A stretch of DNA of 64,000 bases from Paraescarpia echinospica (taxonomy: Eukaryota; Annelida; Polychaeta; Sabellida; Siboglinidae): the NCBI GenBank assembly GCA_020002185.1, contig CM034543.1, positions 3,433,334 through 3,497,333 on the forward strand, in the 5' to 3' direction. The notes beneath the pieces are model-generated. The model saw only the letters and a list, made by a program, of their open reading frames with translations, made no database searches and was not told where the DNA came from. The number at the start of each line of letters is the position of its first letter. Position 1 is the stretch's first letter. The position numbers were made by a program, and so were the translations under genes. This document shows, in pieces, positions 1 through 64,000 of the stretch.

Positions 1-2130
1 GATAGTCTGGAACAACACACTGAAGAATAAGACAGCCATGGAATGCTGGAATATCTTAGAGTGAAATTGAGTGCATTGTCGATAACTTTGTTCCTTTGAA
101 AAAACAAGGGAAATGGTCCAAAAAATACTTATCGAAAGAAGCCATTATAAAATTAAGTACAAACAAATGATGTGGAAGTCATATTATAGATGTACTGGAA
201 ATGACGAAGACTACAACATTTCTAAAGAAACACTAAACCAAGCTACAACTGAAATTAGAAATTCAAAGAGAAGCTACGAACAAAAATTAGCTTTGTAATA
301 TAAAACAAGATAGCAAGAGTTTTTATGCATATGTTCGGAGCAAACAGAAAGTTCAGGATAAGGTCGGTCCTCTAGAAGATAGTGCTGGAAATATAATATC
401 AGAGGGATTATTAATGGCAGAACACCTAAATGAGTATTTTAGTTTGGTGTTTACCAGGGAAGATACTAGTTCACTGCCAGTACCAGAGGCTAAGTTCAAG
501 GGGAGAAATCAGACTATTTAGGACAGTTAATTGTAACACCGGAAATGGTAGTTAAGAAAATACGTGCTATGAAGGATAATAAATCACCTGGAGTGGATGG
601 GATTCTGCCCATACTTCTATTGGAAATTGTAGAACAAATTAGTATACCACGTGCAACAGTTTTCAACTTGTCATTAGAAGAGGGAATGGTTCCTTTAGAA
701 TGGAAAGAAGCAAACATTATATCGTTATTTAAAAAGGTTCCAGAAACAAGTCAGAGAACTACAAACCAATGAGTTTAACATCAGTGATTTGCAAATTATT
801 AAAAAGACTAACTTAAGATCACATGGTGGATTTTCTTGTTAAACATAACTTATTAAACCCATCTCAACATGGGTTTCTAAAAGCGAGGTCATGCTTAACA
901 AACATGTTGTGTTTTTTAAGATATCACCAAGTGGGTAGACGAGGGATCACCAGTAGATATCATCTACTTAGATTTTTAGAACATTTTCGACAAAGTACCA
1001 CATCAAAGATTACTGCTTAAACTAAAGGCCCATGGCATAGGAAATGGTTTAATTAACTAGATAAAAAAATGGCTAATTGACAGAAGACAACGGGTAGTAG
1101 TTAATGGGAGACTTCAAACTGGAAATCGGTTTTGAGTGGGAGGTACCACTGGTATCAGTACAGGGACCTATATTATTCTTAATATATATATCAACGATTT
1201 GGACAATGATATAAAAAGCAAGGTGTTGACATTTGTGGATGATACTAAATTGTTTAGAAGGATTAAACGTGATGGAGATAGACAGCATTTACAAGATGAT
1301 CTTGACAGGTTGATCAAATGGTCTGAAAAATAGCAAATGTTCAATTTGGGGAAATGTAAATGCCTCCATACAGGTCATGGGACAGAAGATGTACAATATA
1401 CAATGGGGGGTATTGTACTAAGTACTGCTGTAAAAGAAAAGGACTTGGGGTTAACCATTAGTGCTGATATGAAGGTTTCAGAGCAGTGCGGAATTGCAGC
1501 TTCAAAGGGAAATCAAATCCTTGGATTAATTAGGCGAAATATAACATATAAGAAAAAAGAGCTAATAATACTGCTGTACAAAACAATAGTTAGGCCTCAT
1601 TTAGAATATTGTATTAAATCGTGGAGGCCATATTGCAGGAAGGACATAGATATGCTAGAAAGAGTACAGAGAAGAGCAACTAAAATTATACCAAAACTGA
1701 GGGATCTTAGTTATGAAATATGTCTAAAAGAATGTGGTTTAACAACTCTAGAGACCAGGATATTGAGAGGAGATCAGATAGAAGTGTTTAAAATATTGAA
1801 TGGTTATGAAAATATTGATAGAAATATTTTGTTCTCAGTTAAGAAAGATAGAAGGACCAGAGGACATGAAGTTACATTAGTAAATGAGCAGTGTAGATTA
1901 TATATAAGAAAGTTCTCATTCTCACCAAGGACTGTAAATGAATGGAACAGATTATCTCCTGATTGTGTTGGTGCTAGTAGCGTGAACATGTTTAAAAATC
2001 AAATCGACACATACCTTAAAAGGATGGGATACAAAAGTATTGGTCTCTCTATAAGCCAAAAGGCTTCCTTGTCCACCTGCTATCTAGAGTTAATTTTCTG
2101 GATGGCAATCGTATTAAATTTTGTTAAATC
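1..2130 (+). mobile_element. CR1-like non-LTR retrotransposon, copy 1 (defective, cut by window start)
   Basis: This is the reverse-transcriptase half of a LINE and the same family as the copies at about 36.9 kb and 60.1 kb. The window opens in the linker upstream of the RT domain. RT blocks follow (a KSPGVDG-like segment near 585, the PSQHGFLKARSC segment near 860, a degenerate FVDD active site near 1230). The C-terminal domain is then open from 1337 to 2134 and includes RPHLEYC and FSPRTVNEWNRLSPD. The frame is broken by several shifts and stops between 300 and 1340, so this copy is dead. The 3' end carries a degraded TTGTTAAATC-type tail, matching the other copies. The short 3' repeat tail suggests the CR1 clade, but Jockey-superfamily relatives cannot be excluded. 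Confidence 0.85.
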
Positions 2131-3165
2131 GTAGTGATGATGCATGTAGTTGTGCCTTGTGATGACAGGTTGTTTACACAATGCAAAAATGCAGACTTGT
2201 GTTTGCAATGTGTCAAGACAGTGTGCTTCCTTTGTGTAAAGATGATTTGTTTAGACTATGTCGAGACTACAAATGTTTCATTGTGTATGCAATATAACGA
2301 TTGTCTGCTTGTGTTGCATTATGTAAATAGTTGTAAATATGGGTAGTAAGTTGTATTGTATAAAGATAGTACCATATTGTAAATGTTGTATTTGCTGTGT
2401 GTAAAACCTTGCATGCTTCCGTTATGCAAATACTTCATTTGCACCATTCTGTATTTTGTTTCTATTCAAGAGCCTCGGCACATGAATATTAGTTTTAACT
2501 CTTAGTCTTAGTTAGGACTGAAGATGGCTGATATTTACTGGGTCTATCTATGAAAAAGGTTTTACCAACAAGTCCAGTTAGCTCATTATTTCTTCTGCAC
2601 ATCTAGCTCAAGATATTAAAGTCAGAGATGATCAACTTAGTTATTGATTTGATATGGAATTATCATGTTAGCACCAAGTAAGGACTGGGGGGTGTGCACC
2701 ACCACCATGTAGACACTTTAAACCATATAAAGACTCTTTACGACACAAAGGCTGCTTGCGTCATGTAATAACAACCGCAGTGCAATGCCCCATCCATGTT
2801 CTTGTGTAATGTAATTATAGTGTTTGCACAATGTCAATAATGTGTCTGTGTCATGTGATGACTATTTTGCACTGTGTAATTAATTGCCTGTTTGCATTAG
2901 GTAGTGGATATGTGTCTGTACCCTGTACTAAACATGCACCATGCACTGTGTAATGAATATATGTTTGCTCCATTTGATGATTGTATGTTTGCACCGTCTA
3001 AATACTGTGTTTGCAATAATTCTTTGTGAAATGTAAATTGTGTGTGTTTGTGTAATGTAATGAATGTGTTTGCACTATGTAACAAATGTGTATTCACTTC
3101 ATGTAATGATGTGTCCTTGCATAGTGTAATGTGTGTTTGTAACATGTGTCCTTGTATAGTGTAAT
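2131..3165. repeat. Decayed TGTTTGCA-type minisatellite in arfaptin intron
   Basis: Loosely repeated phrases of the type TGTTTGCA followed by a TGTAATG- or TGTGTAA-like stretch recur through this kilobase with many substitutions and irregular spacing. They appear to be older, diverged versions of the clean 18-bp units that follow. No coding exon was recognised here. Confidence 0.45.
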
Positions 3166-3169
3166 GATT

Positions 3170-3588
3170 GTTTGCACTGTGTAGTGTGTAACATGCGTGC
3201 ACTATGTAATGTGTGTTTGCACCATGTAGCATGTGTTTACAATGTATAACATGTGTTTGCACTGTGTAATGTATGTTTGCACCGTGTAGTGTATGTTTGT
3301 ACTGTGTAACGTGTGTTTGCACCGTGTAACACGTGTTTGCACTGTGTAGTGTGTGTTTGCACTGTGTAACATGTGTTTGCACCGTGTAGTGTGTGTTTGC
3401 ACTATGTAACATGTGTTTGCACTGTGTAGTGTATGTTTGCACTGTGTAATGTGTGTTTGCACTGTGTAGTGTGTGTTTGCACCGTGTAACATGTGTTTGC
3501 ACAGTGTAACATGTGTTTGCACTGTGTAACATGTGTTTGCACCGTGTAGTTTGTGTTTGCACTGTGTAACATGTGTTTGTGCCCCCCT
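3170..3588. repeat. 18-bp minisatellite abutting arfaptin alternative exon
   Basis: About 23 copies of an 18-bp unit, GTGTTTGCACTGTGTAAC with frequent C/T and AC/GT variants, run up to the splice acceptor at 3593. The phrase AACATGTGTTTGC in the unit resembles the acceptor junction AACAG/GTGTCCG. Because 18 is divisible by 3, long minus-strand reading frames of a 6-residue repeat exist; they are artefacts of the array. Confidence 0.85.
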
Positions 3589-3593
3589 AACAG

Positions 3594-3758
3594 GTGTCCG
3601 TGTCTCAACGCAACCTCTTCCTGCTGCACAAAGCGATATGTGAATACACCGCCTCCAACCACACGCAGGTTGATGCCATCACCCGCCATTTCAGGGTGTT
3701 GCCCCCTAGTGGGGTTACGACACAGTCAGACACCGCATCGGCCGCACTAGGAAAGTAG
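3594..3758 (+). CDS. ARFIP: Arfaptin alternative terminal exon (upstream duplicate)
   Basis: After the acceptor CCCCTAACAG, 54 codons and a TAG encode a version of the last BAR helix of arfaptin. It begins VSVSQRNLFLLHKAICEY and continues HTQVDAITRHFRV. This aligns without gaps over about 35 residues to the exon at 8249, which begins [18 protein letters not shown]. Both start in the same phase and both end in a stop codon, so they look like mutually exclusive last exons from a tandem exon duplication. The tail differs: the P-S-(W/F)-(L/I)-E ending known for arfaptins is absent and replaced by a Ser/Thr/Ala-rich tail. The start of the gene lies upstream of the window. It could instead be a decaying duplicate exon, although the frame is intact and the acceptor is good. 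Confidence 0.7.
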   Translation: MSVSQRNLFLLHKAICEYTASNHTQVDAITRHFRVLPPSGVTTQSDTASAALGK

Positions 3759-4449
3759 CATTCTCTCATCAATGTCAGCGACGTCCACCCACAATGCTTC
3801 TCCGAGCTCTTACACTGGCAGTTACCCTTTGTTTGCTTTAGTGCTGAGGTTCGATGTTCTTATTTCATCCCGTAGTGGTGTTGCCATTGGATGTTGATAT
3901 TTCCTCTCGTATTGGTGTTGTTATTGGATGTTGATGGTTGTTATTTAAGTTTTTCCTGTTGCCATTCTTATGCACAACTAGTTGAGTTGGCTCTGATCTG
4001 TGCGTCCATTCCACTGCGCCCTTGCAGCACCGTTGGCTTAGAGAGTCACGGTTTCTGGCATGGCATGGATGTTATTGTCTGTCTTAATTATTTTTGGTAA
4101 TTTACAAAATGATATATTGTACATTAATACACTAACTTGGAGGCAGTGTAAGTGCATCTCATCCCAGGCATCGAGGTCCACTGGCCTATTTCTATGTTCA
4201 TTCATATACTTGGACTGTTGGCCTCCTTTACCAATTGGTGATTGTATATAAATGTGAGAACACAGGTATTTATTTATAGATGTACTTTTTAGTGGATAGA
4301 GGGAGCCACTGTCTGTCTGGTGTTGTGGTCAGTTTACCATGAAATTATTATCAGCTGCATACAATGGTGTAATAGTCAACAGCAGGAATAAAGCAATCTG
4401 TGGAAAAAATTCAAGATCAAAAAATTGTAATGGTGATAACAGTTGCTCC
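3759..4449. other. Non-coding stretch after alternative exon, possible 3' UTR
   Basis: No exon or transposon was recognised in these 690 bases. If the exon at 3594 is terminal, this is its 3' UTR; otherwise it is intron. An AATAAA sits near the end, at 4387. Confidence 0.4.
4387..4392 (+). promoter_or_regulatory. Candidate polyadenylation signal AATAAA for the upstream arfaptin end
   Basis: An AATAAA lies about 630 bases after the stop of the alternative terminal exon and is followed within 50-70 bases by very G/T-rich DNA, the start of the 36-bp array. That arrangement fits a cleavage/polyadenylation site for the short isoform. Position and context only. Confidence 0.35.
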
Positions 4450-7330
4450 ATGGGTGGGTGTGTTTGTGTCTATTCATGTGGTGTGGTAATGGAATGTGTT
4501 TGTGTCTATTCATGTGGTGTGGTAATGGAATGTGTTTGTGTCTATTCATGTGGTGTGGTAATGGAATGTGTTTGTGTCTATTCATGTGGTGTGGTAATGG
4601 AATGTGTTTGTGTCTATTCATGTGGTGTGGTAATGGAATGTGTTTGTGTCTATTCATGTGGTGTGGTAATGGAATGTGTTTGTGTCTATTCATGTGGTGT
4701 GGTAATGGAATGTGTTTGTGTCTATTCATGTGGTGTGGTAATGGAATGTGTTTGTGTCTATTCATGTGGTGTGGTAATGGAATGTGTTTGTGTCTATTCA
4801 TGTGGTGTGGTAATGGAATGTGTTTGTGTCTATTCATGTGGTGTGGTAATGGAATGAGTTTGTGTCTATTCATGTGGTGTGGTAATGGAATGTGTTTGTG
4901 TCTATTCATGTGGTGTGGTAATGGAATGTGTTTGTGTCTATTCATGTGGTGTGGTAATGGAATGTGTTTGTGTCTATTCATGTGGTGTGGTAATGGAATG
5001 TGTTTGTGTCTATTCATGTGGTGTGGTAATGGAATGTGTTTGTGTCTATTCATGTGGTGTGGTAATGGAATGTGTTTGTGTCTATTCATGTGGTGTGGTA
5101 ATGGAATGTGTTTGTGTCTATTCGTGTGGTGTGGTAATGGAATGTGTTTGTGTCTATTCGTGTGGTGTGGTAATTGAATGAGTTTGTGTCTATTCATGTG
5201 GTGTGGTAATGGAATGTGTTTGTGTCTATTCATGTGGTGTGGTAATGGAATGTGTTTGTGTCTATTCGTGTGGTGTGGTAATGGAATGTGTTTGTGTCTA
5301 TTCGTGTGGTGTGGTAATTTAATGAGTTTGTGTCTATTCATGTGGTGTGGTAATGGAATGTGTTTGTGTCTATTCGTGTGGTGTGGTAATGGAATGTGTT
5401 TGTGGCTATTCATGTGGTGTGGTAATGGAATGTGTTTGTGTCTATTCGTGTGGTGTGGTAATGGAATGTGTTTGTGTCTATTCGTGTGGTGTGGTAATGG
5501 AATGTGTTTGTGTCTATTCGTGTGGTGTGGTAATGGAATGAGTTTGTGTCTATTCATGTGGTGTGGTAATGGAATGTGTTTGTGTCTATTCATGTGGTGT
5601 GGTAATGGAATGTGTTTGTGTCTATTCATGTGGTGTGGTAATGGAATGTGTTTGTGTCTATTCATGTGGTGTGGTAATGGAATGTGTTTGTGTCTATTCG
5701 TGTGGTGTGGTAATGGAATGTGTTTGTGTCTATTCGTGTGGTGTGGTAATGGAATGTGTTTGTGTCTATTCGTGTGGTGTGGTAATTGAATTAGTTTGTG
5801 TCTATTCGTGTGGTGTGGTAATGGAATGTGTTTGTGTCTATTCGTGTGGTGTGGTAATGGAATGTGTTTGTGTCTATTCGTGTGGTGTGGTAATGGAATG
5901 TGTTTGTGTCTATTCGTGTGGTGTGGTAATGGAATGTGTTTGTGTCTATTCGTGTGGTGTGGTAATTGAATTAGTTTGTGTCTATTCGTGTGGTGTGGTA
6001 ATGGAATGTGTTTGTGTCTATTTGTGTGGTGTGGTAATGGAATGTGTTTGTGTCTATTCATGTGGTGTGGTAATGGAATGCGTTTGTGTCTATTCATGTG
6101 GTGTGGTAATGGAATGCGTTTGTGTCTATTCATGTGGTGTGGTAATGGAATGTGTTTGTGTCTATTCATGTGGTGTGGTAATGGAATGTGTTTGTGTCTA
6201 TTCATGTGGTGTGGTAATGGAATGTGTTTGTGTCTATTCATGTGGTGTGGTAATGGAATGTGTTTGTGTCTATTCATGTGGTGTGGTAATGGAATGTGTT
6301 TGTGTCTATTCGTGTGGTGTGGTAATGGAATGTGTTTGTGTCTATTCGTGTGGTGTGGTAATTGAATGAGTTTGTGTCTATTCGTGTGGTGTGGTAATGG
6401 AATGTGTTTGTGTCTGTTCGTGTGGTGTGGTAATGGAATGTGTTTGTGTCTATTCGTGTGGTGTGGTAATTGAATGAGTTTGTGTCTATTCATGTGGTGT
6501 GGTAATGGAATGAGTTTGTGTCCATTCATATGTCTATTCATATGGTGTGGTAATTGAATGTATTTTTGTCTATCCATGTGGTGTGGTAATTGAATGTATT
6601 TGTGTCTATTCATATGGTTTGGTAATGGAATGTGCTAGTGTCTATTCATATGGTGTGGTAATAGATTGAGTTTGTCTATTCATGTGGTGTGGTAATGGAA
6701 TGTATTTGTGTATATTCATGTGGTGTGGTAATGGAATGTGGTGTGGTAATTGAATGAGTTTGTGTCTATTCATGTGGTGTGGTAATTGAATGAGTTTGTG
6801 TCTATTCATGTGGTGTGGTAATGGAATGTGTTTGTGTCTATTCATGTGGTGTGGTAATGGAATGTATTTGTGTCTGTTCATGTGGTGTGGTAATGGAATG
6901 AGTTTGTGTCAATTCATATGTCTATTAATATGGTGTGGTAATTGAATGTATTTGTGTCTATTCATGTGGTGTGGTAATTGAATGTATTTGTGTCTATTCA
7001 TATGGTGTGGTAATGGAATGAGTTTGTGTCAATTCATATGTCTATTCATGTGGTGTGGTAATTGAATGTATTTGTGTCTATTCATGTGGTGTGGTAATTG
7101 AATGTATTTGTGTCTATTCATATGGTGTGGTAATGGAATGAGTTTGTGTCTATTCATGTGGTGTGGTAATGGAATGTATTTGTGTCTATTCATGTGGTGT
7201 GGTAATGGAATGTGTTTGTGTCTATTCATGTGGTGTGGTAATTGAATGAGTTTGTGTCTATTCGTGTGTCTATTCATATGGTGTGGTAATTGAATGTGTT
7301 TGTGTCTGTTCGTGTGGTGTGGTCATGTAA
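4450..7330. repeat. 36-bp minisatellite, about 80 copies, in arfaptin gene
   Basis: About 80 tandem copies of a 36-bp unit containing TGTGTTTGTGTCTATTCATG and TGGTGTGGTAATGGAA. The first 2 kb are nearly uniform. Known variants are CATG/CGTG in the middle, GGAATG/TGAATG at the end and rare GAGTTTG starts. From about 6500 units become irregular, with deletions and fused half units. As 36 equals 12 codons, every frame is open over long distances (up to 745 codons on the minus strand, a 12-residue His-rich repeat; Cys/Val-rich repeats on plus). These are not genes. The unit's TGTGTTTGTGTCTATTCA matches the acceptor of the final arfaptin exon, TGTGTTTGTGTCTGTTCAG. Confidence 0.97.
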
Positions 7331-7870
7331 TATGTGTTTGTTTACTGATATAGTGCGTTAATGGTATGTGTTTGTGTCAATTAGTGTCCACGATTACAGC
7401 CCGGACCTAACCAAAAACACTAAAATCACCTGTAATGTATTCTACTCACTACGATTCAAGATAACTGATGTTGCTTGATGTGGCATATTTTTCAGAAGAG
7501 CTAATAAGCATCATATTTTAAAATTTGCATAACGAAAATCATGCTTTCTAAACAAAGAACCAGTAAAACTGCCACGACTAAAGAAGTGCTGGACACCGAC
7601 ATATTCTAGCTACATTTTGTCAAAATGTTGACCGACGACATAGTTGGTCAAAAGCTGGGAATGTTGCAGGCAAAATGTGCCAAAATATGCGACTTGATCG
7701 AGAGAATGAAACAGAACTGTTGATACATTGGATGTTTGTGTTGAGAAATTGGACAGCCTTGAGAAGTGTAGACCTTTTCCTAATACCTGACATACATTGA
7801 CCACATGCACGTAAAGATGCACACGTGTGCATGTGTATAAAAAAAACTAACGGTAAGTTCTTATAAGACA
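7331..7870. other. Intronic DNA without recognised feature
   Basis: About 540 bases between the 36-bp array and a SINE-like element. Only short reading frames without recognisable domains are present. Confidence 0.5.
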
Positions 7871-8175
7871 CAGTATCCAGTCCTTACACAAAAGCATTCA
7901 ATGACACTCACTCAAGAGAACCTCGGTTCAAAACCTGTGCTGCGGTGTGGAATCTTGAGCAAGTTTGTTCACTCTACATTGCTCCAGTTCACTCAGCAGT
8001 ACCAATGAGTACCTGGCTATAGATAGTGGTGGATGTTTGTATATGAATAATCTCCGCGCATCAACTGCAGCATGGCTGAATGCTCCCCAGAAAAGTTGAG
8101 GTTGTGTTCAATTGAACAGGTCTGCCAGGGAGTAAAGTGTAAAACAGCTTCAGGAGTCCTGAGAACTGGATACTG
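7871..8175 (+). mobile_element. SINE-like dispersed repeat, copy 1, with 10-bp inverted ends
   Basis: This roughly 305-bp segment shares a long stretch with 12334-12500 (same order and orientation: a GATAGTGGTGGAT phrase, a TTGTTCAATTGAACA-type phrase, then AGTCCTGAGNACTGGATA). Its 5' part contains GGTTCAAAACC, similar to a tRNA B-box, followed by GAATCTTGAGCAAGTT and CATTGCTCCAGTTCACTCAG, phrases typical of tRNA-derived invertebrate SINEs. The outermost bases are inverted repeats, CAGTATCCAG and CTGGATACTG. It lies 73 bases upstream of the last arfaptin exon. Confidence 0.6.
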
Positions 8176-8248
8176 CACTATATAACTAAGAACTTACGTT
8201 TTTTGTCTGTGTACCCATACATTGACCACTGTGTTTGTGTCTGTTCAG

Positions 8249-8401
8249 GTGAAGGTGATGCATAAGCAGCTGCTGTTGCTGCACAATGCGGTGGCCGCCT
8301 ACTTCTCCGGCAACCAGGCAGGGCTCGATGCCACGCTCAAACAGTTCAGTATCACGCTGAAGACACCAAACACGGGCCAACCCTCCTTCATTGAAGGCTG
8401 A
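8249..8401 (+). CDS. ARFIP: Arfaptin canonical terminal exon
   Basis: After the acceptor TGTTTGTGTCTGTTCAG, 50 codons and TGA encode [18 protein letters not shown], then [15 protein letters not shown] and the tail [13 protein letters not shown]. This is the conserved end of arfaptins, last BAR-domain helix plus the P-S-(W/F)-(L/I)-E tail. Arfaptins are banana-shaped dimers at trans-Golgi and endosomal membranes that bind Arf, Arl1 and Rac1. The rest of the gene is left of the window. It resembles arfaptin ends more closely than the exon at 3594 does, so it is taken as the ancestral last exon. Confidence 0.88.
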
Positions 8402-10584
8402 ACGCTGCACAACGACAGCCGCTGCAACTACTACAACGATGTGTACACGGTAGTCGTCACTCGGTGGCACATGTGACGGAGGTCAGCCGGAGAGGTGTGT
8501 TATCTCTTCACCGGGTTCACGTTGGCCCCAAGCACCTGAGTGCTGTAGGTCATTGGTGACCTTGTCACGTGTACTAGTAGGTCAGGGTCATCTGTGACCT
8601 TTTCTTGCATGTTTGTAGGTCACGATCATTGTTGACCTTGTGTTTATATGTCAAGGTCATGTTGTGACCTTTTCCTGTCTGCTTGTAAGTTACGGTCATT
8701 GGTGACCTTCTTGTGTGTTTGTAGGTCAAGGTCATTTATAAATGACCTAGTCCTGTGGACTTCATGGTCTTGACCTTGTCTTGTATGTCCGTGGGATGTA
8801 TGAGTTTCACTGACACCTCACAACTGCATCAGTTGTTGTTAAAACTATTCACAAAACGCTGAATATAACGGGAAAACAATGGGTCAGGATGGTCTTAGGC
8901 TATTAGCAATCCAGGAAAATCTTTAACTTACAAAATAGAGTAAGAAAGTAGTTTTTGTGCTAGCTCATTTTTAAATAGTTGCTAAGTATTTTGTTTTGCC
9001 TGCGTGCAGTGGGACAAGAGTGACTGAGCTTTGTCCACTCTACGTGTTGTGTTACTAGATATCTCTCAACAGTCATGTGAACTTTTGGCTAACTGCCCTC
9101 ACCAATGTTGGTCCATACAGGTTTGGTCAATTGTGGGTTGTATATATGTGGACATGCCGTTTTTTGGTTGCAATTTACATTCGAAACTTGAAATTCTGTA
9201 AAATTCTAAATACATAAAAATGCATTGGTTAATCCTCCGGTAGCATTCACCTTCCGGTCATGTTGTGCCACCTGTGTGGCTGCAAAGCTCAAACAAAATC
9301 CGACAGATTTTGATGGAATGGCTGGCAACAGTTCCGTAAATGTTAAACAATATGCACTGTTGAACATTTTTTGCAGCAAAGTTTACAATTTCCAAAAGTA
9401 TGGGGGGATGTGCACCCTGAATCCACCTATGATATGGGTAGTGAGTAGAAACTGGCATGTTTGTGTATATGGAGGTGATAGAGAAATGATAAGACGGTGG
9501 TCACATGATCTGTGTAACATGTTAACTTACTGAATGTATCACTACCAAAGATACATTGTATAATGTAATGCTTGTTACTGGAGCTATCCACGCTGCACAG
9601 ATGTCATCGTTGTTGTTAAGCTTGCTAGAATCGCTCTCGTTAATGCAGTAGCGATACATGCCCTGCTATTTATATCACTATCCTTTTGGATAGGAATAAG
9701 ATTAACACTGTAATAATATTAATGAGATACTAATTACTTAACTTATTCCAGATTGTTAATGTAAAATGTATGGCAGCATTTAAATGGAACGCTATTGCAA
9801 TGTTGGGTTTATTGATGATTGAGTTGTTTGTATTTAACTGTGTATGCCACACACCAGTTTACGGTTGCTTTACAAAGTTCACATTCCATAAGATGTGTGG
9901 CACGGATTTGTTACTTTATTCAACACGTGTAACAACAACTTTAATTAATGTTGCTTTTACCAAGCGTGTATTTAGTAGTACAACTGCATTGATGACAGAC
10001 CATCACATGATCAGGCAGACGATGTGGGTAAGGCCCTCAGTTTGTGCCCCTGGTTGAAGCCCTGGGGCCTCCAGTCTTGTTACATGGGGTCCAGTCATCT
10101 TATCACAATGACTATGTAATGTGTAGAAGACATGCAAATGGCTGACACATAGCACGGAGAATAACTGAAACAGGATATATAAGTGAACCAGCTGAAGAAA
10201 ATTTTATTTTTAAGTGTATTGTGATGTAATGTATAATATTGACCTAACCAGATCAACTGTTTAGCCTTTTTAATTCCCAGCTGTTGTGTCACTAATATGC
10301 TTATGTTAATAGCACCAATGTGCTGTGAAACTATTTGACCAGATGTTTGATTTTGCTAGTGTAACATTGTATGAGAAGGCATGACTGATCTGTGATGTGG
10401 TCATTCTTTAAAACTGCCCTTTCCATGTATACTGATATCAGTAGAAGTTCATGTGGTGATAACGGTATTGTTTTGTTAGGTTTGGTACATTTATGTTGGG
10501 TTTTATAAGTTACATTTTGTTGCCGTCGCTGATAGATGTACGTTTATGATAACTGCAGTACTTGAGAGTTGTACAGGCAGAGGA
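8402..10584 (+). other. ARFIP: Arfaptin 3' UTR (inferred)
   Basis: About 2.2 kb of non-coding DNA between the stop codon and the first good polyadenylation signal. It includes a short AGGTCA-rich repeat (listed separately). The longest reading frames (near 9225 and 9770) show no recognisable domain and are considered chance. Confidence 0.45.
8550..8785. repeat. Degenerate tandem repeat of AGGTCA/TGACCT inverted motifs
   Basis: Five to six diverged units of about 50-60 bases, each with a GTAGGTCA-like phrase, a central GGTCAT and a TGACCTT. Examples are AGGTCATTGGTGACCT near 8548 and AGGTCAAGGTCA near 8722. Units are self-complementary, so RNA would fold into hairpins. AGGTCA is also the nuclear-receptor half-site; any regulatory role is only a possibility. 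Confidence 0.7.
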
Positions 10585-10590
10585 AATAAA
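10585..10590 (+). promoter_or_regulatory. ARFIP: Candidate arfaptin polyadenylation signal AATAAA
   Basis: AATAAA is followed by AGGATGTCTGTGG and then TTGTGTTTTTATTG, a G/U-rich downstream element. This is the best signal after the canonical stop codon. Confidence 0.55.
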
Positions 10591-10994
10591 AGGATGTCTG
10601 TGGAAATTCAACAGTTGTGTTTTTATTGCATTTATTTGAACTCCAAATATGTAGATGTTTATCTTTATTGTCCCTTCACTCAGTGCTCAATAATGTGAGC
10701 ATGCTTCACAGTATCAAATCAGGTGACATCACATCACTCCCAAGAAGAATGTAGCACCTATCTGCCATGCAGGTATTGGTAATATGTCACCTCTCACAGT
10801 GACTTGGGTAGTAAGTTGTATAGGCCTATTCTGTACGAGGCAAAACTAGCTGTCTCGGTCATGTTCCATAAATGTGATTTTGGCAGAAATGTGTAACTTA
10901 TGGTCTCATCTGTCGAACTCCAGTTTATTTTCATCAACAAACAAAAAACAAATAAAATTAATTGCACTTACAAACCCACATATTAAACAAAATA

Positions 10995-12154
10995 TAGTAA
11001 ACCTCGCATAAGTCGGATTCAGTTGGACCGAGTGATTTAATCCAAGTTACGTAAAAATCCGACTTAGCCGAAGATGACATATCCCAGCGCCAAAGGCAAC
11101 CCTCTAAAAGCCCCTAGGTAACTGAATGCGACTGGATACTGCTGTAATTCTACATAATTATTATGTTGATGTTCACAAGCAACATACATTATGCAGTATT
11201 AAATTAGTTTTGTGCTTCATTTTGACACGAATCTCTAAGGTTATAGCTTAGTAATTATTATTGATTGTAAATGTCTGTTATCTTCTATCTCATGATAATG
11301 GCCTCTACTTGTCAGTCAACTCTTCGATTTCACCAGCATCAAACCAGTGTCTTAATTAGTGTCCATAAAGCAGCATGTGTGCCACCGAGTTTTATTATTT
11401 TATTTTCAAACACCAAGACTTCGTCACCCTCTTCATCGCTCAGTAAACCAACCATTTGCATTGGGGTGTTGTATGGTTTCAATGATCTGCTCGTTATTTG
11501 GAGTAGCCAACGTTTCTGTTGTCTTGTCCACACCAACGCAGTCGTCCAACGTGCAAACAACATCTCTATACATCTTGTGGAGCTTATTCCGTACGTTTCT
11601 GAACGAAGGAGCTGCTTCGTCTTCATCATCGTCTTGACGCTCAACACCTTAGACGATTCCCGTTTTTGTAGGAGTTTAGAAGTGTTTACGGTTTCAATTT
11701 GTTCCACACTGGTTTTAGGGCAATGACGACGTCCAACATCTTGAGAAAATGGTGCGACTCCTTCTGATGCCTCTAGTCTCCTGTTGGTTAGGATGTACCG
11801 ATAATGGAACATCATATTCTTGGTCCGTTGGCTTGTGATGCTAGTTGTATTAGGTGAGTGAAGACGTGATGCCTACGTACGTTGCTGTGGCGGTCTGGAT
11901 TAATTTTGGGAATAGCCATTTTACTTTATCTAGTACGTATACTCCAAACCACCAAGAGATTTTGTTGAATACTGCGATCCGACTTAGGCGAGGAAAAACA
12001 CATCGTCTCGGATCAAATGGGCCGACTAGGTTATTCCGAGTTAGGCGAAGATCCGACTTAGACAAAGATTTTTATGGGAAATACATTACAAATCAACCGT
12101 TCCTCCGAATTCTGTCCGAGTTGAACGAAGATCCGACTTAGGCGAGGTTTACTG
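10995..12154. mobile_element. pogo/Tigger-like DNA transposon, degraded
   Basis: Terminal inverted repeats: the left end reads TAGTAAACCTCGCATAAGTC and the complement of the right end reads CAGTAAACCTCGCCTAAGTC. CAGTNAAACCTCG-type ends with a TA target duplication (TA at 10993 and 12155) are typical of pogo/Tigger elements of the Tc1/mariner superfamily. The GATCCGACTTAGGCGA motif recurs several times near the right end. An ORF of 158 codons on the minus strand (11339-11815) may be a remnant of the transposase C-terminus, but no catalytic motif is recognisable. Non-functional. Confidence 0.75.
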
Positions 12155-12333
12155 TATACACAATATGAATCAAAATTACCTAATTTCTTTAAACGGTGCC
12201 TTTTATTTTAAAGTTTGCTTCAATTTTAGCAAATAAAAAATTCAACAAATGAGGTATAATTTTAAAACTCGTCATCTGTGGAATCAAAAAAGGTACAAAA
12301 CTCCATTTCACAATTTAAAAAAATGAATGAATA

Positions 12334-12500
12334 CCAGGTTACAGATAGTGGTGGATATTTGTGTACGAATAGTCTTTGTGCATTAATAGCAGTGTGGCTT
12401 GATACTTCCCAGAGAAGTTGAGATGGTGTTCAATTGAACAAGTCTACCAGAGAGTAGTGTAAAGCGCTCTGAGCAGTCCTGAGGACTGGATATTGGACAG
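12334..12500 (+). mobile_element. SINE-like dispersed repeat, copy 2 (5' truncated)
   Basis: Shares about 160 bases with 7999-8175 (ACAGATAGTGGTGGAT, CAGAGAAGTTGAG, TTCAATTGAACAAGTCTACC, AGTCCTGAGGACTGGATA) at roughly 80% identity by eye. It lacks the tRNA-like front half of copy 1. Confidence 0.6.
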
Positions 12501-13473
12501 GTTGTTGTAACAGTATTATTTCAAAACATGTCACTCAATCCAAAAAACTCAAGATAATTACAAATTGCATTATTCAAACTGTCCTAGTGCATCCATGCCA
12601 AAGCAAACATAATTTTACAGTGTGTGTTTGTATGTAAATGCCAGCATTACAAAGGGTTGGTGCAAAAATATCCACATATAGCATAATTTACTTTATGGAT
12701 GGCCTATGGAAGTAGTAATGGGTATAATACATTCAACATACTGAAAACTAACGCCACATGTGATACATGGGTAGGAAGTTTAATAGAAATGTGAGATGAA
12801 GGCGGTGTAGTATCCATGTGAACAAAGCCAATTAAAATTGTATATTCAAACATCCTGGTAAGTATACGTACAAAAAAGTGGTCACAACTTGCAAACTAGT
12901 GAACAGTTTGTTGTGAAGCTGTTCACAGCAGCATCAGCTACTTTAAATATCGCTGTAAACGACATGAGTGATTACTGTCTTGTTAGTATGTACAATGGGA
13001 ATCTTGTGAACTGTTAATAATACATTCCTCGATGTGGTCTATTTCAACGTCATCGACTTCTGTATTGATAACCATCGACATCGTCAAAGTCCGGATTGTG
13101 TCGTTGAGTCGCGGGTGGATGCCAACATTATTATTATCGAACGGCCGTCCGATCCAGGATGATGTCTATCATCATGGCATGAATTACGATGATGAAATCA
13201 TGAATGTCATGATCATTGACATTGTAACTTGTTAGTGTAACGTTCATGTAATCACGGGCAGTAGCACACCCATGTTTCACACAACTGGCAGCTGCCACAA
13301 GTCAAATGACACTAAGACTCAGTAACTGACATGAACCTGCAATCGACGTTCGAAGTTCAATGACATCGTCACTTTGATTGAATCGAGATCAGGCAAGGCC
13401 ATCATCTCCATCATTCCATGGTTACTGTGTTCATTGACATGATTAATTTACGCGCGGGCCATGAACTCGGAAG
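12501..13473. other. Region downstream of TIMM8, nothing recognised
   Basis: No exon or transposon was recognised. The part from 13020 to 13260 is rich in ATCATGAT-like palindromic words. For the minus-strand TIMM8 transcript this is 3' UTR or intergenic DNA. The nearest AATAAA on the minus strand is at 12202-12207, beyond the second SINE-like copy. Confidence 0.4.
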
Positions 13474-13743
13474 TCAGTTCCATTTGAATTCGTCTACACT
13501 TTCGCTTTCTTTCTTCATGTAGTTCTCGCCTTCTTTCTCCAGTCGATTAACAACGTAGTTGCTGGTATCGATAAAACGTTCCACACAGTTCGTTAGACAC
13601 GTTTCCGTCTTTCGGTCTAGCTTTTGACCGGGATTCCCCATGCACGTGTCCCAGCACTGTTCCGTCAGCGAGTGGACGAGCTGCTGAAAGCGCTGTTTTT
13701 GCGTTTCTGACTCTATAAATCGTTGCATTTGCGGGTCATCCAT
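13474..13743 (-). CDS. TIMM8: Mitochondrial small Tim chaperone Tim8 (DDP1)
   Basis: The predicted protein of 89 residues starts [19 protein letters not shown] and contains twin CX3C motifs, CWDTC near residue 31 and CLTNC near residue 50, then [16 protein letters not shown]. This is the Tim8/DDP1 signature. With Tim13, Tim8 forms a hexameric chaperone in the intermembrane space that carries membrane-protein precursors to TIM22/SAM; disulphides between the CX3C pairs hold the hairpin. Size fits the family (human 83-97 residues). The frame extends 27 codons upstream, but homology begins at the chosen ATG, which has A at -3 and G at +4. There is no intron; vertebrate TIMM8A has one. An intact frame argues for a real gene, though an old retrocopy cannot be excluded. 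Confidence 0.92.
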
Positions 13744-15617
13744 CTTACGCGCAGTTGTCGGTCGAAGTTTCACACTGTCGCACGCAAAAACAGTTCTGTT
13801 CCCAGTGAATTTCGTGCAATGCAAACAACGTAAACTTCGACTTCTGTTAGTATTACTTCTGCTGCAATTCCCGCTGTTTCTCGGGTGCTGCGTGGTTTCA
13901 AACAGTAGGGGTATACAATCGAATATGTCTGTACATATTTTATAACAACAAAACGCGATAATTTTCTATAAATAATTATACATCAAATGCAGGTACAGTT
14001 GTGGTTTGTGGGCCATATTGTTAAATGCTAAATTAAATTAAATTCACAATGCTAAAATAAATCATCGTTGTGTTGCCGTAGTTGGGTGAAGGCCTCAGCA
14101 TGTAGTTATTATTATCCAAAGCTGCCTGTCTTGCGCCGTGTATTATACCCGTTACTTCTGACAGATGGTGCCCTTCCAGTACGTACAGTACTCGTCTAGT
14201 TAGTCTCTCCACCATCTGACCGGTCTTCCTCTAAATCGTTTCTCCTCGTAAGGTATCCAGGTTGTGACACGCGATGTCCATCGGTTATCTCGTAGTCTGC
14301 TGAAGTCCATGCAGGTCCACTTCTGTCTACTGTGAACGTCGCCGCGAAAAAAATCAATTATATTATACATAAAATAAATAAATTGTGTATGAGAACATCT
14401 TAATACAGAGGAATCACCAAAGGCAAAGCAGCGCTAGTCATATCCCATGAAGATCGAATGCAAATAATGGAGAGTTGACAGGGGCGGTTCAACAGCAGGT
14501 AGTCTAAGGGGAAACCCCGTTAAGGCCGCCAAGGACCCTGGTGTCAGAACCAAAATTCATATTTGGAGGGCTGAGCCGGAGCTTCAGCCCAATTCTGCTG
14601 TCGTGGGATGCTGCCAACGGAAGGCGGGATCAGTGCGTTTGAATGATTTTTTTTCGCGGCGACGTTCACAATTTCCGAAGGTCTAGGGGCACGCCACTCT
14701 AGCGCAGACACGTGACTCCCAGGCCTCCTGGCCCTGGAACCGCTTATGATTGACTTGGAAGATTGTATGATTTCAAATGTTCTACAATGTTTGAAGGTAT
14801 TACGCTAATGTACTCCACGTGGAACTAAAGAGGCCGACTATAATAATAATTATTCATGCGATAGACAATAAGTAATGATGTGCGACTGTCTTGACATATG
14901 CTGATTAATCGATATTTAATTGTCTGTTGAAGTGTACTTCGCCGCTTGCATATGGAGTAAATCGAAAACGGAACCGAATTTCGCCCAGTGCGCGCATGAC
15001 GCATTTTTCACTGCATACATCAAACAAAAAACATGATGCCTGCGAAACGAACAATTTACAACAAATGTTGCGTGAATTTGAAATGCCGACGTGGCATCGC
15101 TAGCATATTGCATCACACGGTGTTTCAAATCCAGGCAACATATATGACATGATACATATTCGTCTCGCGTGCATTTGGTATTGGGCGCCTACGGGCCCAG
15201 ACACTATATATAGCGTCTTTAAATGAAAGTTCGTTGGAGATTCTTCGCGACCCACTCCAAATAAATTAGTTTGTCAGTCCAATTTTGGGTCGCTACAGAG
15301 ATGTGCTAAGAATCGCTGACGAAGTAGGTGTGTCCTATATTACTCTGATTCAACCATTCTTTTCGCACAGTGAAAACTACAAAATGCCCCCAGGCCATGC
15401 AAGGAGCGACAAACAGTGTCGCCTCGTCGCGGTGTCTGAATAACCAAAGCTAGTAGAGCGTATGGCAATCGGTATATTTCACAGGTAGAAGCATTACACT
15501 ATGAGACACCATGTTTTGACAGGAACCCAAAGCAAGTTCCGGTAGGCAGTATTTTTTGTGAAGTAGTGGAAGCTAACGAATGTTTCCGTTAGATTACATT
15601 TAGATTTGGTTTTGACG
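13744..15617. promoter_or_regulatory. Divergent intergenic region between TIMM8 and MTMR2
   Basis: TIMM8 (minus) and MTMR2 (plus) start codons face away from each other across about 1.9 kb. Promoters of both must lie here or in unseen 5' exons. No clear TATA box was assigned. The middle is occupied by a MITE-like element (14331-14670). The part from 15180 to 15617 is the likely MTMR2 5' UTR/promoter but shows no decisive motif. Confidence 0.4.
14331..14670. mobile_element. MITE-like element, 340 bp with about 26-bp terminal inverted repeats
   Basis: The left end TGTGAACGTCGCCGCGAAAA is mirrored at the right end by TTTTCGCGGCGACGTTCACA, with an A/T run of one base different length. There is no coding capacity. 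A target-site duplication is not obvious. Confidence 0.7.
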
Positions 15618-15830
15618 ATGGACCACTTTGATAAATCGGACCGGTCGAGAACCCTAACGCCTGAAGATGGAAGCGAATACGCCCCAGCTACATCTGCTTC
15701 CGCACTGTCGAATGATGCGCACAGCTCATCGACTTCTGTGTCTGAGGGCAAAGACCCCGGGTCCCCGTCTAAGTCACTCTGCTCATCTTCGTCGACGTCT
15801 ACAGAGAACCTAGCCGGGATAGACCTGAAG
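15618..15830 (+). CDS. MTMR2: MTMR2 exon 1 (start codon, residues 1-71)
   Basis: ATG in strong context (ACGATGG, A at -3). It encodes a Ser/Thr/Asp-rich disordered N-terminus ending STENLAGIDLK and ends in phase 0 at the donor GTATGT. MTMR2 proteins have a similar serine-rich head before the PH-GRAM domain. Homology here is compositional, so the exact start is less certain than the later exons. Confidence 0.8.
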
Positions 15831-16609
15831 GTATGTTTGGCGATCTTTTACGGCGTTTTAAAAAACAATGTAAACAAATTATTCCATAATATATTAGCCA
15901 TTTTCTAAATCTTGAACATATATTATGTTTAATCAAATTAATGTTGTGGAAACAAACTGTTAGAAAAGTCGTTTTCAGTGAAGTACTTCAAAAATAGACC
16001 AACAAAATCTAAATCTGATGAATGACGCCTAGCTGTAGTGTAGGCTGTGTGTCGAAAAACATGTCCTATCAGGCTATCCGGGCTGTGTATATTGTTATAT
16101 GGCTATAGCCTGTCAAATAAATCAGTGCGAGATCAGGCAGTGCATTAGAATTTAGATTTAGATTTAAAACAGACTAAGATTGTTAGAAAACAAGATTTCA
16201 ATGACATGATTTTTCGTGTGGCACAAATTTTCCAGGTTTGACCAGTGTTCTACACCTTACCTGAAAAGTTGGTGGTCAGTCTTTCAAAAGTCCCACACAA
16301 AAGTTGGTTGTCCAAATATTCACTCGTTTCACTGTCCTGTGAAGCCTCTTTCACATTCAGCGGAACTCATTGGAAGTGCCAGCGCTATGAAACTAAACTC
16401 AATCGATCTATCAGCATTGATCAGCTCGACATTTTATTGTTTTTGTACCATGCTTGTAAACATAAAATTTCCTGTTCGGAAATACACAAATGTTACCATT
16501 ATTGGCACTTGTCTAGTATCCCGGCTCACCTCGACTTTGTTATTATATCAACATTTAGATTTTTGCTTAATTTTGATTTACACCGTGTCATTCTAATAAT
16601 GGCGCATGC

Positions 16610-18961
16610 CAGGGCCTCACCCAGAATCGAATTGTTGCCAGTCCAAATTTTTTCCAACATTCTACAAAGCACGGTCAGGCATGCAATCGGACGCGGGATC
16701 GAATGTATTGAATGAGAATTCCTAATTTGTATGTATATTTTTTATTCAAAGCATGTGATTCACATTTTAATGCCACTTACAATACATATAGCACACATGA
16801 GTTGTTTCATTAGAACACATTTAATTGCCACAATTTTCAAAATTACTAACAAAACTATAACAAATTAGCAAACATATTTAATGTTGAATGCCAATTTTTA
16901 TATACAATTAAAATGTGTGTATACAAATTGTATACAAGGTCTGATAGACTATGGAAGCTAATATCTGTAATTTTAAAGCATTCAATTTTTTGTTGTACAA
17001 TCATATATATTATTATATTATCATATAATAATATTAGAAATACTACAGTTCGATTTTTTTAAATTTCTAAAACAAAGTATTAGATTGACAAATATTTTGT
17101 TTAATAAGTCGCCATGCAATGGCCATAATCAGTTACAGCTATTAATTAAAACATTGTGTATTCATGTTTCTGTGAATGTTTCAATTGTTAAACTATAAAT
17201 CAGTCAAGACAATACTGAATTTAATTAGCAAGCATAGCTCTGTGCCTTGGACCATCCAACACGCGACCAAACATCGCACAACGAACGGGACTCGCCACGG
17301 CAATGTCCTAAAAATAGCGCAGACGTAACTAAATCTAGCACAGTCGCCATACATTCAGCCTGCATGCTCCACTGCAGGCTGATTATCGCAGTCCTGTTCA
17401 AAAATGATGCGACATCGTCGAACAAAATCTAGTTTCCGCACTTGTAAATCATGTTTAATTATCACACAACATACATAATTTGAATAGTGGAAAACTGACA
17501 AATGACATCGGTGATGCACGAAGTCGAAGTTGTATATCGGGCGATAACATAGGTAAACCGACATGTTTACACTTCAACTGATCGTAACTTTTGTTTCTCT
17601 GACGGCATCGATTTCATGTAGCATCAACAGTCAGGACTGCCTACCTGACAAAAACAAATTCCATAATGACCCCCTCTCCCCCCGTTGCACCCCGTTCCGC
17701 TCCCTGGTCCTTGCCAATCAAACCTTTCTCTGAAGTAGATACAGTGACAAGTCGAGCCTGTTGACGGTGCCTGGGAATCCAGGAAGTTGCTCATTTAATC
17801 ATCAAAAGTACCGGGTAGATGTACTTTGTTTCAACATAATCATTGTGTGCTACACTGTAACTCCTGTTGGCAGTTAAGGTCGTCCTTTAGCACTTCAAAG
17901 GGATGCTTGTTTAGCAACATCCAGTAAGTTACATTGTGTTAATTACAGCTGCCAAAGTGCCTGCATGGCCAGATATGTCCAAGTGTTTACGTCTGTAGAG
18001 CATCACCATGAGAAAGACAGCGCCAGTGAATAGCCAATAATCATCCAACGAGCATCTAAATTTACAACACACAGCAGGAACATTATCATTATTACTAACA
18101 ATCAATGACAAAGTTAAATTGTTGTATTAAAATAAAAACCTTTCAATAAAAAATTGATAGTTTTATATTGCAATTACAACAGTTATAATACTCATTTTAA
18201 ATTATTCTAAGACATTTTATAATTATATCCATAACTTTCAGAAAACCATAACTATTTTATTTAATTTAATGGTTCTACCTAATGTAATCTTCATTTATTT
18301 TTTCACTATATAATTCTACACCTGTACATTTTATTAATGTCTAGACGCGCATTAATGACACTGATAATAATATGCTCACGTGTCACATGCTACGGCAGTC
18401 ATTAGCAGGCTGGTGGCAGTCAAAGTAATGGTAGGCAGCCCTGCAACAGTGAACACCAACACATCTCCTCGTTGGTTGATTAAAAACCATACGATCCCAA
18501 TATGATTACAAGTGTGGGTTTTCGATTTGCCGCGACCTGTGTTTTTGCGAAAACCAATCAGTTCACTAAACTGTCCAATCGAGCCTCGTCGTAATCGACG
18601 AGTGCTTATTGGAACTCCCCGCCCTGATTATTTGGTCTACGCAAGTGTTGCCTGCTTTTCAAACAACCACCGCTAGCGGTTAGGTGACAATTACCCTAGC
18701 AAGTCGAGGCCTTAATTGGTTTCTGGCGTGTGTCGGGCAGCTGGCCAGGCGATCCGGGTGGGCGATTTTCCAAACCAATCTCAGTAGATTTTGTAACTGG
18801 TTTCGCAGCAATTTCAATGACGTCGTAAAAATGGCATGGACGGATATGGAAGCACCAGCCTGGCAGACCGGTCCACTATCAATTTCACCCCGTCCAAAAT
18901 CGCGATTTTCTAAATTTACCCGTCCAAATGACGGGTGGACGGGTATCTGGGTGAGGCCCTA
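16610..18961. mobile_element. Inner hAT-like element, 2.35 kb, with 8-bp target duplication
   Basis: The left terminus CAGGGCCTCACCCAGA is mirrored at the right by TCTGGGTGAGGCCCTA. The flanks GCGCATGC and GCGCACGC match at 7 of 8, as expected for a hAT target-site duplication. No transposase frame is recognisable, so it is non-autonomous or decayed. The interior from 16720 to 18350 is very AT-rich. Confidence 0.7.
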
Positions 18962-18994
18962 GCGCACGCTCTAATAAAGGAGCACCCCACTTTT

Positions 18995-19456
18995 TTAAAT
19001 GGCAAAGACCAAAGTCATACCTTGCGGTGAAATTCCTATACATTTCAAAATACGGATAACAAACTTGAAGATTTTGCGATGTTCTGCAGGTACATGTCCT
19101 ACAATGGTCTCATCTTTCATCAGAGCAACAGCATGTTTATCGTACTTATTGTTTCCTCGATTACACACTGAACTTTTTCTCCGATTTTGGGGTCCCAATA
19201 CTGTTTGTACACGTGAAATCCGCGAATGACTTAAATCAATTCGAAAGCCAAGACATGTAGCCTCGATCACCCAAGCCTTTCGAGTGCTGCCACCTGCTGG
19301 CATTACGCTTCTCACTATGTGGTGGTGCCACCTGGCGGATTGGTGGAAAACACTCGCATTGGTCCCTTTTAATAGCGCACTGTATAGCTCGTCTCCACGC
19401 ACTGCGCCATTATTAGAATGAGCACGGTACCATGTATTATTGCCATCATTCAACAT
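18995..19456 (-). pseudogene. Transposon-associated frame with HIRAN-like segment
   Basis: A 153-codon minus-strand frame. Residues about 102-150 (NNKYDKHAVALMKD, then IVGHVPAE) fit the core of a HIRAN domain, N-x-Y-D-x-x-A-V-x-V followed by V-G-x-V-P. HIRAN domains bind DNA 3' ends in HLTF-type proteins, and related segments are common in mobile-element proteins of invertebrates. The frame's first residues are translated from the element's own inverted repeat, so it is part of the outer element. It is probably a fragment. Confidence 0.5.
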
Positions 19457-20260
19457 AATGTCATATCTACGTTACAAAAATATTGCATCTTAACACAGAC
19501 GCAATATTTTTGTAATATAAATATGCCTGGAATGATGTTGAATGATAGAACTAAATCACTAAGGTATCAAATTTAGGCAAACGTATAGTTATAATGATGA
19601 AATCTAGGTTGGCCCGGATACTAGACAAGTGTTCCATTATTTTCTTTTAAAAAATCTGCCAGTCTTGCGGGCCGGCACTTTTTCCAAGTTACCGGCCCGA
19701 CAAAATATTTGACGGTCTTGGGCCTCTGGGTCGGCAGTAATTTCTAACACTGGTTGTGACTACGTAACAATCAAAATTCACACAAAAACTACGAAAAAAT
19801 GGGCAGTCTTTACTTTCTGACCTAACCATGAAAATAACCCCCTAGAACCGGAAAATTTTCCTGAGTCCTCACAATCACATGTGTGACATACACACAAACA
19901 CACACGCAGCCATGACTACCATAACATTGTTTTTGTGGCGAGGCATCGCACACACACACAGCTGAAATTATAAATATATATATATATATGTACGTGCACA
20001 CGCACATACATGCTCACACACATATATATAACAATTACACCTCTCCGTATGTAGTTAGCAATGATGCTGCACAGGTTTTCTACAAACCTTGTATATCATC
20101 TAAAATCTGCATATGCTTTAATGCATACATACATAATATATTATTGGTTTAAGTATAACTTGACATGTGATTTCAAAACGAGGTAGCCATGCCAACGTGT
20201 ACATATCCACATAACATACAAGCAATAGTTTGATCAGTAATTAAAAGGCTTTTTTTGCAG

Positions 20261-20333
20261 AACATTCATGAAACGGCTAGTAAGTTCAGCAAGTCCGAAG
20301 ATGCACCATTGTTGGCAGGGGAAGTTGTCCAAG
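20261..20333 (+). CDS. MTMR2: MTMR2 exon 2 (residues 72-95)
   Basis: Acceptor TTTTTTTGCAG; encodes NIHETASKFSK then EDAPLLAGEVVQ, matching the EEPPLLPGE stretch that leads into the PH-GRAM domain. It ends after one base of a codon (phase 1) at GTCCAAG/GTGTAG. The last 30 bases and the donor are the founder of the array that follows. Confidence 0.9.
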
Positions 20334-21326
20334 GTGTAGGTAGGTGTCACCATTGTTGGCAGGGGGAGTTGTCCAAGGTGTAGGTAGGTGTCACCACTGT
20401 TGGCAGGGGAAGTTGTTCAAGGTGTAGGTAGGTGTCACCATTGTTGGCAGGGGGAGTTGTCCAAGGTGTAGGTAGGTGTCACCACTGTTGGCAGGGGAAG
20501 TTGTTCAAGGTGTAGGTAGGTGTCACCATTGTTGGCAGGGGAAGTTGTTCAAGGTGTAGGTAGGTGTCACCACTGTTGCAGGGGAAGTTGTTCAAGGTGT
20601 AGGTAGGTGTCACCATTGTTGGCAGGGGAAGTTGTTCAAGGTGTAGGTAGGTGTCACCACTGTTGGCAGGGGAAGTTGTTCAAGGTGTAGGTAGGTGTCA
20701 CCACTGTTGGCAGGGGAAGTTGTTCAAGGTGTAGGTAGGTGTCACCATTGTTGGCAGGGGAAGTTGTTCAAGGTGTAGGTAGGTGTCACCACTGTTGCAG
20801 GGGAAGTTGTTCAAGGTGTAGGTAGGTGTCACCATTGTTGGCAGGGGAAGTTGTTCAAGGTGTAGGTAGGTGTCACCACTGTTGGCAGGGGAAGTTGTTC
20901 ATGGTGTAAGTAGGTGTCACCATTGTTGGCAGGGGAAGTTGTTCAAGGTGTAGGTAGGTGTCACCATTGTTGGCAGGGGGAGTTGTCCAAGGTGTAGGTA
21001 GGTGTCACCACTGTTGGCAGGGGAAGTTGTTCAAGGTGTAGGTAGATGTCACCACTGTTGACTGGGGAAGTTGTCCAAGGTGTAGGTAGATGTCACCACT
21101 GTTGACTGGGGAAGTTGTCCAAGGTGTAGGTAGATGTCACCACTGTCCAAGGTGTAGGTAGATGTCACCACTGTTGACTGGGGAAGTTGTCCAAGGTGTA
21201 GGTAGATGTCACCACTGTTGACTGGGGAAGTTGTCCAAGGTGTAGGTAGATGTCACCACTGTTGACTGGGGAAGTTGTCCAAGGTGTAGGTAGATGTCAC
21301 CACTGTTGACTGGGGAAGTTGTCCAA
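20304..21326 (+). repeat. 44-bp minisatellite built from exon 2 donor junction
   Basis: About 23 copies of a 44-bp unit. Each holds the end of exon 2 (CACCATTGTTGGCAGGGGAA, GTTGTCCAAG) plus the donor GTGTAGGTAGGTGT. The exon itself is copy 1. Proximal copies read GGCAGGGG and GTAGGTGT; the last seven or so read GACTGGGG and GTAGATGT. Reading past the true donor gives 16 extra codons and then TAG, so use of a distal donor would truncate the protein. Confidence 0.95.
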
Positions 21327-21928
21327 CAGTTTGTTCTCTGTGACTGTTAATATCAAACTGTGACACAAAGATTCAGAATTCACAATTTGCATTTGTTAAA
21401 TAGTAAATACAGTGACATTAAGTCTTAGTAGCCTGAGACACACTTTTCCACAGGTGGTAACATTTGTCTATGATGTCACGGTCATGGGCGCTAGTTATTA
21501 ACAGGAAGTTCATTTAATTGCTTTGAAAATGGCAATATTGCAACAGTGCTGAACACCAACGAGGTTAGCGATTAAATCACCTGGCATCCATCTAAATGTT
21601 TTGTTTACTTTCTAATAGCTAAAAGCTCAAATTGCGATTTTTCGGACTTGTTTATCTTGGTCTTTTGAACATTATATTAATTAATAAAACAAATGAATCA
21701 CAGACAATCTCCTGTAAGATATAAAACTATATCAAAGCTGCCAGCTGTGATAGCATAATACCCATACTGCACATAGTAAGACAGCTTGTGGCATTGGTGG
21801 AGAACACAGGTTGCGTGCTCCTAATGTCTGTCGTTAATAATTTTTTTTTTAATTTATGTTCTTGTGAATGACGAGAACTAACAAGCATTAACTTCCCAGA
21901 AGACTAGATATAAACTTGTGTTTTGTAG

Positions 21929-22023
21929 CTAAAGATGTGTCTTACTTGTGCCCATTCACGGGCCCCACTCGAGGCATTCTCACACTCACAAACTACAAGT
22001 TGTACTTCACAAGTTCAGACAGG
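21929..22023 (+). CDS. MTMR2: MTMR2 exon 3 (residues 96-127, PH-GRAM)
   Basis: Acceptor TTTTGTAG; completes an Ala codon with exon 2, then [20 protein letters not shown] and [11 protein letters not shown], the first strands of the PH-GRAM domain. Donor GTGAGT, phase 0. Confidence 0.93.
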
Positions 22024-22420
22024 GTGAGTGGGTTCAGGGTGTCTGCATCAGTTTCAAACTACGTCTGTCTGCATCTGGGGTTGAAATTTCTGATCAGACG
22101 ACAAGACAACAATTATTTTATTAGCAATAACAGCTGTTTAATTTAATAAACTGACTGATATATGTTTGATGAAAAAGTCCATTAGGGTGGGAATTGGATG
22201 ATTACAGATTTTCGTTTTGATTAAGAATATTATATATTGACACAGTTATGAAGTTATCTTATTTTCTTCAATTTGGCAATTGTCCATTGCTTTCTTTATG
22301 AAATTAATTGTCGGATTTAGTTCTTATTTTAACATGGCTATGTTATTGGTATGTGACCAGGATCAGTATCTATTTCGTGTGGATATGACTGGGACAGGGA
22401 CACTTGACATTTGTTTGCAG

Positions 22421-22531
22421 GAGATTCCCGTTGTTCTACATGTCCCACTTGGAGTCGTCAGTCGAGTGGAAAAAGTCGGCCGAGTAACAAGTCGTGGAGA
22501 AAACTCATACGGCATAGAGATCATGTGTAAG
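22421..22531 (+). CDS. MTMR2: MTMR2 exon 4 (residues 128-164, PH-GRAM)
   Basis: Acceptor TTGTTTGCAG; encodes [20 protein letters not shown] and [14 protein letters not shown], the second half of PH-GRAM. Donor GTTAGT, phase 0. Confidence 0.95.
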
Positions 22532-22544
22532 GTTAGTGTTGAGT

Positions 22545-23505
22545 AGCGATCTGTGTCAGTGTGTGTCAACAGTCTGTGTCAGAGTGTGTCAACAGTCTGT
22601 GTCAGTGTGTGTTGATGACAGTCTGTGTCAGTGTTGTTGACAGTCTGTGTCACTGTGTGTCAACAGTCTGTGTGTTGATAGTCTAGTCTATGTCAGTGTG
22701 TTGACAGTCAGTGTCAGTGAGTTGACAGTCTGTGTCAGTGTAGTGACATTCTGTGTCAGTGCGATGACAATCTGTGTCAGTGTGTGTTGACAATCTGTAT
22801 CAGTGTATGTTGATAACAGTCTGTGTCAGTGTTGTTGACAGTCTGTGTCACTGGGTGTCAACAGTCTGTGTGTTGACAGTCTAGTCTATGTCAGTGTGTT
22901 GACAGTCAGTGTCAGTGAGTTGACAGTCTGTGTCAGTGTGTGCTGGCAGTCTGTGTCACTGTGGTGACAGTCTGTGTCAGTGTGTATTGACAGTCTGTAT
23001 AACTGTGTGTTGATGACAGTCTGTGTCATTGTGTGTCAACAGTCTGTGTGTTGACAGTCTAGTCTATATCAGTGTGTTGACAGACAGTGTCAGGGAGTTG
23101 ACAGTCGATGTCAGTGGGTAGACTGTCTGTGTCAGTGTGTGACAATCTGTGTCAGTGTGTGCTGACAGTCTGTGTCAGTATGCTGACAGTTTGTGTCAGT
23201 GTGTTGACAGTCTATGTCAGTGTGTATTGACAGCCTATGTCAGTGTGTTGACAGTCACTGTCAGTGTGTTGACAGTCTTTGTCAGTGTATGACAGTCTTT
23301 GTCAGTGTGTTGACAGTCTGTGTCAGTGTGTTACAGTCTATATCAGTGTGCGACAGTCTGTGTCAGTGTGTGACAGTATGTGTCCGTGTGTTGACAGTCT
23401 GTGTCAGTGTGTGACAGTCTATATTAGTGTGCGACAGGCTGTGTCAGTGTGTGACAGTCTATATCAATCAGGGTGCGACAGTCTGTGTCAGTGTGTGACA
23501 GTCTG
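22545..23505. repeat. Intron 4 minisatellite (CAGTCTGTGTCAGTGTGTTGA family)
   Basis: Irregular tandem units of about 20-30 bases fill nearly all of the 1-kb intron between exons 4 and 5. Blocks of higher-order repetition of about 240 bases are visible (for example 22600-22740 against 22795-22935). Units contain TGACAG before TCTGTG, resembling an acceptor, and run to within 20 bases of the exon 5 acceptor. Confidence 0.9.
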
Positions 23506-23522
23506 TATGGTGTTTGTTGCAG

Positions 23523-23624
23523 GACATGAGGAATCTTCGTTTTGCCCACAGACAGGAGCAACATTCCCGCAGACAAGTCTTTGAGAAACTCAACCAGTTC
23601 GCCTTCCCTGTCACCAACAAACTC
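23523..23624 (+). CDS. MTMR2: MTMR2 exon 5 (residues 165-198)
   Basis: Acceptor TGTTTGTTGCAG; encodes DMRNLRFAHRQEQHSRRQVF and NQFAFPVTNKL, the linker between PH-GRAM and the phosphatase domain. Donor GTGAGA, phase 0. Confidence 0.94.
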
Positions 23625-23793
23625 GTGAGACATCTTATATTGTCACAGTAACACTTAACTCGTAACCCCTTGTCATTTTATGAAATGAGTCCCTGCAGCT
23701 CATGCACAAAATGTAGGTGCATCTTGTTTTTTGCATTTATCTTTTTTGTACTTCACTTGCTGACAATGCGAGTTGTGATCATCTTGGTTCTAA

Positions 23794-23964
23794 ATGGTTC
23801 TAAATATACTAATTGAATTCCACACAACACAAGATGGTTCTAAATATACTAATTGAATTCAACACAAGATGGTTCTAAATGTACTAATTGAATTCCACAC
23901 AAGATGGTTCTAAATGTACTAATTGAATTCCATACAAGATGGTTCTAAATGTACTAACTGAATT
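23794..23964. repeat. About 36-bp tandem repeat in intron 5
   Basis: Five copies of a unit with GATGGTTCTAAATGTACTAA and TTGAATTCCACACAA. It lies 170 bases after exon 5 and does not resemble a splice junction. The rest of the 1.3 kb intron is unremarkable. Confidence 0.85.
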
Positions 23965-24916
23965 TTAAATTAAACATGTGAAACCGATCTGGGTGTGTTT
24001 GCCTAAAATGCTACATATATCTACAAACTCTTTATCAGACATCAGTTGATTTTTTCAAACAGTGCTCATTCAAAAACTTCCAATACAAAGCCAAATGACA
24101 AATACCCACAATGCACAGCAGATGCACTAAAGAATCCTGTGACACAAATTACCTAAGTATCCAGACAATGACGCCACCTCCATGTGTTATCAAGGCTAAA
24201 GTTGGGGAAGGGGCGTCCAGGCATTTTAGGCAGTTGGGATACAAAGGGTTAATGTGTGATTTTTATTCAGATCAGATTTCTAATTAAATTTGTCAAATTT
24301 TAAGAGGAAAAACTACATACACATGTTTATTTGCAATTATATTACAATACCGTATGTAGTGATTTACCAGTAGATATCAATGTGGCCTTGTAAATGACAG
24401 CATGACTCACAAATGTGCTCATACACTTTATTGTAATGCTTTTATTGATGTCTTGACATTGTTGCCACTTACTGAATACTTATTTGTATTAACCCTGAAT
24501 CCCTGATAGTTTCTTGCTTTTCTTGATCTATAAATGCAGAGGTGCCAAGTTTATCGCTTTGGCGATGTAACTCGCACTTTTTCTTCATTTTGTTATAATC
24601 TCACATTCTGCTGGTTTAGTTTAAGAAATTTGCCACAAGACTGATATTTCACACTTCAAAAAAATAATTACTCATTTAAATCCAAATGTCATTACCTCAT
24701 GGCAGATTTACCACATTTTGTGCAATATTACTTGGAACCTCTGTGAGTGGTTTTGGCATATCACTCTCATAGTCATCATGTCATCAGTTTTATAAGTACA
24801 TTATCAACAGTACTTTATAATATTATGATAGACATCAACAATAAATCAAATTGTTACAGCTTCCTGTGTCTGACGTAGACATTGCTTGCCCTGAGACTGT
24901 CTTTGTTATCTTTCAG

Positions 24917-25003
24917 CCTCTCTTTGCCTATGAGTTCAAGGAACGTTACTCGGGACCCAGCGGCTGGAATGTGTATGACGCGGTGTCAGAGCTACGACGC
25001 CAG
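24917..25003 (+). CDS. MTMR2: MTMR2 exon 6 (residues 199-227)
   Basis: Acceptor TTATCTTTCAG; encodes PLFAYEFKERYSGPSGWNVY and AVSELRRQ, the start of the phosphatase region. Donor GTATGT, phase 0. Confidence 0.95.
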
Positions 25004-25145
25004 GTATGTCACCAGTGTGTCACAACAGTGTCACAATTATGTCACCACAGTGTCACCAGTGTGTCACAATTATGTCGTTATAGTGTCATCAGTCTCACCA
25101 CTGTGTCACCATTATGTCACCATTGTGTCACCATTGTGTCACCGA
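25004..25145. repeat. Short GTGTCACC array starting at exon 6 donor
   Basis: About nine irregular units of 14-16 bases, GTGTCACCATTATGTCACCA-like, begin at the donor itself (CCAG/GTATGTCACC against CCAGTGTGTCACAA). Confidence 0.8.
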
Positions 25146-25482
25146 GTCAGTTATTCTTTTTGATACACTTGACAGCAACGTTCTTCCATACAAACTCCAA
25201 CAAGTAGACAAACCCACTGAAAACCATTGCTTTAATTTTCACTCTTACTTTATTTAGTTATGTCACTTGTCATATTACATGATTCCTCCTTTGTTTACCC
25301 AAAACACTGACTGATAGTAATATATTAAGAAACAAATTGAATTTTTTAATACTTCATTATATTACAGACTAGTGCTTACTCGTGATTTCATCTTGGATTC
25401 TTGCAGCTTATTATGCTTACTTTGTGCTGTGATACTGAAATGACTGGATCCTGTTGGTCCCTACTCTATGTTGTTTGTGCAG

Positions 25483-25557
25483 GGCGTCCCCACTGACAGC
25501 TGGAGGATCTCACGCGTCAACGAGAACTATGAATTAAGTGACACATACCCGGCCATT
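25483..25557 (+). CDS. MTMR2: MTMR2 exon 7 (residues 228-252)
   Basis: Acceptor TTGTTTGTGCAG; encodes [20 protein letters not shown] then TYPAI, matching the conserved WRI-x-x-x-N-x-x-Y-x-x-x-x-(T/S)YP block. Donor GTGAGT, phase 0. Confidence 0.96.
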
Positions 25558-26107
25558 GTGAGTCTTATTTCTTGCTTGAAGCTGTCTACTCAGTTTAGCC
25601 CATCACGAATTTGATTCTTTGATGTCCAGATATGTAATGTGTGTGTGTCAGGCATAGGGCAATTAACATGAGTAATTAATTAACTAAATTACAATTAACT
25701 AAGACATTTTCCAATTAAATAAACCTCGTACATTTATCAGGTAAATTAAATTAACCTCCAACATTTTTTAATTTAATTAGCAATTAACTGGATTAACAAT
25801 TAACTTTAATTAGATTAACAATTAAATTTGGTGTTTAAAAAATTCTTGATTAGCTTCATACATGTAGATTAATTTGTATTTGTTTAAGTTTAAGCACATG
25901 ATGGAAGTCATTTATAATATAAAACACATTTGGCAGCAGTCTGCTAAAGATGAATTACCTTTACACATATTGATGTGGTATCACCCATGTACGTGAGTAC
26001 CCCTATGTATGTACAGAGATACAGTTAAGACATTTGTCTGCTTGAATGTTTACTTTAAATAGAGTTGTTCAGAAGCCATGGTTAGCCATCAGTAACATAT
26101 TAATCTC

Positions 26108-26538
26108 TGTGCTTTTAACATGTTACTCTGTGTTAACAGTTCTCTATGCTTTTAACATGTTACTCTGTGTTACAGTTCTCTATGCTATTAACATGTTACT
26201 CTGTGTTACAGTTCTCTATGCTTTTAACATGTTACTCTGTGTTACAGTTCTCTATGCTTTTAAGAAGTTACTATGTGTTACATTTCTCTATGCTTTTAAC
26301 ATGTTACTCTGTGTTACAGTTCTCTATGCTTTTAATAAGTTACTATGTGTTACAGTTCTCTATGCTATTAACATGTTACTCTGTGTTACAGTTCTCTATG
26401 CTTTTAACAAGTTACTATGTGTTACAGTTCTCTATGCTTTTAACAAGTTACTATGTGTTACAGTTCTCTATGCTTTTATTATGTTACTCTGTGTTACAGT
26501 TCTCTGTGCTTTTAACGTGTTACTCATGTGTGTTACAG
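26108..26538 (+). repeat. 36-bp minisatellite built from exon 8 acceptor junction
   Basis: About 12 copies of a 36-bp unit that includes TCTGTGTTACAGTTCTCTAT followed by GCTTTTAACATGTTAC. The true acceptor and exon start read GTGTGTTACAG/TTCTCTGTGCC, so each copy carries an AG acceptor and the first codons of exon 8. The array is open in the exon frame (12 codons per unit, one unit with an extra codon). This gives a continuous frame from about 26146 through exon 8. Confidence 0.95.
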
Positions 26539-26613
26539 TTCTCTGTGCCAGCGACTGCCACAGATGACGACTTGAGATATGTGGCTTCGTTCCGTAGTCG
26601 CTCTCGCATACCG
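26539..26613 (+). CDS. MTMR2: MTMR2 exon 8 (residues 253-277)
   Basis: Acceptor TGTGTTACAG; encodes FSVPATATDDDLRYVASFRS then RSRIP. This is the LxVPxxxxDxxLxxVASFRSRxRxP block of myotubularins. Donor GTGAGT, phase 0. Confidence 0.96.
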
Positions 26614-26674
26614 GTGAGTGTCTGCCATGAGTCAGAATTGTGAGTCAGTGCTGTAAATCAGAGCACTGCGACTG

Positions 26675-26769
26675 TGAGGTCGTGGTCTGTGTAGATACTG
26701 TTATGGTCAGTGTAGGTGATGTCATGGTCTGTGTAGATACTGTCATGGTCTGTGTAGATACTGTTATGG
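26675..26769. repeat. 21-bp minisatellite, segment 1 (intron 8)
   Basis: Units TGTCATGGTCTGTGTAGATAC, about four to five copies, cut by the hAT insertion at 26778. Confidence 0.9.
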
Positions 26770-26777
26770 TCTGTGTG

Positions 26778-28097
26778 CAGAGCTGGGACGTAACGAAGTA
26801 CAAGTACTTCGTTACTGTACTTGAGTAGAAAAGTTTACTTTTCGTGAGTAACGAAGTACATTTTTTAAGGAGTACTTTTACTTGTAACGAAGTACAAATG
26901 TGTGTACTTTTCATAAATGTAACGAAGTATCCATAATTTAAAGTTAAAAAGTTGGAGCTCCAAAAATATTAGTAACGAACGATAATGCCTGAAGCCCGGA
27001 ACTGGTTTTCCCCAGCATATATCTATAAATAGATATCAGCCGGAGCAACAACTGGTAGTCTTTTCTGATTGGCCTATCATTGCCATTACCAGGCATGATC
27101 ACCAGGTGGCGTGAATATAGCCAAGATTATATGATGTCATTCACGTTCAAAGATTTATTATGGAAGGATCAGCTGAAAATGATCATTTGCAGCATCCATT
27201 GCCATACTTATCCAGTATGTTTGAGATTAAGTCAGTTCACGGGGCTACTGTTAAGTTGATCTGTCTGTTGTGTGCGCCGATATGCCAGATCTGTTGATCA
27301 CCTTCGAACCTTCCTTACACACGTGGTCGGTAAATTATTAGTGTTAGACTTACGCAGGTAAAAGGTATTCTTGCCTCAATTTTGCTGTGCAAATATATTA
27401 CACCATAACATGTCGTTATTTGTACAAAAGGTGCAAGTGCATTTAATATGAACAAGATATGTTCTTAGATTTAGGTTCGAGCTATTAGTGACCTGAATAA
27501 CGTCCCGAATTGCATTAGTGATAAACGCATGTCGAAATTCACACATTATCGCCCCAAAACATTCCCTTAGCTGTGACAATTTAAACTGCTAATGGTTACT
27601 CAGATTTATCTTAATAATAAAATAAGTATTGTTAGGGCCTATAAATGTTGTTTATATGTATTCTTGGTTCATATTTTCAATATTTGTCTCACATATTGAA
27701 CCTCAGGCCTGGTCGTAGACAATATTTAATGTTCACTGTACACACTACTGAATAGGGTATTACCATTATTTTATTTCTTTTGTCACTGTCTTGCATAGTA
27801 TGTATAGTTTGTTTGAGGAGCCAGCCTGTCTCTGTATCCTGCTGAGGATCCTGTCCTGTTCAATGAAGTGTTTGTTTTGTACACTACGGAATTTACTTGT
27901 TTGTTTGCAGTGGGTGACCATGTCAACAGTTTTTTAGAAAAGTACTTTTGCATTTACTTCAAGTACATTTGTTTACTTTTTACTTGTACTTCAAGTACAT
28001 TTTTCAAAAAGTACTTTTACTTTTACTTGAGTAGCTTTTTCCAAAGTTACTTGTACTTTTACTCAAGTACAAAATAAATGTACTTGTTACAGCTCTG
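26778..28097. mobile_element. Non-autonomous hAT element, Tol2-like ends, 1320 bp
   Basis: Starts CAGAGCTGGGACGTAACGAA and ends TGTTACAGCTCTG, flanked by TCTGTGTG on both sides (26770-26777 and 28098-28105), a perfect 8-bp duplication. Both ends are filled with GTACTTNAGTA-type motifs, as in Tol2-group hAT elements. No transposase frame; the internal 27000-27900 shows nothing recognisable. The duplication lies inside a repetitive array that itself contains TCTGTGTG, which slightly weakens it as proof, but both termini are convincing. Confidence 0.9.
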
Positions 28098-28605
28098 TCT
28101 GTGTGGGTGATGTCATGGTTTGTGTAAGTGCTGACGTGGTCTGTTTAGGTGATGTCATGGTCTGTGTAGATACTGTCATGGTCTGTGTAGATACTGTTAT
28201 GGTCTGTGTGGGTGATGTCATGGTTTGTGTAAGTGCTGTCGTGGTCTGTTTAGGTACTGTCATGGTCTGTGTAAGTGCTGTCGTGGTCTGTTTAGGTACT
28301 GTCATGGTCTGTGTCGATACTGTCATGGTCTGTGTAGATACTGTCATGGTCTGTGTAGATACTGTCATGGTCTGTGTAGATACTGTCATGGTCTGTGTAA
28401 GTACTGTCATGGTCTGTGCAGATACAGTCATGGTCTGTGTATATACTGTCATGGTCAGTGTAGGTGATGTCATGGTCTGTGTGGGTGATGTCATGGTCTG
28501 TGTAAGTGCTGTCGTGGTCTGTGTATGTACTGTCATGGTCTGTGTAAGTGCTGTCATGGTCTGTGTAGATACTGTCATGGTCTGTGTAGATACTGTCATG
28601 GTCTA
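28098..28605. repeat. 21-bp minisatellite, segment 2 (intron 8)
   Basis: About 24 units of TGTCATGGTCTGTGTAGATAC with variants GTGGGTGA, GTAAGTGC and GTAGGTGA at the 3' half. It is open in several frames on both strands; not coding. Confidence 0.95.
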
Positions 28606-29457
28606 CAGGGTGCAAGTAGTCCGTTGGACTGGCTGACTCAGAGAAACAACTAGTCCTAATATTGTTTTACTAGCTCTTAAAAATAAATGTGTCAGGTACC
28701 ACCATACTGTACATATATATATATATATATATGACAGTTATGGCACATAATAAAACTAAAAGTGACTTTATTTCATAAAGAAAACACGCTGTTTCTCATT
28801 TCAGTTAAATGTTCAACTAAATATGTCATTAATACACACAAATACATGTGATTTCATAGATCCAGTTGCAGTCATCAGAAGAAATGACTTTAGTTTAATC
28901 AGGGGCAGCAAACGGCAGTGGTGGAACGGGCGGTGCCAGCAGAATTTGAAGCCTGACGCCGATAGCGACGAAGGACCAACATTGTCGAACTAAGTTGCAG
29001 CATTTGGCCTATACTTTTCATTAGCGTTTCCGTTCCTGAAGCCAACTGAACAATCAATAGCATTGCTGGCGTTTGGTAACTTGCTAAAATAATCACCTGA
29101 TGCGGGAATAATGCATCTATGATGGGATAGCACGTAACTATGTCTGTAACCCACGCAGGTATGTTTGTCCATGTCGCTCATCACTCATGGTCGCTAGGCG
29201 GCACTACCTATCCTAACCAGATGTAAACAGTTGCCATTTATATTCTCCATGTTCAGCAAGTTTCCTATTCGACAGTCGTATGGAATATTTAGCTGTGTGT
29301 GATAATTCCGTCGCAACACCCAGCTATCATGTACACAGCGTAAATTAATTCACATAATCACAGCTAGTCTGATGGGACTGCTCCTCTAAACATGGACTAG
29401 TCCGGTCACTGAAACTACTTGTCCAGGACGACCGGAGTGGCCTTATTTCGCAGCCTG
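28606..29457. mobile_element. Probable hAT-like insertion splitting the 21-bp array
   Basis: An 852-bp non-repetitive block interrupts the array. Left end CAGGGTGCAA and complement of the right end CAGGCTGCGA match at 8 of 10. An ACTAGTCC motif lies about 43-56 bases inside both ends. Only GGTCT is duplicated at the flanks, so the exact ends or the duplication have decayed. Confidence 0.6.
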
Positions 29458-29810
29458 GGTCTGTGTAGATACTGTCATGGTCTGTGTAGGTGCTATGGTG
29501 GTCTGTGGAGATACTGTCTTGGTCTGTGTAAGTACTGTCATGGTCTGTGTAGATTCTGTCATGGTATGTGTAGGTGTTGTCGTGGTCTGTGTAGGTGCTG
29601 TCATGGTCTGTGTAGATACTGTCATGGTCTGTGTAGATACTGTCATGGTATGTGTAGGTGTTGTCATGGTCTGTGTAGGTGCTGTCATGGTCTGTGTAGA
29701 TACTGTCATGGTCTGTTTAAATACTGTCATGGTATGTGTAGGTGTTGTCATGGTCTGTGTAGGTGCTGTCATGGTCTGTGTAGATACTGTCATGGTATGT
29801 GTAGATGCTG
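29458..29810. repeat. 21-bp minisatellite, segment 3 (intron 8)
   Basis: About 17 units; several read GTGTAGGTGCTGTCATGG, which is the exon 9 acceptor and first four codons (GTAG/GTGCTGTCGTGG). Confidence 0.95.
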
Positions 29811-30265
29811 CAGAGTTTTTGTTAAGAGGCGGAACCCGGGTAATTTACCTGGTTTTGGCGATCTATGTACCCAGCTATCGAGAACAGAGAATGGAAGCTT
29901 TTTAATATCACTGCTTTCGAGTGCCTTTGCGTTACAGATTTTGCTGTACATCGTCTATAAGTTCCAGAAACAGTTCCGCGTATCAATGATGATTACGACA
30001 TATTGCAACAAAACAGCACGGTCAATGACTGTCATTTGTGCGTTAATGAATGACACAGTTCGTGTCCCAGCTTTCTGGTTTGTGTCGTTCCTCTGAATTG
30101 ACTTCCCACAATTCTTAGCATTATTTGTTATTCCCAATAGAGTATTTCATAGACAGGTGCCCCTGGCAAACCGTTCAGCAACTATGTAGATGTAGCGACA
30201 TTATTTCACAAATTAAAACAGTCTAAGACTAAGCTAAGAAGCAGAAATGTTAGAAATCATGGAAT
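29811..30265. other. Unassigned block between array segments
   Basis: 455 bases of unique-looking DNA starting CAGAGTTTTTGTTAAG interrupt the 21-bp array. It is probably a third insertion, but I cannot see matching ends or a target duplication. Confidence 0.4.
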
Positions 30266-30325
30266 ATAGCCAGTATGGTCTGTAGGTGTTGTCATGATCT
30301 GTATAGACACTCTCATGGTCCGTAG
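30266..30325. repeat. 21-bp minisatellite, segment 4, ending at exon 9 acceptor
   Basis: Three diverged units run directly into exon 9; the last, ATGGTCCGTAG/GTGCTGTCGTGG, is the functional acceptor. Confidence 0.8.
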
Positions 30326-30514
30326 GTGCTGTCGTGGATCCACCCTGAGAGTCTGGCCACCATCACGCGGTCGAGTCAGCCTCTGGTGGGTGTGGCTGGA
30401 AAGAGGAGCAAGGACGATGAACGCTACATACAGATGATCATGGACGCCAACGCCCAGTCCCACAAACTCTACATCATGGATGCCCGGCCGAGTGTCAACG
30501 CTGTTGCCAACAAG
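30326..30514 (+). CDS. MTMR2: MTMR2 exon 9 (residues 278-340, phosphatase)
   Basis: Acceptor GGTCCGTAG (preceded by array units rather than a good pyrimidine tract); encodes [37 protein letters not shown] and [12 protein letters not shown], all conserved myotubularin blocks. Donor GTAGGT, phase 0. Confidence 0.97.
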
Positions 30515-30744
30515 GTAGGTTATTTTGAACCATTTCCTTGTGCTTTCTGTATACAAGCCCAGGCTTTGACCGGTAACATGACCTCCGCCTGGCATCCTGC
30601 TGACTGAAACATAGTCATCAAGAGAATGCTCATCAAACTTCGAGTTATATAAATGAGTGAGTGAGTGAGTGAGCAAGCGAGAGAAAGAGGGAGACAGAGA
30701 GTGACAGAGAGTCAGAGAGTCAGTGTGTATGTGTATGCGTGTGT

Positions 30745-31322
<578 letters not shown>

Positions 31323-31942
31323 TAAAAAGATTGCAAAGAAATTGTTAACAATGTTTTTAAGTAATAATTATACAATTATCAAACGGGAAAAGATGGCACA
31401 TCACAAAATTGCCAGTGTGTTCAAAAGCCTAGCTCTTTGGATAGTAAGATGCAATCTGTTAAGTAAGTAATCATCAAGGGGCCATTCAATATAATTTTCC
31501 TGGCATGGTTGTTGCGAATTGTGTACATTTTCATCTGATGAAATGTGTCGTAAACAAACACAAATAAAGCAGTCTGACATTGACTGTTATTATAATGATA
31601 CTTTTCATTAAAATGCTTTCACGCAATAATTTTTTGTTACCCACAAAACATGAGGAATGGAGTCCTCTGTATGGCAAATGAATGGATCTGTTTCTAAAAG
31701 TAAATCCTGTCCCAAGGTGACGCCACTATAATAATAATAATAATAATCTTTATTGATACATAATGTTAAGTATATCACAGATGTAGCAGTAACATGAAAC
31801 ATGTATACATTACGTATCAAATGGAACGAAGCAACACATTGCTTGTGTTCCTTATTCATGTCATATATGCAATGAAATCTATGATTCGTGTAAAAAAAAA
31901 TAAAAAAATAAAAACATCTTCATAATAAACTAACAATTTATT

Positions 31943-32160
31943 TAATAATGCATTATACGAGGACCGTAAGTCTGAATATCAGGTACATCTTAACATGACA
32001 TCATTATGCGAGTACCGTAACACTGAACATCAGGTACATCTTAACATGACAACATTACACGAGTACCGTAACACTGAACACCAGGTACATCTTAACACTA
32101 CAACATTATACGAGTACCTAACACTGAACACAGGGTACATCTTAACATGACAAAATTACA
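31943..32160 (-). repeat. Four about 57-bp tandem repeats in LINE 3' UTR
   Basis: Units contain CGAGTACCGTAACACTGAAC and CAGGTACATCTTAACATGAC (plus-strand spelling), with progressive divergence. They lie between the RT stop codon and the 3' tail. Confidence 0.85.
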
Positions 32161-32172
32161 TTAAAGCAGCAT

Positions 32173-35100
32173 TTAGCATATGTTTCCTAGAATTAGACGC
32201 TTGGTCCTTTGTTTGAACATATGAATAGATGTACAATATTGTAAATAGTTATTTGTAATAAATGTATTCCAGATTTTAGGACCAACATAAGCCAAAGACA
32301 GTTGTCTACAATTAGTCTTGCAGAATGGTATTTTATATGTTACTTCCTGTCTTGTATTATATTTATGTGTGGATATTTGCAGGACAAATACATCATGATA
32401 TATATCTGGCAACATACCCCTATTATGCTTGTACATTAGAATACAGCATAAATATTTATTTACGTCATAAATATTCATTATTTGATAAGATGTAAATAAA
32501 GGCTGCGTATGTTCAATAAATCCTACATGACTTATTACACGCAAAACTCGTTTTTGGAGTAAATGAATTTTAGCAAGGTATATATTCGGGGCCCTTCCCC
32601 AGACGACATTACAATAAGTAATATATGGGTATATAAACATGTAATACAGGTTTAACAATGATTTGTTATCTAATTTGTTTGTCACCTTTTTTATAATACC
32701 AATATTCTTAGAAATTTTATTTGATATATATTTAATGTGTGTGCTCCAATTCAATGTATTATTTATAAGCAAACCCAAAAACTTTATCTCATGTACAGTG
32801 TTAATTTGTATGCCGTCTATGCAAATGTTATTACACCTCTCTCTTATACTGATCGTATTACTAAAGGTCACTGTGTGAGTTTTCTGTATATTCAAAGAAA
32901 GTTTATTAATGTTAAGCCATAAAGATAGTTTTTTATTTCAGAGTTCAAAACATTTTCCATTTCATCTATATTGTTGCCTTGTATAAAGATGCTCGTGTCA
33001 TCAGCAAACATAATGGTAAACGTTGAGTCAGATAAAGTAGATAAATCATTTATATAGATAAGAAAGAGTAAAGGTCCCAGAATTGAACCCTGCGGAACAC
33101 CACATGTTATGTTTTTAAGGGAAGATTTTGTTCCATAAAATTTTACTCGTTGTTGTCTGTTACTTAAAAAGTTACGAATCCATTGGAGTATATTTCCTCT
33201 GATTCCATAATGTGTTAATTTTCTCAATAATATATTATGATTAACGGTATCAAAGGCTTTGGCTAAATCCAGAAATAACCCAATTACGTGCTCTTTGGTA
33301 TCAATTGCCTTACTAATTTTGTCAATTAGCAGTGAAATAGCCATATCAGTAGAATATCCTTTCCTAAATCCAAATTGGGAATTAGACAAGATGTTATGTT
33401 TCATTATGTAATTCATTAATCTATTGTACATTAATCTTTCAAAAACCTTTGAAAATACAGGCAAGACAGAAATAGGCCTGTAATTATTAATTAATGATGT
33501 ATCGCCATTTTAAAAAACAGGAACTATATCAGCTATTTTTAGTTGATCAGGAACATATCCTTGATCAAATGATAAATTTACAATGTAACTTAAAGGATCA
33601 AGTAGGTTGGAGAAGGCCTGTTTGACAATAATAGGTTTTATGCCATCCCATCCAGGACTAGAGTTTTTAAAATTCTTAATAATTCCCTTTATCTCATCTG
33701 GTGTGGTTGGCGACAAATACATTGAATTTGTATAGACTCCTTGGAGGTATTCATCAGGTCTCTCTGATATGACTGGTATTTTATCAGCCAGTTCTGGACC
33801 TATACTTGTAAAATATTCATTAAATGTATCAGCTATGCATTTTTTTTTTTGTTAATTTACCGTCAATTAGTAATTTGTCATTAGATAAAAATGCTTCCTT
33901 CCTTCCTATAATACTCTTTAAGACTATCCAGGTTTTTTTTAAATTACCCTTGTGCTGTTGAAGCTCATGTCGATAGTATTCTCTTTCTGCTACAGTAATA
34001 AGACAATTTATTTTATTTCTATATCTTTTATAATTAGTTTCATTGAAGACAGTCGGTTTTTTCAAGTAATACATATACAATTTGTTTTAGTTCTAATGGA
34101 GTGTCGGAGTCCCATAGTAATCCACGGTTTATGTTTTCTTTTCCTAATAGTTGTGTTAGCTAACGGAAATGAATTATTGTATGCAACTAATATCTCATTA
34201 ATGAATACAGAATAACATTCTTGTGGATCTCTGCATGCATAAACGTCATCCCAGCATATTTTATCTATACTCTCTTTGAATGTAGCAGTAGTCTGCGCAT
34301 TATATATTCTAGTCGCTATTGTCATTTCTACCTTTGTGCTATCAGTATGTTTAGTGAGCAAAAATATTGGTAGGTGGTCAGAAATATCTGTATATATTAT
34401 TCCATGCAATTGATAATTTGCACCAATTAAATCATTGCTGTATATATTATCGATGACAGTGGCAGTTGTTGCTGTTATTCTAGTAGGCTTGCTGATAAGG
34501 GGTATAAATGCCTGTTGGAACATTGCATCTATGTAATCTTGAGTTTCCGTGTGACTACCATAATTAAGTAGATTAATGTTAAAGTCACCCATTATGTAAC
34601 ACTGTTTATTATCAACATTGAGAGTTTGTATAATATTGATAACATGTTCTGTGAAAGCAGTAATGTTTGTATTAGGTGGTCGATAGACAACACCTACAGT
34701 TGTTTTGTTATTGCATGTCTTAGACCGAGTCTTGATTTCAATAAAAACGCATTCCAGATATTCAGTTATGACACTCATTTCTGGTAATTCAGTACACTCA
34801 AGGGACTTACGAACATATAAGGATACACCACCTCCCTTCTTGGAGGGCCTAGTCAAATGTATACTTTTGTACTCTGGCAATTCATACAGATCAAGATTGT
34901 CATTATGTAACCAAGTTTCGCTTAGACCGATGACCGAGAACCTGTTATCGATCAGTGACAAGAAATCACCCAATTTGCTAATGTTCTTTGGCAAGCTACG
35001 GATATTTAAATGCATAAGTGAAAACTCTTCATCAGAGATATTATTTCTTGTTATAACTTCATTTATATCATCCTCAAGATAATATTTAGTATTTACAAAG

Positions 35101-35231
35101 CTATCTGTTGTGAGTAAATTACAATCGGGATCTATATTCAGCATTGCAGCATTGCCAGTTTCATAATCTTGTACATCACCTAAGGTAGTATTACGTAATT
35201 GGCTCATAGCAATGAAATGCAGTATATACAT
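32173..35231 (-). pseudogene. LINE ORF2: endonuclease and reverse transcriptase, frameshifted
   Basis: The first 389 codons (34062-35231) hold an APE-type endonuclease: HLNIRSLPKN, GLSETWLHN, GVVYRPPN, MGDFNINLL, and the catalytic SDHLPIF. The RT follows in pieces: PGWDGI near 33650, then 33464-32892 with [35 protein letters not shown] and the active site FADDTSIF, and a C-terminal part to 32173. At least three frame breaks separate the pieces, so this copy is inactive as it stands. Confidence 0.9.
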
Positions 35232-35539
35232 ACATATTCACACGGTACACAATAATGCTTCTATAGCTGCATATAACATTTACAGACCGTTTTATAAAAA
35301 ACAACGTTATGTGACATCTGTTAAGTTGTAGTAGGTTAGTTAGAATACATGATATGTATCGATAACATATAGTAATAAAGTATATATGAGTAATTAAATA
35401 AGACACGAACCATATGTAGAATACGAAGGTGTCCATGAATGAGTCCATGAATGGTACAGTCCCTATGTGAACAAGCACCATGATAGGCCGACTAGAGATA
35501 CAAAATATCCACCGTGACTTGGGCCAATGTCCAACGCAA

Positions 35540-36223
35540 TTACAGTGCATTTAGTTCATCATCTCGACTGACGGTTTTGATTGTTCCCTTTAGGTCCTTT
35601 ATGACAATCCTTCCATCATACGACCAACAGTCGAGAATCTTGTGCTGTTTCTTTAATGTCCGGCACAAGAACAGTAGTCTTGCTCTCTTCTGGGTGAGAT
35701 CTTCCGATATGTAGACATTTGATCGTTTAGTGCGTAGCCGTTTTCGAGCTTTAATGAAGTCATTCTTCGATTTATAGTCTTTGAACTGGACTATTATTTG
35801 GCGCGAGTGGTTTTTGTTTGTGGCGGATTTTCTTGGCCCAATCCTATGGGCCCTGTTGATATGGTCCATTTTTAATGGCATGTCCATATCGTTAAACAAG
35901 TCAGTGATAATCTTATCAATTTGTTCACCGTCTTTGTTTTCAACTATTCCTGTAATGCGTACCGAGGACCGACGGCTGTACTGCTCCAGATTATCAACAG
36001 CTTGCTCAAGTTGTTCAATTCGTGCATCCTTGTCTGTCAACTCCTTTTCAAGATTTTCGAGCCTTCTATTTATTTTGTCAGCAACTATTGTAGCAATCCG
36101 GGTAGCAAGGGCCGCGATTACGTCATCGTCACTTAGCGCTAGCTTGATTTGTTCTACAAGTTCAACGGTGGTCGAGGTCGGTCTCTTCTTGCTCATTGTT
36201 GCTGGTGGTTGTCTGTTACGCAA
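35540..36223 (-). CDS. LINE ORF1 protein, L1-like (coiled coil plus RRM-like)
   Basis: 227 codons, intact. A heptad-rich coiled coil (ADKINRRLENLEKELTDKDA, then EQLEQAVDNLEQYSRR) is followed by VRITGI, NRAHRIG and the IVQFKDYKSKNDFIKARKRL segment, the layout of L1 ORF1p-type nucleic-acid chaperones that bind the LINE RNA. The first Met of the frame or the internal MSKKRPTST start nine codons later could be used; the context does not decide. Confidence 0.85.
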   Translation of the reverse strand: MRNRQPPATMSKKRPTSTTVELVEQIKLALSDDDVIAALATRIATIVADKINRRLENLEKELTDKDARIEQLEQAVDNLEQYSRRSSVRITGIVENKDGEQIDKIITDLFNDMDMPLKMDHINRAHRIGPRKSATNKNHSRQIIVQFKDYKSKNDFIKARKRLRTKRSNVYISEDLTQKRARLLFLCRTLKKQHKILDCWSYDGRIVIKDLKGTIKTVSRDDELNAL

Positions 36224-36628
36224 TAGTAGGGTCTAATCACAGGCTAAGCAGCAAACGTTGGCGGTTTTGAGCGTGTCGTGGGCGACAATATGGTTGTTAC
36301 ACGATCCGATATATTTTACCGGCGTGCAAGCTCAAGAAAATATCACAATTTAACACCCACCGCGTTCCTGAGTGTCCACTAGTCGACCTTGTTCACTTCA
36401 GCAAAAACACGGGACCTTTCAGAGCATTTCTCTTACATTCTCACCCCCAAATCGAGGAGTGCGAAGAAATCGTGCAGTCTGACCATGGCACACCTTCTGA
36501 CTATTGCACTGATAACAGAGGTTCCATGTGGGGTTTACCAAACTTGGTACCATATTATATACCTACTCAGTCTTCAGCCATAGTTATTTTAAATACACGT
36601 GTATAAGCCTTTGGTGGTTGTTATTGTG

Positions 36629-36920
36629 AATGCTACATCAGCTACAGTATCATTACATTGAATGCTACATCAGCTACAGTATCATTACATTGAATGCTAC
36701 ATCAGCTACAGTATCATTACATTGAATGCAACATCAGCTACAGTATCATTACATTGAATGCTACATCAGCTACAGTATCATTACATTGAATGCTACATCA
36801 GCTACAGTATCATTACATTGAATGCTACATCAGCTACAGTATCATTACATTGAATGCTACATCAGCTACAGTATCATTAGATTGAATGCTACATCAGCTA
36901 CAGTATCATTACATTGAATG
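36629..36920. repeat. 32-bp minisatellite at 5' boundary of LINE copy 2
   Basis: Nine copies of a 32-bp unit, GAATGCTACATCAGCTACAG plus TATCATTACATT, almost identical to one another. The last copy passes into GAATGCTGCAATATCTTA, which is LINE sequence (copy 1 has GGAATGCTGGAATATCTTA). The array therefore contains the first bases of the truncated LINE. Confidence 0.93.
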
Positions 36921-38990
36921 CTGCAATATCTTAAAGAGTGAAATTGAATGCATCATCGTCAAATTTGTTCCCTTAAAAAACACAGGAAACGGTCCAAAAA
37001 GAAACACTAACCGAAAGAAGCCATTAGAAAAATTAAGTATAAACAAATGATGTGGAAGTCATATAGACGTACTGGATATGACGAAGACTACAACATTTAT
37101 AAAGAAGAACTAAACCAAGCTACAGCTGAAATTAGAAATTCAAAGAGAAGCTATGAACATAAATTAGCTTGTAATATAAAACATGACAGCAAGAGTTTTT
37201 ATGCATATGTTCGAAGCAAACAGAAAGTTCAGGATAAGGTCGGTCCTCTAGAAGATAGTGCTGGAAATATAAGATCAGAAGGATTCTTAATGGCAGAAGA
37301 CCTAAATGAGTATTTTAGTTCAGTGTTTACCAGAGAAGACACTAGTTCACTGCCAGTACCAGAGGCTAAGTTCAAGGGGGCAGAATCAGACTATTTAAGA
37401 CAGTTAATTGTAACCCCAGAAATGGTAGCTAAGAAAATTAGGGCTATGAAGGATAATAAATCACCTGGAGTGGATGGTATTCCACCCAAACTACTATTGG
37501 AAATTGTAGAACAAATTAGCATACCGCTTGCAACAGTTTTCAACTTTTCATTAGAAGAGGGAGTGGTTCCTTTAGAATGGAAAGAAGCAAACATTATACC
37601 GTTATTTAAAAAAGGTTCGAGAAACAAGTCAAATAATTATAGACCAGTTAGTTTAACATCGGTGATTTGTAAATTATTAGAAAGACTAATTAAAAATCAC
37701 ATGGTGGATTTTCTTGTTAAACATAACTTAATAAACCCATCTCAACATGGGTTTCTAAAAGCGAGGTCATGCTTAACAAATATGTTGTGTTTTTTTGAAG
37801 ATATCACTAAGTGGGTAGATTATGGATCACCAGTAGATATCATCTACTTAGATTTTCAAAAAGCTTTCGACAAAGTGCCACATCAAAGATTACTGCTTAA
37901 ACTAAAGGCCCATGGCATAGGAAATGGTATCATTAACTGGATAGAAAAATGGCTGATTGACAGAAGACAACGGGTAGTTGTTGATGGGGAGGCTTCAAAC
38001 TGGAAATAAGTTTTGAGAGGGGTTCCACAGGGATCAGTACTGGGACCTATATTATTCTTAATATATATAAACGATTTGGACGATGATATAGCTAGCAAGG
38101 TGTTGAAATTTGCAGATGATACAAAAGTGTTTAGAAGGATTAAAAGTGATGGAGATAGACAGCATTTACAAGATGATCTTGACAGGTTGATCAAATGATA
38201 TGAAAAGTGGCAAATGTTGTTCAGTTTTGGGAAGTGTAAATGCCTTCACACAGGACATGGGAGCGAATATGTAGAATATAGAATGGGGGGAACTGTACTA
38301 AGTACTACTATAAAAGAAAAAGACTTAGGGCTGACAATTAGTGCTGACATGAAGGTGTCAGAGCAGTGTGGAATTGCAGCTTCAAAAGGAAATCAAATCC
38401 TTGGATTGATTAGGCGAAATATAGCATATAAAGAAAAAGAACTAATAATACCGCTGTACAAAACAATAGTTAGGCCTCATTTAGAATATTGTAAACAAGC
38501 GGGGAGGCCATACCGCAAGAAGGACATAGGTATGCTAGAAAGAGTACAGAGGAGAGCGACTAAAATGATACCAAAACTGAGGGATCTTAGTTATGAAAAA
38601 CACCTAAAAGAATGTGGTTTAACAACACTAGAGACCAAGAGATTGAGAGGAGATCAGATAAAATATTGAATGGTTATGAAAATATTGATAGAAATATGTT
38701 TTTTTCAGTTAAGAAAGAGAAAGACTAGAGGACATGAAGTTACATTAGTAAAGGAGCAGTGTAGATTAGACGTAAGAAAGTTCTCATTTTCACAAAGGAC
38801 TGTGAATGAATGGAATAGATTATCTGATGATTGTGTGGGTGCTAGTAGTGTGAATATGTTTAAAAATAAAATCGACACATACCTCAGAAGGGCTGGATAT
38901 GTGTAGATAAAAGGGTTGGACTCTCGATAAGCCAAAGGGCCATCTAGAGTTAATTCTCTGGATGGCAATCTTGTTAAATCTTGTTAAATT
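36921..38990 (+). mobile_element. CR1-like non-LTR retrotransposon, copy 2 (5' truncated)
   Basis: Most complete RT of this family in the window. The frame 37047-38009 contains KSPGVDGIPPKLL, the YRPVSLTSVICKLLERL block, NPSQHGFLKARSC and DIIYLDFQKAFDKVPHQ. It is interrupted by TAA at 38007 (copy 3 has TCG) and by TGA at 38196 (copy 3 has TGG). The KFADDTKVF active site lies between them. A 10-base deletion near 38660 shifts the C-terminal part. Ends in TTGTTAAATCTTGTTAAAT. Inactive. Confidence 0.92.
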
Positions 38991-39155
38991 GTTACATAGA
39001 GACGTGTCTCAATCCGAATTGGAATTAACAACTAATTTAGGGGAAGGAATTGGTCTGAAAATTAGAACTTTCTGTACTGTTAGTACATTTATTACTAACA
39101 GGAAACTGTTGATGATTGTGAATCATCCCTAAGAAGGAATATATCCTTGTTGCAG

Positions 39156-39249
39156 TTTACGCAAGTTGAAGGACATCTGTTTCCCAACGATAGACGATGC
39201 CCACTGGCTGTCTAACATAGAGGCAACCCACTGGCTCGACCACATCAAG
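39156..39249 (+). CDS. MTMR2: MTMR2 exon 11 (residues 371-402)
   Basis: Acceptor CCTTGTTGCAG; completes Ser, then [20 protein letters not shown] and [11 protein letters not shown]. Donor AAG/GTCAGT, phase 0. Confidence 0.95.
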
Positions 39250-39770
39250 GTCAGTTTAACCGTATACCCATTGACTTGACCACATCAAGGTCAGTTTAAC
39301 CCTATGCCCACTGACTCGACCACATTAAGGTCAATTTAACCCCGTGCCCACTGGCTCAACCACATCAAGGTCAGTTTAACCCTATACCCATTGACTTGAC
39401 CACATCAAGGTCAGTTTAACCCTATACCCATTGACTTGATCACATCAAGGTCAGTTTAACCCTATACCCACTGGCTCAACCACATCAAGGTCAATTTAAC
39501 CCTATGCCAACTGGATGTCTAACAGAGGCAACCCACTGGCTCGACCACATCAAGGCCAGTTTAACCCTATACCCACTGGCTAGATTACATCAGGGTCAGT
39601 TGAACCCTATAGCCACTGGCTAGATCACATCAAGGTCAGTTTAACCCTATACTCACTTGCTAGATTACATCAGGGTCAGTTTAACCCTATAGCCACTGGC
39701 TAGATCACGTCAAGGTCAGTGTAACCCTATACCCACTGACTTGACCACATCAAGGTCAGTTTAATCCTAT
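39224..39770 (+). repeat. About 40-bp minisatellite built from exon 11 donor junction
   Basis: Around 13 units of CCCACTGGCTCGACCACATC, AAGGTCAGTTTAACCCTATA. Each repeats the last 25 coding bases of exon 11 and the donor GTCAGT. One unit (near 39510-39560) also includes the preceding GTCTAACAGAGGCAACC. Reading past the true donor meets TGA nine codons on. Confidence 0.95.
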
Positions 39771-39894
39771 ACTGTGTGTATGTGCATGTGTGTAAATCAA
39801 TGTGTATACATAATGTCATCCAAAGGACGGGCATTTTTGCTAGGTACTGAAATGCTCAAACACAGTTATTATGATCCGTTATTGCAACTGTTAA

Positions 39895-40345
<451 letters not shown>

Positions 40346-40389
40346 AAACAACTGTTTTTGTGATTCAAGCCAGTTTACATATGCATTCT

Positions 40390-41195
40390 GGGATGACATG
40401 TGCACTCTGTCACCTGTGGAATGACATGCAGTCTGTCACCTGTGGAATGACATGCAGTCTGTCACCTGTGGAATGACATGTGCACTCTGTCACCTGTGGA
40501 ATGACGTGCTGTCTGTCACCTGTGGAATGACGTGCAGTCTGTCACCTGTGGATTGACGTGCAGTCTGGCACCTGTGGAATGACATGCAATCTGTCACCTG
40601 TGGATTGACATGCAGTCTGTCACCTGTGGAATGACATGCACTCTGTCACCTGTGGATTGACGTGCAGTCTGGCACCTGTGGAATGACATGCAATCTGTCA
40701 CCTGTGGATTGACATGCAGTCTGTCACCTGTGGAATGACATGCACTCTGTCACCTGTGGATTGACGTGCAGTCTGGCACCTGTGGAATGACATGCAATCT
40801 GTCACCTGTGGATTGACATGCAGTCTGTCACCTGTGGAATGACATGCACTCTGTCACCTGTGGAATGACATGCAGTCTGTCACCTGTGGAATGACATGCA
40901 GTCTGTCACCTGTGGATTGACATGCAGTCTGTCACCTGTGGAATGACATGCAGTCTGTCACCTGTGGAATGACATGCACTCTGTCACCTGTGGAATTGAC
41001 ATGCAGTCTGTCACCTGTGGAATGACATGCAGTCTGTCACCTGTGGAATGACATGCACTCTGTCACCTGTGGAATGACATGCAGTCTGTCACCTGTGGAA
41101 TTGACATGCAGTCTGTCACCTGTGGATTGACATGCACTCTGTCACCTGTGGAATGACATGCAGTCTTTCACCTGTGGAATGACATGGACTCTGTC
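40390..41195. repeat. 26-bp minisatellite in intron 12
   Basis: About 31 units of GTCTGTCACCTGTGGAATGA followed by CATGCA, with CACT/CAGT, GTG/GAC and AAT/ATT variants. A 104-bp higher-order block recurs at 40555-40860. It ends 40 bases before exon 13; no clear copy of the acceptor was seen in the unit. Confidence 0.95.
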
Positions 41196-41234
41196 ACCCA
41201 TGCGGAGTCTGACACTGTGTCTGTGTGCCTACAG

Positions 41235-41342
41235 TTGACGGCCCTGTCTCTGCTGATGTTGGATCCGTACTACCGCACCATCCATGGCTTTGAGGTGCTC
41301 ATTGAGAAGGAGTGGGTCAGCTTTGGGCACAAGTTTGCTCAG
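41235..41342 (+). CDS. MTMR2: MTMR2 exon 13 (residues 436-471)
   Basis: Acceptor TGTGTGCCTACAG; encodes [20 protein letters not shown] and [16 protein letters not shown], the helix after the catalytic loop and the EKEWxSFGHKF block. Donor GTTTGT, phase 0. Confidence 0.97.
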
Positions 41343-42417
41343 GTTTGTGTGGAAGATGTCTCTGGTGTTTTTAGATACTGTAACCTGTAGTGGGCTCATT
41401 GCTGCATGGGGTAGATAAATGATAGACATGGTGAACATACAAGACTAGGGGATGATCAAACTGAATGCACCAATGTGTCACACATATATGAACACTTGTA
41501 GGATGTTGCCCCCTCTCCTTCCGTTTAAGCAAAAGTTTTAAAAAAAATTTGCCAGGTCTAGTACATTTTAAATAGAATTTATTGTTTTGAAACAAAAAAT
41601 ATGTTAATTGAAACAGAATTTGCCTTTTTTAAATGGAATTAAAGCAGAATTTGCATTTTTTTTAAATTAGTGTCCCCATATATTGCATACATGAACCAGT
41701 TTCCAGTGACCAGCAGGGGACAGCTGACACAGTTTACAACAATCATAGAAAACACAGTATTGCGAACAATCGTATGAACCCTTAACTCACAGGGAGTTAT
41801 AAAGAAGTACAAGGGATGAATCCCTGAAATTTTGGCACCCAAGATGGAAAGCATCTAGGAGTAGCTTAACAGTTATAAGTAGTATAAACATACACAGATA
41901 CACTAACCTGATTATAGTCAAATATGGTAACATTATATGAACTGTGGTTTTGTGAAGTGGGTCTAAATAAGCAAAGTATTTTTAGAGTAACGCTCTAGGT
42001 GCCAACGGGTTCCACTTTTTCAAATAATAAAAACCAACTCATGTATGCAGACACATCCACGCACGCATGCACGCATACACACGCACACATCCACACATTC
42101 ACATACCCACCCACACACATGCACGCACACACCCATACACCCACGCACGTACCCACACACGCATGCACGCATCCACGCACGCACCCACACACGCACGCAC
42201 GCACGCATCGACACATGCATGCACACATACACACACACATACACACACATACATACACACATACACATGTACATACACACACACACACATACACACACAC
42301 ACAAACGTTTGTTAGGGTTAAGACAGATTAGAAAATACTACTAAAATAAAAGATGCCTGTATAAGGACAGTGGCCATTCACTTCACCGTGTCCAGTCTGT
42401 CTGTTTGTTGTTTGCAG
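41343..42417 (+). other. MTMR2 intron 13
   Basis: 1.1 kb; no coding signal apart from a CA-rich microsatellite near its end. The first 650 bases show no repeat or transposon. Confidence 0.6.
42041..42304. repeat. Imperfect (CA)n / CACG microsatellite in intron 13
   Basis: About 260 bases of CA dinucleotides interspersed with CGCA, CATG and CCCA. It produces several overlapping His/Thr- or Cys/Val-rich frames with no coding meaning. Confidence 0.95.
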
Positions 42418-42510
42418 CGGGTCGGTCACGGAGAAGACAAACACTCAGACGCTGACCGCTCGCCCGTCTTCCTCCAGTTTATCGACTGTGTCTGGCAGGT
42501 CACGAGACAG
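42418..42510 (+). CDS. MTMR2: MTMR2 exon 14 (residues 472-502)
   Basis: Acceptor TTGTTTGCAG; encodes [20 protein letters not shown] and [11 protein letters not shown], a hallmark myotubularin block. Donor GTGGGT, phase 0. Confidence 0.97.
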
Positions 42511-42680
42511 GTGGGTCATAGGTCAGGTCATGACACTGGTGGGTCATGGGCAGGTGTGTCATAGGTCAGGTCATGACACTGGTGGGTCATATGTAAGGTC
42601 AAGAGGCAAGTGGGTCATAGGTCAGGTCATGAGACAGGTGGGTCATATATCAGATCACAAGACAGGTGAGTCATAAGTGA
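42505..42680 (+). repeat. Short array built from exon 14 donor junction
   Basis: About five units of 28-34 bases with GTCATGAGACAGGTGGGTCA or CATGACACTGGTGGGTCATA. The founder is the exon end CACGAGACAG/GTGGGTCATA. Confidence 0.85.
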
Positions 42681-42961
42681 GGCCGCAAAACCAGTACACC
42701 CTAATGGTTCAGTCATGCAAAAATCTTCTTTTTGTATTGCACTTTTGGCTTCCTTGGTAATGTTGTCTGAAACTCCTGGACTGTACTGTTTGTCAACCCT
42801 TTAGACCATAGCTGGTTTTTTAAAGTTCTCGTTTCCCCACTTATTTAACCTGAAACATGAAAATGTGAAATCCACACATTCAAAAGTAATTTCTGTTTTC
42901 AAAACCATTCACAAGATGGCACCACCACACAATGCAGTATTACACATTTGTTTGGGCTGAG

Positions 42962-44490
42962 TTTCGCTGTTTTGGAGTGTCAGTCTACGAGTGAGTTTGG
43001 CTGATTTGGAGTGTCAGTCTACGAGTGAGTTTGGCTGATTTGGAGTGTCAGTCTACGAGTGAGTTTGGCTGATTTGGAGTGTCAGTCTATGAGTGAGTTT
43101 GGCTTATTTGGAGTGTCAGTCTACGAGTGAGTTTGGCTGATTTGGAGTGTCAGTCTACGAGTGAGTTTGGCTGATTTGGAGTGTCAGTCTACGAGTGGGT
43201 TTGGCTGATTTGGAGTGTCAGTCTACGAGTGGGTTTGGCTGATTTGGAGTGTCAGTCTACGAGTGGGTTTGGCTGATTTGGAGTGTCAGTCTACGAGTGG
43301 GTTTGGCTGATTTGGAGTGTCAGTCTACGAGTGAGTTTGGCTGATTTGGAGTGTCAGTCTACGAGTGGGTTTGGCTGATTTGGAGTGTAAGTCTACGAGT
43401 GGGTTTGGCTGATTTGGAGTGTCAGTCTACGAGTGACTTTGGCTGATTTGGAGTGTCAGTCTACGAGTGAGTTTGGCTGATTTGGAGTGTCAGTCTACGA
43501 GTGAGTTTGGCTGATTTGGAGTGTCAGTCTACGAGTGAGTTTGGCTGACTTGGAGTGTCAGTCTACGAGTGGGTTTGGCTGATTTGGAGTGTAAGTCTAC
43601 AAGTGGGTTTGGCTGATTTGGAGTGTCAGTCTACGAGTGACTTTGGCTGATTTGGAGTGTCAGTCTACGAGTGAGTTTGGCTGATTTGGAGTGTCAGTCT
43701 ACGAGTGAGTTTGGCTGATTTGGAGTGTCAGTCTACGAGTGGGTTTGGCTGATTTGGAGTGTCAGTCTACGAGTGAGTTTGGCTGATTTGGAGTGTCAGT
43801 CTACTAGTAAGTTTGGCTGATTTGGAGTATCGGTCTACGAGTGAGTTTGGCTGATTTGGAGTGTCGGTCTACGAGTGAGTTTGGCTGATTTGGAGTGTAA
43901 GTCTACGAGTGAGTTTGGCTGATTTGGAGTGTCAGTCTACGAGTGGGTTTGGCTGATTTGGAGTGTCAGTCTACGAGTGAGTTTGGCTGATTTGGAGTGT
44001 CAGTCTACTAGTAAGTTTGGCTGATTTGGAGTATCGGTCTACGAGTGAGTTTGGCTGATTTGGAGTGTCGGTCTACGAGTGAGTTTGGCTGATTTGGAGT
44101 GTAAGTCTACGAGTGAGTTTGGCTGATTTGGAGTGTCAGTCTACGAGTGGGTTTGGCTGATTTGGAGTGTCAGTCTACGAGTGAGTTTGGCTGATTTGGA
44201 GTGTAAGTCTACGAGTGGGTTTGGCTGATTTGGAGTGTCAGTCTACGAGTGAGTTTGGCTGATTTGGGGTGTCAGTCTACGAGTGGGTTTGGCTGATTTG
44301 GAGTGTAAGTCTACGAGTGAGTTTGGCTGATTTGGAGTGTAAGTCTACGAGTGGGTTTGGCTGATTTGGAGTGTCAGTCTACGAGTGAGTTTGGCTGATT
44401 TGGAGTGTCAGTCTACGAGTGAGTTTGGCTGATTTGGAGTGTCGGTCTACGAGTGAGTTTGGCTGATTTGGAGTGTCAGTCTATGAGTAA
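42962..44490. repeat. 34-bp minisatellite in intron 14, about 45 copies
   Basis: Units GAGTTTGGCTGATTTGGAGT, GTCAGTCTACGAGT, with GAGT/GGGT, CAG/AAG/CGG variants. A block of about 200 bases (43780-43980) recurs at once (43980-44180), indicating higher-order duplication. No splice-junction similarity found. Confidence 0.97.
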
Positions 44491-44662
44491 GTCTAAAGGG
44501 TTTTAATTAAATAAATATTCGTTTATAAACATAACACGTGAAATACGTAGTATGAATGTGTAACATTTGAAGCACCAAACAGTTTATTATGCAAGATCAC
44601 TACAAATCACTGTATGACTGTTGTCTCTTGAGTCTAGCATTCTGTGACTTGTTATGTTGCAG

Positions 44663-44776
44663 TTTCCGAATGCGTTTGAGTTCAACGAACACTTTCTGAT
44701 GGTTATCCTGGACCACCTGTACAGCTGTCTCTTTGGAACCTTCCTCGCCAACTGCGATATGCAGCGAGCTAAGGAG
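44663..44776 (+). CDS. MTMR2: MTMR2 exon 15 (residues 503-540)
   Basis: Acceptor GTTATGTTGCAG; encodes [20 protein letters not shown] and [18 protein letters not shown], the FEFNExFL and SCxFGTFL blocks. Donor GTGAGT, phase 0. Confidence 0.97.
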
Positions 44777-45280
44777 GTGAGTAGACCCTACTGACACCTA
44801 ACACTATCTTATGTCTGTCACTGACATAAGTAGGTAGATCTTACCAACACGTAACAAGATCTTATGTTTGTCACCGACAGAAGTAGACAGACTTTATTAA
44901 ATGTCATTCTCCAGGATATCATACATTTCATTAAAATCTTCCACTTTGAAACCACATTCTGGGCAAATCACTGACGTTAACATTTTTATTGTGGTTGGCT
45001 GATTATGTTTTAACAATGTTGTATTTTAAGCGACTTTGAATTTATAACTGGAGACATGGCCCCATACAAGTAGAATTTATTATATTGTTATTAATAAATG
45101 GTTAGTTTATATTAACTCTTAGGTGCATAACACCAAACAGTTGCCTTTTGTTTTCCTTTAAATGCAATACTATCTTATGTATGTCACGGAAATGTTGTCT
45201 TCTACTCTTCTCAGAAGTGGTTTGTATTTATAAAAAAAGATAAATCTAATGATATGAATGTGCTGGTAGCTGTGTATGTC

Positions 45281-45410
45281 TTATATGTAGGGGGTGTGAC
45301 AAGACAGTGTCCTTGTAGTCATATGGCAACTGTCATTGTGTTGTGTGTAGGGGGTGCATGACAAGACAGTGTCCCTGTGGTCATGTCAGCTGTTATTGTG
45401 TTGTGTGTAG
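45281..45410 (+). repeat. Two decoy copies of exon 16 acceptor and start (60-bp spacing)
   Basis: TGTGTAG/GGGGTGCATGACAAGACAG at 45351 and TATGTAG/GGGGTGTGACAAGACAG at 45291 precede the true start at 45411 by exactly 60 and 120 bases and copy about 30 coding bases. Both contain in-frame stops (TGA in the first, TAG just before the true exon in the second). Confidence 0.93.
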
Positions 45411-45590
45411 GGGGTGCGTGACAAGACGGTGTCCCTGTGGTCATATGTCAACTGCCAACTGGAAGAATTCACAAACCCGCTGTTTGCGCCGTACGTCCAC
45501 CAGCATGTGTTGTTTCCCGTGGCCAGTCTGCGGCGTATAGAGCTGTGGACGGGCTACTACGTCCGCTGGAACTCTCGCATGAGACCACAG
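45411..45590 (+). CDS. MTMR2: MTMR2 exon 16 (residues 541-600)
   Basis: Encodes [48 protein letters not shown] and [10 protein letters not shown], the conserved end of the phosphatase fold. The acceptor TTGTGTGTAG is the third of three similar sites. Donor GTGAGC, phase 0. Confidence 0.96.
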
Positions 45591-45694
45591 GTGAGCATTG
45601 TAATTCGACTCTGTCAGATGGCGCAGTTAGTTCGGGCAGCTCTAATACTGTCACTGTGTCAAAATGATGTGCTAAATTTCTTGAGTAAAGTTTA

Positions 45695-46055
45695 ACACTT
45701 TTTTTGTGAGCATTGTGTGTTGTTTATGTTTTATGCGACCCTTTGGTGTGGTTTATAGAAGTTTTATTTGAGGCCTTTGTGTTGTTTTTAAAAGTTTTAT
45801 GAGAGTTTTGTGTGTTTTTATAGAATTTTTATGTAAGCCTTTTGTGTTGTTTATAGAAGTTTTACAGGAGCTTTGTGTGTTGTTTGTACAGGTTTTTGTA
45901 TGAGCTAGGTGTGTTGTTTACGTCATTTTTACATAACATTTTTTTACATTTACCCTGTATGTTGTTTATATAATTATTATTACTTGAGCCTTGTGTATTG
46001 TTTATAGAATTATTACTCAAGCCTTGTGTTTTATTTATAGATATTTTACGTCAGC
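45695..46055. repeat. Diverged about 45-bp repeats in intron 16
   Basis: Seven or eight loose units of the type GAGCCTTGTGTTGTTTATAGAAGTTTTA. Some read CAGGAGCTTTGTG, resembling the exon 17 acceptor and start CAG/GAGCCACTTC. Confidence 0.7.
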
Positions 46056-46067
46056 TTTGTTTCTCAG

Positions 46068-46226
46068 GAGCCACTTCATCTGCGGAACCGAGAACTGCTG
46101 CAGTTAAAAGCCCAGCTACAGCGCCGCGTCGACGAACTCAGTCTGGAGCTTGATGCAAAGAACGCCAAAACTAACATGACATCATCATCACCAGCTGCCA
46201 CTGTCCTGTCATCTGTGAATGTCTGA
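46068..46226 (+). CDS. MTMR2: MTMR2 exon 17 (residues 601-652, stop)
   Basis: Acceptor TTTGTTTCTCAG; encodes EPLHLRNRELLQLKAQLQRR, then VDELSLELDAK, a heptad-like helix equivalent to the coiled coil that dimerises MTMR2, and a Ser/Ala/Val-rich end SSVNV before TGA. The last residues V-N-V could act as a class II PDZ ligand; that is speculative. Confidence 0.93.
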   Translation, partial: EPLHLRNRELLQLKAQLQRRVDELSLELDAKNAKTNMTSSSPAATVLSSVNV

Positions 46227-49200
46227 TGTGACGTCTGGCATCATCGTCACCAGCCCCCCATAGTCTTGTCATCTGTCAGTGTCTGACGTGATGGCTGGTG
46301 TCACCTGTCAGTGTCTGATGTCATAGCTGGTGTCATCTGTCAGTGTCTGACGTGATGGCTGGTGTCACCTGTCAGTGTCTGATGTGATGGCTGGTGTCAT
46401 CTGTCAGTGTCTGACATGATGGCTCGTGTCACCTGTCAGTGTATGATGTGATGGTTGGTGTCATCTGTCAGTGTCTGATGTCATAGCTGGTGTCATCTGT
46501 CAGTGTCTGACGTGATGGCTGGTGTCACCTGTCAGTGTCTGATGTCATGGCTGGTGTCATCTGTCAGTGTCTGACATGATGGCTCGTGTCACCTGTCAGT
46601 GTATGATGTGATGGTTGGTGTCATCTGTCAGTGTCTGATGTCATAGCTGGTGTCATCTGTCAGTGTCTGATGTGATGGCTGGTGTCACCTGTCAGTGTAT
46701 GATGTGATGGTTGGTGTCATCTGTCAATGTCTGATGTCATAGCTGGTGTCATCTGTCAGTGTCTGACGTGATGGCTGGTGTCACCTGTCAGTGTCTGATG
46801 TCATAGCTGGTGTCATCTGTCAGTGTCTGACGTGATGGCTGGTGTCACCTGTCAGTGTCTGATGTCATGGCTGGTGTCATCTGTCAGTGTCTGACATGAT
46901 GGCTCGTGTCACCTGTCAGTGTATGATGTGATGGTTGGTGTCATCTGTCAGTGTCTGATGTCATAGCTGGTGTCATCTGTCAGTGTCTGACGTGATGGCT
47001 GGTGTCACCTGTCAGTGTCTGATGTCATGGCTGGTGTCATCTGTCAGTGTCTGACGTGATGGCTGGTGTCACCTGTCAGTGTCTGATGTCATGGCTGGTG
47101 TCACCTGTCAGTGTCTGATGTCATGGCTGGTGTCATCTGTCAGTGTCTGACGTGATGGCTGGTGTCACCTGTCAGTGTCTGATGTCATGGCTGGTGTCAT
47201 CTGTCAGTGTCTGACGTGATGGCTGGTGTCACCTGTCAGTGTCTGATGTCATAGCTGGTGTCATCTGTCAGTGTCTGACGTGATGGCTGGTGTCACCTGT
47301 CAGTGTCTGATGTCATGGCTGGTGTCATCTGTCAGTGTCTGACATGATGGCTCGTGTCACCTGTCAGTGTATGATGTGATGGTTGGTGTCATCTGTCAGT
47401 GTCTGATGTCATAGCTGGTGTCATCTGTCAGTGTCTGACGTGATGGCTGGTGTCACCTGTCAGTGTATGATGTGATGGTTGGTGTCATCTGTCAGTGTCT
47501 GATGTCATAGCTGGTGTCATCTGTCAGTGTCTGGCGTGATGGCTGGTGTCACCTGTCAGTGTATGATGTGATGGTTGGTGTCATCTGTCAGTGTCTGATG
47601 TCATAGCTGGTGTCATCTGTCAGTGTCTGATGTGATGGCTGGTGTCACCTGTCAGTGTATGATGTGATGGTTGGTGTCATCTGTCAGTGTCTGATGTCAT
47701 AGCTGATGTCATCTGTCAGTGTCTGACGTGATGGCTGGTGTCACCTGTCAGTGTCTGATGTGATGGCTAGTGTCATCTGTCAGTGTCTGATGCGACGGCT
47801 GGTATCATCTGTCAGTGTCTGATGTGATGGCTGGTGTCATCTGTCAGTGTATGATGTGATGGCTGGTGTCATCTGTCAGTGTCTGATGTGATGGCTGGTA
47901 TCATCTGTCAGTGTCTGATGTGATGGCTGGTATCATCTGTCAGTGTCTGATGTGATGGCTGGTGTCACCTGTCAGTGTATGATGTGATGGTTGGTGTCAT
48001 CTGTCAGTGTCTGATGTCATAGCTGGTGTCATCTGTCAGTGTCTGACGTGATGACTGGTGTCACCTGTCAGTGTATGATGTGATGGTTGGTGTCATCTGT
48101 CAGTGTCTGATGTCATAGCTGGTGTCATCTGTCAGTGTCTGACGTGATGGCTGGTGTCACCTGTCAGTGTCTGATGTGATGGCTAGTGTCATCTGTCAGT
48201 GTCTGATGCGACGGCTGGTATCATCTATCAGTGTCTGATGTGATGGCTGGTGTCATCTGTCAGTGTCTGACATTATGACTGGTGTCACCTGTCAGTGTCT
48301 GATGTGATGGCTGGTGTCATCTGTCAGTGTCTGACATGATGGCTGGTGTCACCTGTCAGTGTCTGATGTGATGGCTGGTGTCATCTGTCAGTGTCTGATG
48401 TGATGGCTGGTGTCATCTGTCAGTGTCTGACATGATGGCTGGTGTCACCTGTCAGTATATGATGTCATGGCTGGTGTCATCTGTCAGTGTCTGACGTGAT
48501 GGCTGGTGTCACCTGTCAGTGTCTGATGTCATGGCTGGTGTCACCTGTCAGTGTCTGATGTCATGGCTGGTGTCATCTGTCAGTGTCTGACGTGATGGCT
48601 GGTGTCACCTGTCAGTGTCTGATGTCATGGCTGGTGTCATCTGTCAGTGTCTGACGTGATGGCTGGTGTCACCTGTCAGTGTCTGATGTCATCGCTGGTG
48701 TCATCTGTCAGTGTCTGACGTGATGGCTGGTGTCACCTGTCAGTGTCTGATGTCATGGCTGGTGTCATCTGTCAGTGTCTGACATGATGGCTCGTGTCAC
48801 CTGTCAGTGTATGATGTGATGGTTGGTGTCATCTGTCAGTGTCTGATGTCATAGCTGGTGTCATCTGTCAGTGTCTGACATGATGGCTGGTGTCACCTGT
48901 CAGTGTATGATGTGATGGTTGGTGTCATCTGTCAGTGTCTGATGTCATAGCTGGTGTCATCTGTCAGTGTCTGGCGTGACGGCTGGTGTCACCTGTCAGT
49001 GTATGATGTGATGGTTGGTGTCATCTGTCAGTGTCTGATGTCATAGCTGGTGTCATCTGTCAGTGTCTGATGTGATGGCTGGTGTCACCTGTCAGTGTAT
49101 GATGTGATGGTTGGTGTCATCTGTCAGTGTCTGATGTCATAGCTGGTGTCATCTGTCAGTGTCTGACGTGATGGCTGGTGTCACCTGTCAGTGTCTGATG

Positions 49201-50112
49201 TGATGGCTAGTGTCATCTGTCAGTGTCTGATGCGACGGCTGGTATCATCTGTCAGTGTCTGATGTGATGGCTGGTGTCATATGTCAGTGTATGATGTTAT
49301 GGCTGGTGTCATCTGTCAGTGTCTGATGTGATGGCTGGTATCATCTGTCAGTGTCTGATGTGATGGCTGGTATCATCTGTCAGTGTCTGATGTGATGGCT
49401 GGTATCATCTGTCAGTGTCTGATGTGATGGCTGGTGTCACCTGTCAGTGTATGATGTGATGGTTGGTGTCATCTGTCAGTGTCTGATGTCATAGCTGGTG
49501 TCATCTGTCAGTGTCTGACGTGATGACTGGTGTCACCTGTCAGTGTATGATGTGATGGTTGGTGTCATCTGTCAGTGTCTGATGTCATAGCTGGTGTCAT
49601 CTGTCAGTGTCTGACGTGATGGCTGGTGTCACCTGTCAGTGTCTGATGTGATGGCTAGTGTCATCTGTCAGTGTCTGATGCGACGGCTGGTATCATCTGT
49701 CAGTGTCTGATGTGATGGCTGGTGTCATCTGTCAGTGTCTGACATGATGACTGGTGTCACCTGTCAGTGTCTGATGTGATGGCTGGTGTCATCTGTCAGT
49801 GTCTGACATGATGGCTGGTGTCACCTGTCAGTGTCTGATGTGATGGCTGGTGTCATCTGTCAGTGTATGATGTGACGGCTGGTGTCATCTGTCAGTGTCT
49901 GATGTGATGGCTGGTGTCACCTGTCAGTGTCTGATGTGATGGCTGGTGTCATCTGTCAGTGTCTGACATGATGGCTGGTGTCACCTGTCAGTGTCTGATG
50001 TGATGGCTGGTGTCATCTGTCAGTGTCTGATGTGATGGCTGGTGTCATCTGTCAGTGTCTGATGTGACGGCTGGTGTCATCTGTTAGTGTCTGATGTGAC
50101 GACTGGTGTCAT
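46205..50112 (+). repeat. 32-bp minisatellite, about 120 copies, from stop codon into 3' UTR
   Basis: Units GTGTCATCTGTCAGTGTCTG, ATGTGATGGCTG with CAC/CAT, ACG/ATG, GTC/GTG and ATAG variants. The end of the coding region, CTGTCATCTGTGAATGTCTG/ATGTGACGTCTG, is clearly the founder. Higher-order blocks recur (for example 47390-48260 against 48830-49730). It follows the stop, so it lies in the 3' UTR of MTMR2. Confidence 0.95.
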
Positions 50113-50596
50113 GTCACAAACCCCATTGACACTGAAGATTTGTTAGTAGGAAGTCACATCTGAAAACATAGCACAGAAAATTTGTGTGAAACTAATGTAT
50201 TTTGAAAAATAAGTTCTTCAGGATTCAAGGTAGTGTTGTCAGTAGGGTGGACTAGATCATTTGCTTTAACTCAGTTTTTGGTACTATTGCCATAAACAGA
50301 GACTGCGTGAGAGCATAGAATTTGTGTAACTAGCTAAGTTATTCATATCTGAAGGCTGATGCCGTGTTATCTGTCTAAATTATTTCTTGCATTTCAAATA
50401 TCAGCAGCTCAGTGTAATGTGTTTTTTTACAAGAACTTGTAAGAGTAGTTAGTATGTTGTACCTGTCACTGATCACATTAGTGGCTTTGTTACTCTCAAC
50501 CATGAAGACGTGACACACTTGTATCCTACCTTCACCACAGAAGAGTTCTACTTCTGATGTGTCACACTACAACTGATCATGTGGAATATTTAATAC

Positions 50597-50602
50597 AATA
50601 AA
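50597..50602 (+). promoter_or_regulatory. MTMR2: Candidate MTMR2 polyadenylation signal 1 (AATAAA)
   Basis: TACAATAAAAGTTGTATATAG; first AATAAA after the stop-codon array. Confidence 0.45.
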
Positions 50603-51397
50603 AGTTGTATATAGTGGACCAGATAGGACAGTGTCTTGTACATATGAGTGGCTGACAATTATTTCTGACAATGGTTCATTGCACTATGCTTGCCGCCAAC
50701 CTTCGATGACAGCAACTTCAGACAGAAATAATAAGTTGAAAAAGAACTGTAACTATACCTGATTTATTTCCACTAGGGTTTTTATATGTGTTTTAATTGT
50801 CTCTTTTTCCAGTGTAGTTCCCAATATTCAGCGTTCTGCATTACTTGCAGCTACATTAAATGGTGGGTTACATATATTATAACATTTGTATTAAAGTGAA
50901 GTAGTCTCTTCCCTTACCTGGAATCAACCAGGGCTGATCATTATTAGCAGGATTTTCACTGAAAGTGGAAATCACTCAACATCAAATGGCACCACTGTAT
51001 TGGTAATAAAGTATAGGATTTTTTTAACAATTTGAATATTTGCTGCTAAATATTAAAATTGCAAACGTTTTTTTTTGGTTTACTCATGCAATTTGGTGGG
51101 ATGAATATTTGGGGGGTAGTATGTTGTCAATATATTCTAGTATTAAAATTATATTACAAAAATAGGAACAGATAAGTTCGCTTAAAGTCCTTTTCTGCAA
51201 TATTTTACTTGAATGTAATGTGAAATATTTAAAGAAAAAAAACAAATGTTGTTAGCTACTCTTCAGCCACCAGGGGTGAGATCAATAAATTATTGTAAAT
51301 CTTATTAAAACTCTACATCATAATAACAGTGTACATGCCTTTGTCAGTATAGATTACATTCTCATTAATGCCGAGTTGTATACAAAAGTGCTATCCC

Positions 51398-51403
51398 AAT
51401 AAA
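51398..51403 (+). promoter_or_regulatory. MTMR2: Candidate MTMR2 polyadenylation signal 2 (AATAAA)
   Basis: CCCAATAAAATGTC is followed about 20 bases on by TGTTTTTGTTTGT, a good G/U-rich element. Confidence 0.45.
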
Positions 51404-51833
51404 ATGTCTACAAAATGACATGTTTTTGTTTGTACCCGTTGCTGATTCACACTGTCCATGTTCTGACGCAGGGGTGACGCAAGTGGAATGTATAATCTCC
51501 TATTTAATGGTTAGAGGGGTTATTTAAAACACAAATATATATCTGTTGTGCCCCAGTCCCGTTACATGAGTGTCGCATAGTTCTTACCTACCAACTCCCC
51601 TGCATTTGTTGTGAAGCTGTTGCCCTCCCGGACAAGAAAAACATCTCTCAGGATTTTTGGTGCCCTTGGGAGGTTTTTGGCCAGCCTCGAAGGAAGTGTA
51701 GTTGCACGTTTTTGGTCACCTTCATTGGGGGAGGGGGAGGGGGAGCTGATGGAGGTTTTTTGGTGAGACTGAAAAGTTTCAAAAGTTGGCCGACATAATA
51801 GTTGCAGTCCACTGATGATATAACATCACACTT

Positions 51834-51982
51834 TGTAGCAACAGCCAATTTCGGCCACCATACTTCATGTTTGTCTTTATCCCAAAGCATGATGGGATAC
51901 GACATGTGATGGCAATGTCAAGTTTGTGTTGAATAAAGATGGTTCAGCGTCTGTCAAAAAAGACTCACTTACGAATTCTGTA
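51834..51982 (+). repeat. Left LTR of the gypsy element
   Basis: TGTAGCAACAGCC to GAATTCTGTA; contains TGAATAAAGATGG, a polyadenylation-type signal, near the middle-right. Confidence 0.95.
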
Positions 51983-52000
51983 TGGTGGCAGCGGGTTTTA
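51983..52000 (+). other. Primer-binding site (tRNA not identified)
   Basis: TGGTGGCAGCGGGTTTT begins directly after the left LTR, the usual place and TGG start of a tRNA primer site. Confidence 0.7.
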
Positions 52001-52037
52001 AAACACCCACAGTCGACGCTAATACAACAAGGTAAAC

Positions 52038-52724
52038 ATGATCATACCAGAGGAGAATCCTACGGTTCAGCCAGCGCAGAATATTGCGCCCACTGGCATC
52101 CAGCTTGACATTCCACTGCCAGGAAAGTTCGATGGCGCAAATAGCCCTCAACAGGCTGAACTTTGGCCTAAGTGGCTAAAGCGGTTCGAACGCTATAAAG
52201 TAGCATCAGGGCTGAAAAATAAGCCAAATGCAGATCAAGTCAGCATCCTACTCTACAGTATGGGGGACTGTGCAGACGATATACTGTCTACGCTGACGGT
52301 AAACGAAGAAACCGATGCGTATGACGATGTGAAGATGGCGCTGAACGAATACTTCAAGGTAAGACGAAACGTCATTTGTGAGCGTGCGAGGTTCAATAAA
52401 AGAACTCAGTCACCGAGTGAATCGATTGACACCTTTATACAAGACTTGTACAAGCTGTCAGAATTCTGCGACTACGGCAATCTGCGAGAGGATCTAATCA
52501 GGGATCGAATCGTCGTAGGCGTGTTCAGTGATGCTTTATCTGATACGCTACAAGGGAAGTCCGATCTGTCGCTGAAAAAAGCGATAGAAATTAGCAGACA
52601 AGCAGAGGCAAGAAAACAAAATAGAGAATTTGTTAGAGAGAACACTGTTGCTAGCAAAACTGTTGATTTTGTCAAACCGTCTCACCCAATAAACTCTCAA
52701 AGCCGGTACAAAGCACAAACCTAA
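52038..52724 (+). pseudogene. gypsy gag (capsid part), frame lost before zinc knuckles
   Basis: 228 codons with typical retrotransposon Gag features (FDGANSPQQAELWPKWLKRF, then RARFNKRTQSPSESIDTFIQ and LIRDRIVVGV). The frame stops at 52722; two CCHC-type zinc-knuckle motifs lie at 52777-52870 in the next frame (the second is cut short). Gag packages element RNA. The shift between capsid and nucleocapsid marks this copy as damaged. Confidence 0.88.
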
Positions 52725-52991
52725 GAACTACAACAACGCAAAAACAAATTCTGCTACAACAGGCACACACAACACATGCAAATGGTGTGGCCGCAGTCGA
52801 CACGGTCGACAACAATGCCCTACAAGAGAAGCTATTTGTCGCAATTGCCAAAAGAAAGGACACTTTCAGTCTGTCGAGGTGTGAAACAACCGTCAAACCG
52901 GGTCAACGAAGTGCAACAGCTCGAGTGTGTCGACTTGCCGTAGCTCGGTTATGTTGGGGCACGAGACGACACAGAACACTGGTCAGCTGAG

Positions 52992-55900
52992 GTGGAGGTC
53001 AATGGTCACGCCACAAAGTTCAAACTAGACACGGGTGCAGCTGTCTCCGTGGTCAGCGATCAAGAGGCGTGGCTTAATACAAAAAAGCTGCTACCGACAA
53101 AGCAAGCACTACGTGGTCCGGGTGGCACACTTCTACCAGTAATGGGAGTGATCAAGGCAAAACTGCGCAATCGTAACAAATCACTCGATGAATTGGTGTA
53201 CGTCATTAGGCACCAAGAGTATTCTCTACTCAGTCGGCGAGCGTGTGTCGGTCTTGACTTGGTCGCACGTGTCGACAACGTCCAACAAACAACGAGTCAG
53301 AAACCAAACTACCGTGCCGAGTACAGCTCTCTCTTCAAAGGCATCGGTAAACTGAGAACCGAACATCACATCATGCTGTGCGCAGACGCCACACCAGTCT
53401 GTTTGTACACCGCAAGGAAAATCGCCCATCCTCTACTTCCACAAATAAAATCTGAGATTGAGTCGATGGTGCGACAGGAGATCATATCGGCGGTGACCGT
53501 GCCGACAAGATGGTGCTCCGGCATGGTTCCTGTCCAAAAAGCAAACGGCTCCGTGCGGATCTGCGTAGATCTGACGCAACTGAACAAGTCAGTACAGCGA
53601 GAGATACACCCGATGTCATCAGTGGACGAAAGCCTTGCAAAGTTGGGCAGCAGCAAAGTCTTCTCGAAACTTGACGCCAACAGCGGCTTTTGGCAGCTTC
53701 CGCTTGACGACGAGTCGCGGCTGCTGACGACTTTCATCACACCACATGGTCGCTACTGCTTCAACCGGCTACCATTCGGGATCAGCTCCGCTCCGGAGAT
53801 TTTCCAACGAACAATGTCGATCATTCTGGAAGGACTCGAGGGGGTCATATGTCACATGGACGACATTCTCATTCACGCCACAGATCAAACAGAGCATAAC
53901 AAACGTGTGAGAGCCGTTCTTGGTCGCCTTCAGGAGGCTGGACTCGCACTGAACGCAAACAAGTGCGAGTTCTCCAGGAGCTCTATAACGTTCCTTGGTC
54001 ACATTGTCGATGGCTCCGGCATTCAGGCCGACCCGCGGAAAACGACACCAGTCACACATTTTCCGACTCCAACGACGATCAAAGAACTGCAACGTTTCAT
54101 GGGCATGGTAAATCAGATGGGAAAGTTCATCCCAGGGCTGGCTGAGTTCAATGAGCCGCTACGCCAACTACTGCGCAGCGACAATGTCTGGTTGTGGGGT
54201 GACGCACAGGAGAAGTCATTCCAGCGAGTGACAGACGCCCTGGTCGCGCCCGAGACACGCGCCCATTACGACCCAAAACGTCCCACAATCATTGCAGCAG
54301 ACGCCTCGTCGACAGGCATTGGGGCGGTCCTGCTACAAGTGCAAGATGACACCAAGCGTCGTCCAGTTTGCTATGCGTCGCGATCGCTTAGTGACACTGA
54401 GAAACGCTACGCGGTAATCGAGAAGGAGGCCTTGGCAGCGACTTGGGCATGTGAAAAGTTCAGCGAGTACGTGCTTGGGTTACGGCTCACACTCGAGACA
54501 GATCATCGTCCGTTAGTGCCATTGTTGAACACCACCGAACTATGCAAAATACCGCCAAGGATACAAAGATTTCGCCTACGGCTGATGCGATTCGCACCGT
54601 ACGTCCGGTATGTGCCGGTAAAGCATCAAACAACAGCCGATGCACTCTCGCGTGCGCCGGTAGAAGCGCCCGCATCAGAGGACAAACTGTTTGTCGCAGA
54701 AGTCGAAGCGTTCGCACAACAGAAGGTGAACATTCTGCCGGCAACGAACAAACGCCTACGGGAATTAGTCGACGAGCAGAAAGTAGACGAGGAATGCAGT
54801 AAAATCCGAGAATACTGTCTTCATGGATGGCCTGCATATATGCCAAACCAGCCGCTACTACGTCAATACTGGGAGAGCAGGAGCCATCTGGCGATCGTTG
54901 ATGACATTCTCCTATATGACGAACGCATCGTCATTCCTCGAGCATTGAGACTGGACGTCCTTGACTGTCTCCACCAAGGGCATCAGGGCATAACGAAATG
55001 TCGGGCCAGAGCGCGTGCATCTGTATGGTGGCCGGGTCTGTCGACGATGATCGAGGCAATGGTCTCAAAGTGCGTAACGTGTGCGAAAGATCGACCGGTG
55101 CCAACTGAACCATGGATGACTTCGTCATTCCCATCTCGTCCTTGGGAGAGGCTTGCGATGGACTTGTTCGAACTCCGTGGGAAAGTGAGTCTCATCGTGA
55201 TCGACTACTACTCGCGGTGGATCGAGAGCAAATGTCTCGAAGACATGTCGTCGGAGAGCGTAGTGCACGTGCAGAAGGAGATCTTCGTAACACATGGTAT
55301 TCCCGACATCATCATTTCGGACAATGGCCCTCAATTCAGTGCAGCAACCTTTCGTCAGTTCGCAATGCATTACGGGTTTGTGCATGTGACGAGCTCTCCG
55401 CGATACCCTCAATCGAATGGAGAGGCAGAACGGGCAGTGCGCACGATGAAGGGGCTTCTGAAGAGGAACGAAGACGTACACGTCGCTCTCATGGCGTACA
55501 GATCGACGTCGCTTCAAAATGGCCTGTCTCCGGCAGAAATGCTCATGGGACGACGACTTCACACTCTGCTACCCGTCCTTCCCAGCACACTGAAACAGAG
55601 GGGTCCTGGCGACGATTCCCTGCAAAAGAAGGAGAGCTTGCGTCGTTCCGACCAGCAGCATACCTTCAACTTGCGACACAAAGCGCGTGACTTGCCGACG
55701 CTACAGCCAGGCGATCCAGTTTGGATCCGAGACCAAAATCGCCAAGGTCTAGTTGTGAGTCGAACATCTGAGCCGCGATCGTACTTGGTGAAGACCGACC
55801 TCGGCACTGTGCGTCGCAACCGTAGAGCGCTGGTGCAGACTACAGTGTCTCGCGCTGGTGACGACTCCGACGGTCAGCGGACACTGCCTGCACACTTCGC

Positions 55901-56072
55901 TACAGCTGCTGTCCTCGCGACACCCGCTGCTGAGATGCAGCTGTCAGCTACACCAGCGAAGAGTGCTTCACGTCCTGCTAGAGAGACATCTTCACTCTCT
56001 GAACCAGCGGCACCTGAAAGGGTGACTCGGTTGGGGAGAACGGTGAAACCACCGAAGCGTTTAGACTTGTAA
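52992..56072 (+). CDS. gypsy pol: protease, RT, RNase H, integrase
   Basis: An intact 1026-codon frame. Domains in order: aspartic protease (LDTGAAVSVVS, near residue 13), reverse transcriptase (FSKLDANSGFWQLPL; RLPFGISSAPEIFQ; active site HMDD near residue 294), RNase H (AADASSTGIGAVLLQ; ETDHRPLVPLL), integrase with HHCC finger (HQGHQGITK, then CVTCAKDRP), and D-D-E core (MDLFE; ISDNGPQFS; SNGEAERAVR). The order RNase H before integrase is Ty3/gypsy-type. No chromodomain is obvious at the end. The start is probably within a longer gag-pol reading frame. Confidence 0.97.
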   Translation: MEVNGHATKFKLDTGAAVSVVSDQEAWLNTKKLLPTKQALRGPGGTLLPVMGVIKAKLRNRNKSLDELVYVIRHQEYSLLSRRACVGLDLVARVDNVQQTTSQKPNYRAEYSSLFKGIGKLRTEHHIMLCADATPVCLYTARKIAHPLLPQIKSEIESMVRQEIISAVTVPTRWCSGMVPVQKANGSVRICVDLTQLNKSVQREIHPMSSVDESLAKLGSSKVFSKLDANSGFWQLPLDDESRLLTTFITPHGRYCFNRLPFGISSAPEIFQRTMSIILEGLEGVICHMDDILIHATDQTEHNKRVRAVLGRLQEAGLALNANKCEFSRSSITFLGHIVDGSGIQADPRKTTPVTHFPTPTTIKELQRFMGMVNQMGKFIPGLAEFNEPLRQLLRSDNVWLWGDAQEKSFQRVTDALVAPETRAHYDPKRPTIIAADASSTGIGAVLLQVQDDTKRRPVCYASRSLSDTEKRYAVIEKEALAATWACEKFSEYVLGLRLTLETDHRPLVPLLNTTELCKIPPRIQRFRLRLMRFAPYVRYVPVKHQTTADALSRAPVEAPASEDKLFVAEVEAFAQQKVNILPATNKRLRELVDEQKVDEECSKIREYCLHGWPAYMPNQPLLRQYWESRSHLAIVDDILLYDERIVIPRALRLDVLDCLHQGHQGITKCRARARASVWWPGLSTMIEAMVSKCVTCAKDRPVPTEPWMTSSFPSRPWERLAMDLFELRGKVSLIVIDYYSRWIESKCLEDMSSESVVHVQKEIFVTHGIPDIIISDNGPQFSAATFRQFAMHYGFVHVTSSPRYPQSNGEAERAVRTMKGLLKRNEDVHVALMAYRSTSLQNGLSPAEMLMGRRLHTLLPVLPSTLKQRGPGDDSLQKKESLRRSDQQHTFNLRHKARDLPTLQPGDPVWIRDQNRQGLVVSRTSEPRSYLVKTDLGTVRRNRRALVQTTVSRAGDDSDGQRTLPAHFATAAVLATPAAEMQLSATPAKSASRPARETSSLSEPAAPERVTRLGRTVKPPKRLDL

Positions 56073-56252
56073 AGTGCATTACTTCTACTAGTCGGAATCA
56101 TGAACACTAATAGCTGTTCAGACATTTAATTAAAGTTCACTTTTAATGTTAACTACTAATCAGACAACGGTTATGTCATACACACGTAATTCATTCTGAC
56201 TTTCAGTGTTATTGTTTCTACGTATATGATGTTCAATATACTCGGTGGGAGG

Positions 56253-56397
56253 TGTAGCAACAGCCAATATCGGCCACCATACTTCATGTTTGTCTTTATC
56301 CCAAAGCATGATGGGATACGACATGTGATGGCAATGTCAAGTTTGTGTTGAATAAAGATGGTTCAGCGTCTGTCAAAAAAGACTCACGAATTCTATA
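56253..56397 (+). repeat. Right LTR of the gypsy element
   Basis: TGTAGCAACAGCC to GAATTCTATA; matches the left LTR except for two substitutions and lack of TTAC near the end. Confidence 0.95.
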
Positions 56398-56880
56398 CAC
56401 TTGAGCAAGGAGACTACAACTACTTGGTTATGTACAAGATAATGAGTGGACTTGTGGACATCACGCCAACTGAGGGCACACTGACAACCAACAACCGTAT
56501 CACCAGGGGACAGCCCAACAAGCTCCTGCCTCACTCCAGAACAAACACGTACCTCCACTCCTTCCCCTCAGCCATCCGTTTATGGAACAAGATCCCCGAC
56601 AAAGCGTCCTCGGCCAGCACCCTCACAGCCATCAAAGCGGCAGTTGAGGTCTGGGTAAAAAATACTACCTAGACACACCCTCTTAAAAAAAAGAATAAAA
56701 AAATAAACAATGCTTTTATCAACCCTTTTAAACCGCGCATGTGCAACAAACTGTGGAATATTCTTCTGGATAGAAGTAACCACAAGACTGTGCAGAAGAA
56801 GAAGCCAATGAATAACAACATGATTACTAGAAGTGTAGGTATTGTAAATCCGCTGGGTGGCAGCACAAGACGCAGTTAAA
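56398..56880 (+). mobile_element. LINE 3' fragment (reverse transcriptase C-terminus)
   Basis: From 56403 to 56672 the frame reads GDYNYLVMYKIMSGLVDI, NNRITRGQPNKLLPHSRTNT and FPSAIRLWNKIPD, the usual end of non-LTR retrotransposon ORF2. The apparent start at 56358 lies in the gypsy LTR and is accidental. About 200 bases of probable LINE 3' UTR follow. It is a different family from the CR1-like copies. Confidence 0.8.
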
Positions 56881-57880
56881 CATTAATTTTCTTTATCCGT
56901 TCTCTGTTAATGTTGTGTTAATCACGTTGGTCCATAATTGTAGCACGCCATCTTGAATACCCAAATCTATGTGACTAAACCCATAATAATGTAAAACTAA
57001 AATATGATGTAACTGAAAACATAATGTCACAGAGATCAAGTACTTAAGATATGATGTAGGGTCTACTCTTCATAGTTCACCGTTTCATAGTCACAACACA
57101 GTTTAGAGATGAAGACCGGTGATGTGCTGTCGGAGATTTTTCGCCGGAAATTCTGCGGTTCAGCACGTCTCCCGTGGGTGTCGCGCTGTCTCGAAGACGG
57201 GAGGGGGTGGTGCTGTTGGATATTTTCAAAGAAAATCCGGGAGATTTGCCTGTATTACGGGAGACCGAGAGATACACCCAAGATCCTGGATTTCACGGGA
57301 GAGTTGGCAGGCATATATATGTACGTGGAGGGATATATAGCAGCAAGCTTTCTTCTAGCGGTGGCGTCGATTTCTGTGATACTCTGGTTTCGGGTGATTA
57401 AATAAGAACTGTAATAATCTACAACGAGCAGGTATTCCTCAGCTCTCCAGTGAAACATGTCTGAGCCAACTGCTGTCCATGGATGGGCCGTATTGACACA
57501 CGTCACATTTCTTAGCATGTCCTCAATGTCTGCACTAACTCCACATCAGTAAACCTTCACAGTTTCGTGTGCTTGTAGTTGGCATTTGTTCGATGCCATG
57601 GTGTCCCGGCCGTGTGTATTTTCAACAAGATCGCGGTTTGCACGCTCTTGTGTATGACGACACGTTTTGCTTTCAGGAGCACTCTGGGACAAATTCAGGA
57701 TAATGTTACAATTTCAGGGTAATATAAGTACTGATATCATTTTATATGTAACACACATGTACGCAAAAACAAAACAGTTTACTTTCACGAATGTATAGAA
57801 ATGAAGTCCACGAACCAATAATTGTTATTTCTTTATTAGACATTTAATATATAATAGTTGAATATATATACAGTTGATTT
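56881..57880. other. Intergenic DNA, no gene recognised
   Basis: About 1 kb. The part 57115-57320 has repeated GGGAGA/CCGGGAGAT words such as those seen near transposon ends, but I could not define an element. Confidence 0.35.
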
Positions 57881-57883
57881 ATG

Positions 57884-57984
<101 letters not shown>

Positions 57985-58539
57985 TTGACAATATTATAAT
58001 GAGTTGTGCATTTCGACCAAAAGTGGTGCATTGCATTGCGACCACGCCGTTGGAGCATTCCGATCATGTAATTGGAGCATTGCGAGTATGTTTCGCACAT
58101 TCAGGCAGTGGGGTATGCCACTACGAGTCGAAGCAAAATTAGGGCATAACAGTGACATTTATTATCATTTACAACGAACAGTACAAATCGTCTTTGGGAC
58201 GTAACGCTCCTTTTTGAGACATATCGTCCACAGTTTGGGACATAAGCGACTTGGGACATAACGTCTATAATTCGCCATAGCCAGCTAGGGACTAGTGTAG
58301 CCTGTAGGTATATAATTAACATTTTTAGATATAAACATCAAGTCTATACTAATGTATGTAATGCCTAATGGCAATGGCAATGATTTAAACAACTATTTAT
58401 TTTGATTCATAATAGCAATTTAGTTGTCTGTTTGTTAATGTTACTAGTCCTGATAATAGTGATATATATAAAGGTAGATTACTGTCACAGTACTAGACCT
58501 ACTTGTTCAAAAATTATATGGGTACCAACTACTGCCGAT

Positions 58540-58760
58540 AATGGGAACCGGTGGCCAAGTGGTAAAGCACCGGTCGAGGGGACTGGACTCGAATCCAACT
58601 ATCGGCCACAGTTTAAAAAAACTTGGGAAATTTTGTTCTCTTGGAAAATACACTAGGCCATTGGTCCCTTCTAACTGTTATCTGCCAGAGGAAGTAAATG
58701 ATCCCACACATGGGATAAATGAGCTAATTTGAGTCCATCCTGTAGTGGACTTACTACTTG
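58540..58760 (+). mobile_element. tRNA-derived SINE
   Basis: Polymerase III-type A box TGGCCAAGTGGTAAAGCA at 58551 and B box GGACTCGAATCC at 58584, at tRNA-like spacing, followed by a non-tRNA body. The tRNA head CCGGTGGCCAAGTGG and CACCGGTCGAGGGG is typical of invertebrate tRNA SINEs. The 3' limit is uncertain. Confidence 0.75.
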
Positions 58761-58977
58761 TTGGGCATGTAGATGAGAATATTATGAGATAAAACCACAG
58801 TGCAACATTGTAATAGGACTTTGCTGAATAATAAGTATTTGTCAAAATGTTCCATTTTTTTATATTTATGATGTATAATATAAGCCACACATATTGTATT
58901 TTTATTGTGTTCTGTTCCATTTATTTCAGGTTGGTGTCATCACTGATGTCCAAAAGCAAGATTTGTCCATTAATTTT

Positions 58978-60105
58978 CTAGCTTTCTGTAGAATCCTACT
59001 GAAAACTATAGGTTTTCTAAAAACTAGAATTCTGTAGAATATTCTATAGTTTTCTGTAGAATCCTACAAAAAAATAGGTTCTCTAAAACTATAGGATTCT
59101 GTAGAATAGTTTTCTCTAAAATCCTACAGAAAACTATAGGTTCTCTAAAAACTATAGATATCTATCAAATATTCTATAGTTTTCTATAGATTCCTACAAA
59201 AAACCTATATGTTGTCTAAAAACTATAGGATTCTATAGAATATTCTACAGTTTTCTATAAAATCCTGCAGAAAACTATAGGTTCTCCAAAAACTATAGAA
59301 TTTTATGGAATATTCTATAGTTTTCTATAGATTCCTACAAAAAACCTATAGGTCTAAAAACTATAGGATTCTACAATAGAATATTCTATAGTTTTCTCTA
59401 AAATCTTACAGAAAACTATAGGTTCTCTAAAAACTATAGAATTATATAGAATATTCTATAGTTTTCTATAGATTCCTACAAAAAACCTATAGGTTGTCTA
59501 AAAACTATAGGATTCTATAGAATAGTCTATAGTTTTCTCTAAAATCGTACAGAAAACTAGCTTCTACAAAAACTATAGAATTCTATAGAATATTCTATAG
59601 TTTTCTATAGATTCCTACAAAAAACCTATAGGTTGTCTAAAAACTATAGGATTCTGTAGAATATTCTATAGTTTTCTATAGCATCCTACAAAAAACTATA
59701 GGTTTTCTAAAAACTATAGAATTCTATAGTTTTCTATAGATTCCTACAAAAAACCTATAGGTTGTCTAAAAACTATAGGATTCTATAGAATATTCTATAG
59801 TTTTCTCTAAAATCCTACAGAAAACTACAGGTTGTCAAAAAACTATAGAATATTTTGTAGTTTTCTATATATTCCTACAAAAAAACTATAGGTTGTCTAA
59901 AAACTATAGGATTCTATAGAATATTCTATAGTTTTCTATAGCATCCTACAGAAAACTATAGGTTCACTAAAAACTATAATATACTCTATAGAATTCTGTA
60001 GGAAATTAAGATTTCCATAACCAATTTATAGTTTTGTATAGAATACTATAGAAAAACTATAGAATACTATAGGAAATTTATAGTTTTCTATAGAATTTTT
60101 TGCCA
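58978..60105. repeat. AT-rich satellite of 70-bp monomers in alternating dimers, rich in inverted repeats
   Basis: About 16 monomers of roughly 70 bases. Two types alternate: one with TTTTCTCTAAAATCCTACAG and ACTATAGGTTCT, the other with TTTTCTATAGATTCCTACAA and CCTATAGGTTGT, making a dimer of about 141 bases. Both contain AAACTATAG facing CTATAGTTT and a central TTCTATAGAATATTCTATAG, so every monomer is largely self-complementary. Confidence 0.9.
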
Positions 60106-60139
60106 AGGGATACCAATCTCTGTTCTAGAAGGGCGCGAT

Positions 60140-61295
60140 GTCTTCGACAAAGTACCACATCAAAGATTACTCCTTAAGCTAAAGGCCCATGGCATAGGAA
60201 ATGGTATAATAAACTGGATAGAAAAATGGCTGAATGACAGAAGACAACGTGTAGTAGTTGATGGGGAGGCTTCAAACTGGAAATCGGTATTGAGTGGGGT
60301 ACCACAGGGATCAGTACTAGGACCTATATTATTCTTAATATATATCAACGATTTGGACGATGATATAACAAGCAAGGTGTTAAAATTTGCGGATGATACA
60401 AAAGTGTTTAGAAGGATTAAAAGTGATGGAGACAGACAGCATTTACAAGATGATCTTGATAGGTTGATCAAATGGTCTGAAAAGTGGCAAATGCTGTTCA
60501 ATTTTGGGAAATGTAAATGCCTCCACACAGGTCATGGGAATGAAGAGGTAAAATATAAAATGGGGGGTACTGTTCTAAGTACTACTGTAAAAGAAAAGGA
60601 CTTAGGGTTAACCATTAGTGCTGATATGAAGGTTTCAGAGCAGTGCGGAATTGCAGCGTCAAAGGGAAATCAAATCCTTGGATTAATTAGGCGAAATATA
60701 GCGTATAAGAAAAAAGAATTAATAGTACCGCTGTACAAAACAATAGTGAGGCCTCATTTAGAATATTGTATACAAGCATGGAGGCCATATTGCAAGAAGG
60801 ACATAGATATGCTAGAAAGAGTACAGAGGAGAGCGACTAAAATGATACCAAATCTGAGGGATCTTAGTTACGAAATACGCCTAAAAGAATGTGGTTTAAC
60901 AACACTAGAGACCAGGAGATTGAGAGGAGATCACATAGAAGTGTTTAAAATATTGAATGGTTATGAAAATATTGATAGAAACATTTTTTTCTCACTTAAG
61001 AAAGATAGAAGGACCAGAGGACATGAAGCTACATTAGTAAAGGAGCAGTGTAGATTAGATATAAGAAAGTTCTCATTCTCACAAAGGACTGTAAATGAAT
61101 GGAACAGATTATCTCCTGATTGTGTTGGTGCTAGTAGCGTGAATATGTTTAAAAATAAAATCGACACACACCTAAAAAAGGCGGGATACATGTAGATAAA
61201 AAGTATTGGACTCTCGATAAGCCAAAAGGCTTCCTTGTCCACCTGCCATCCAGAGTAATTTTCTGGATGGCAATCTTGTTAAATCTTGTTAAATC
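60140..61295 (+). mobile_element. CR1-like non-LTR retrotransposon, copy 3 (5' truncated)
   Basis: Begins abruptly within the RT at VFDKVPHQ and is then open for 351 codons to a stop at 61193-61195: [20 protein letters not shown], active site [33 protein letters not shown]. It is the least damaged of the three copies in this part. The 3' end is two to three TTGTTAAATC repeats. The break at 60139 adjoins the AT-rich satellite. Confidence 0.93.
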
Positions 61296-62660
61296 ATTGT
61301 GCGTTTCCTGTACTGAGGCCATCCGTTTGTCACAGCTCTTGTTAGAACTTGGAGTGTTTCGTCACGTCCTTGACTGTCTCATTTTTATATAATAAAAGTA
61401 ATGCAATTACACTAAAATTACTCGTAAATGACTACATCAAAATGGTATTGGGTCCCCACATTCCCCTACGTTGGACTATTGTCCTAGCAGACACCAATGG
61501 CGACGTGGACGAGAAACACCATGGCGACTAGTAATACAATAATTATATGCTACATTGCCATTGCTTGCAGACCGAACGATGTTACGGTGTATTGGCACTG
61601 ACACAAACAGTTTCTGTGCTTAAATTATTCGCCTTAGGCTTAATAGAGCCTACTGTGAGCGTGAGACGCTTTCAAACAAGCCAAGACATCCATACTAAAT
61701 TAAGTGTCATTGACAGATGCCAACGAAGATGAATTGCGACATGGTCTTCAAGCAGTTTTGAAGCAAACAACAAGATCAATATTGGCCGATTAGAACACCG
61801 TTCTGCGTTCAATGTAACAGCATCAATGGCAATGCGAGATTCTTAAGAACGACGACGGCCTGTTACAGTGTCATCGATACGCGTCGCAATTCAAATTATT
61901 TCTTGACGTTCGATATCAATGCGGTTGTAGCCATGACGCTGGGCTTCACTGCTCTGACGCTGGGTTCGGTCCCGGTGAGAGCTATGGTCAGTCCTGATGG
62001 CAGGGTTACAGACGCGACGACAAGTTTCACGGTGATCGAGGTGTCACAGTTGTCTTGTTGCAGCGACATAAATCGCGCCAATTGAGCATTGTTGTTGTTT
62101 TGATGTTATGTGATTATTCGTTTATTTTCGTGCAGCAGAATGTTGCCGTACGTTGCATTTGATATCGATTTGGCGTGTGTGACGCGAGCAGTTAGATACG
62201 TATTTATCTACGCACGAACAGTCATCTGTTTTGTGTGTGTCTGAAAAGGTGCATTGATTGCGGCAGTTCCGGCGTGTGCCAATGAATGTGTTCTCAGTGA
62301 CACAGTCGCTAATCTGGCGTAAATAATGCGTACAGGTCGAGTAGGACGGACGAGCGGACGAGAGGGGGGAAGGACGGACGGACGGATGCGGGACGGACGA
62401 GTTGTAATGTACGTTGTAGTACTGTTTCGATTTGTATTGCTGTTGGACACAATATGTAGGAAAAGGTATTAGAAAGTTCGTGTAAGCATACTTAATTATG
62501 ACATGACAATTGGTTTCAAAATAATTATAGTTTTTTTTAAATATTTCTTTATATAATTTATGAAGGGAGTATCATAACATTATAAGTATGTTTCACTCTT
62601 ATTCCTTTGTAACTGTTGTTTTAGACGTTTTGTGTATTTAATTTGTTTGTTAAATTATTT
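61296..62660. other. Intergenic DNA, nothing assigned
   Basis: Short frames only. A small (GGAC/GGACG)n patch lies at 62339-62401. No recognised gene, tRNA or transposon. Confidence 0.4.
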
Positions 62661-62699
62661 TAATAAAAGCTTTTGTTAAATTGAGATTGACGAGGACAA

Positions 62700-63195
62700 A
62701 AGAGAGGAACTATGGAAAGCAAAACAGAGGAAGAGAGAAGAGGGAGGAAGAGAGGAAGAGAGGGGCGGTGGAAGGGAGAGAGGAAGACAGTGGCGGGAGG
62801 GAGAGAGGTGGGGAGGAAGAGAGGAAGAGACGGGCGGTGGAAGGGAGAGAGGTGGGGAGGGAGAGAGGTGTGGAGGGAAAGATCGAGGTTGGGTAGGAGA
62901 GAAGTGGGGCGGGAGAGAGGGAAAAAGAGGGGGGAGGCAGTGAGCGGAGAAGAAGTTAGAGGAGAGGGGGGACGGAGGGAGGGAGGGGGAGGGAGAGAGA
63001 GGTAAAGGGGTGGAGAATCAAAGAAGGGAGGGATTGAAGGAGAGAGTGAGTGAGATAGGGGAGGGGAAGGTAGAGCAAGGTAGGGACTGGGAAGGAAAAA
63101 CGGACAAACGAATTAACGAACGAACAAATGAAAAAAACCAATGGACGGGAGGACGAACGGACGGACGGACGAATGATCGAGAGGACGGACGAAAT
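62700..63195. repeat. Purine-rich (GGGAGAGAGG-type) low-complexity tract with GGAC repeats
   Basis: Nearly 400 bases with almost only A and G on the plus strand, then GGACGGACGAACGGACGG repeats at about 63140-63195. The Glu/Arg/Gly-rich frames are composition artefacts. Such tracts can form triplex or G-rich structures. Confidence 0.9.
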
Positions 63196-63199
63196 AACA

Positions 63200-63875
63200 A
63201 ATGAGAACAAGAGAGACGAACACCGAGGAAGTACTGTGCACTGTGAAAGCGATTACCTGACGTGCGTGAGAGAAGAATACATCAGTTCTATTCCCCGACC
63301 ACCTGCGATGCTGCGATAGCAAAAAGAGACCGAGGAAATAATATTATTATAGTCGAAGGTCGAGACAACTGATCGATCTAGTGTATCATTCATTAGGCTG
63401 GCGCTGGTAGAGCGTAGCTGGGGTGTCTGGCTAGGGCATCACAGTAGGCACACACGATCTCGCTCGAACTCATTCACTCAGTTGTCAATCATGCGGGGTG
63501 TAGGGTAACACCCGCAGTCATTCTCCCACGCCAGTGACCTACAAGCGGGGTAAACAGTGCAACTGGGTGAGAGGGAGTTAGTTTGATGACCAGGCAATGC
63601 TATCACCTATTCCATTTCTATAAACATGTCAACATCGTTCTAACCGAACCACGAATATCGTCGGCAGCTGTTGTTCCAGGTCGATCTATGGTTTTGTTTG
63701 TTGTGGCAACGAACGTGAGTAGACATACAGCCCGACATATCGCACAGCGCATTCAACATAACGCACACGGTACAGTTGGGACTTTTGAGGCATTCGTCGC
63801 ATATGTGGAACTCATACATTTTGAATTGGGTATGGAATACACACGCGAGCGCACGGTGGGGGCGAATACGTAGGG
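63200..63875. other. Intergenic DNA, nothing assigned
   Basis: No recognised gene. A loosely tRNA-like segment near 63400-63470 was considered and not called. Confidence 0.35.
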
Positions 63876-63879
63876 CCTA

Positions 63880-64000
63880 CATGCACACGTCTACATGCAC
63901 GCAAGCGCGCGCGCACACACACACAAGCGTATGTACACACACACATGCACGCACACACACATGCATGCACAAACATACACGCACGCAAGCGCACACACAC
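63880..64000. repeat. Imperfect (CA)n/(GCGC) microsatellite at window end
   Basis: CA repeats with interspersed CGCA, CATG and GCGCGC, continuing past the window. Confidence 0.95.

What the first reader, a model, noticed from the sequence alone, without database searches (positions are those of the whole stretch)
20261..50112. Minisatellites seeded from splice junctions throughout one gene
In MTMR2, 11 of 16 introns (2, 4, 6, 7, 8, 9, 11, 12, 14, 15, 16) carry a tandem array that touches an exon edge. In introns 2, 7, 8, 9, 11, 14 and 15, and at the stop codon, the repeat unit contains the junction itself: splice site plus about 7-50 coding bases. Unit sizes differ (21, 36, 40, 44, 52, 60 and others) and sequences are unrelated, so this is not one transposable repeat. 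It looks like a recurring local process that amplifies DNA across exon-intron borders. It could reflect break repair or slippage tied to transcription or R-loops at splice sites, and it supplies spare splice sites on a large scale. I know of intron gain by tandem AGGT duplication, but not of arrays like this at most borders of a gene.
Basis: partly seen in the sequence, partly recalled or inferred. Interest (0 to 1): 0.9.

Follow-up and report, generated by a model that had tools for sequence, protein, structure and literature searches.

The report
Repeat arrays copied from exon edges
In a tubeworm-like animal gene (MTMR2), about a quarter of the exon edges appear copied over and over into the neighbouring non-coding DNA, a pattern known under the name "mirages" from lancelets, which hints that such copying of exon edges is more widespread among animals than reported.

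Summary
The window carries a 17-exon MTMR2 coding gene (654 aa, 95% identical to Ridgeia piscesae), so the host is a siboglinid tubeworm or a close relative. Of 268 window tests 48 nt or more from the edge, none is strong. Random placement of 18 array families in the gene gives 0.5 to 2.0 edge-spanning units on average; 8 were seen (strictest null P = 7e-5, uncorrected for how the gene was chosen). A neighbouring arfaptin gene shows a weak, tentative case. The phenomenon has a precedent: "mirage" minisatellites in amphioxus. New here are an annelid host, eight cases in one gene, and one at a stop codon, where no splicing occurs; the last argues against a purely splice-site cause. My preferred reading is tandem duplication across coding edges followed by growth on the free, non-coding side; why edges are favoured is inferred, not shown. 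No sister-species DNA, reads or RNA could be examined.

The parts
15618..46226 (+). MTMR2 gene, coding part, 17 exons, 654 aa
   Evidence: Splice model and translation; MTMR2 structure 1lw3, E 7.4e-282 over residues 27-646 (652-aa version); Ridgeia piscesae protein P0001, 624 of 654 aligned columns identical (652-aa version); Pfam Myotub-related and GRAM
20304..21326 (+). 44-bp array at the exon 2 donor and in intron 2; unit = last about 36 coding nt of exon 2 plus donor
   Evidence: TRF; exon edge vs intron score 67, shuffles 18.7; 22 of 22 decoy GT intact
22550..23506 (+). 21-bp array in intron 4, 19 nt after the exon 4 donor and 17 nt before the exon 5 acceptor; no coding bases found in the unit
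25007..25143 (+). 11-bp array in intron 6, 4 nt after the exon 6 donor; coding bases not shown (coding-only rank 2 of 36, but below shuffles)
26104..26548 (+). 36-bp array in intron 7; unit = 3' splice site plus first 10 coding nt of exon 8; in frame with exon 8 and stop-free for 402 nt
26679..29810 (+). 21-bp array in intron 8 in three blocks (26679-26776, 28097-28604, 29458-29810); unit read by eye as 9 nt of acceptor plus first 12 coding nt of exon 9; the 40 nt before exon 9 (30326) also align to it
30742..31168 (+). 52-bp array in intron 9; unit = acceptor plus first about 27 coding nt of exon 10, with 6 nt missing
39226..39772 (+). 40-bp array at the exon 11 donor and in intron 11; unit = last 24 coding nt of exon 11 plus donor
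40016..40345 (+). 14-bp array in intron 12, 2 nt after the (GC) donor of exon 12; no coding bases found
42508..42682 (+). 28-bp array at the exon 14 donor and in intron 14; unit = end of exon 14 (about 19 coding nt) plus donor; weakest of the eight
   Evidence: (3 of 60 shuffles reach it)
45286..45454 (+). 60-bp array in intron 15 and the start of exon 16; unit = acceptor plus first 30 or more coding nt of exon 16; 2.8 copies
45700..46049 (+). 33-bp array in intron 16 (two blocks), ending 19 nt before exon 17; no coding bases found
46180..50112 (+). array cluster spanning the stop codon; main 32-bp block (about 120 copies) from 46267; unit = last about 20 coding nt with TGA plus 3' flank
   Evidence: 116 of 118 copies found keep TGA
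4459..7387 (+). 36-bp array in a neighbouring arfaptin gene; unit resembles the acceptor of its last exon (8249-8401), with AT in place of AG in the consensus; tentative
   Evidence: Arfaptin-2 1i49 E 3.1e-15 (Pfam Arfaptin only 17.9 bits, below its cut-off of 32); own edge ranks 1 of 36 with 24+24 nt, 36 vs 30; score 42 vs best of 100 shuffles 40; but coding-only rank 24 of 36

Best explanation
These are mirage-type minisatellites. Shown: each of eight array families consists of tandem copies of a 21-60 bp segment that spans one edge of the coding sequence, with the genuine edge at the end of the array (in intron 8 it lies 516 nt beyond the last block that TRF reports); the eight are unrelated to each other and more frequent than random placement predicts. 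Inferred: each began as a short tandem duplication across the edge (replication slippage, template switching or end joining) and grew on the non-coding side by unequal exchange or further slippage, since growth there leaves one intact edge for splicing or for stopping translation. Inferred, about 0.35 likely as the cause of the enrichment: an edge trap, in which births favour exon-like DNA, births inside exons are removed by selection, and births across an edge survive. This fits donors, acceptors and the stop codon alike. The spare splice sites are probably by-products, with the genuine edge normally used.
For: Own-flank copies at 8 of 34 edges. Window tests of 24 nt: strong hits (z 5 or more) in 12 of 136 within 23 nt of the edge, 4 of 136 at 24-47 nt, 0 of 268 beyond (windows overlap, so these are not independent). 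Label test. Seed-placement nulls. Arrays have GC 0.46, between exons 0.53 and unique introns 0.37. Three donors, four acceptors and one stop codon are involved. Amphioxus precedents have the same anatomy at both 5' and 3' boundaries.
Against: A GC-matched null still expects only 0.67 to 1.97, so simple GC preference does not explain the enrichment; the edge trap needs some other exon property. Ten of 18 families show no coding bases: four lie within 20 nt of an edge, one at 37 nt, and five further away (introns 5, 8b, 10a, 10b, 14b). A decay of copy identity with distance from the exon is seen only in intron 2 (Spearman -0.67), not in introns 7 (0.54, the other way), 9, 11 or 14. There is no RNA evidence that the genuine edges are the ones used.
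Confidence: 0.75

Rival explanations
1. A splice-site or transcription-linked process (R-loops, collisions, breaks at splice sites) creates the arrays.
For: Arrays are G-rich and T-rich on the coding strand (skews 0.26 and 0.27) while unique introns are not (-0.03, 0.01); 16 of 22 families in and around the two genes have G+T above half. None lies in exon 1 to intron 1 (4.6 kb), and 3 of 27 clusters lie outside the two genes.
Against: The longest edge array sits at the stop codon, not at a splice site. Array length does not follow G+T (p 0.31). Two of the eight edge arrays have more C than G on the coding strand (introns 7 and 11).
Confidence: 0.2
2. Chance: minisatellites arise anywhere in this genome at a high rate and this gene was noticed because it happens to have many at edges.
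Against: No placement of 20000 in each of three settings reaches 8 edge-spanning families; in three further settings of 200000 the fraction is 0, 7e-5 and 2e-5. The neighbouring arfaptin gene hints at another case.
Confidence: 0.12
3. The arrays are kept by selection as spare splice sites or coding reserve, for instance in-frame insertions of about 12 residues at exon 8.
For: 63 of 68 decoys found keep the splice core; the exon 8 frame is open for 402 nt through the 36-bp array.
Against: The count of decoys admits only copies within 6 of 20 mismatches, which favours intact ones. Read-through at the donors of exons 2, 11 and 14 meets a stop within 9 to 17 codons. The one arfaptin copy within the threshold has lost its AG. 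The Ridgeia protein has no insertions from the arrays.
Confidence: 0.05
4. Assembly artefact.
For: Not testable here; a globin mirage in the amphioxus draft genome appeared wrongly assembled (PMC3087553, supplement legend).
Against: Eight unrelated units, with copies that differ from one another; the coding frame is intact over 17 exons.
Confidence: 0.04

Closest known systems
Mirage minisatellites of amphioxus (Adh3; globins BflGb6 and BflGb9; compared with PGBD5)
   Same: Tandem repeats that span an exon-intron boundary, at donors or acceptors, unit 10-160 bp, many copies keep AG/GT (PMC3087553, passages of section 16; PMC3902484, passages of section 16)
   Different: Host is an annelid close to Ridgeia; eight in one gene; one at a stop codon. 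Length and somatic instability, and undisturbed splicing, reported for amphioxus, are untested here.
Intron gain by tandem genomic duplication (AGGT model)
   Same: Tandem duplication that supplies splice signals
   Different: No new intron is evident: the arrays lie inside or beside introns of the gene model (search listing with start of abstract only, PMC4974935; the model itself is recalled)
Intron-1 minisatellites of earthworm metallothionein genes (PMC12783039)
   Same: Annelid, minisatellite arrays within an intron; extra copies of exon 4 that are not in the transcript are mentioned
   Different: The 12 of 13 passages seen describe no repeat unit that contains an exon edge; monomers of 25-216 bp in intron 1

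Membership tests
Mirage minisatellites | Tandem repeat unit spans an exon-intron boundary | tested here: met
   7 splice junctions, plus a stop codon edge that is not one
Mirage minisatellites | Both 5' and 3' boundaries affected | tested here: met
   Donors E2, E11, E14; acceptors E8, E9, E10, E16
Mirage minisatellites | Many copies keep AG or GT | tested here: met
   63 of 68 decoys found within 6 mismatches of 20
Mirage minisatellites | Regular splicing not disturbed | not testable with these tools
   No RNA data; a clean 654-aa frame and a Ridgeia model of equal length are only indirect
Mirage minisatellites | Length polymorphism, somatic instability | not testable with these tools
   One haplotype only
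Mirage minisatellites | Cephalochordate host, as in the cases seen in print | tested here: not met
   Best protein match Ridgeia piscesae 95%; best Branchiostoma match among the 120 listed 71% over 93%. Host range is not part of the definition I use.
Transposable element insertions (introner-like) | One shared sequence at many sites | tested here: not met
   The eight units each match their own edge best with 24+24 nt

The most novel reading that the evidence does not exclude
A mutational process that is aimed at the edges of coding sequence, splice junctions and stop codons alike, is active across distant animal lineages (annelids and cephalochordates) and steadily supplies spare splice sites from which new introns or in-frame exon extensions can be drawn.
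Probability: 0.3. Interest if true: 0.8.

Novelty: new member of a known kind. Interest (0 to 1): 0.55.

Why it matters
If edge-seeded minisatellites are common outside lancelets, they are a widespread source of spare splice sites, of gene-model errors and possibly of new introns, and the question of what seeds minisatellites becomes testable: the birth position can be read off against annotated exon edges. The stop-codon case separates a splice-site cause from a coding-edge cause.

Tried and rejected
Host first guessed to be amphioxus because mirages are known there; rejected after the protein search put Ridgeia piscesae far ahead. Arrays of introns 4, 6 and 12a as edge-containing: their scores in the 24+24 test include overlap with the array itself (8 to about 20 nt), so I discounted them; their coding-only ranks are 20, 2 and 36 of 36 and none of the three edges beat its shuffles. 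The intron 14 donor query overlaps its target by 5 nt in the same test. The 26-bp array of intron 12: its nearest edge ranks 23 and 11 of 36. The 34-bp array of intron 14: its nearest edge, the exon 15 acceptor, does rank first with 24+24 nt (30 against 24), but it is not in the top three with coding bases only, and the same query also scores 30 on the unrelated arfaptin array, so I did not count it. Orientation or R-loop signature: base-weighted skew is clear, but the length correlation is not. A gradient of copy identity with distance: only in intron 2; a first version lost register, and the script failed. Arfaptin array: kept as tentative, since coding-only matching fails (rank 24 of 36). 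Array units in viral contigs and in genome contigs, one pattern each: no match. Rfam at gathering scores and tRNA scan: none. A first query with 22 aa of exon 2 found nothing in the PDB. TRF rows with period below 9 or score below 100 were dropped before clustering, leaving 27 clusters from 92 rows; this leaves out, for instance, the CA-rich stretch of intron 13 at 42051-42303. The 21 clusters of MTMR2 were merged to 18 families (three 21-bp blocks of intron 8, two 33-bp blocks of intron 16). Of the 9 papers listed only PMC9921365 was opened. PMC7710358 (listed) uses the word mirages only in a cited title on fly enhancers.
Full report
What the window is. Splicing 17 exons between 15618 and 46226 gives an uninterrupted 654-aa protein. 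It matches the MTMR2 structure 1lw3 (E 7.4e-282, residues 27-646 of the 652-aa version), carries the myotubularin and GRAM domains, and agrees with a Ridgeia piscesae protein at 624 of 654 aligned columns. The next named invertebrate relatives in the list of 120 (of 4864 matches, from the 7985 candidates scored) are at about 74-77% identity over 86-92% of the query. A LINE fragment in intron 10 also has Ridgeia as the only named source among the 120 matches listed. The host is therefore a siboglinid tubeworm or something very close, and at 95% probably not Ridgeia itself (inference). My first model ended exon 2 at 20333; the Ridgeia protein has two more residues there, which places the donor at 20339.

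Check of the observation. TRF gives 92 rows; after dropping periods below 9 and scores below 100, 27 clusters remain, 21 of them starting between exon 2 and the stop codon. To test for coding bases in the units I aligned the terminal 36 coding nt of all 34 edges with their own flank. The exon 16 donor beat 56 of 60 but scored no better than in 8 of 17 other flanks, so I left it out. As a control, 24-nt windows moved along every exon, each tested against both flanks: strong hits (z 5 or more) in 12 of 136 within 23 nt of the edge, 4 of 136 at 24-47 nt, 0 of 268 further in. The windows overlap, and the hits printed (z 4 or more) all come from exons 2, 10, 11 and 16.

Specificity. With each array family against 36 edges (34 of MTMR2, 2 of arfaptin), all eight edge families rank their own edge first with 24+24 nt queries. 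With coding bases only, six rank it first outright, intron 8 ties with the stop-codon edge, and intron 7 is second, since only 10 coding nt are in its unit. The sequences are thus local and unrelated, which speaks against one shared transposable repeat.

More than chance? I placed the seed of each of 18 families at random in the gene and counted seeds with 7 or more coding nt and 2 or more non-coding nt. Expected 0.52 (whole gene), 0.76 (TE part of intron 10 and intron 1 excluded) and 0.95 (same, 1 coding nt enough), 0 of 20000 reaching 8 in each. From exon 2 on, TEs excluded, GC matched: expected 0.67, 0 of 200000; with other arrays also barred as seed ground: 1.97, P = 7e-5; the same without GC matching: 1.46, P = 2e-5.

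Anatomy. Donor arrays (introns 2, 11, 14) run downstream of the exon, acceptor arrays (introns 7, 8, 9, 15) upstream, and the 32-bp array runs 3.9 kb downstream from the stop codon. Matches span 10 to 50 coding nt. Among copies within 6 of 20 mismatches of the genuine junction, 63 of 68 decoys keep AG or GT, and 116 of 118 stop-codon copies keep TGA; the mismatch limit favours intact copies, and in intron 8 it admits only 8 decoys (5 intact). Reading on past the donors of exons 2, 11 and 14 meets a stop within 9 to 17 codons, while the exon 8 frame stays open for 402 nt through its 36-bp array. Copy identity falls with distance from the exon in intron 2 only, of five arrays examined.

A second gene. 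An arfaptin last exon lies at 8249-8401. The 36-bp array at 4459-7387 resembles its acceptor: rank 1 of 36 with 24+24 nt (36 against 30), score 42 against a best shuffle of 40, but rank 24 of 36 with coding bases alone. The single copy within the mismatch limit has AT in place of AG. I count this as suggestive only. Upstream, at 3594, there is an exon-like stretch whose translation resembles the last exon (my reading), with a 20-bp array ending 14 nt before it.

How it most likely works. A short tandem duplication across an edge leaves one intact edge, so it is tolerated, and further copies can accumulate on the free side. That is inferred from the anatomy. Why edges are hit more than intron interiors is not shown. 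A splice- or R-loop-linked cause is weakened by the stop-codon array and by the lack of a length trend, though arrays do lean to G and T on the coding strand (16 of 22 families). An edge trap, in which births favour exonic DNA and only edge-spanning ones survive, would cover all three kinds of edge; but GC content alone does not produce the excess.

Comparison with what is known. In amphioxus such arrays are called mirages: reported for Adh3 and two globin genes, with units of 10-160 bp, both boundaries affected, splicing apparently normal, and length and (at Adh3) somatic instability (PMC3087553, passages of section 16), and discussed for PGBD5, with Adh and troponin C cited (PMC3902484, passages of section 16). 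The original Adh paper is not held; I know it only through these. Nothing on mirages outside cephalochordates turned up in ten searches of the open-access library, of which only searches used the word mirage; that is no proof that none is in print. In the 12 of 13 passages seen, the Ridgeia genome paper mentions tandem repeats only as a TRF step and its reference (PMC9921365). By anatomy this is a mirage set in an annelid, with eight cases in one gene and one of them at a stop codon.

Limits. No DNA of a related species, no reads and no RNA were available; the own-genome search did not complete (nine calls). Everything about rate, age and splicing therefore rests on one window.

Noticed in passing
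31259-31264 and 40015-40020: Introns 10 and 12 of MTMR2 begin with GCAAGT: 2 of 16 introns are GC-AG.
   Followed up: no
26137-26613: The 36-bp array before exon 8 is in frame with exon 8 and stop-free for 402 nt, so use of a decoy acceptor would insert repeats of a peptide of about 12 residues.
   Followed up: partly
3594-3758 and 8249-8401: Two alternative-looking last exons of arfaptin with similar translations; the first is preceded by a 20-bp array ending 14 nt before it.
   Followed up: partly
13474-13965 (minus): Tim10/DDP zinc-finger gene, head to head with MTMR2; the name TIMM8 is recalled.
   Followed up: no
8738-20303: 11.5 kb with no TRF row at all, including MTMR2 exon 1 and intron 1 (4.6 kb), next to an array-dense gene body.
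   Followed up: partly
42958-44492: The 34-bp array of intron 14 matches the exon 15 acceptor best of 36 edges with 24+24 nt (30 against 24), not with coding bases; possibly an old edge array, not counted.
   Followed up: partly
32173-36232 (minus), 37011-38906, 86-2134 and 60032-61195 (plus), 52023-56072 (plus): Retroelements: two LINEs inside intron 10, further LINE pieces, and an LTR element with a 1042-aa RT/RNase H/integrase ORF (the 86-2134 piece and the outer limits judged from the ORF lists alone).
   Followed up: no
59106-60096: AT-rich 71-bp array with many CTATAG motifs, unlike the genic arrays.
   Followed up: no
39190-39249: Exon 11 itself holds two similar stretches coding for HWLSN and HWLDH; one copy inside the intron 11 array carries the upstream stretch too, a second-order duplication.
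   Followed up: no
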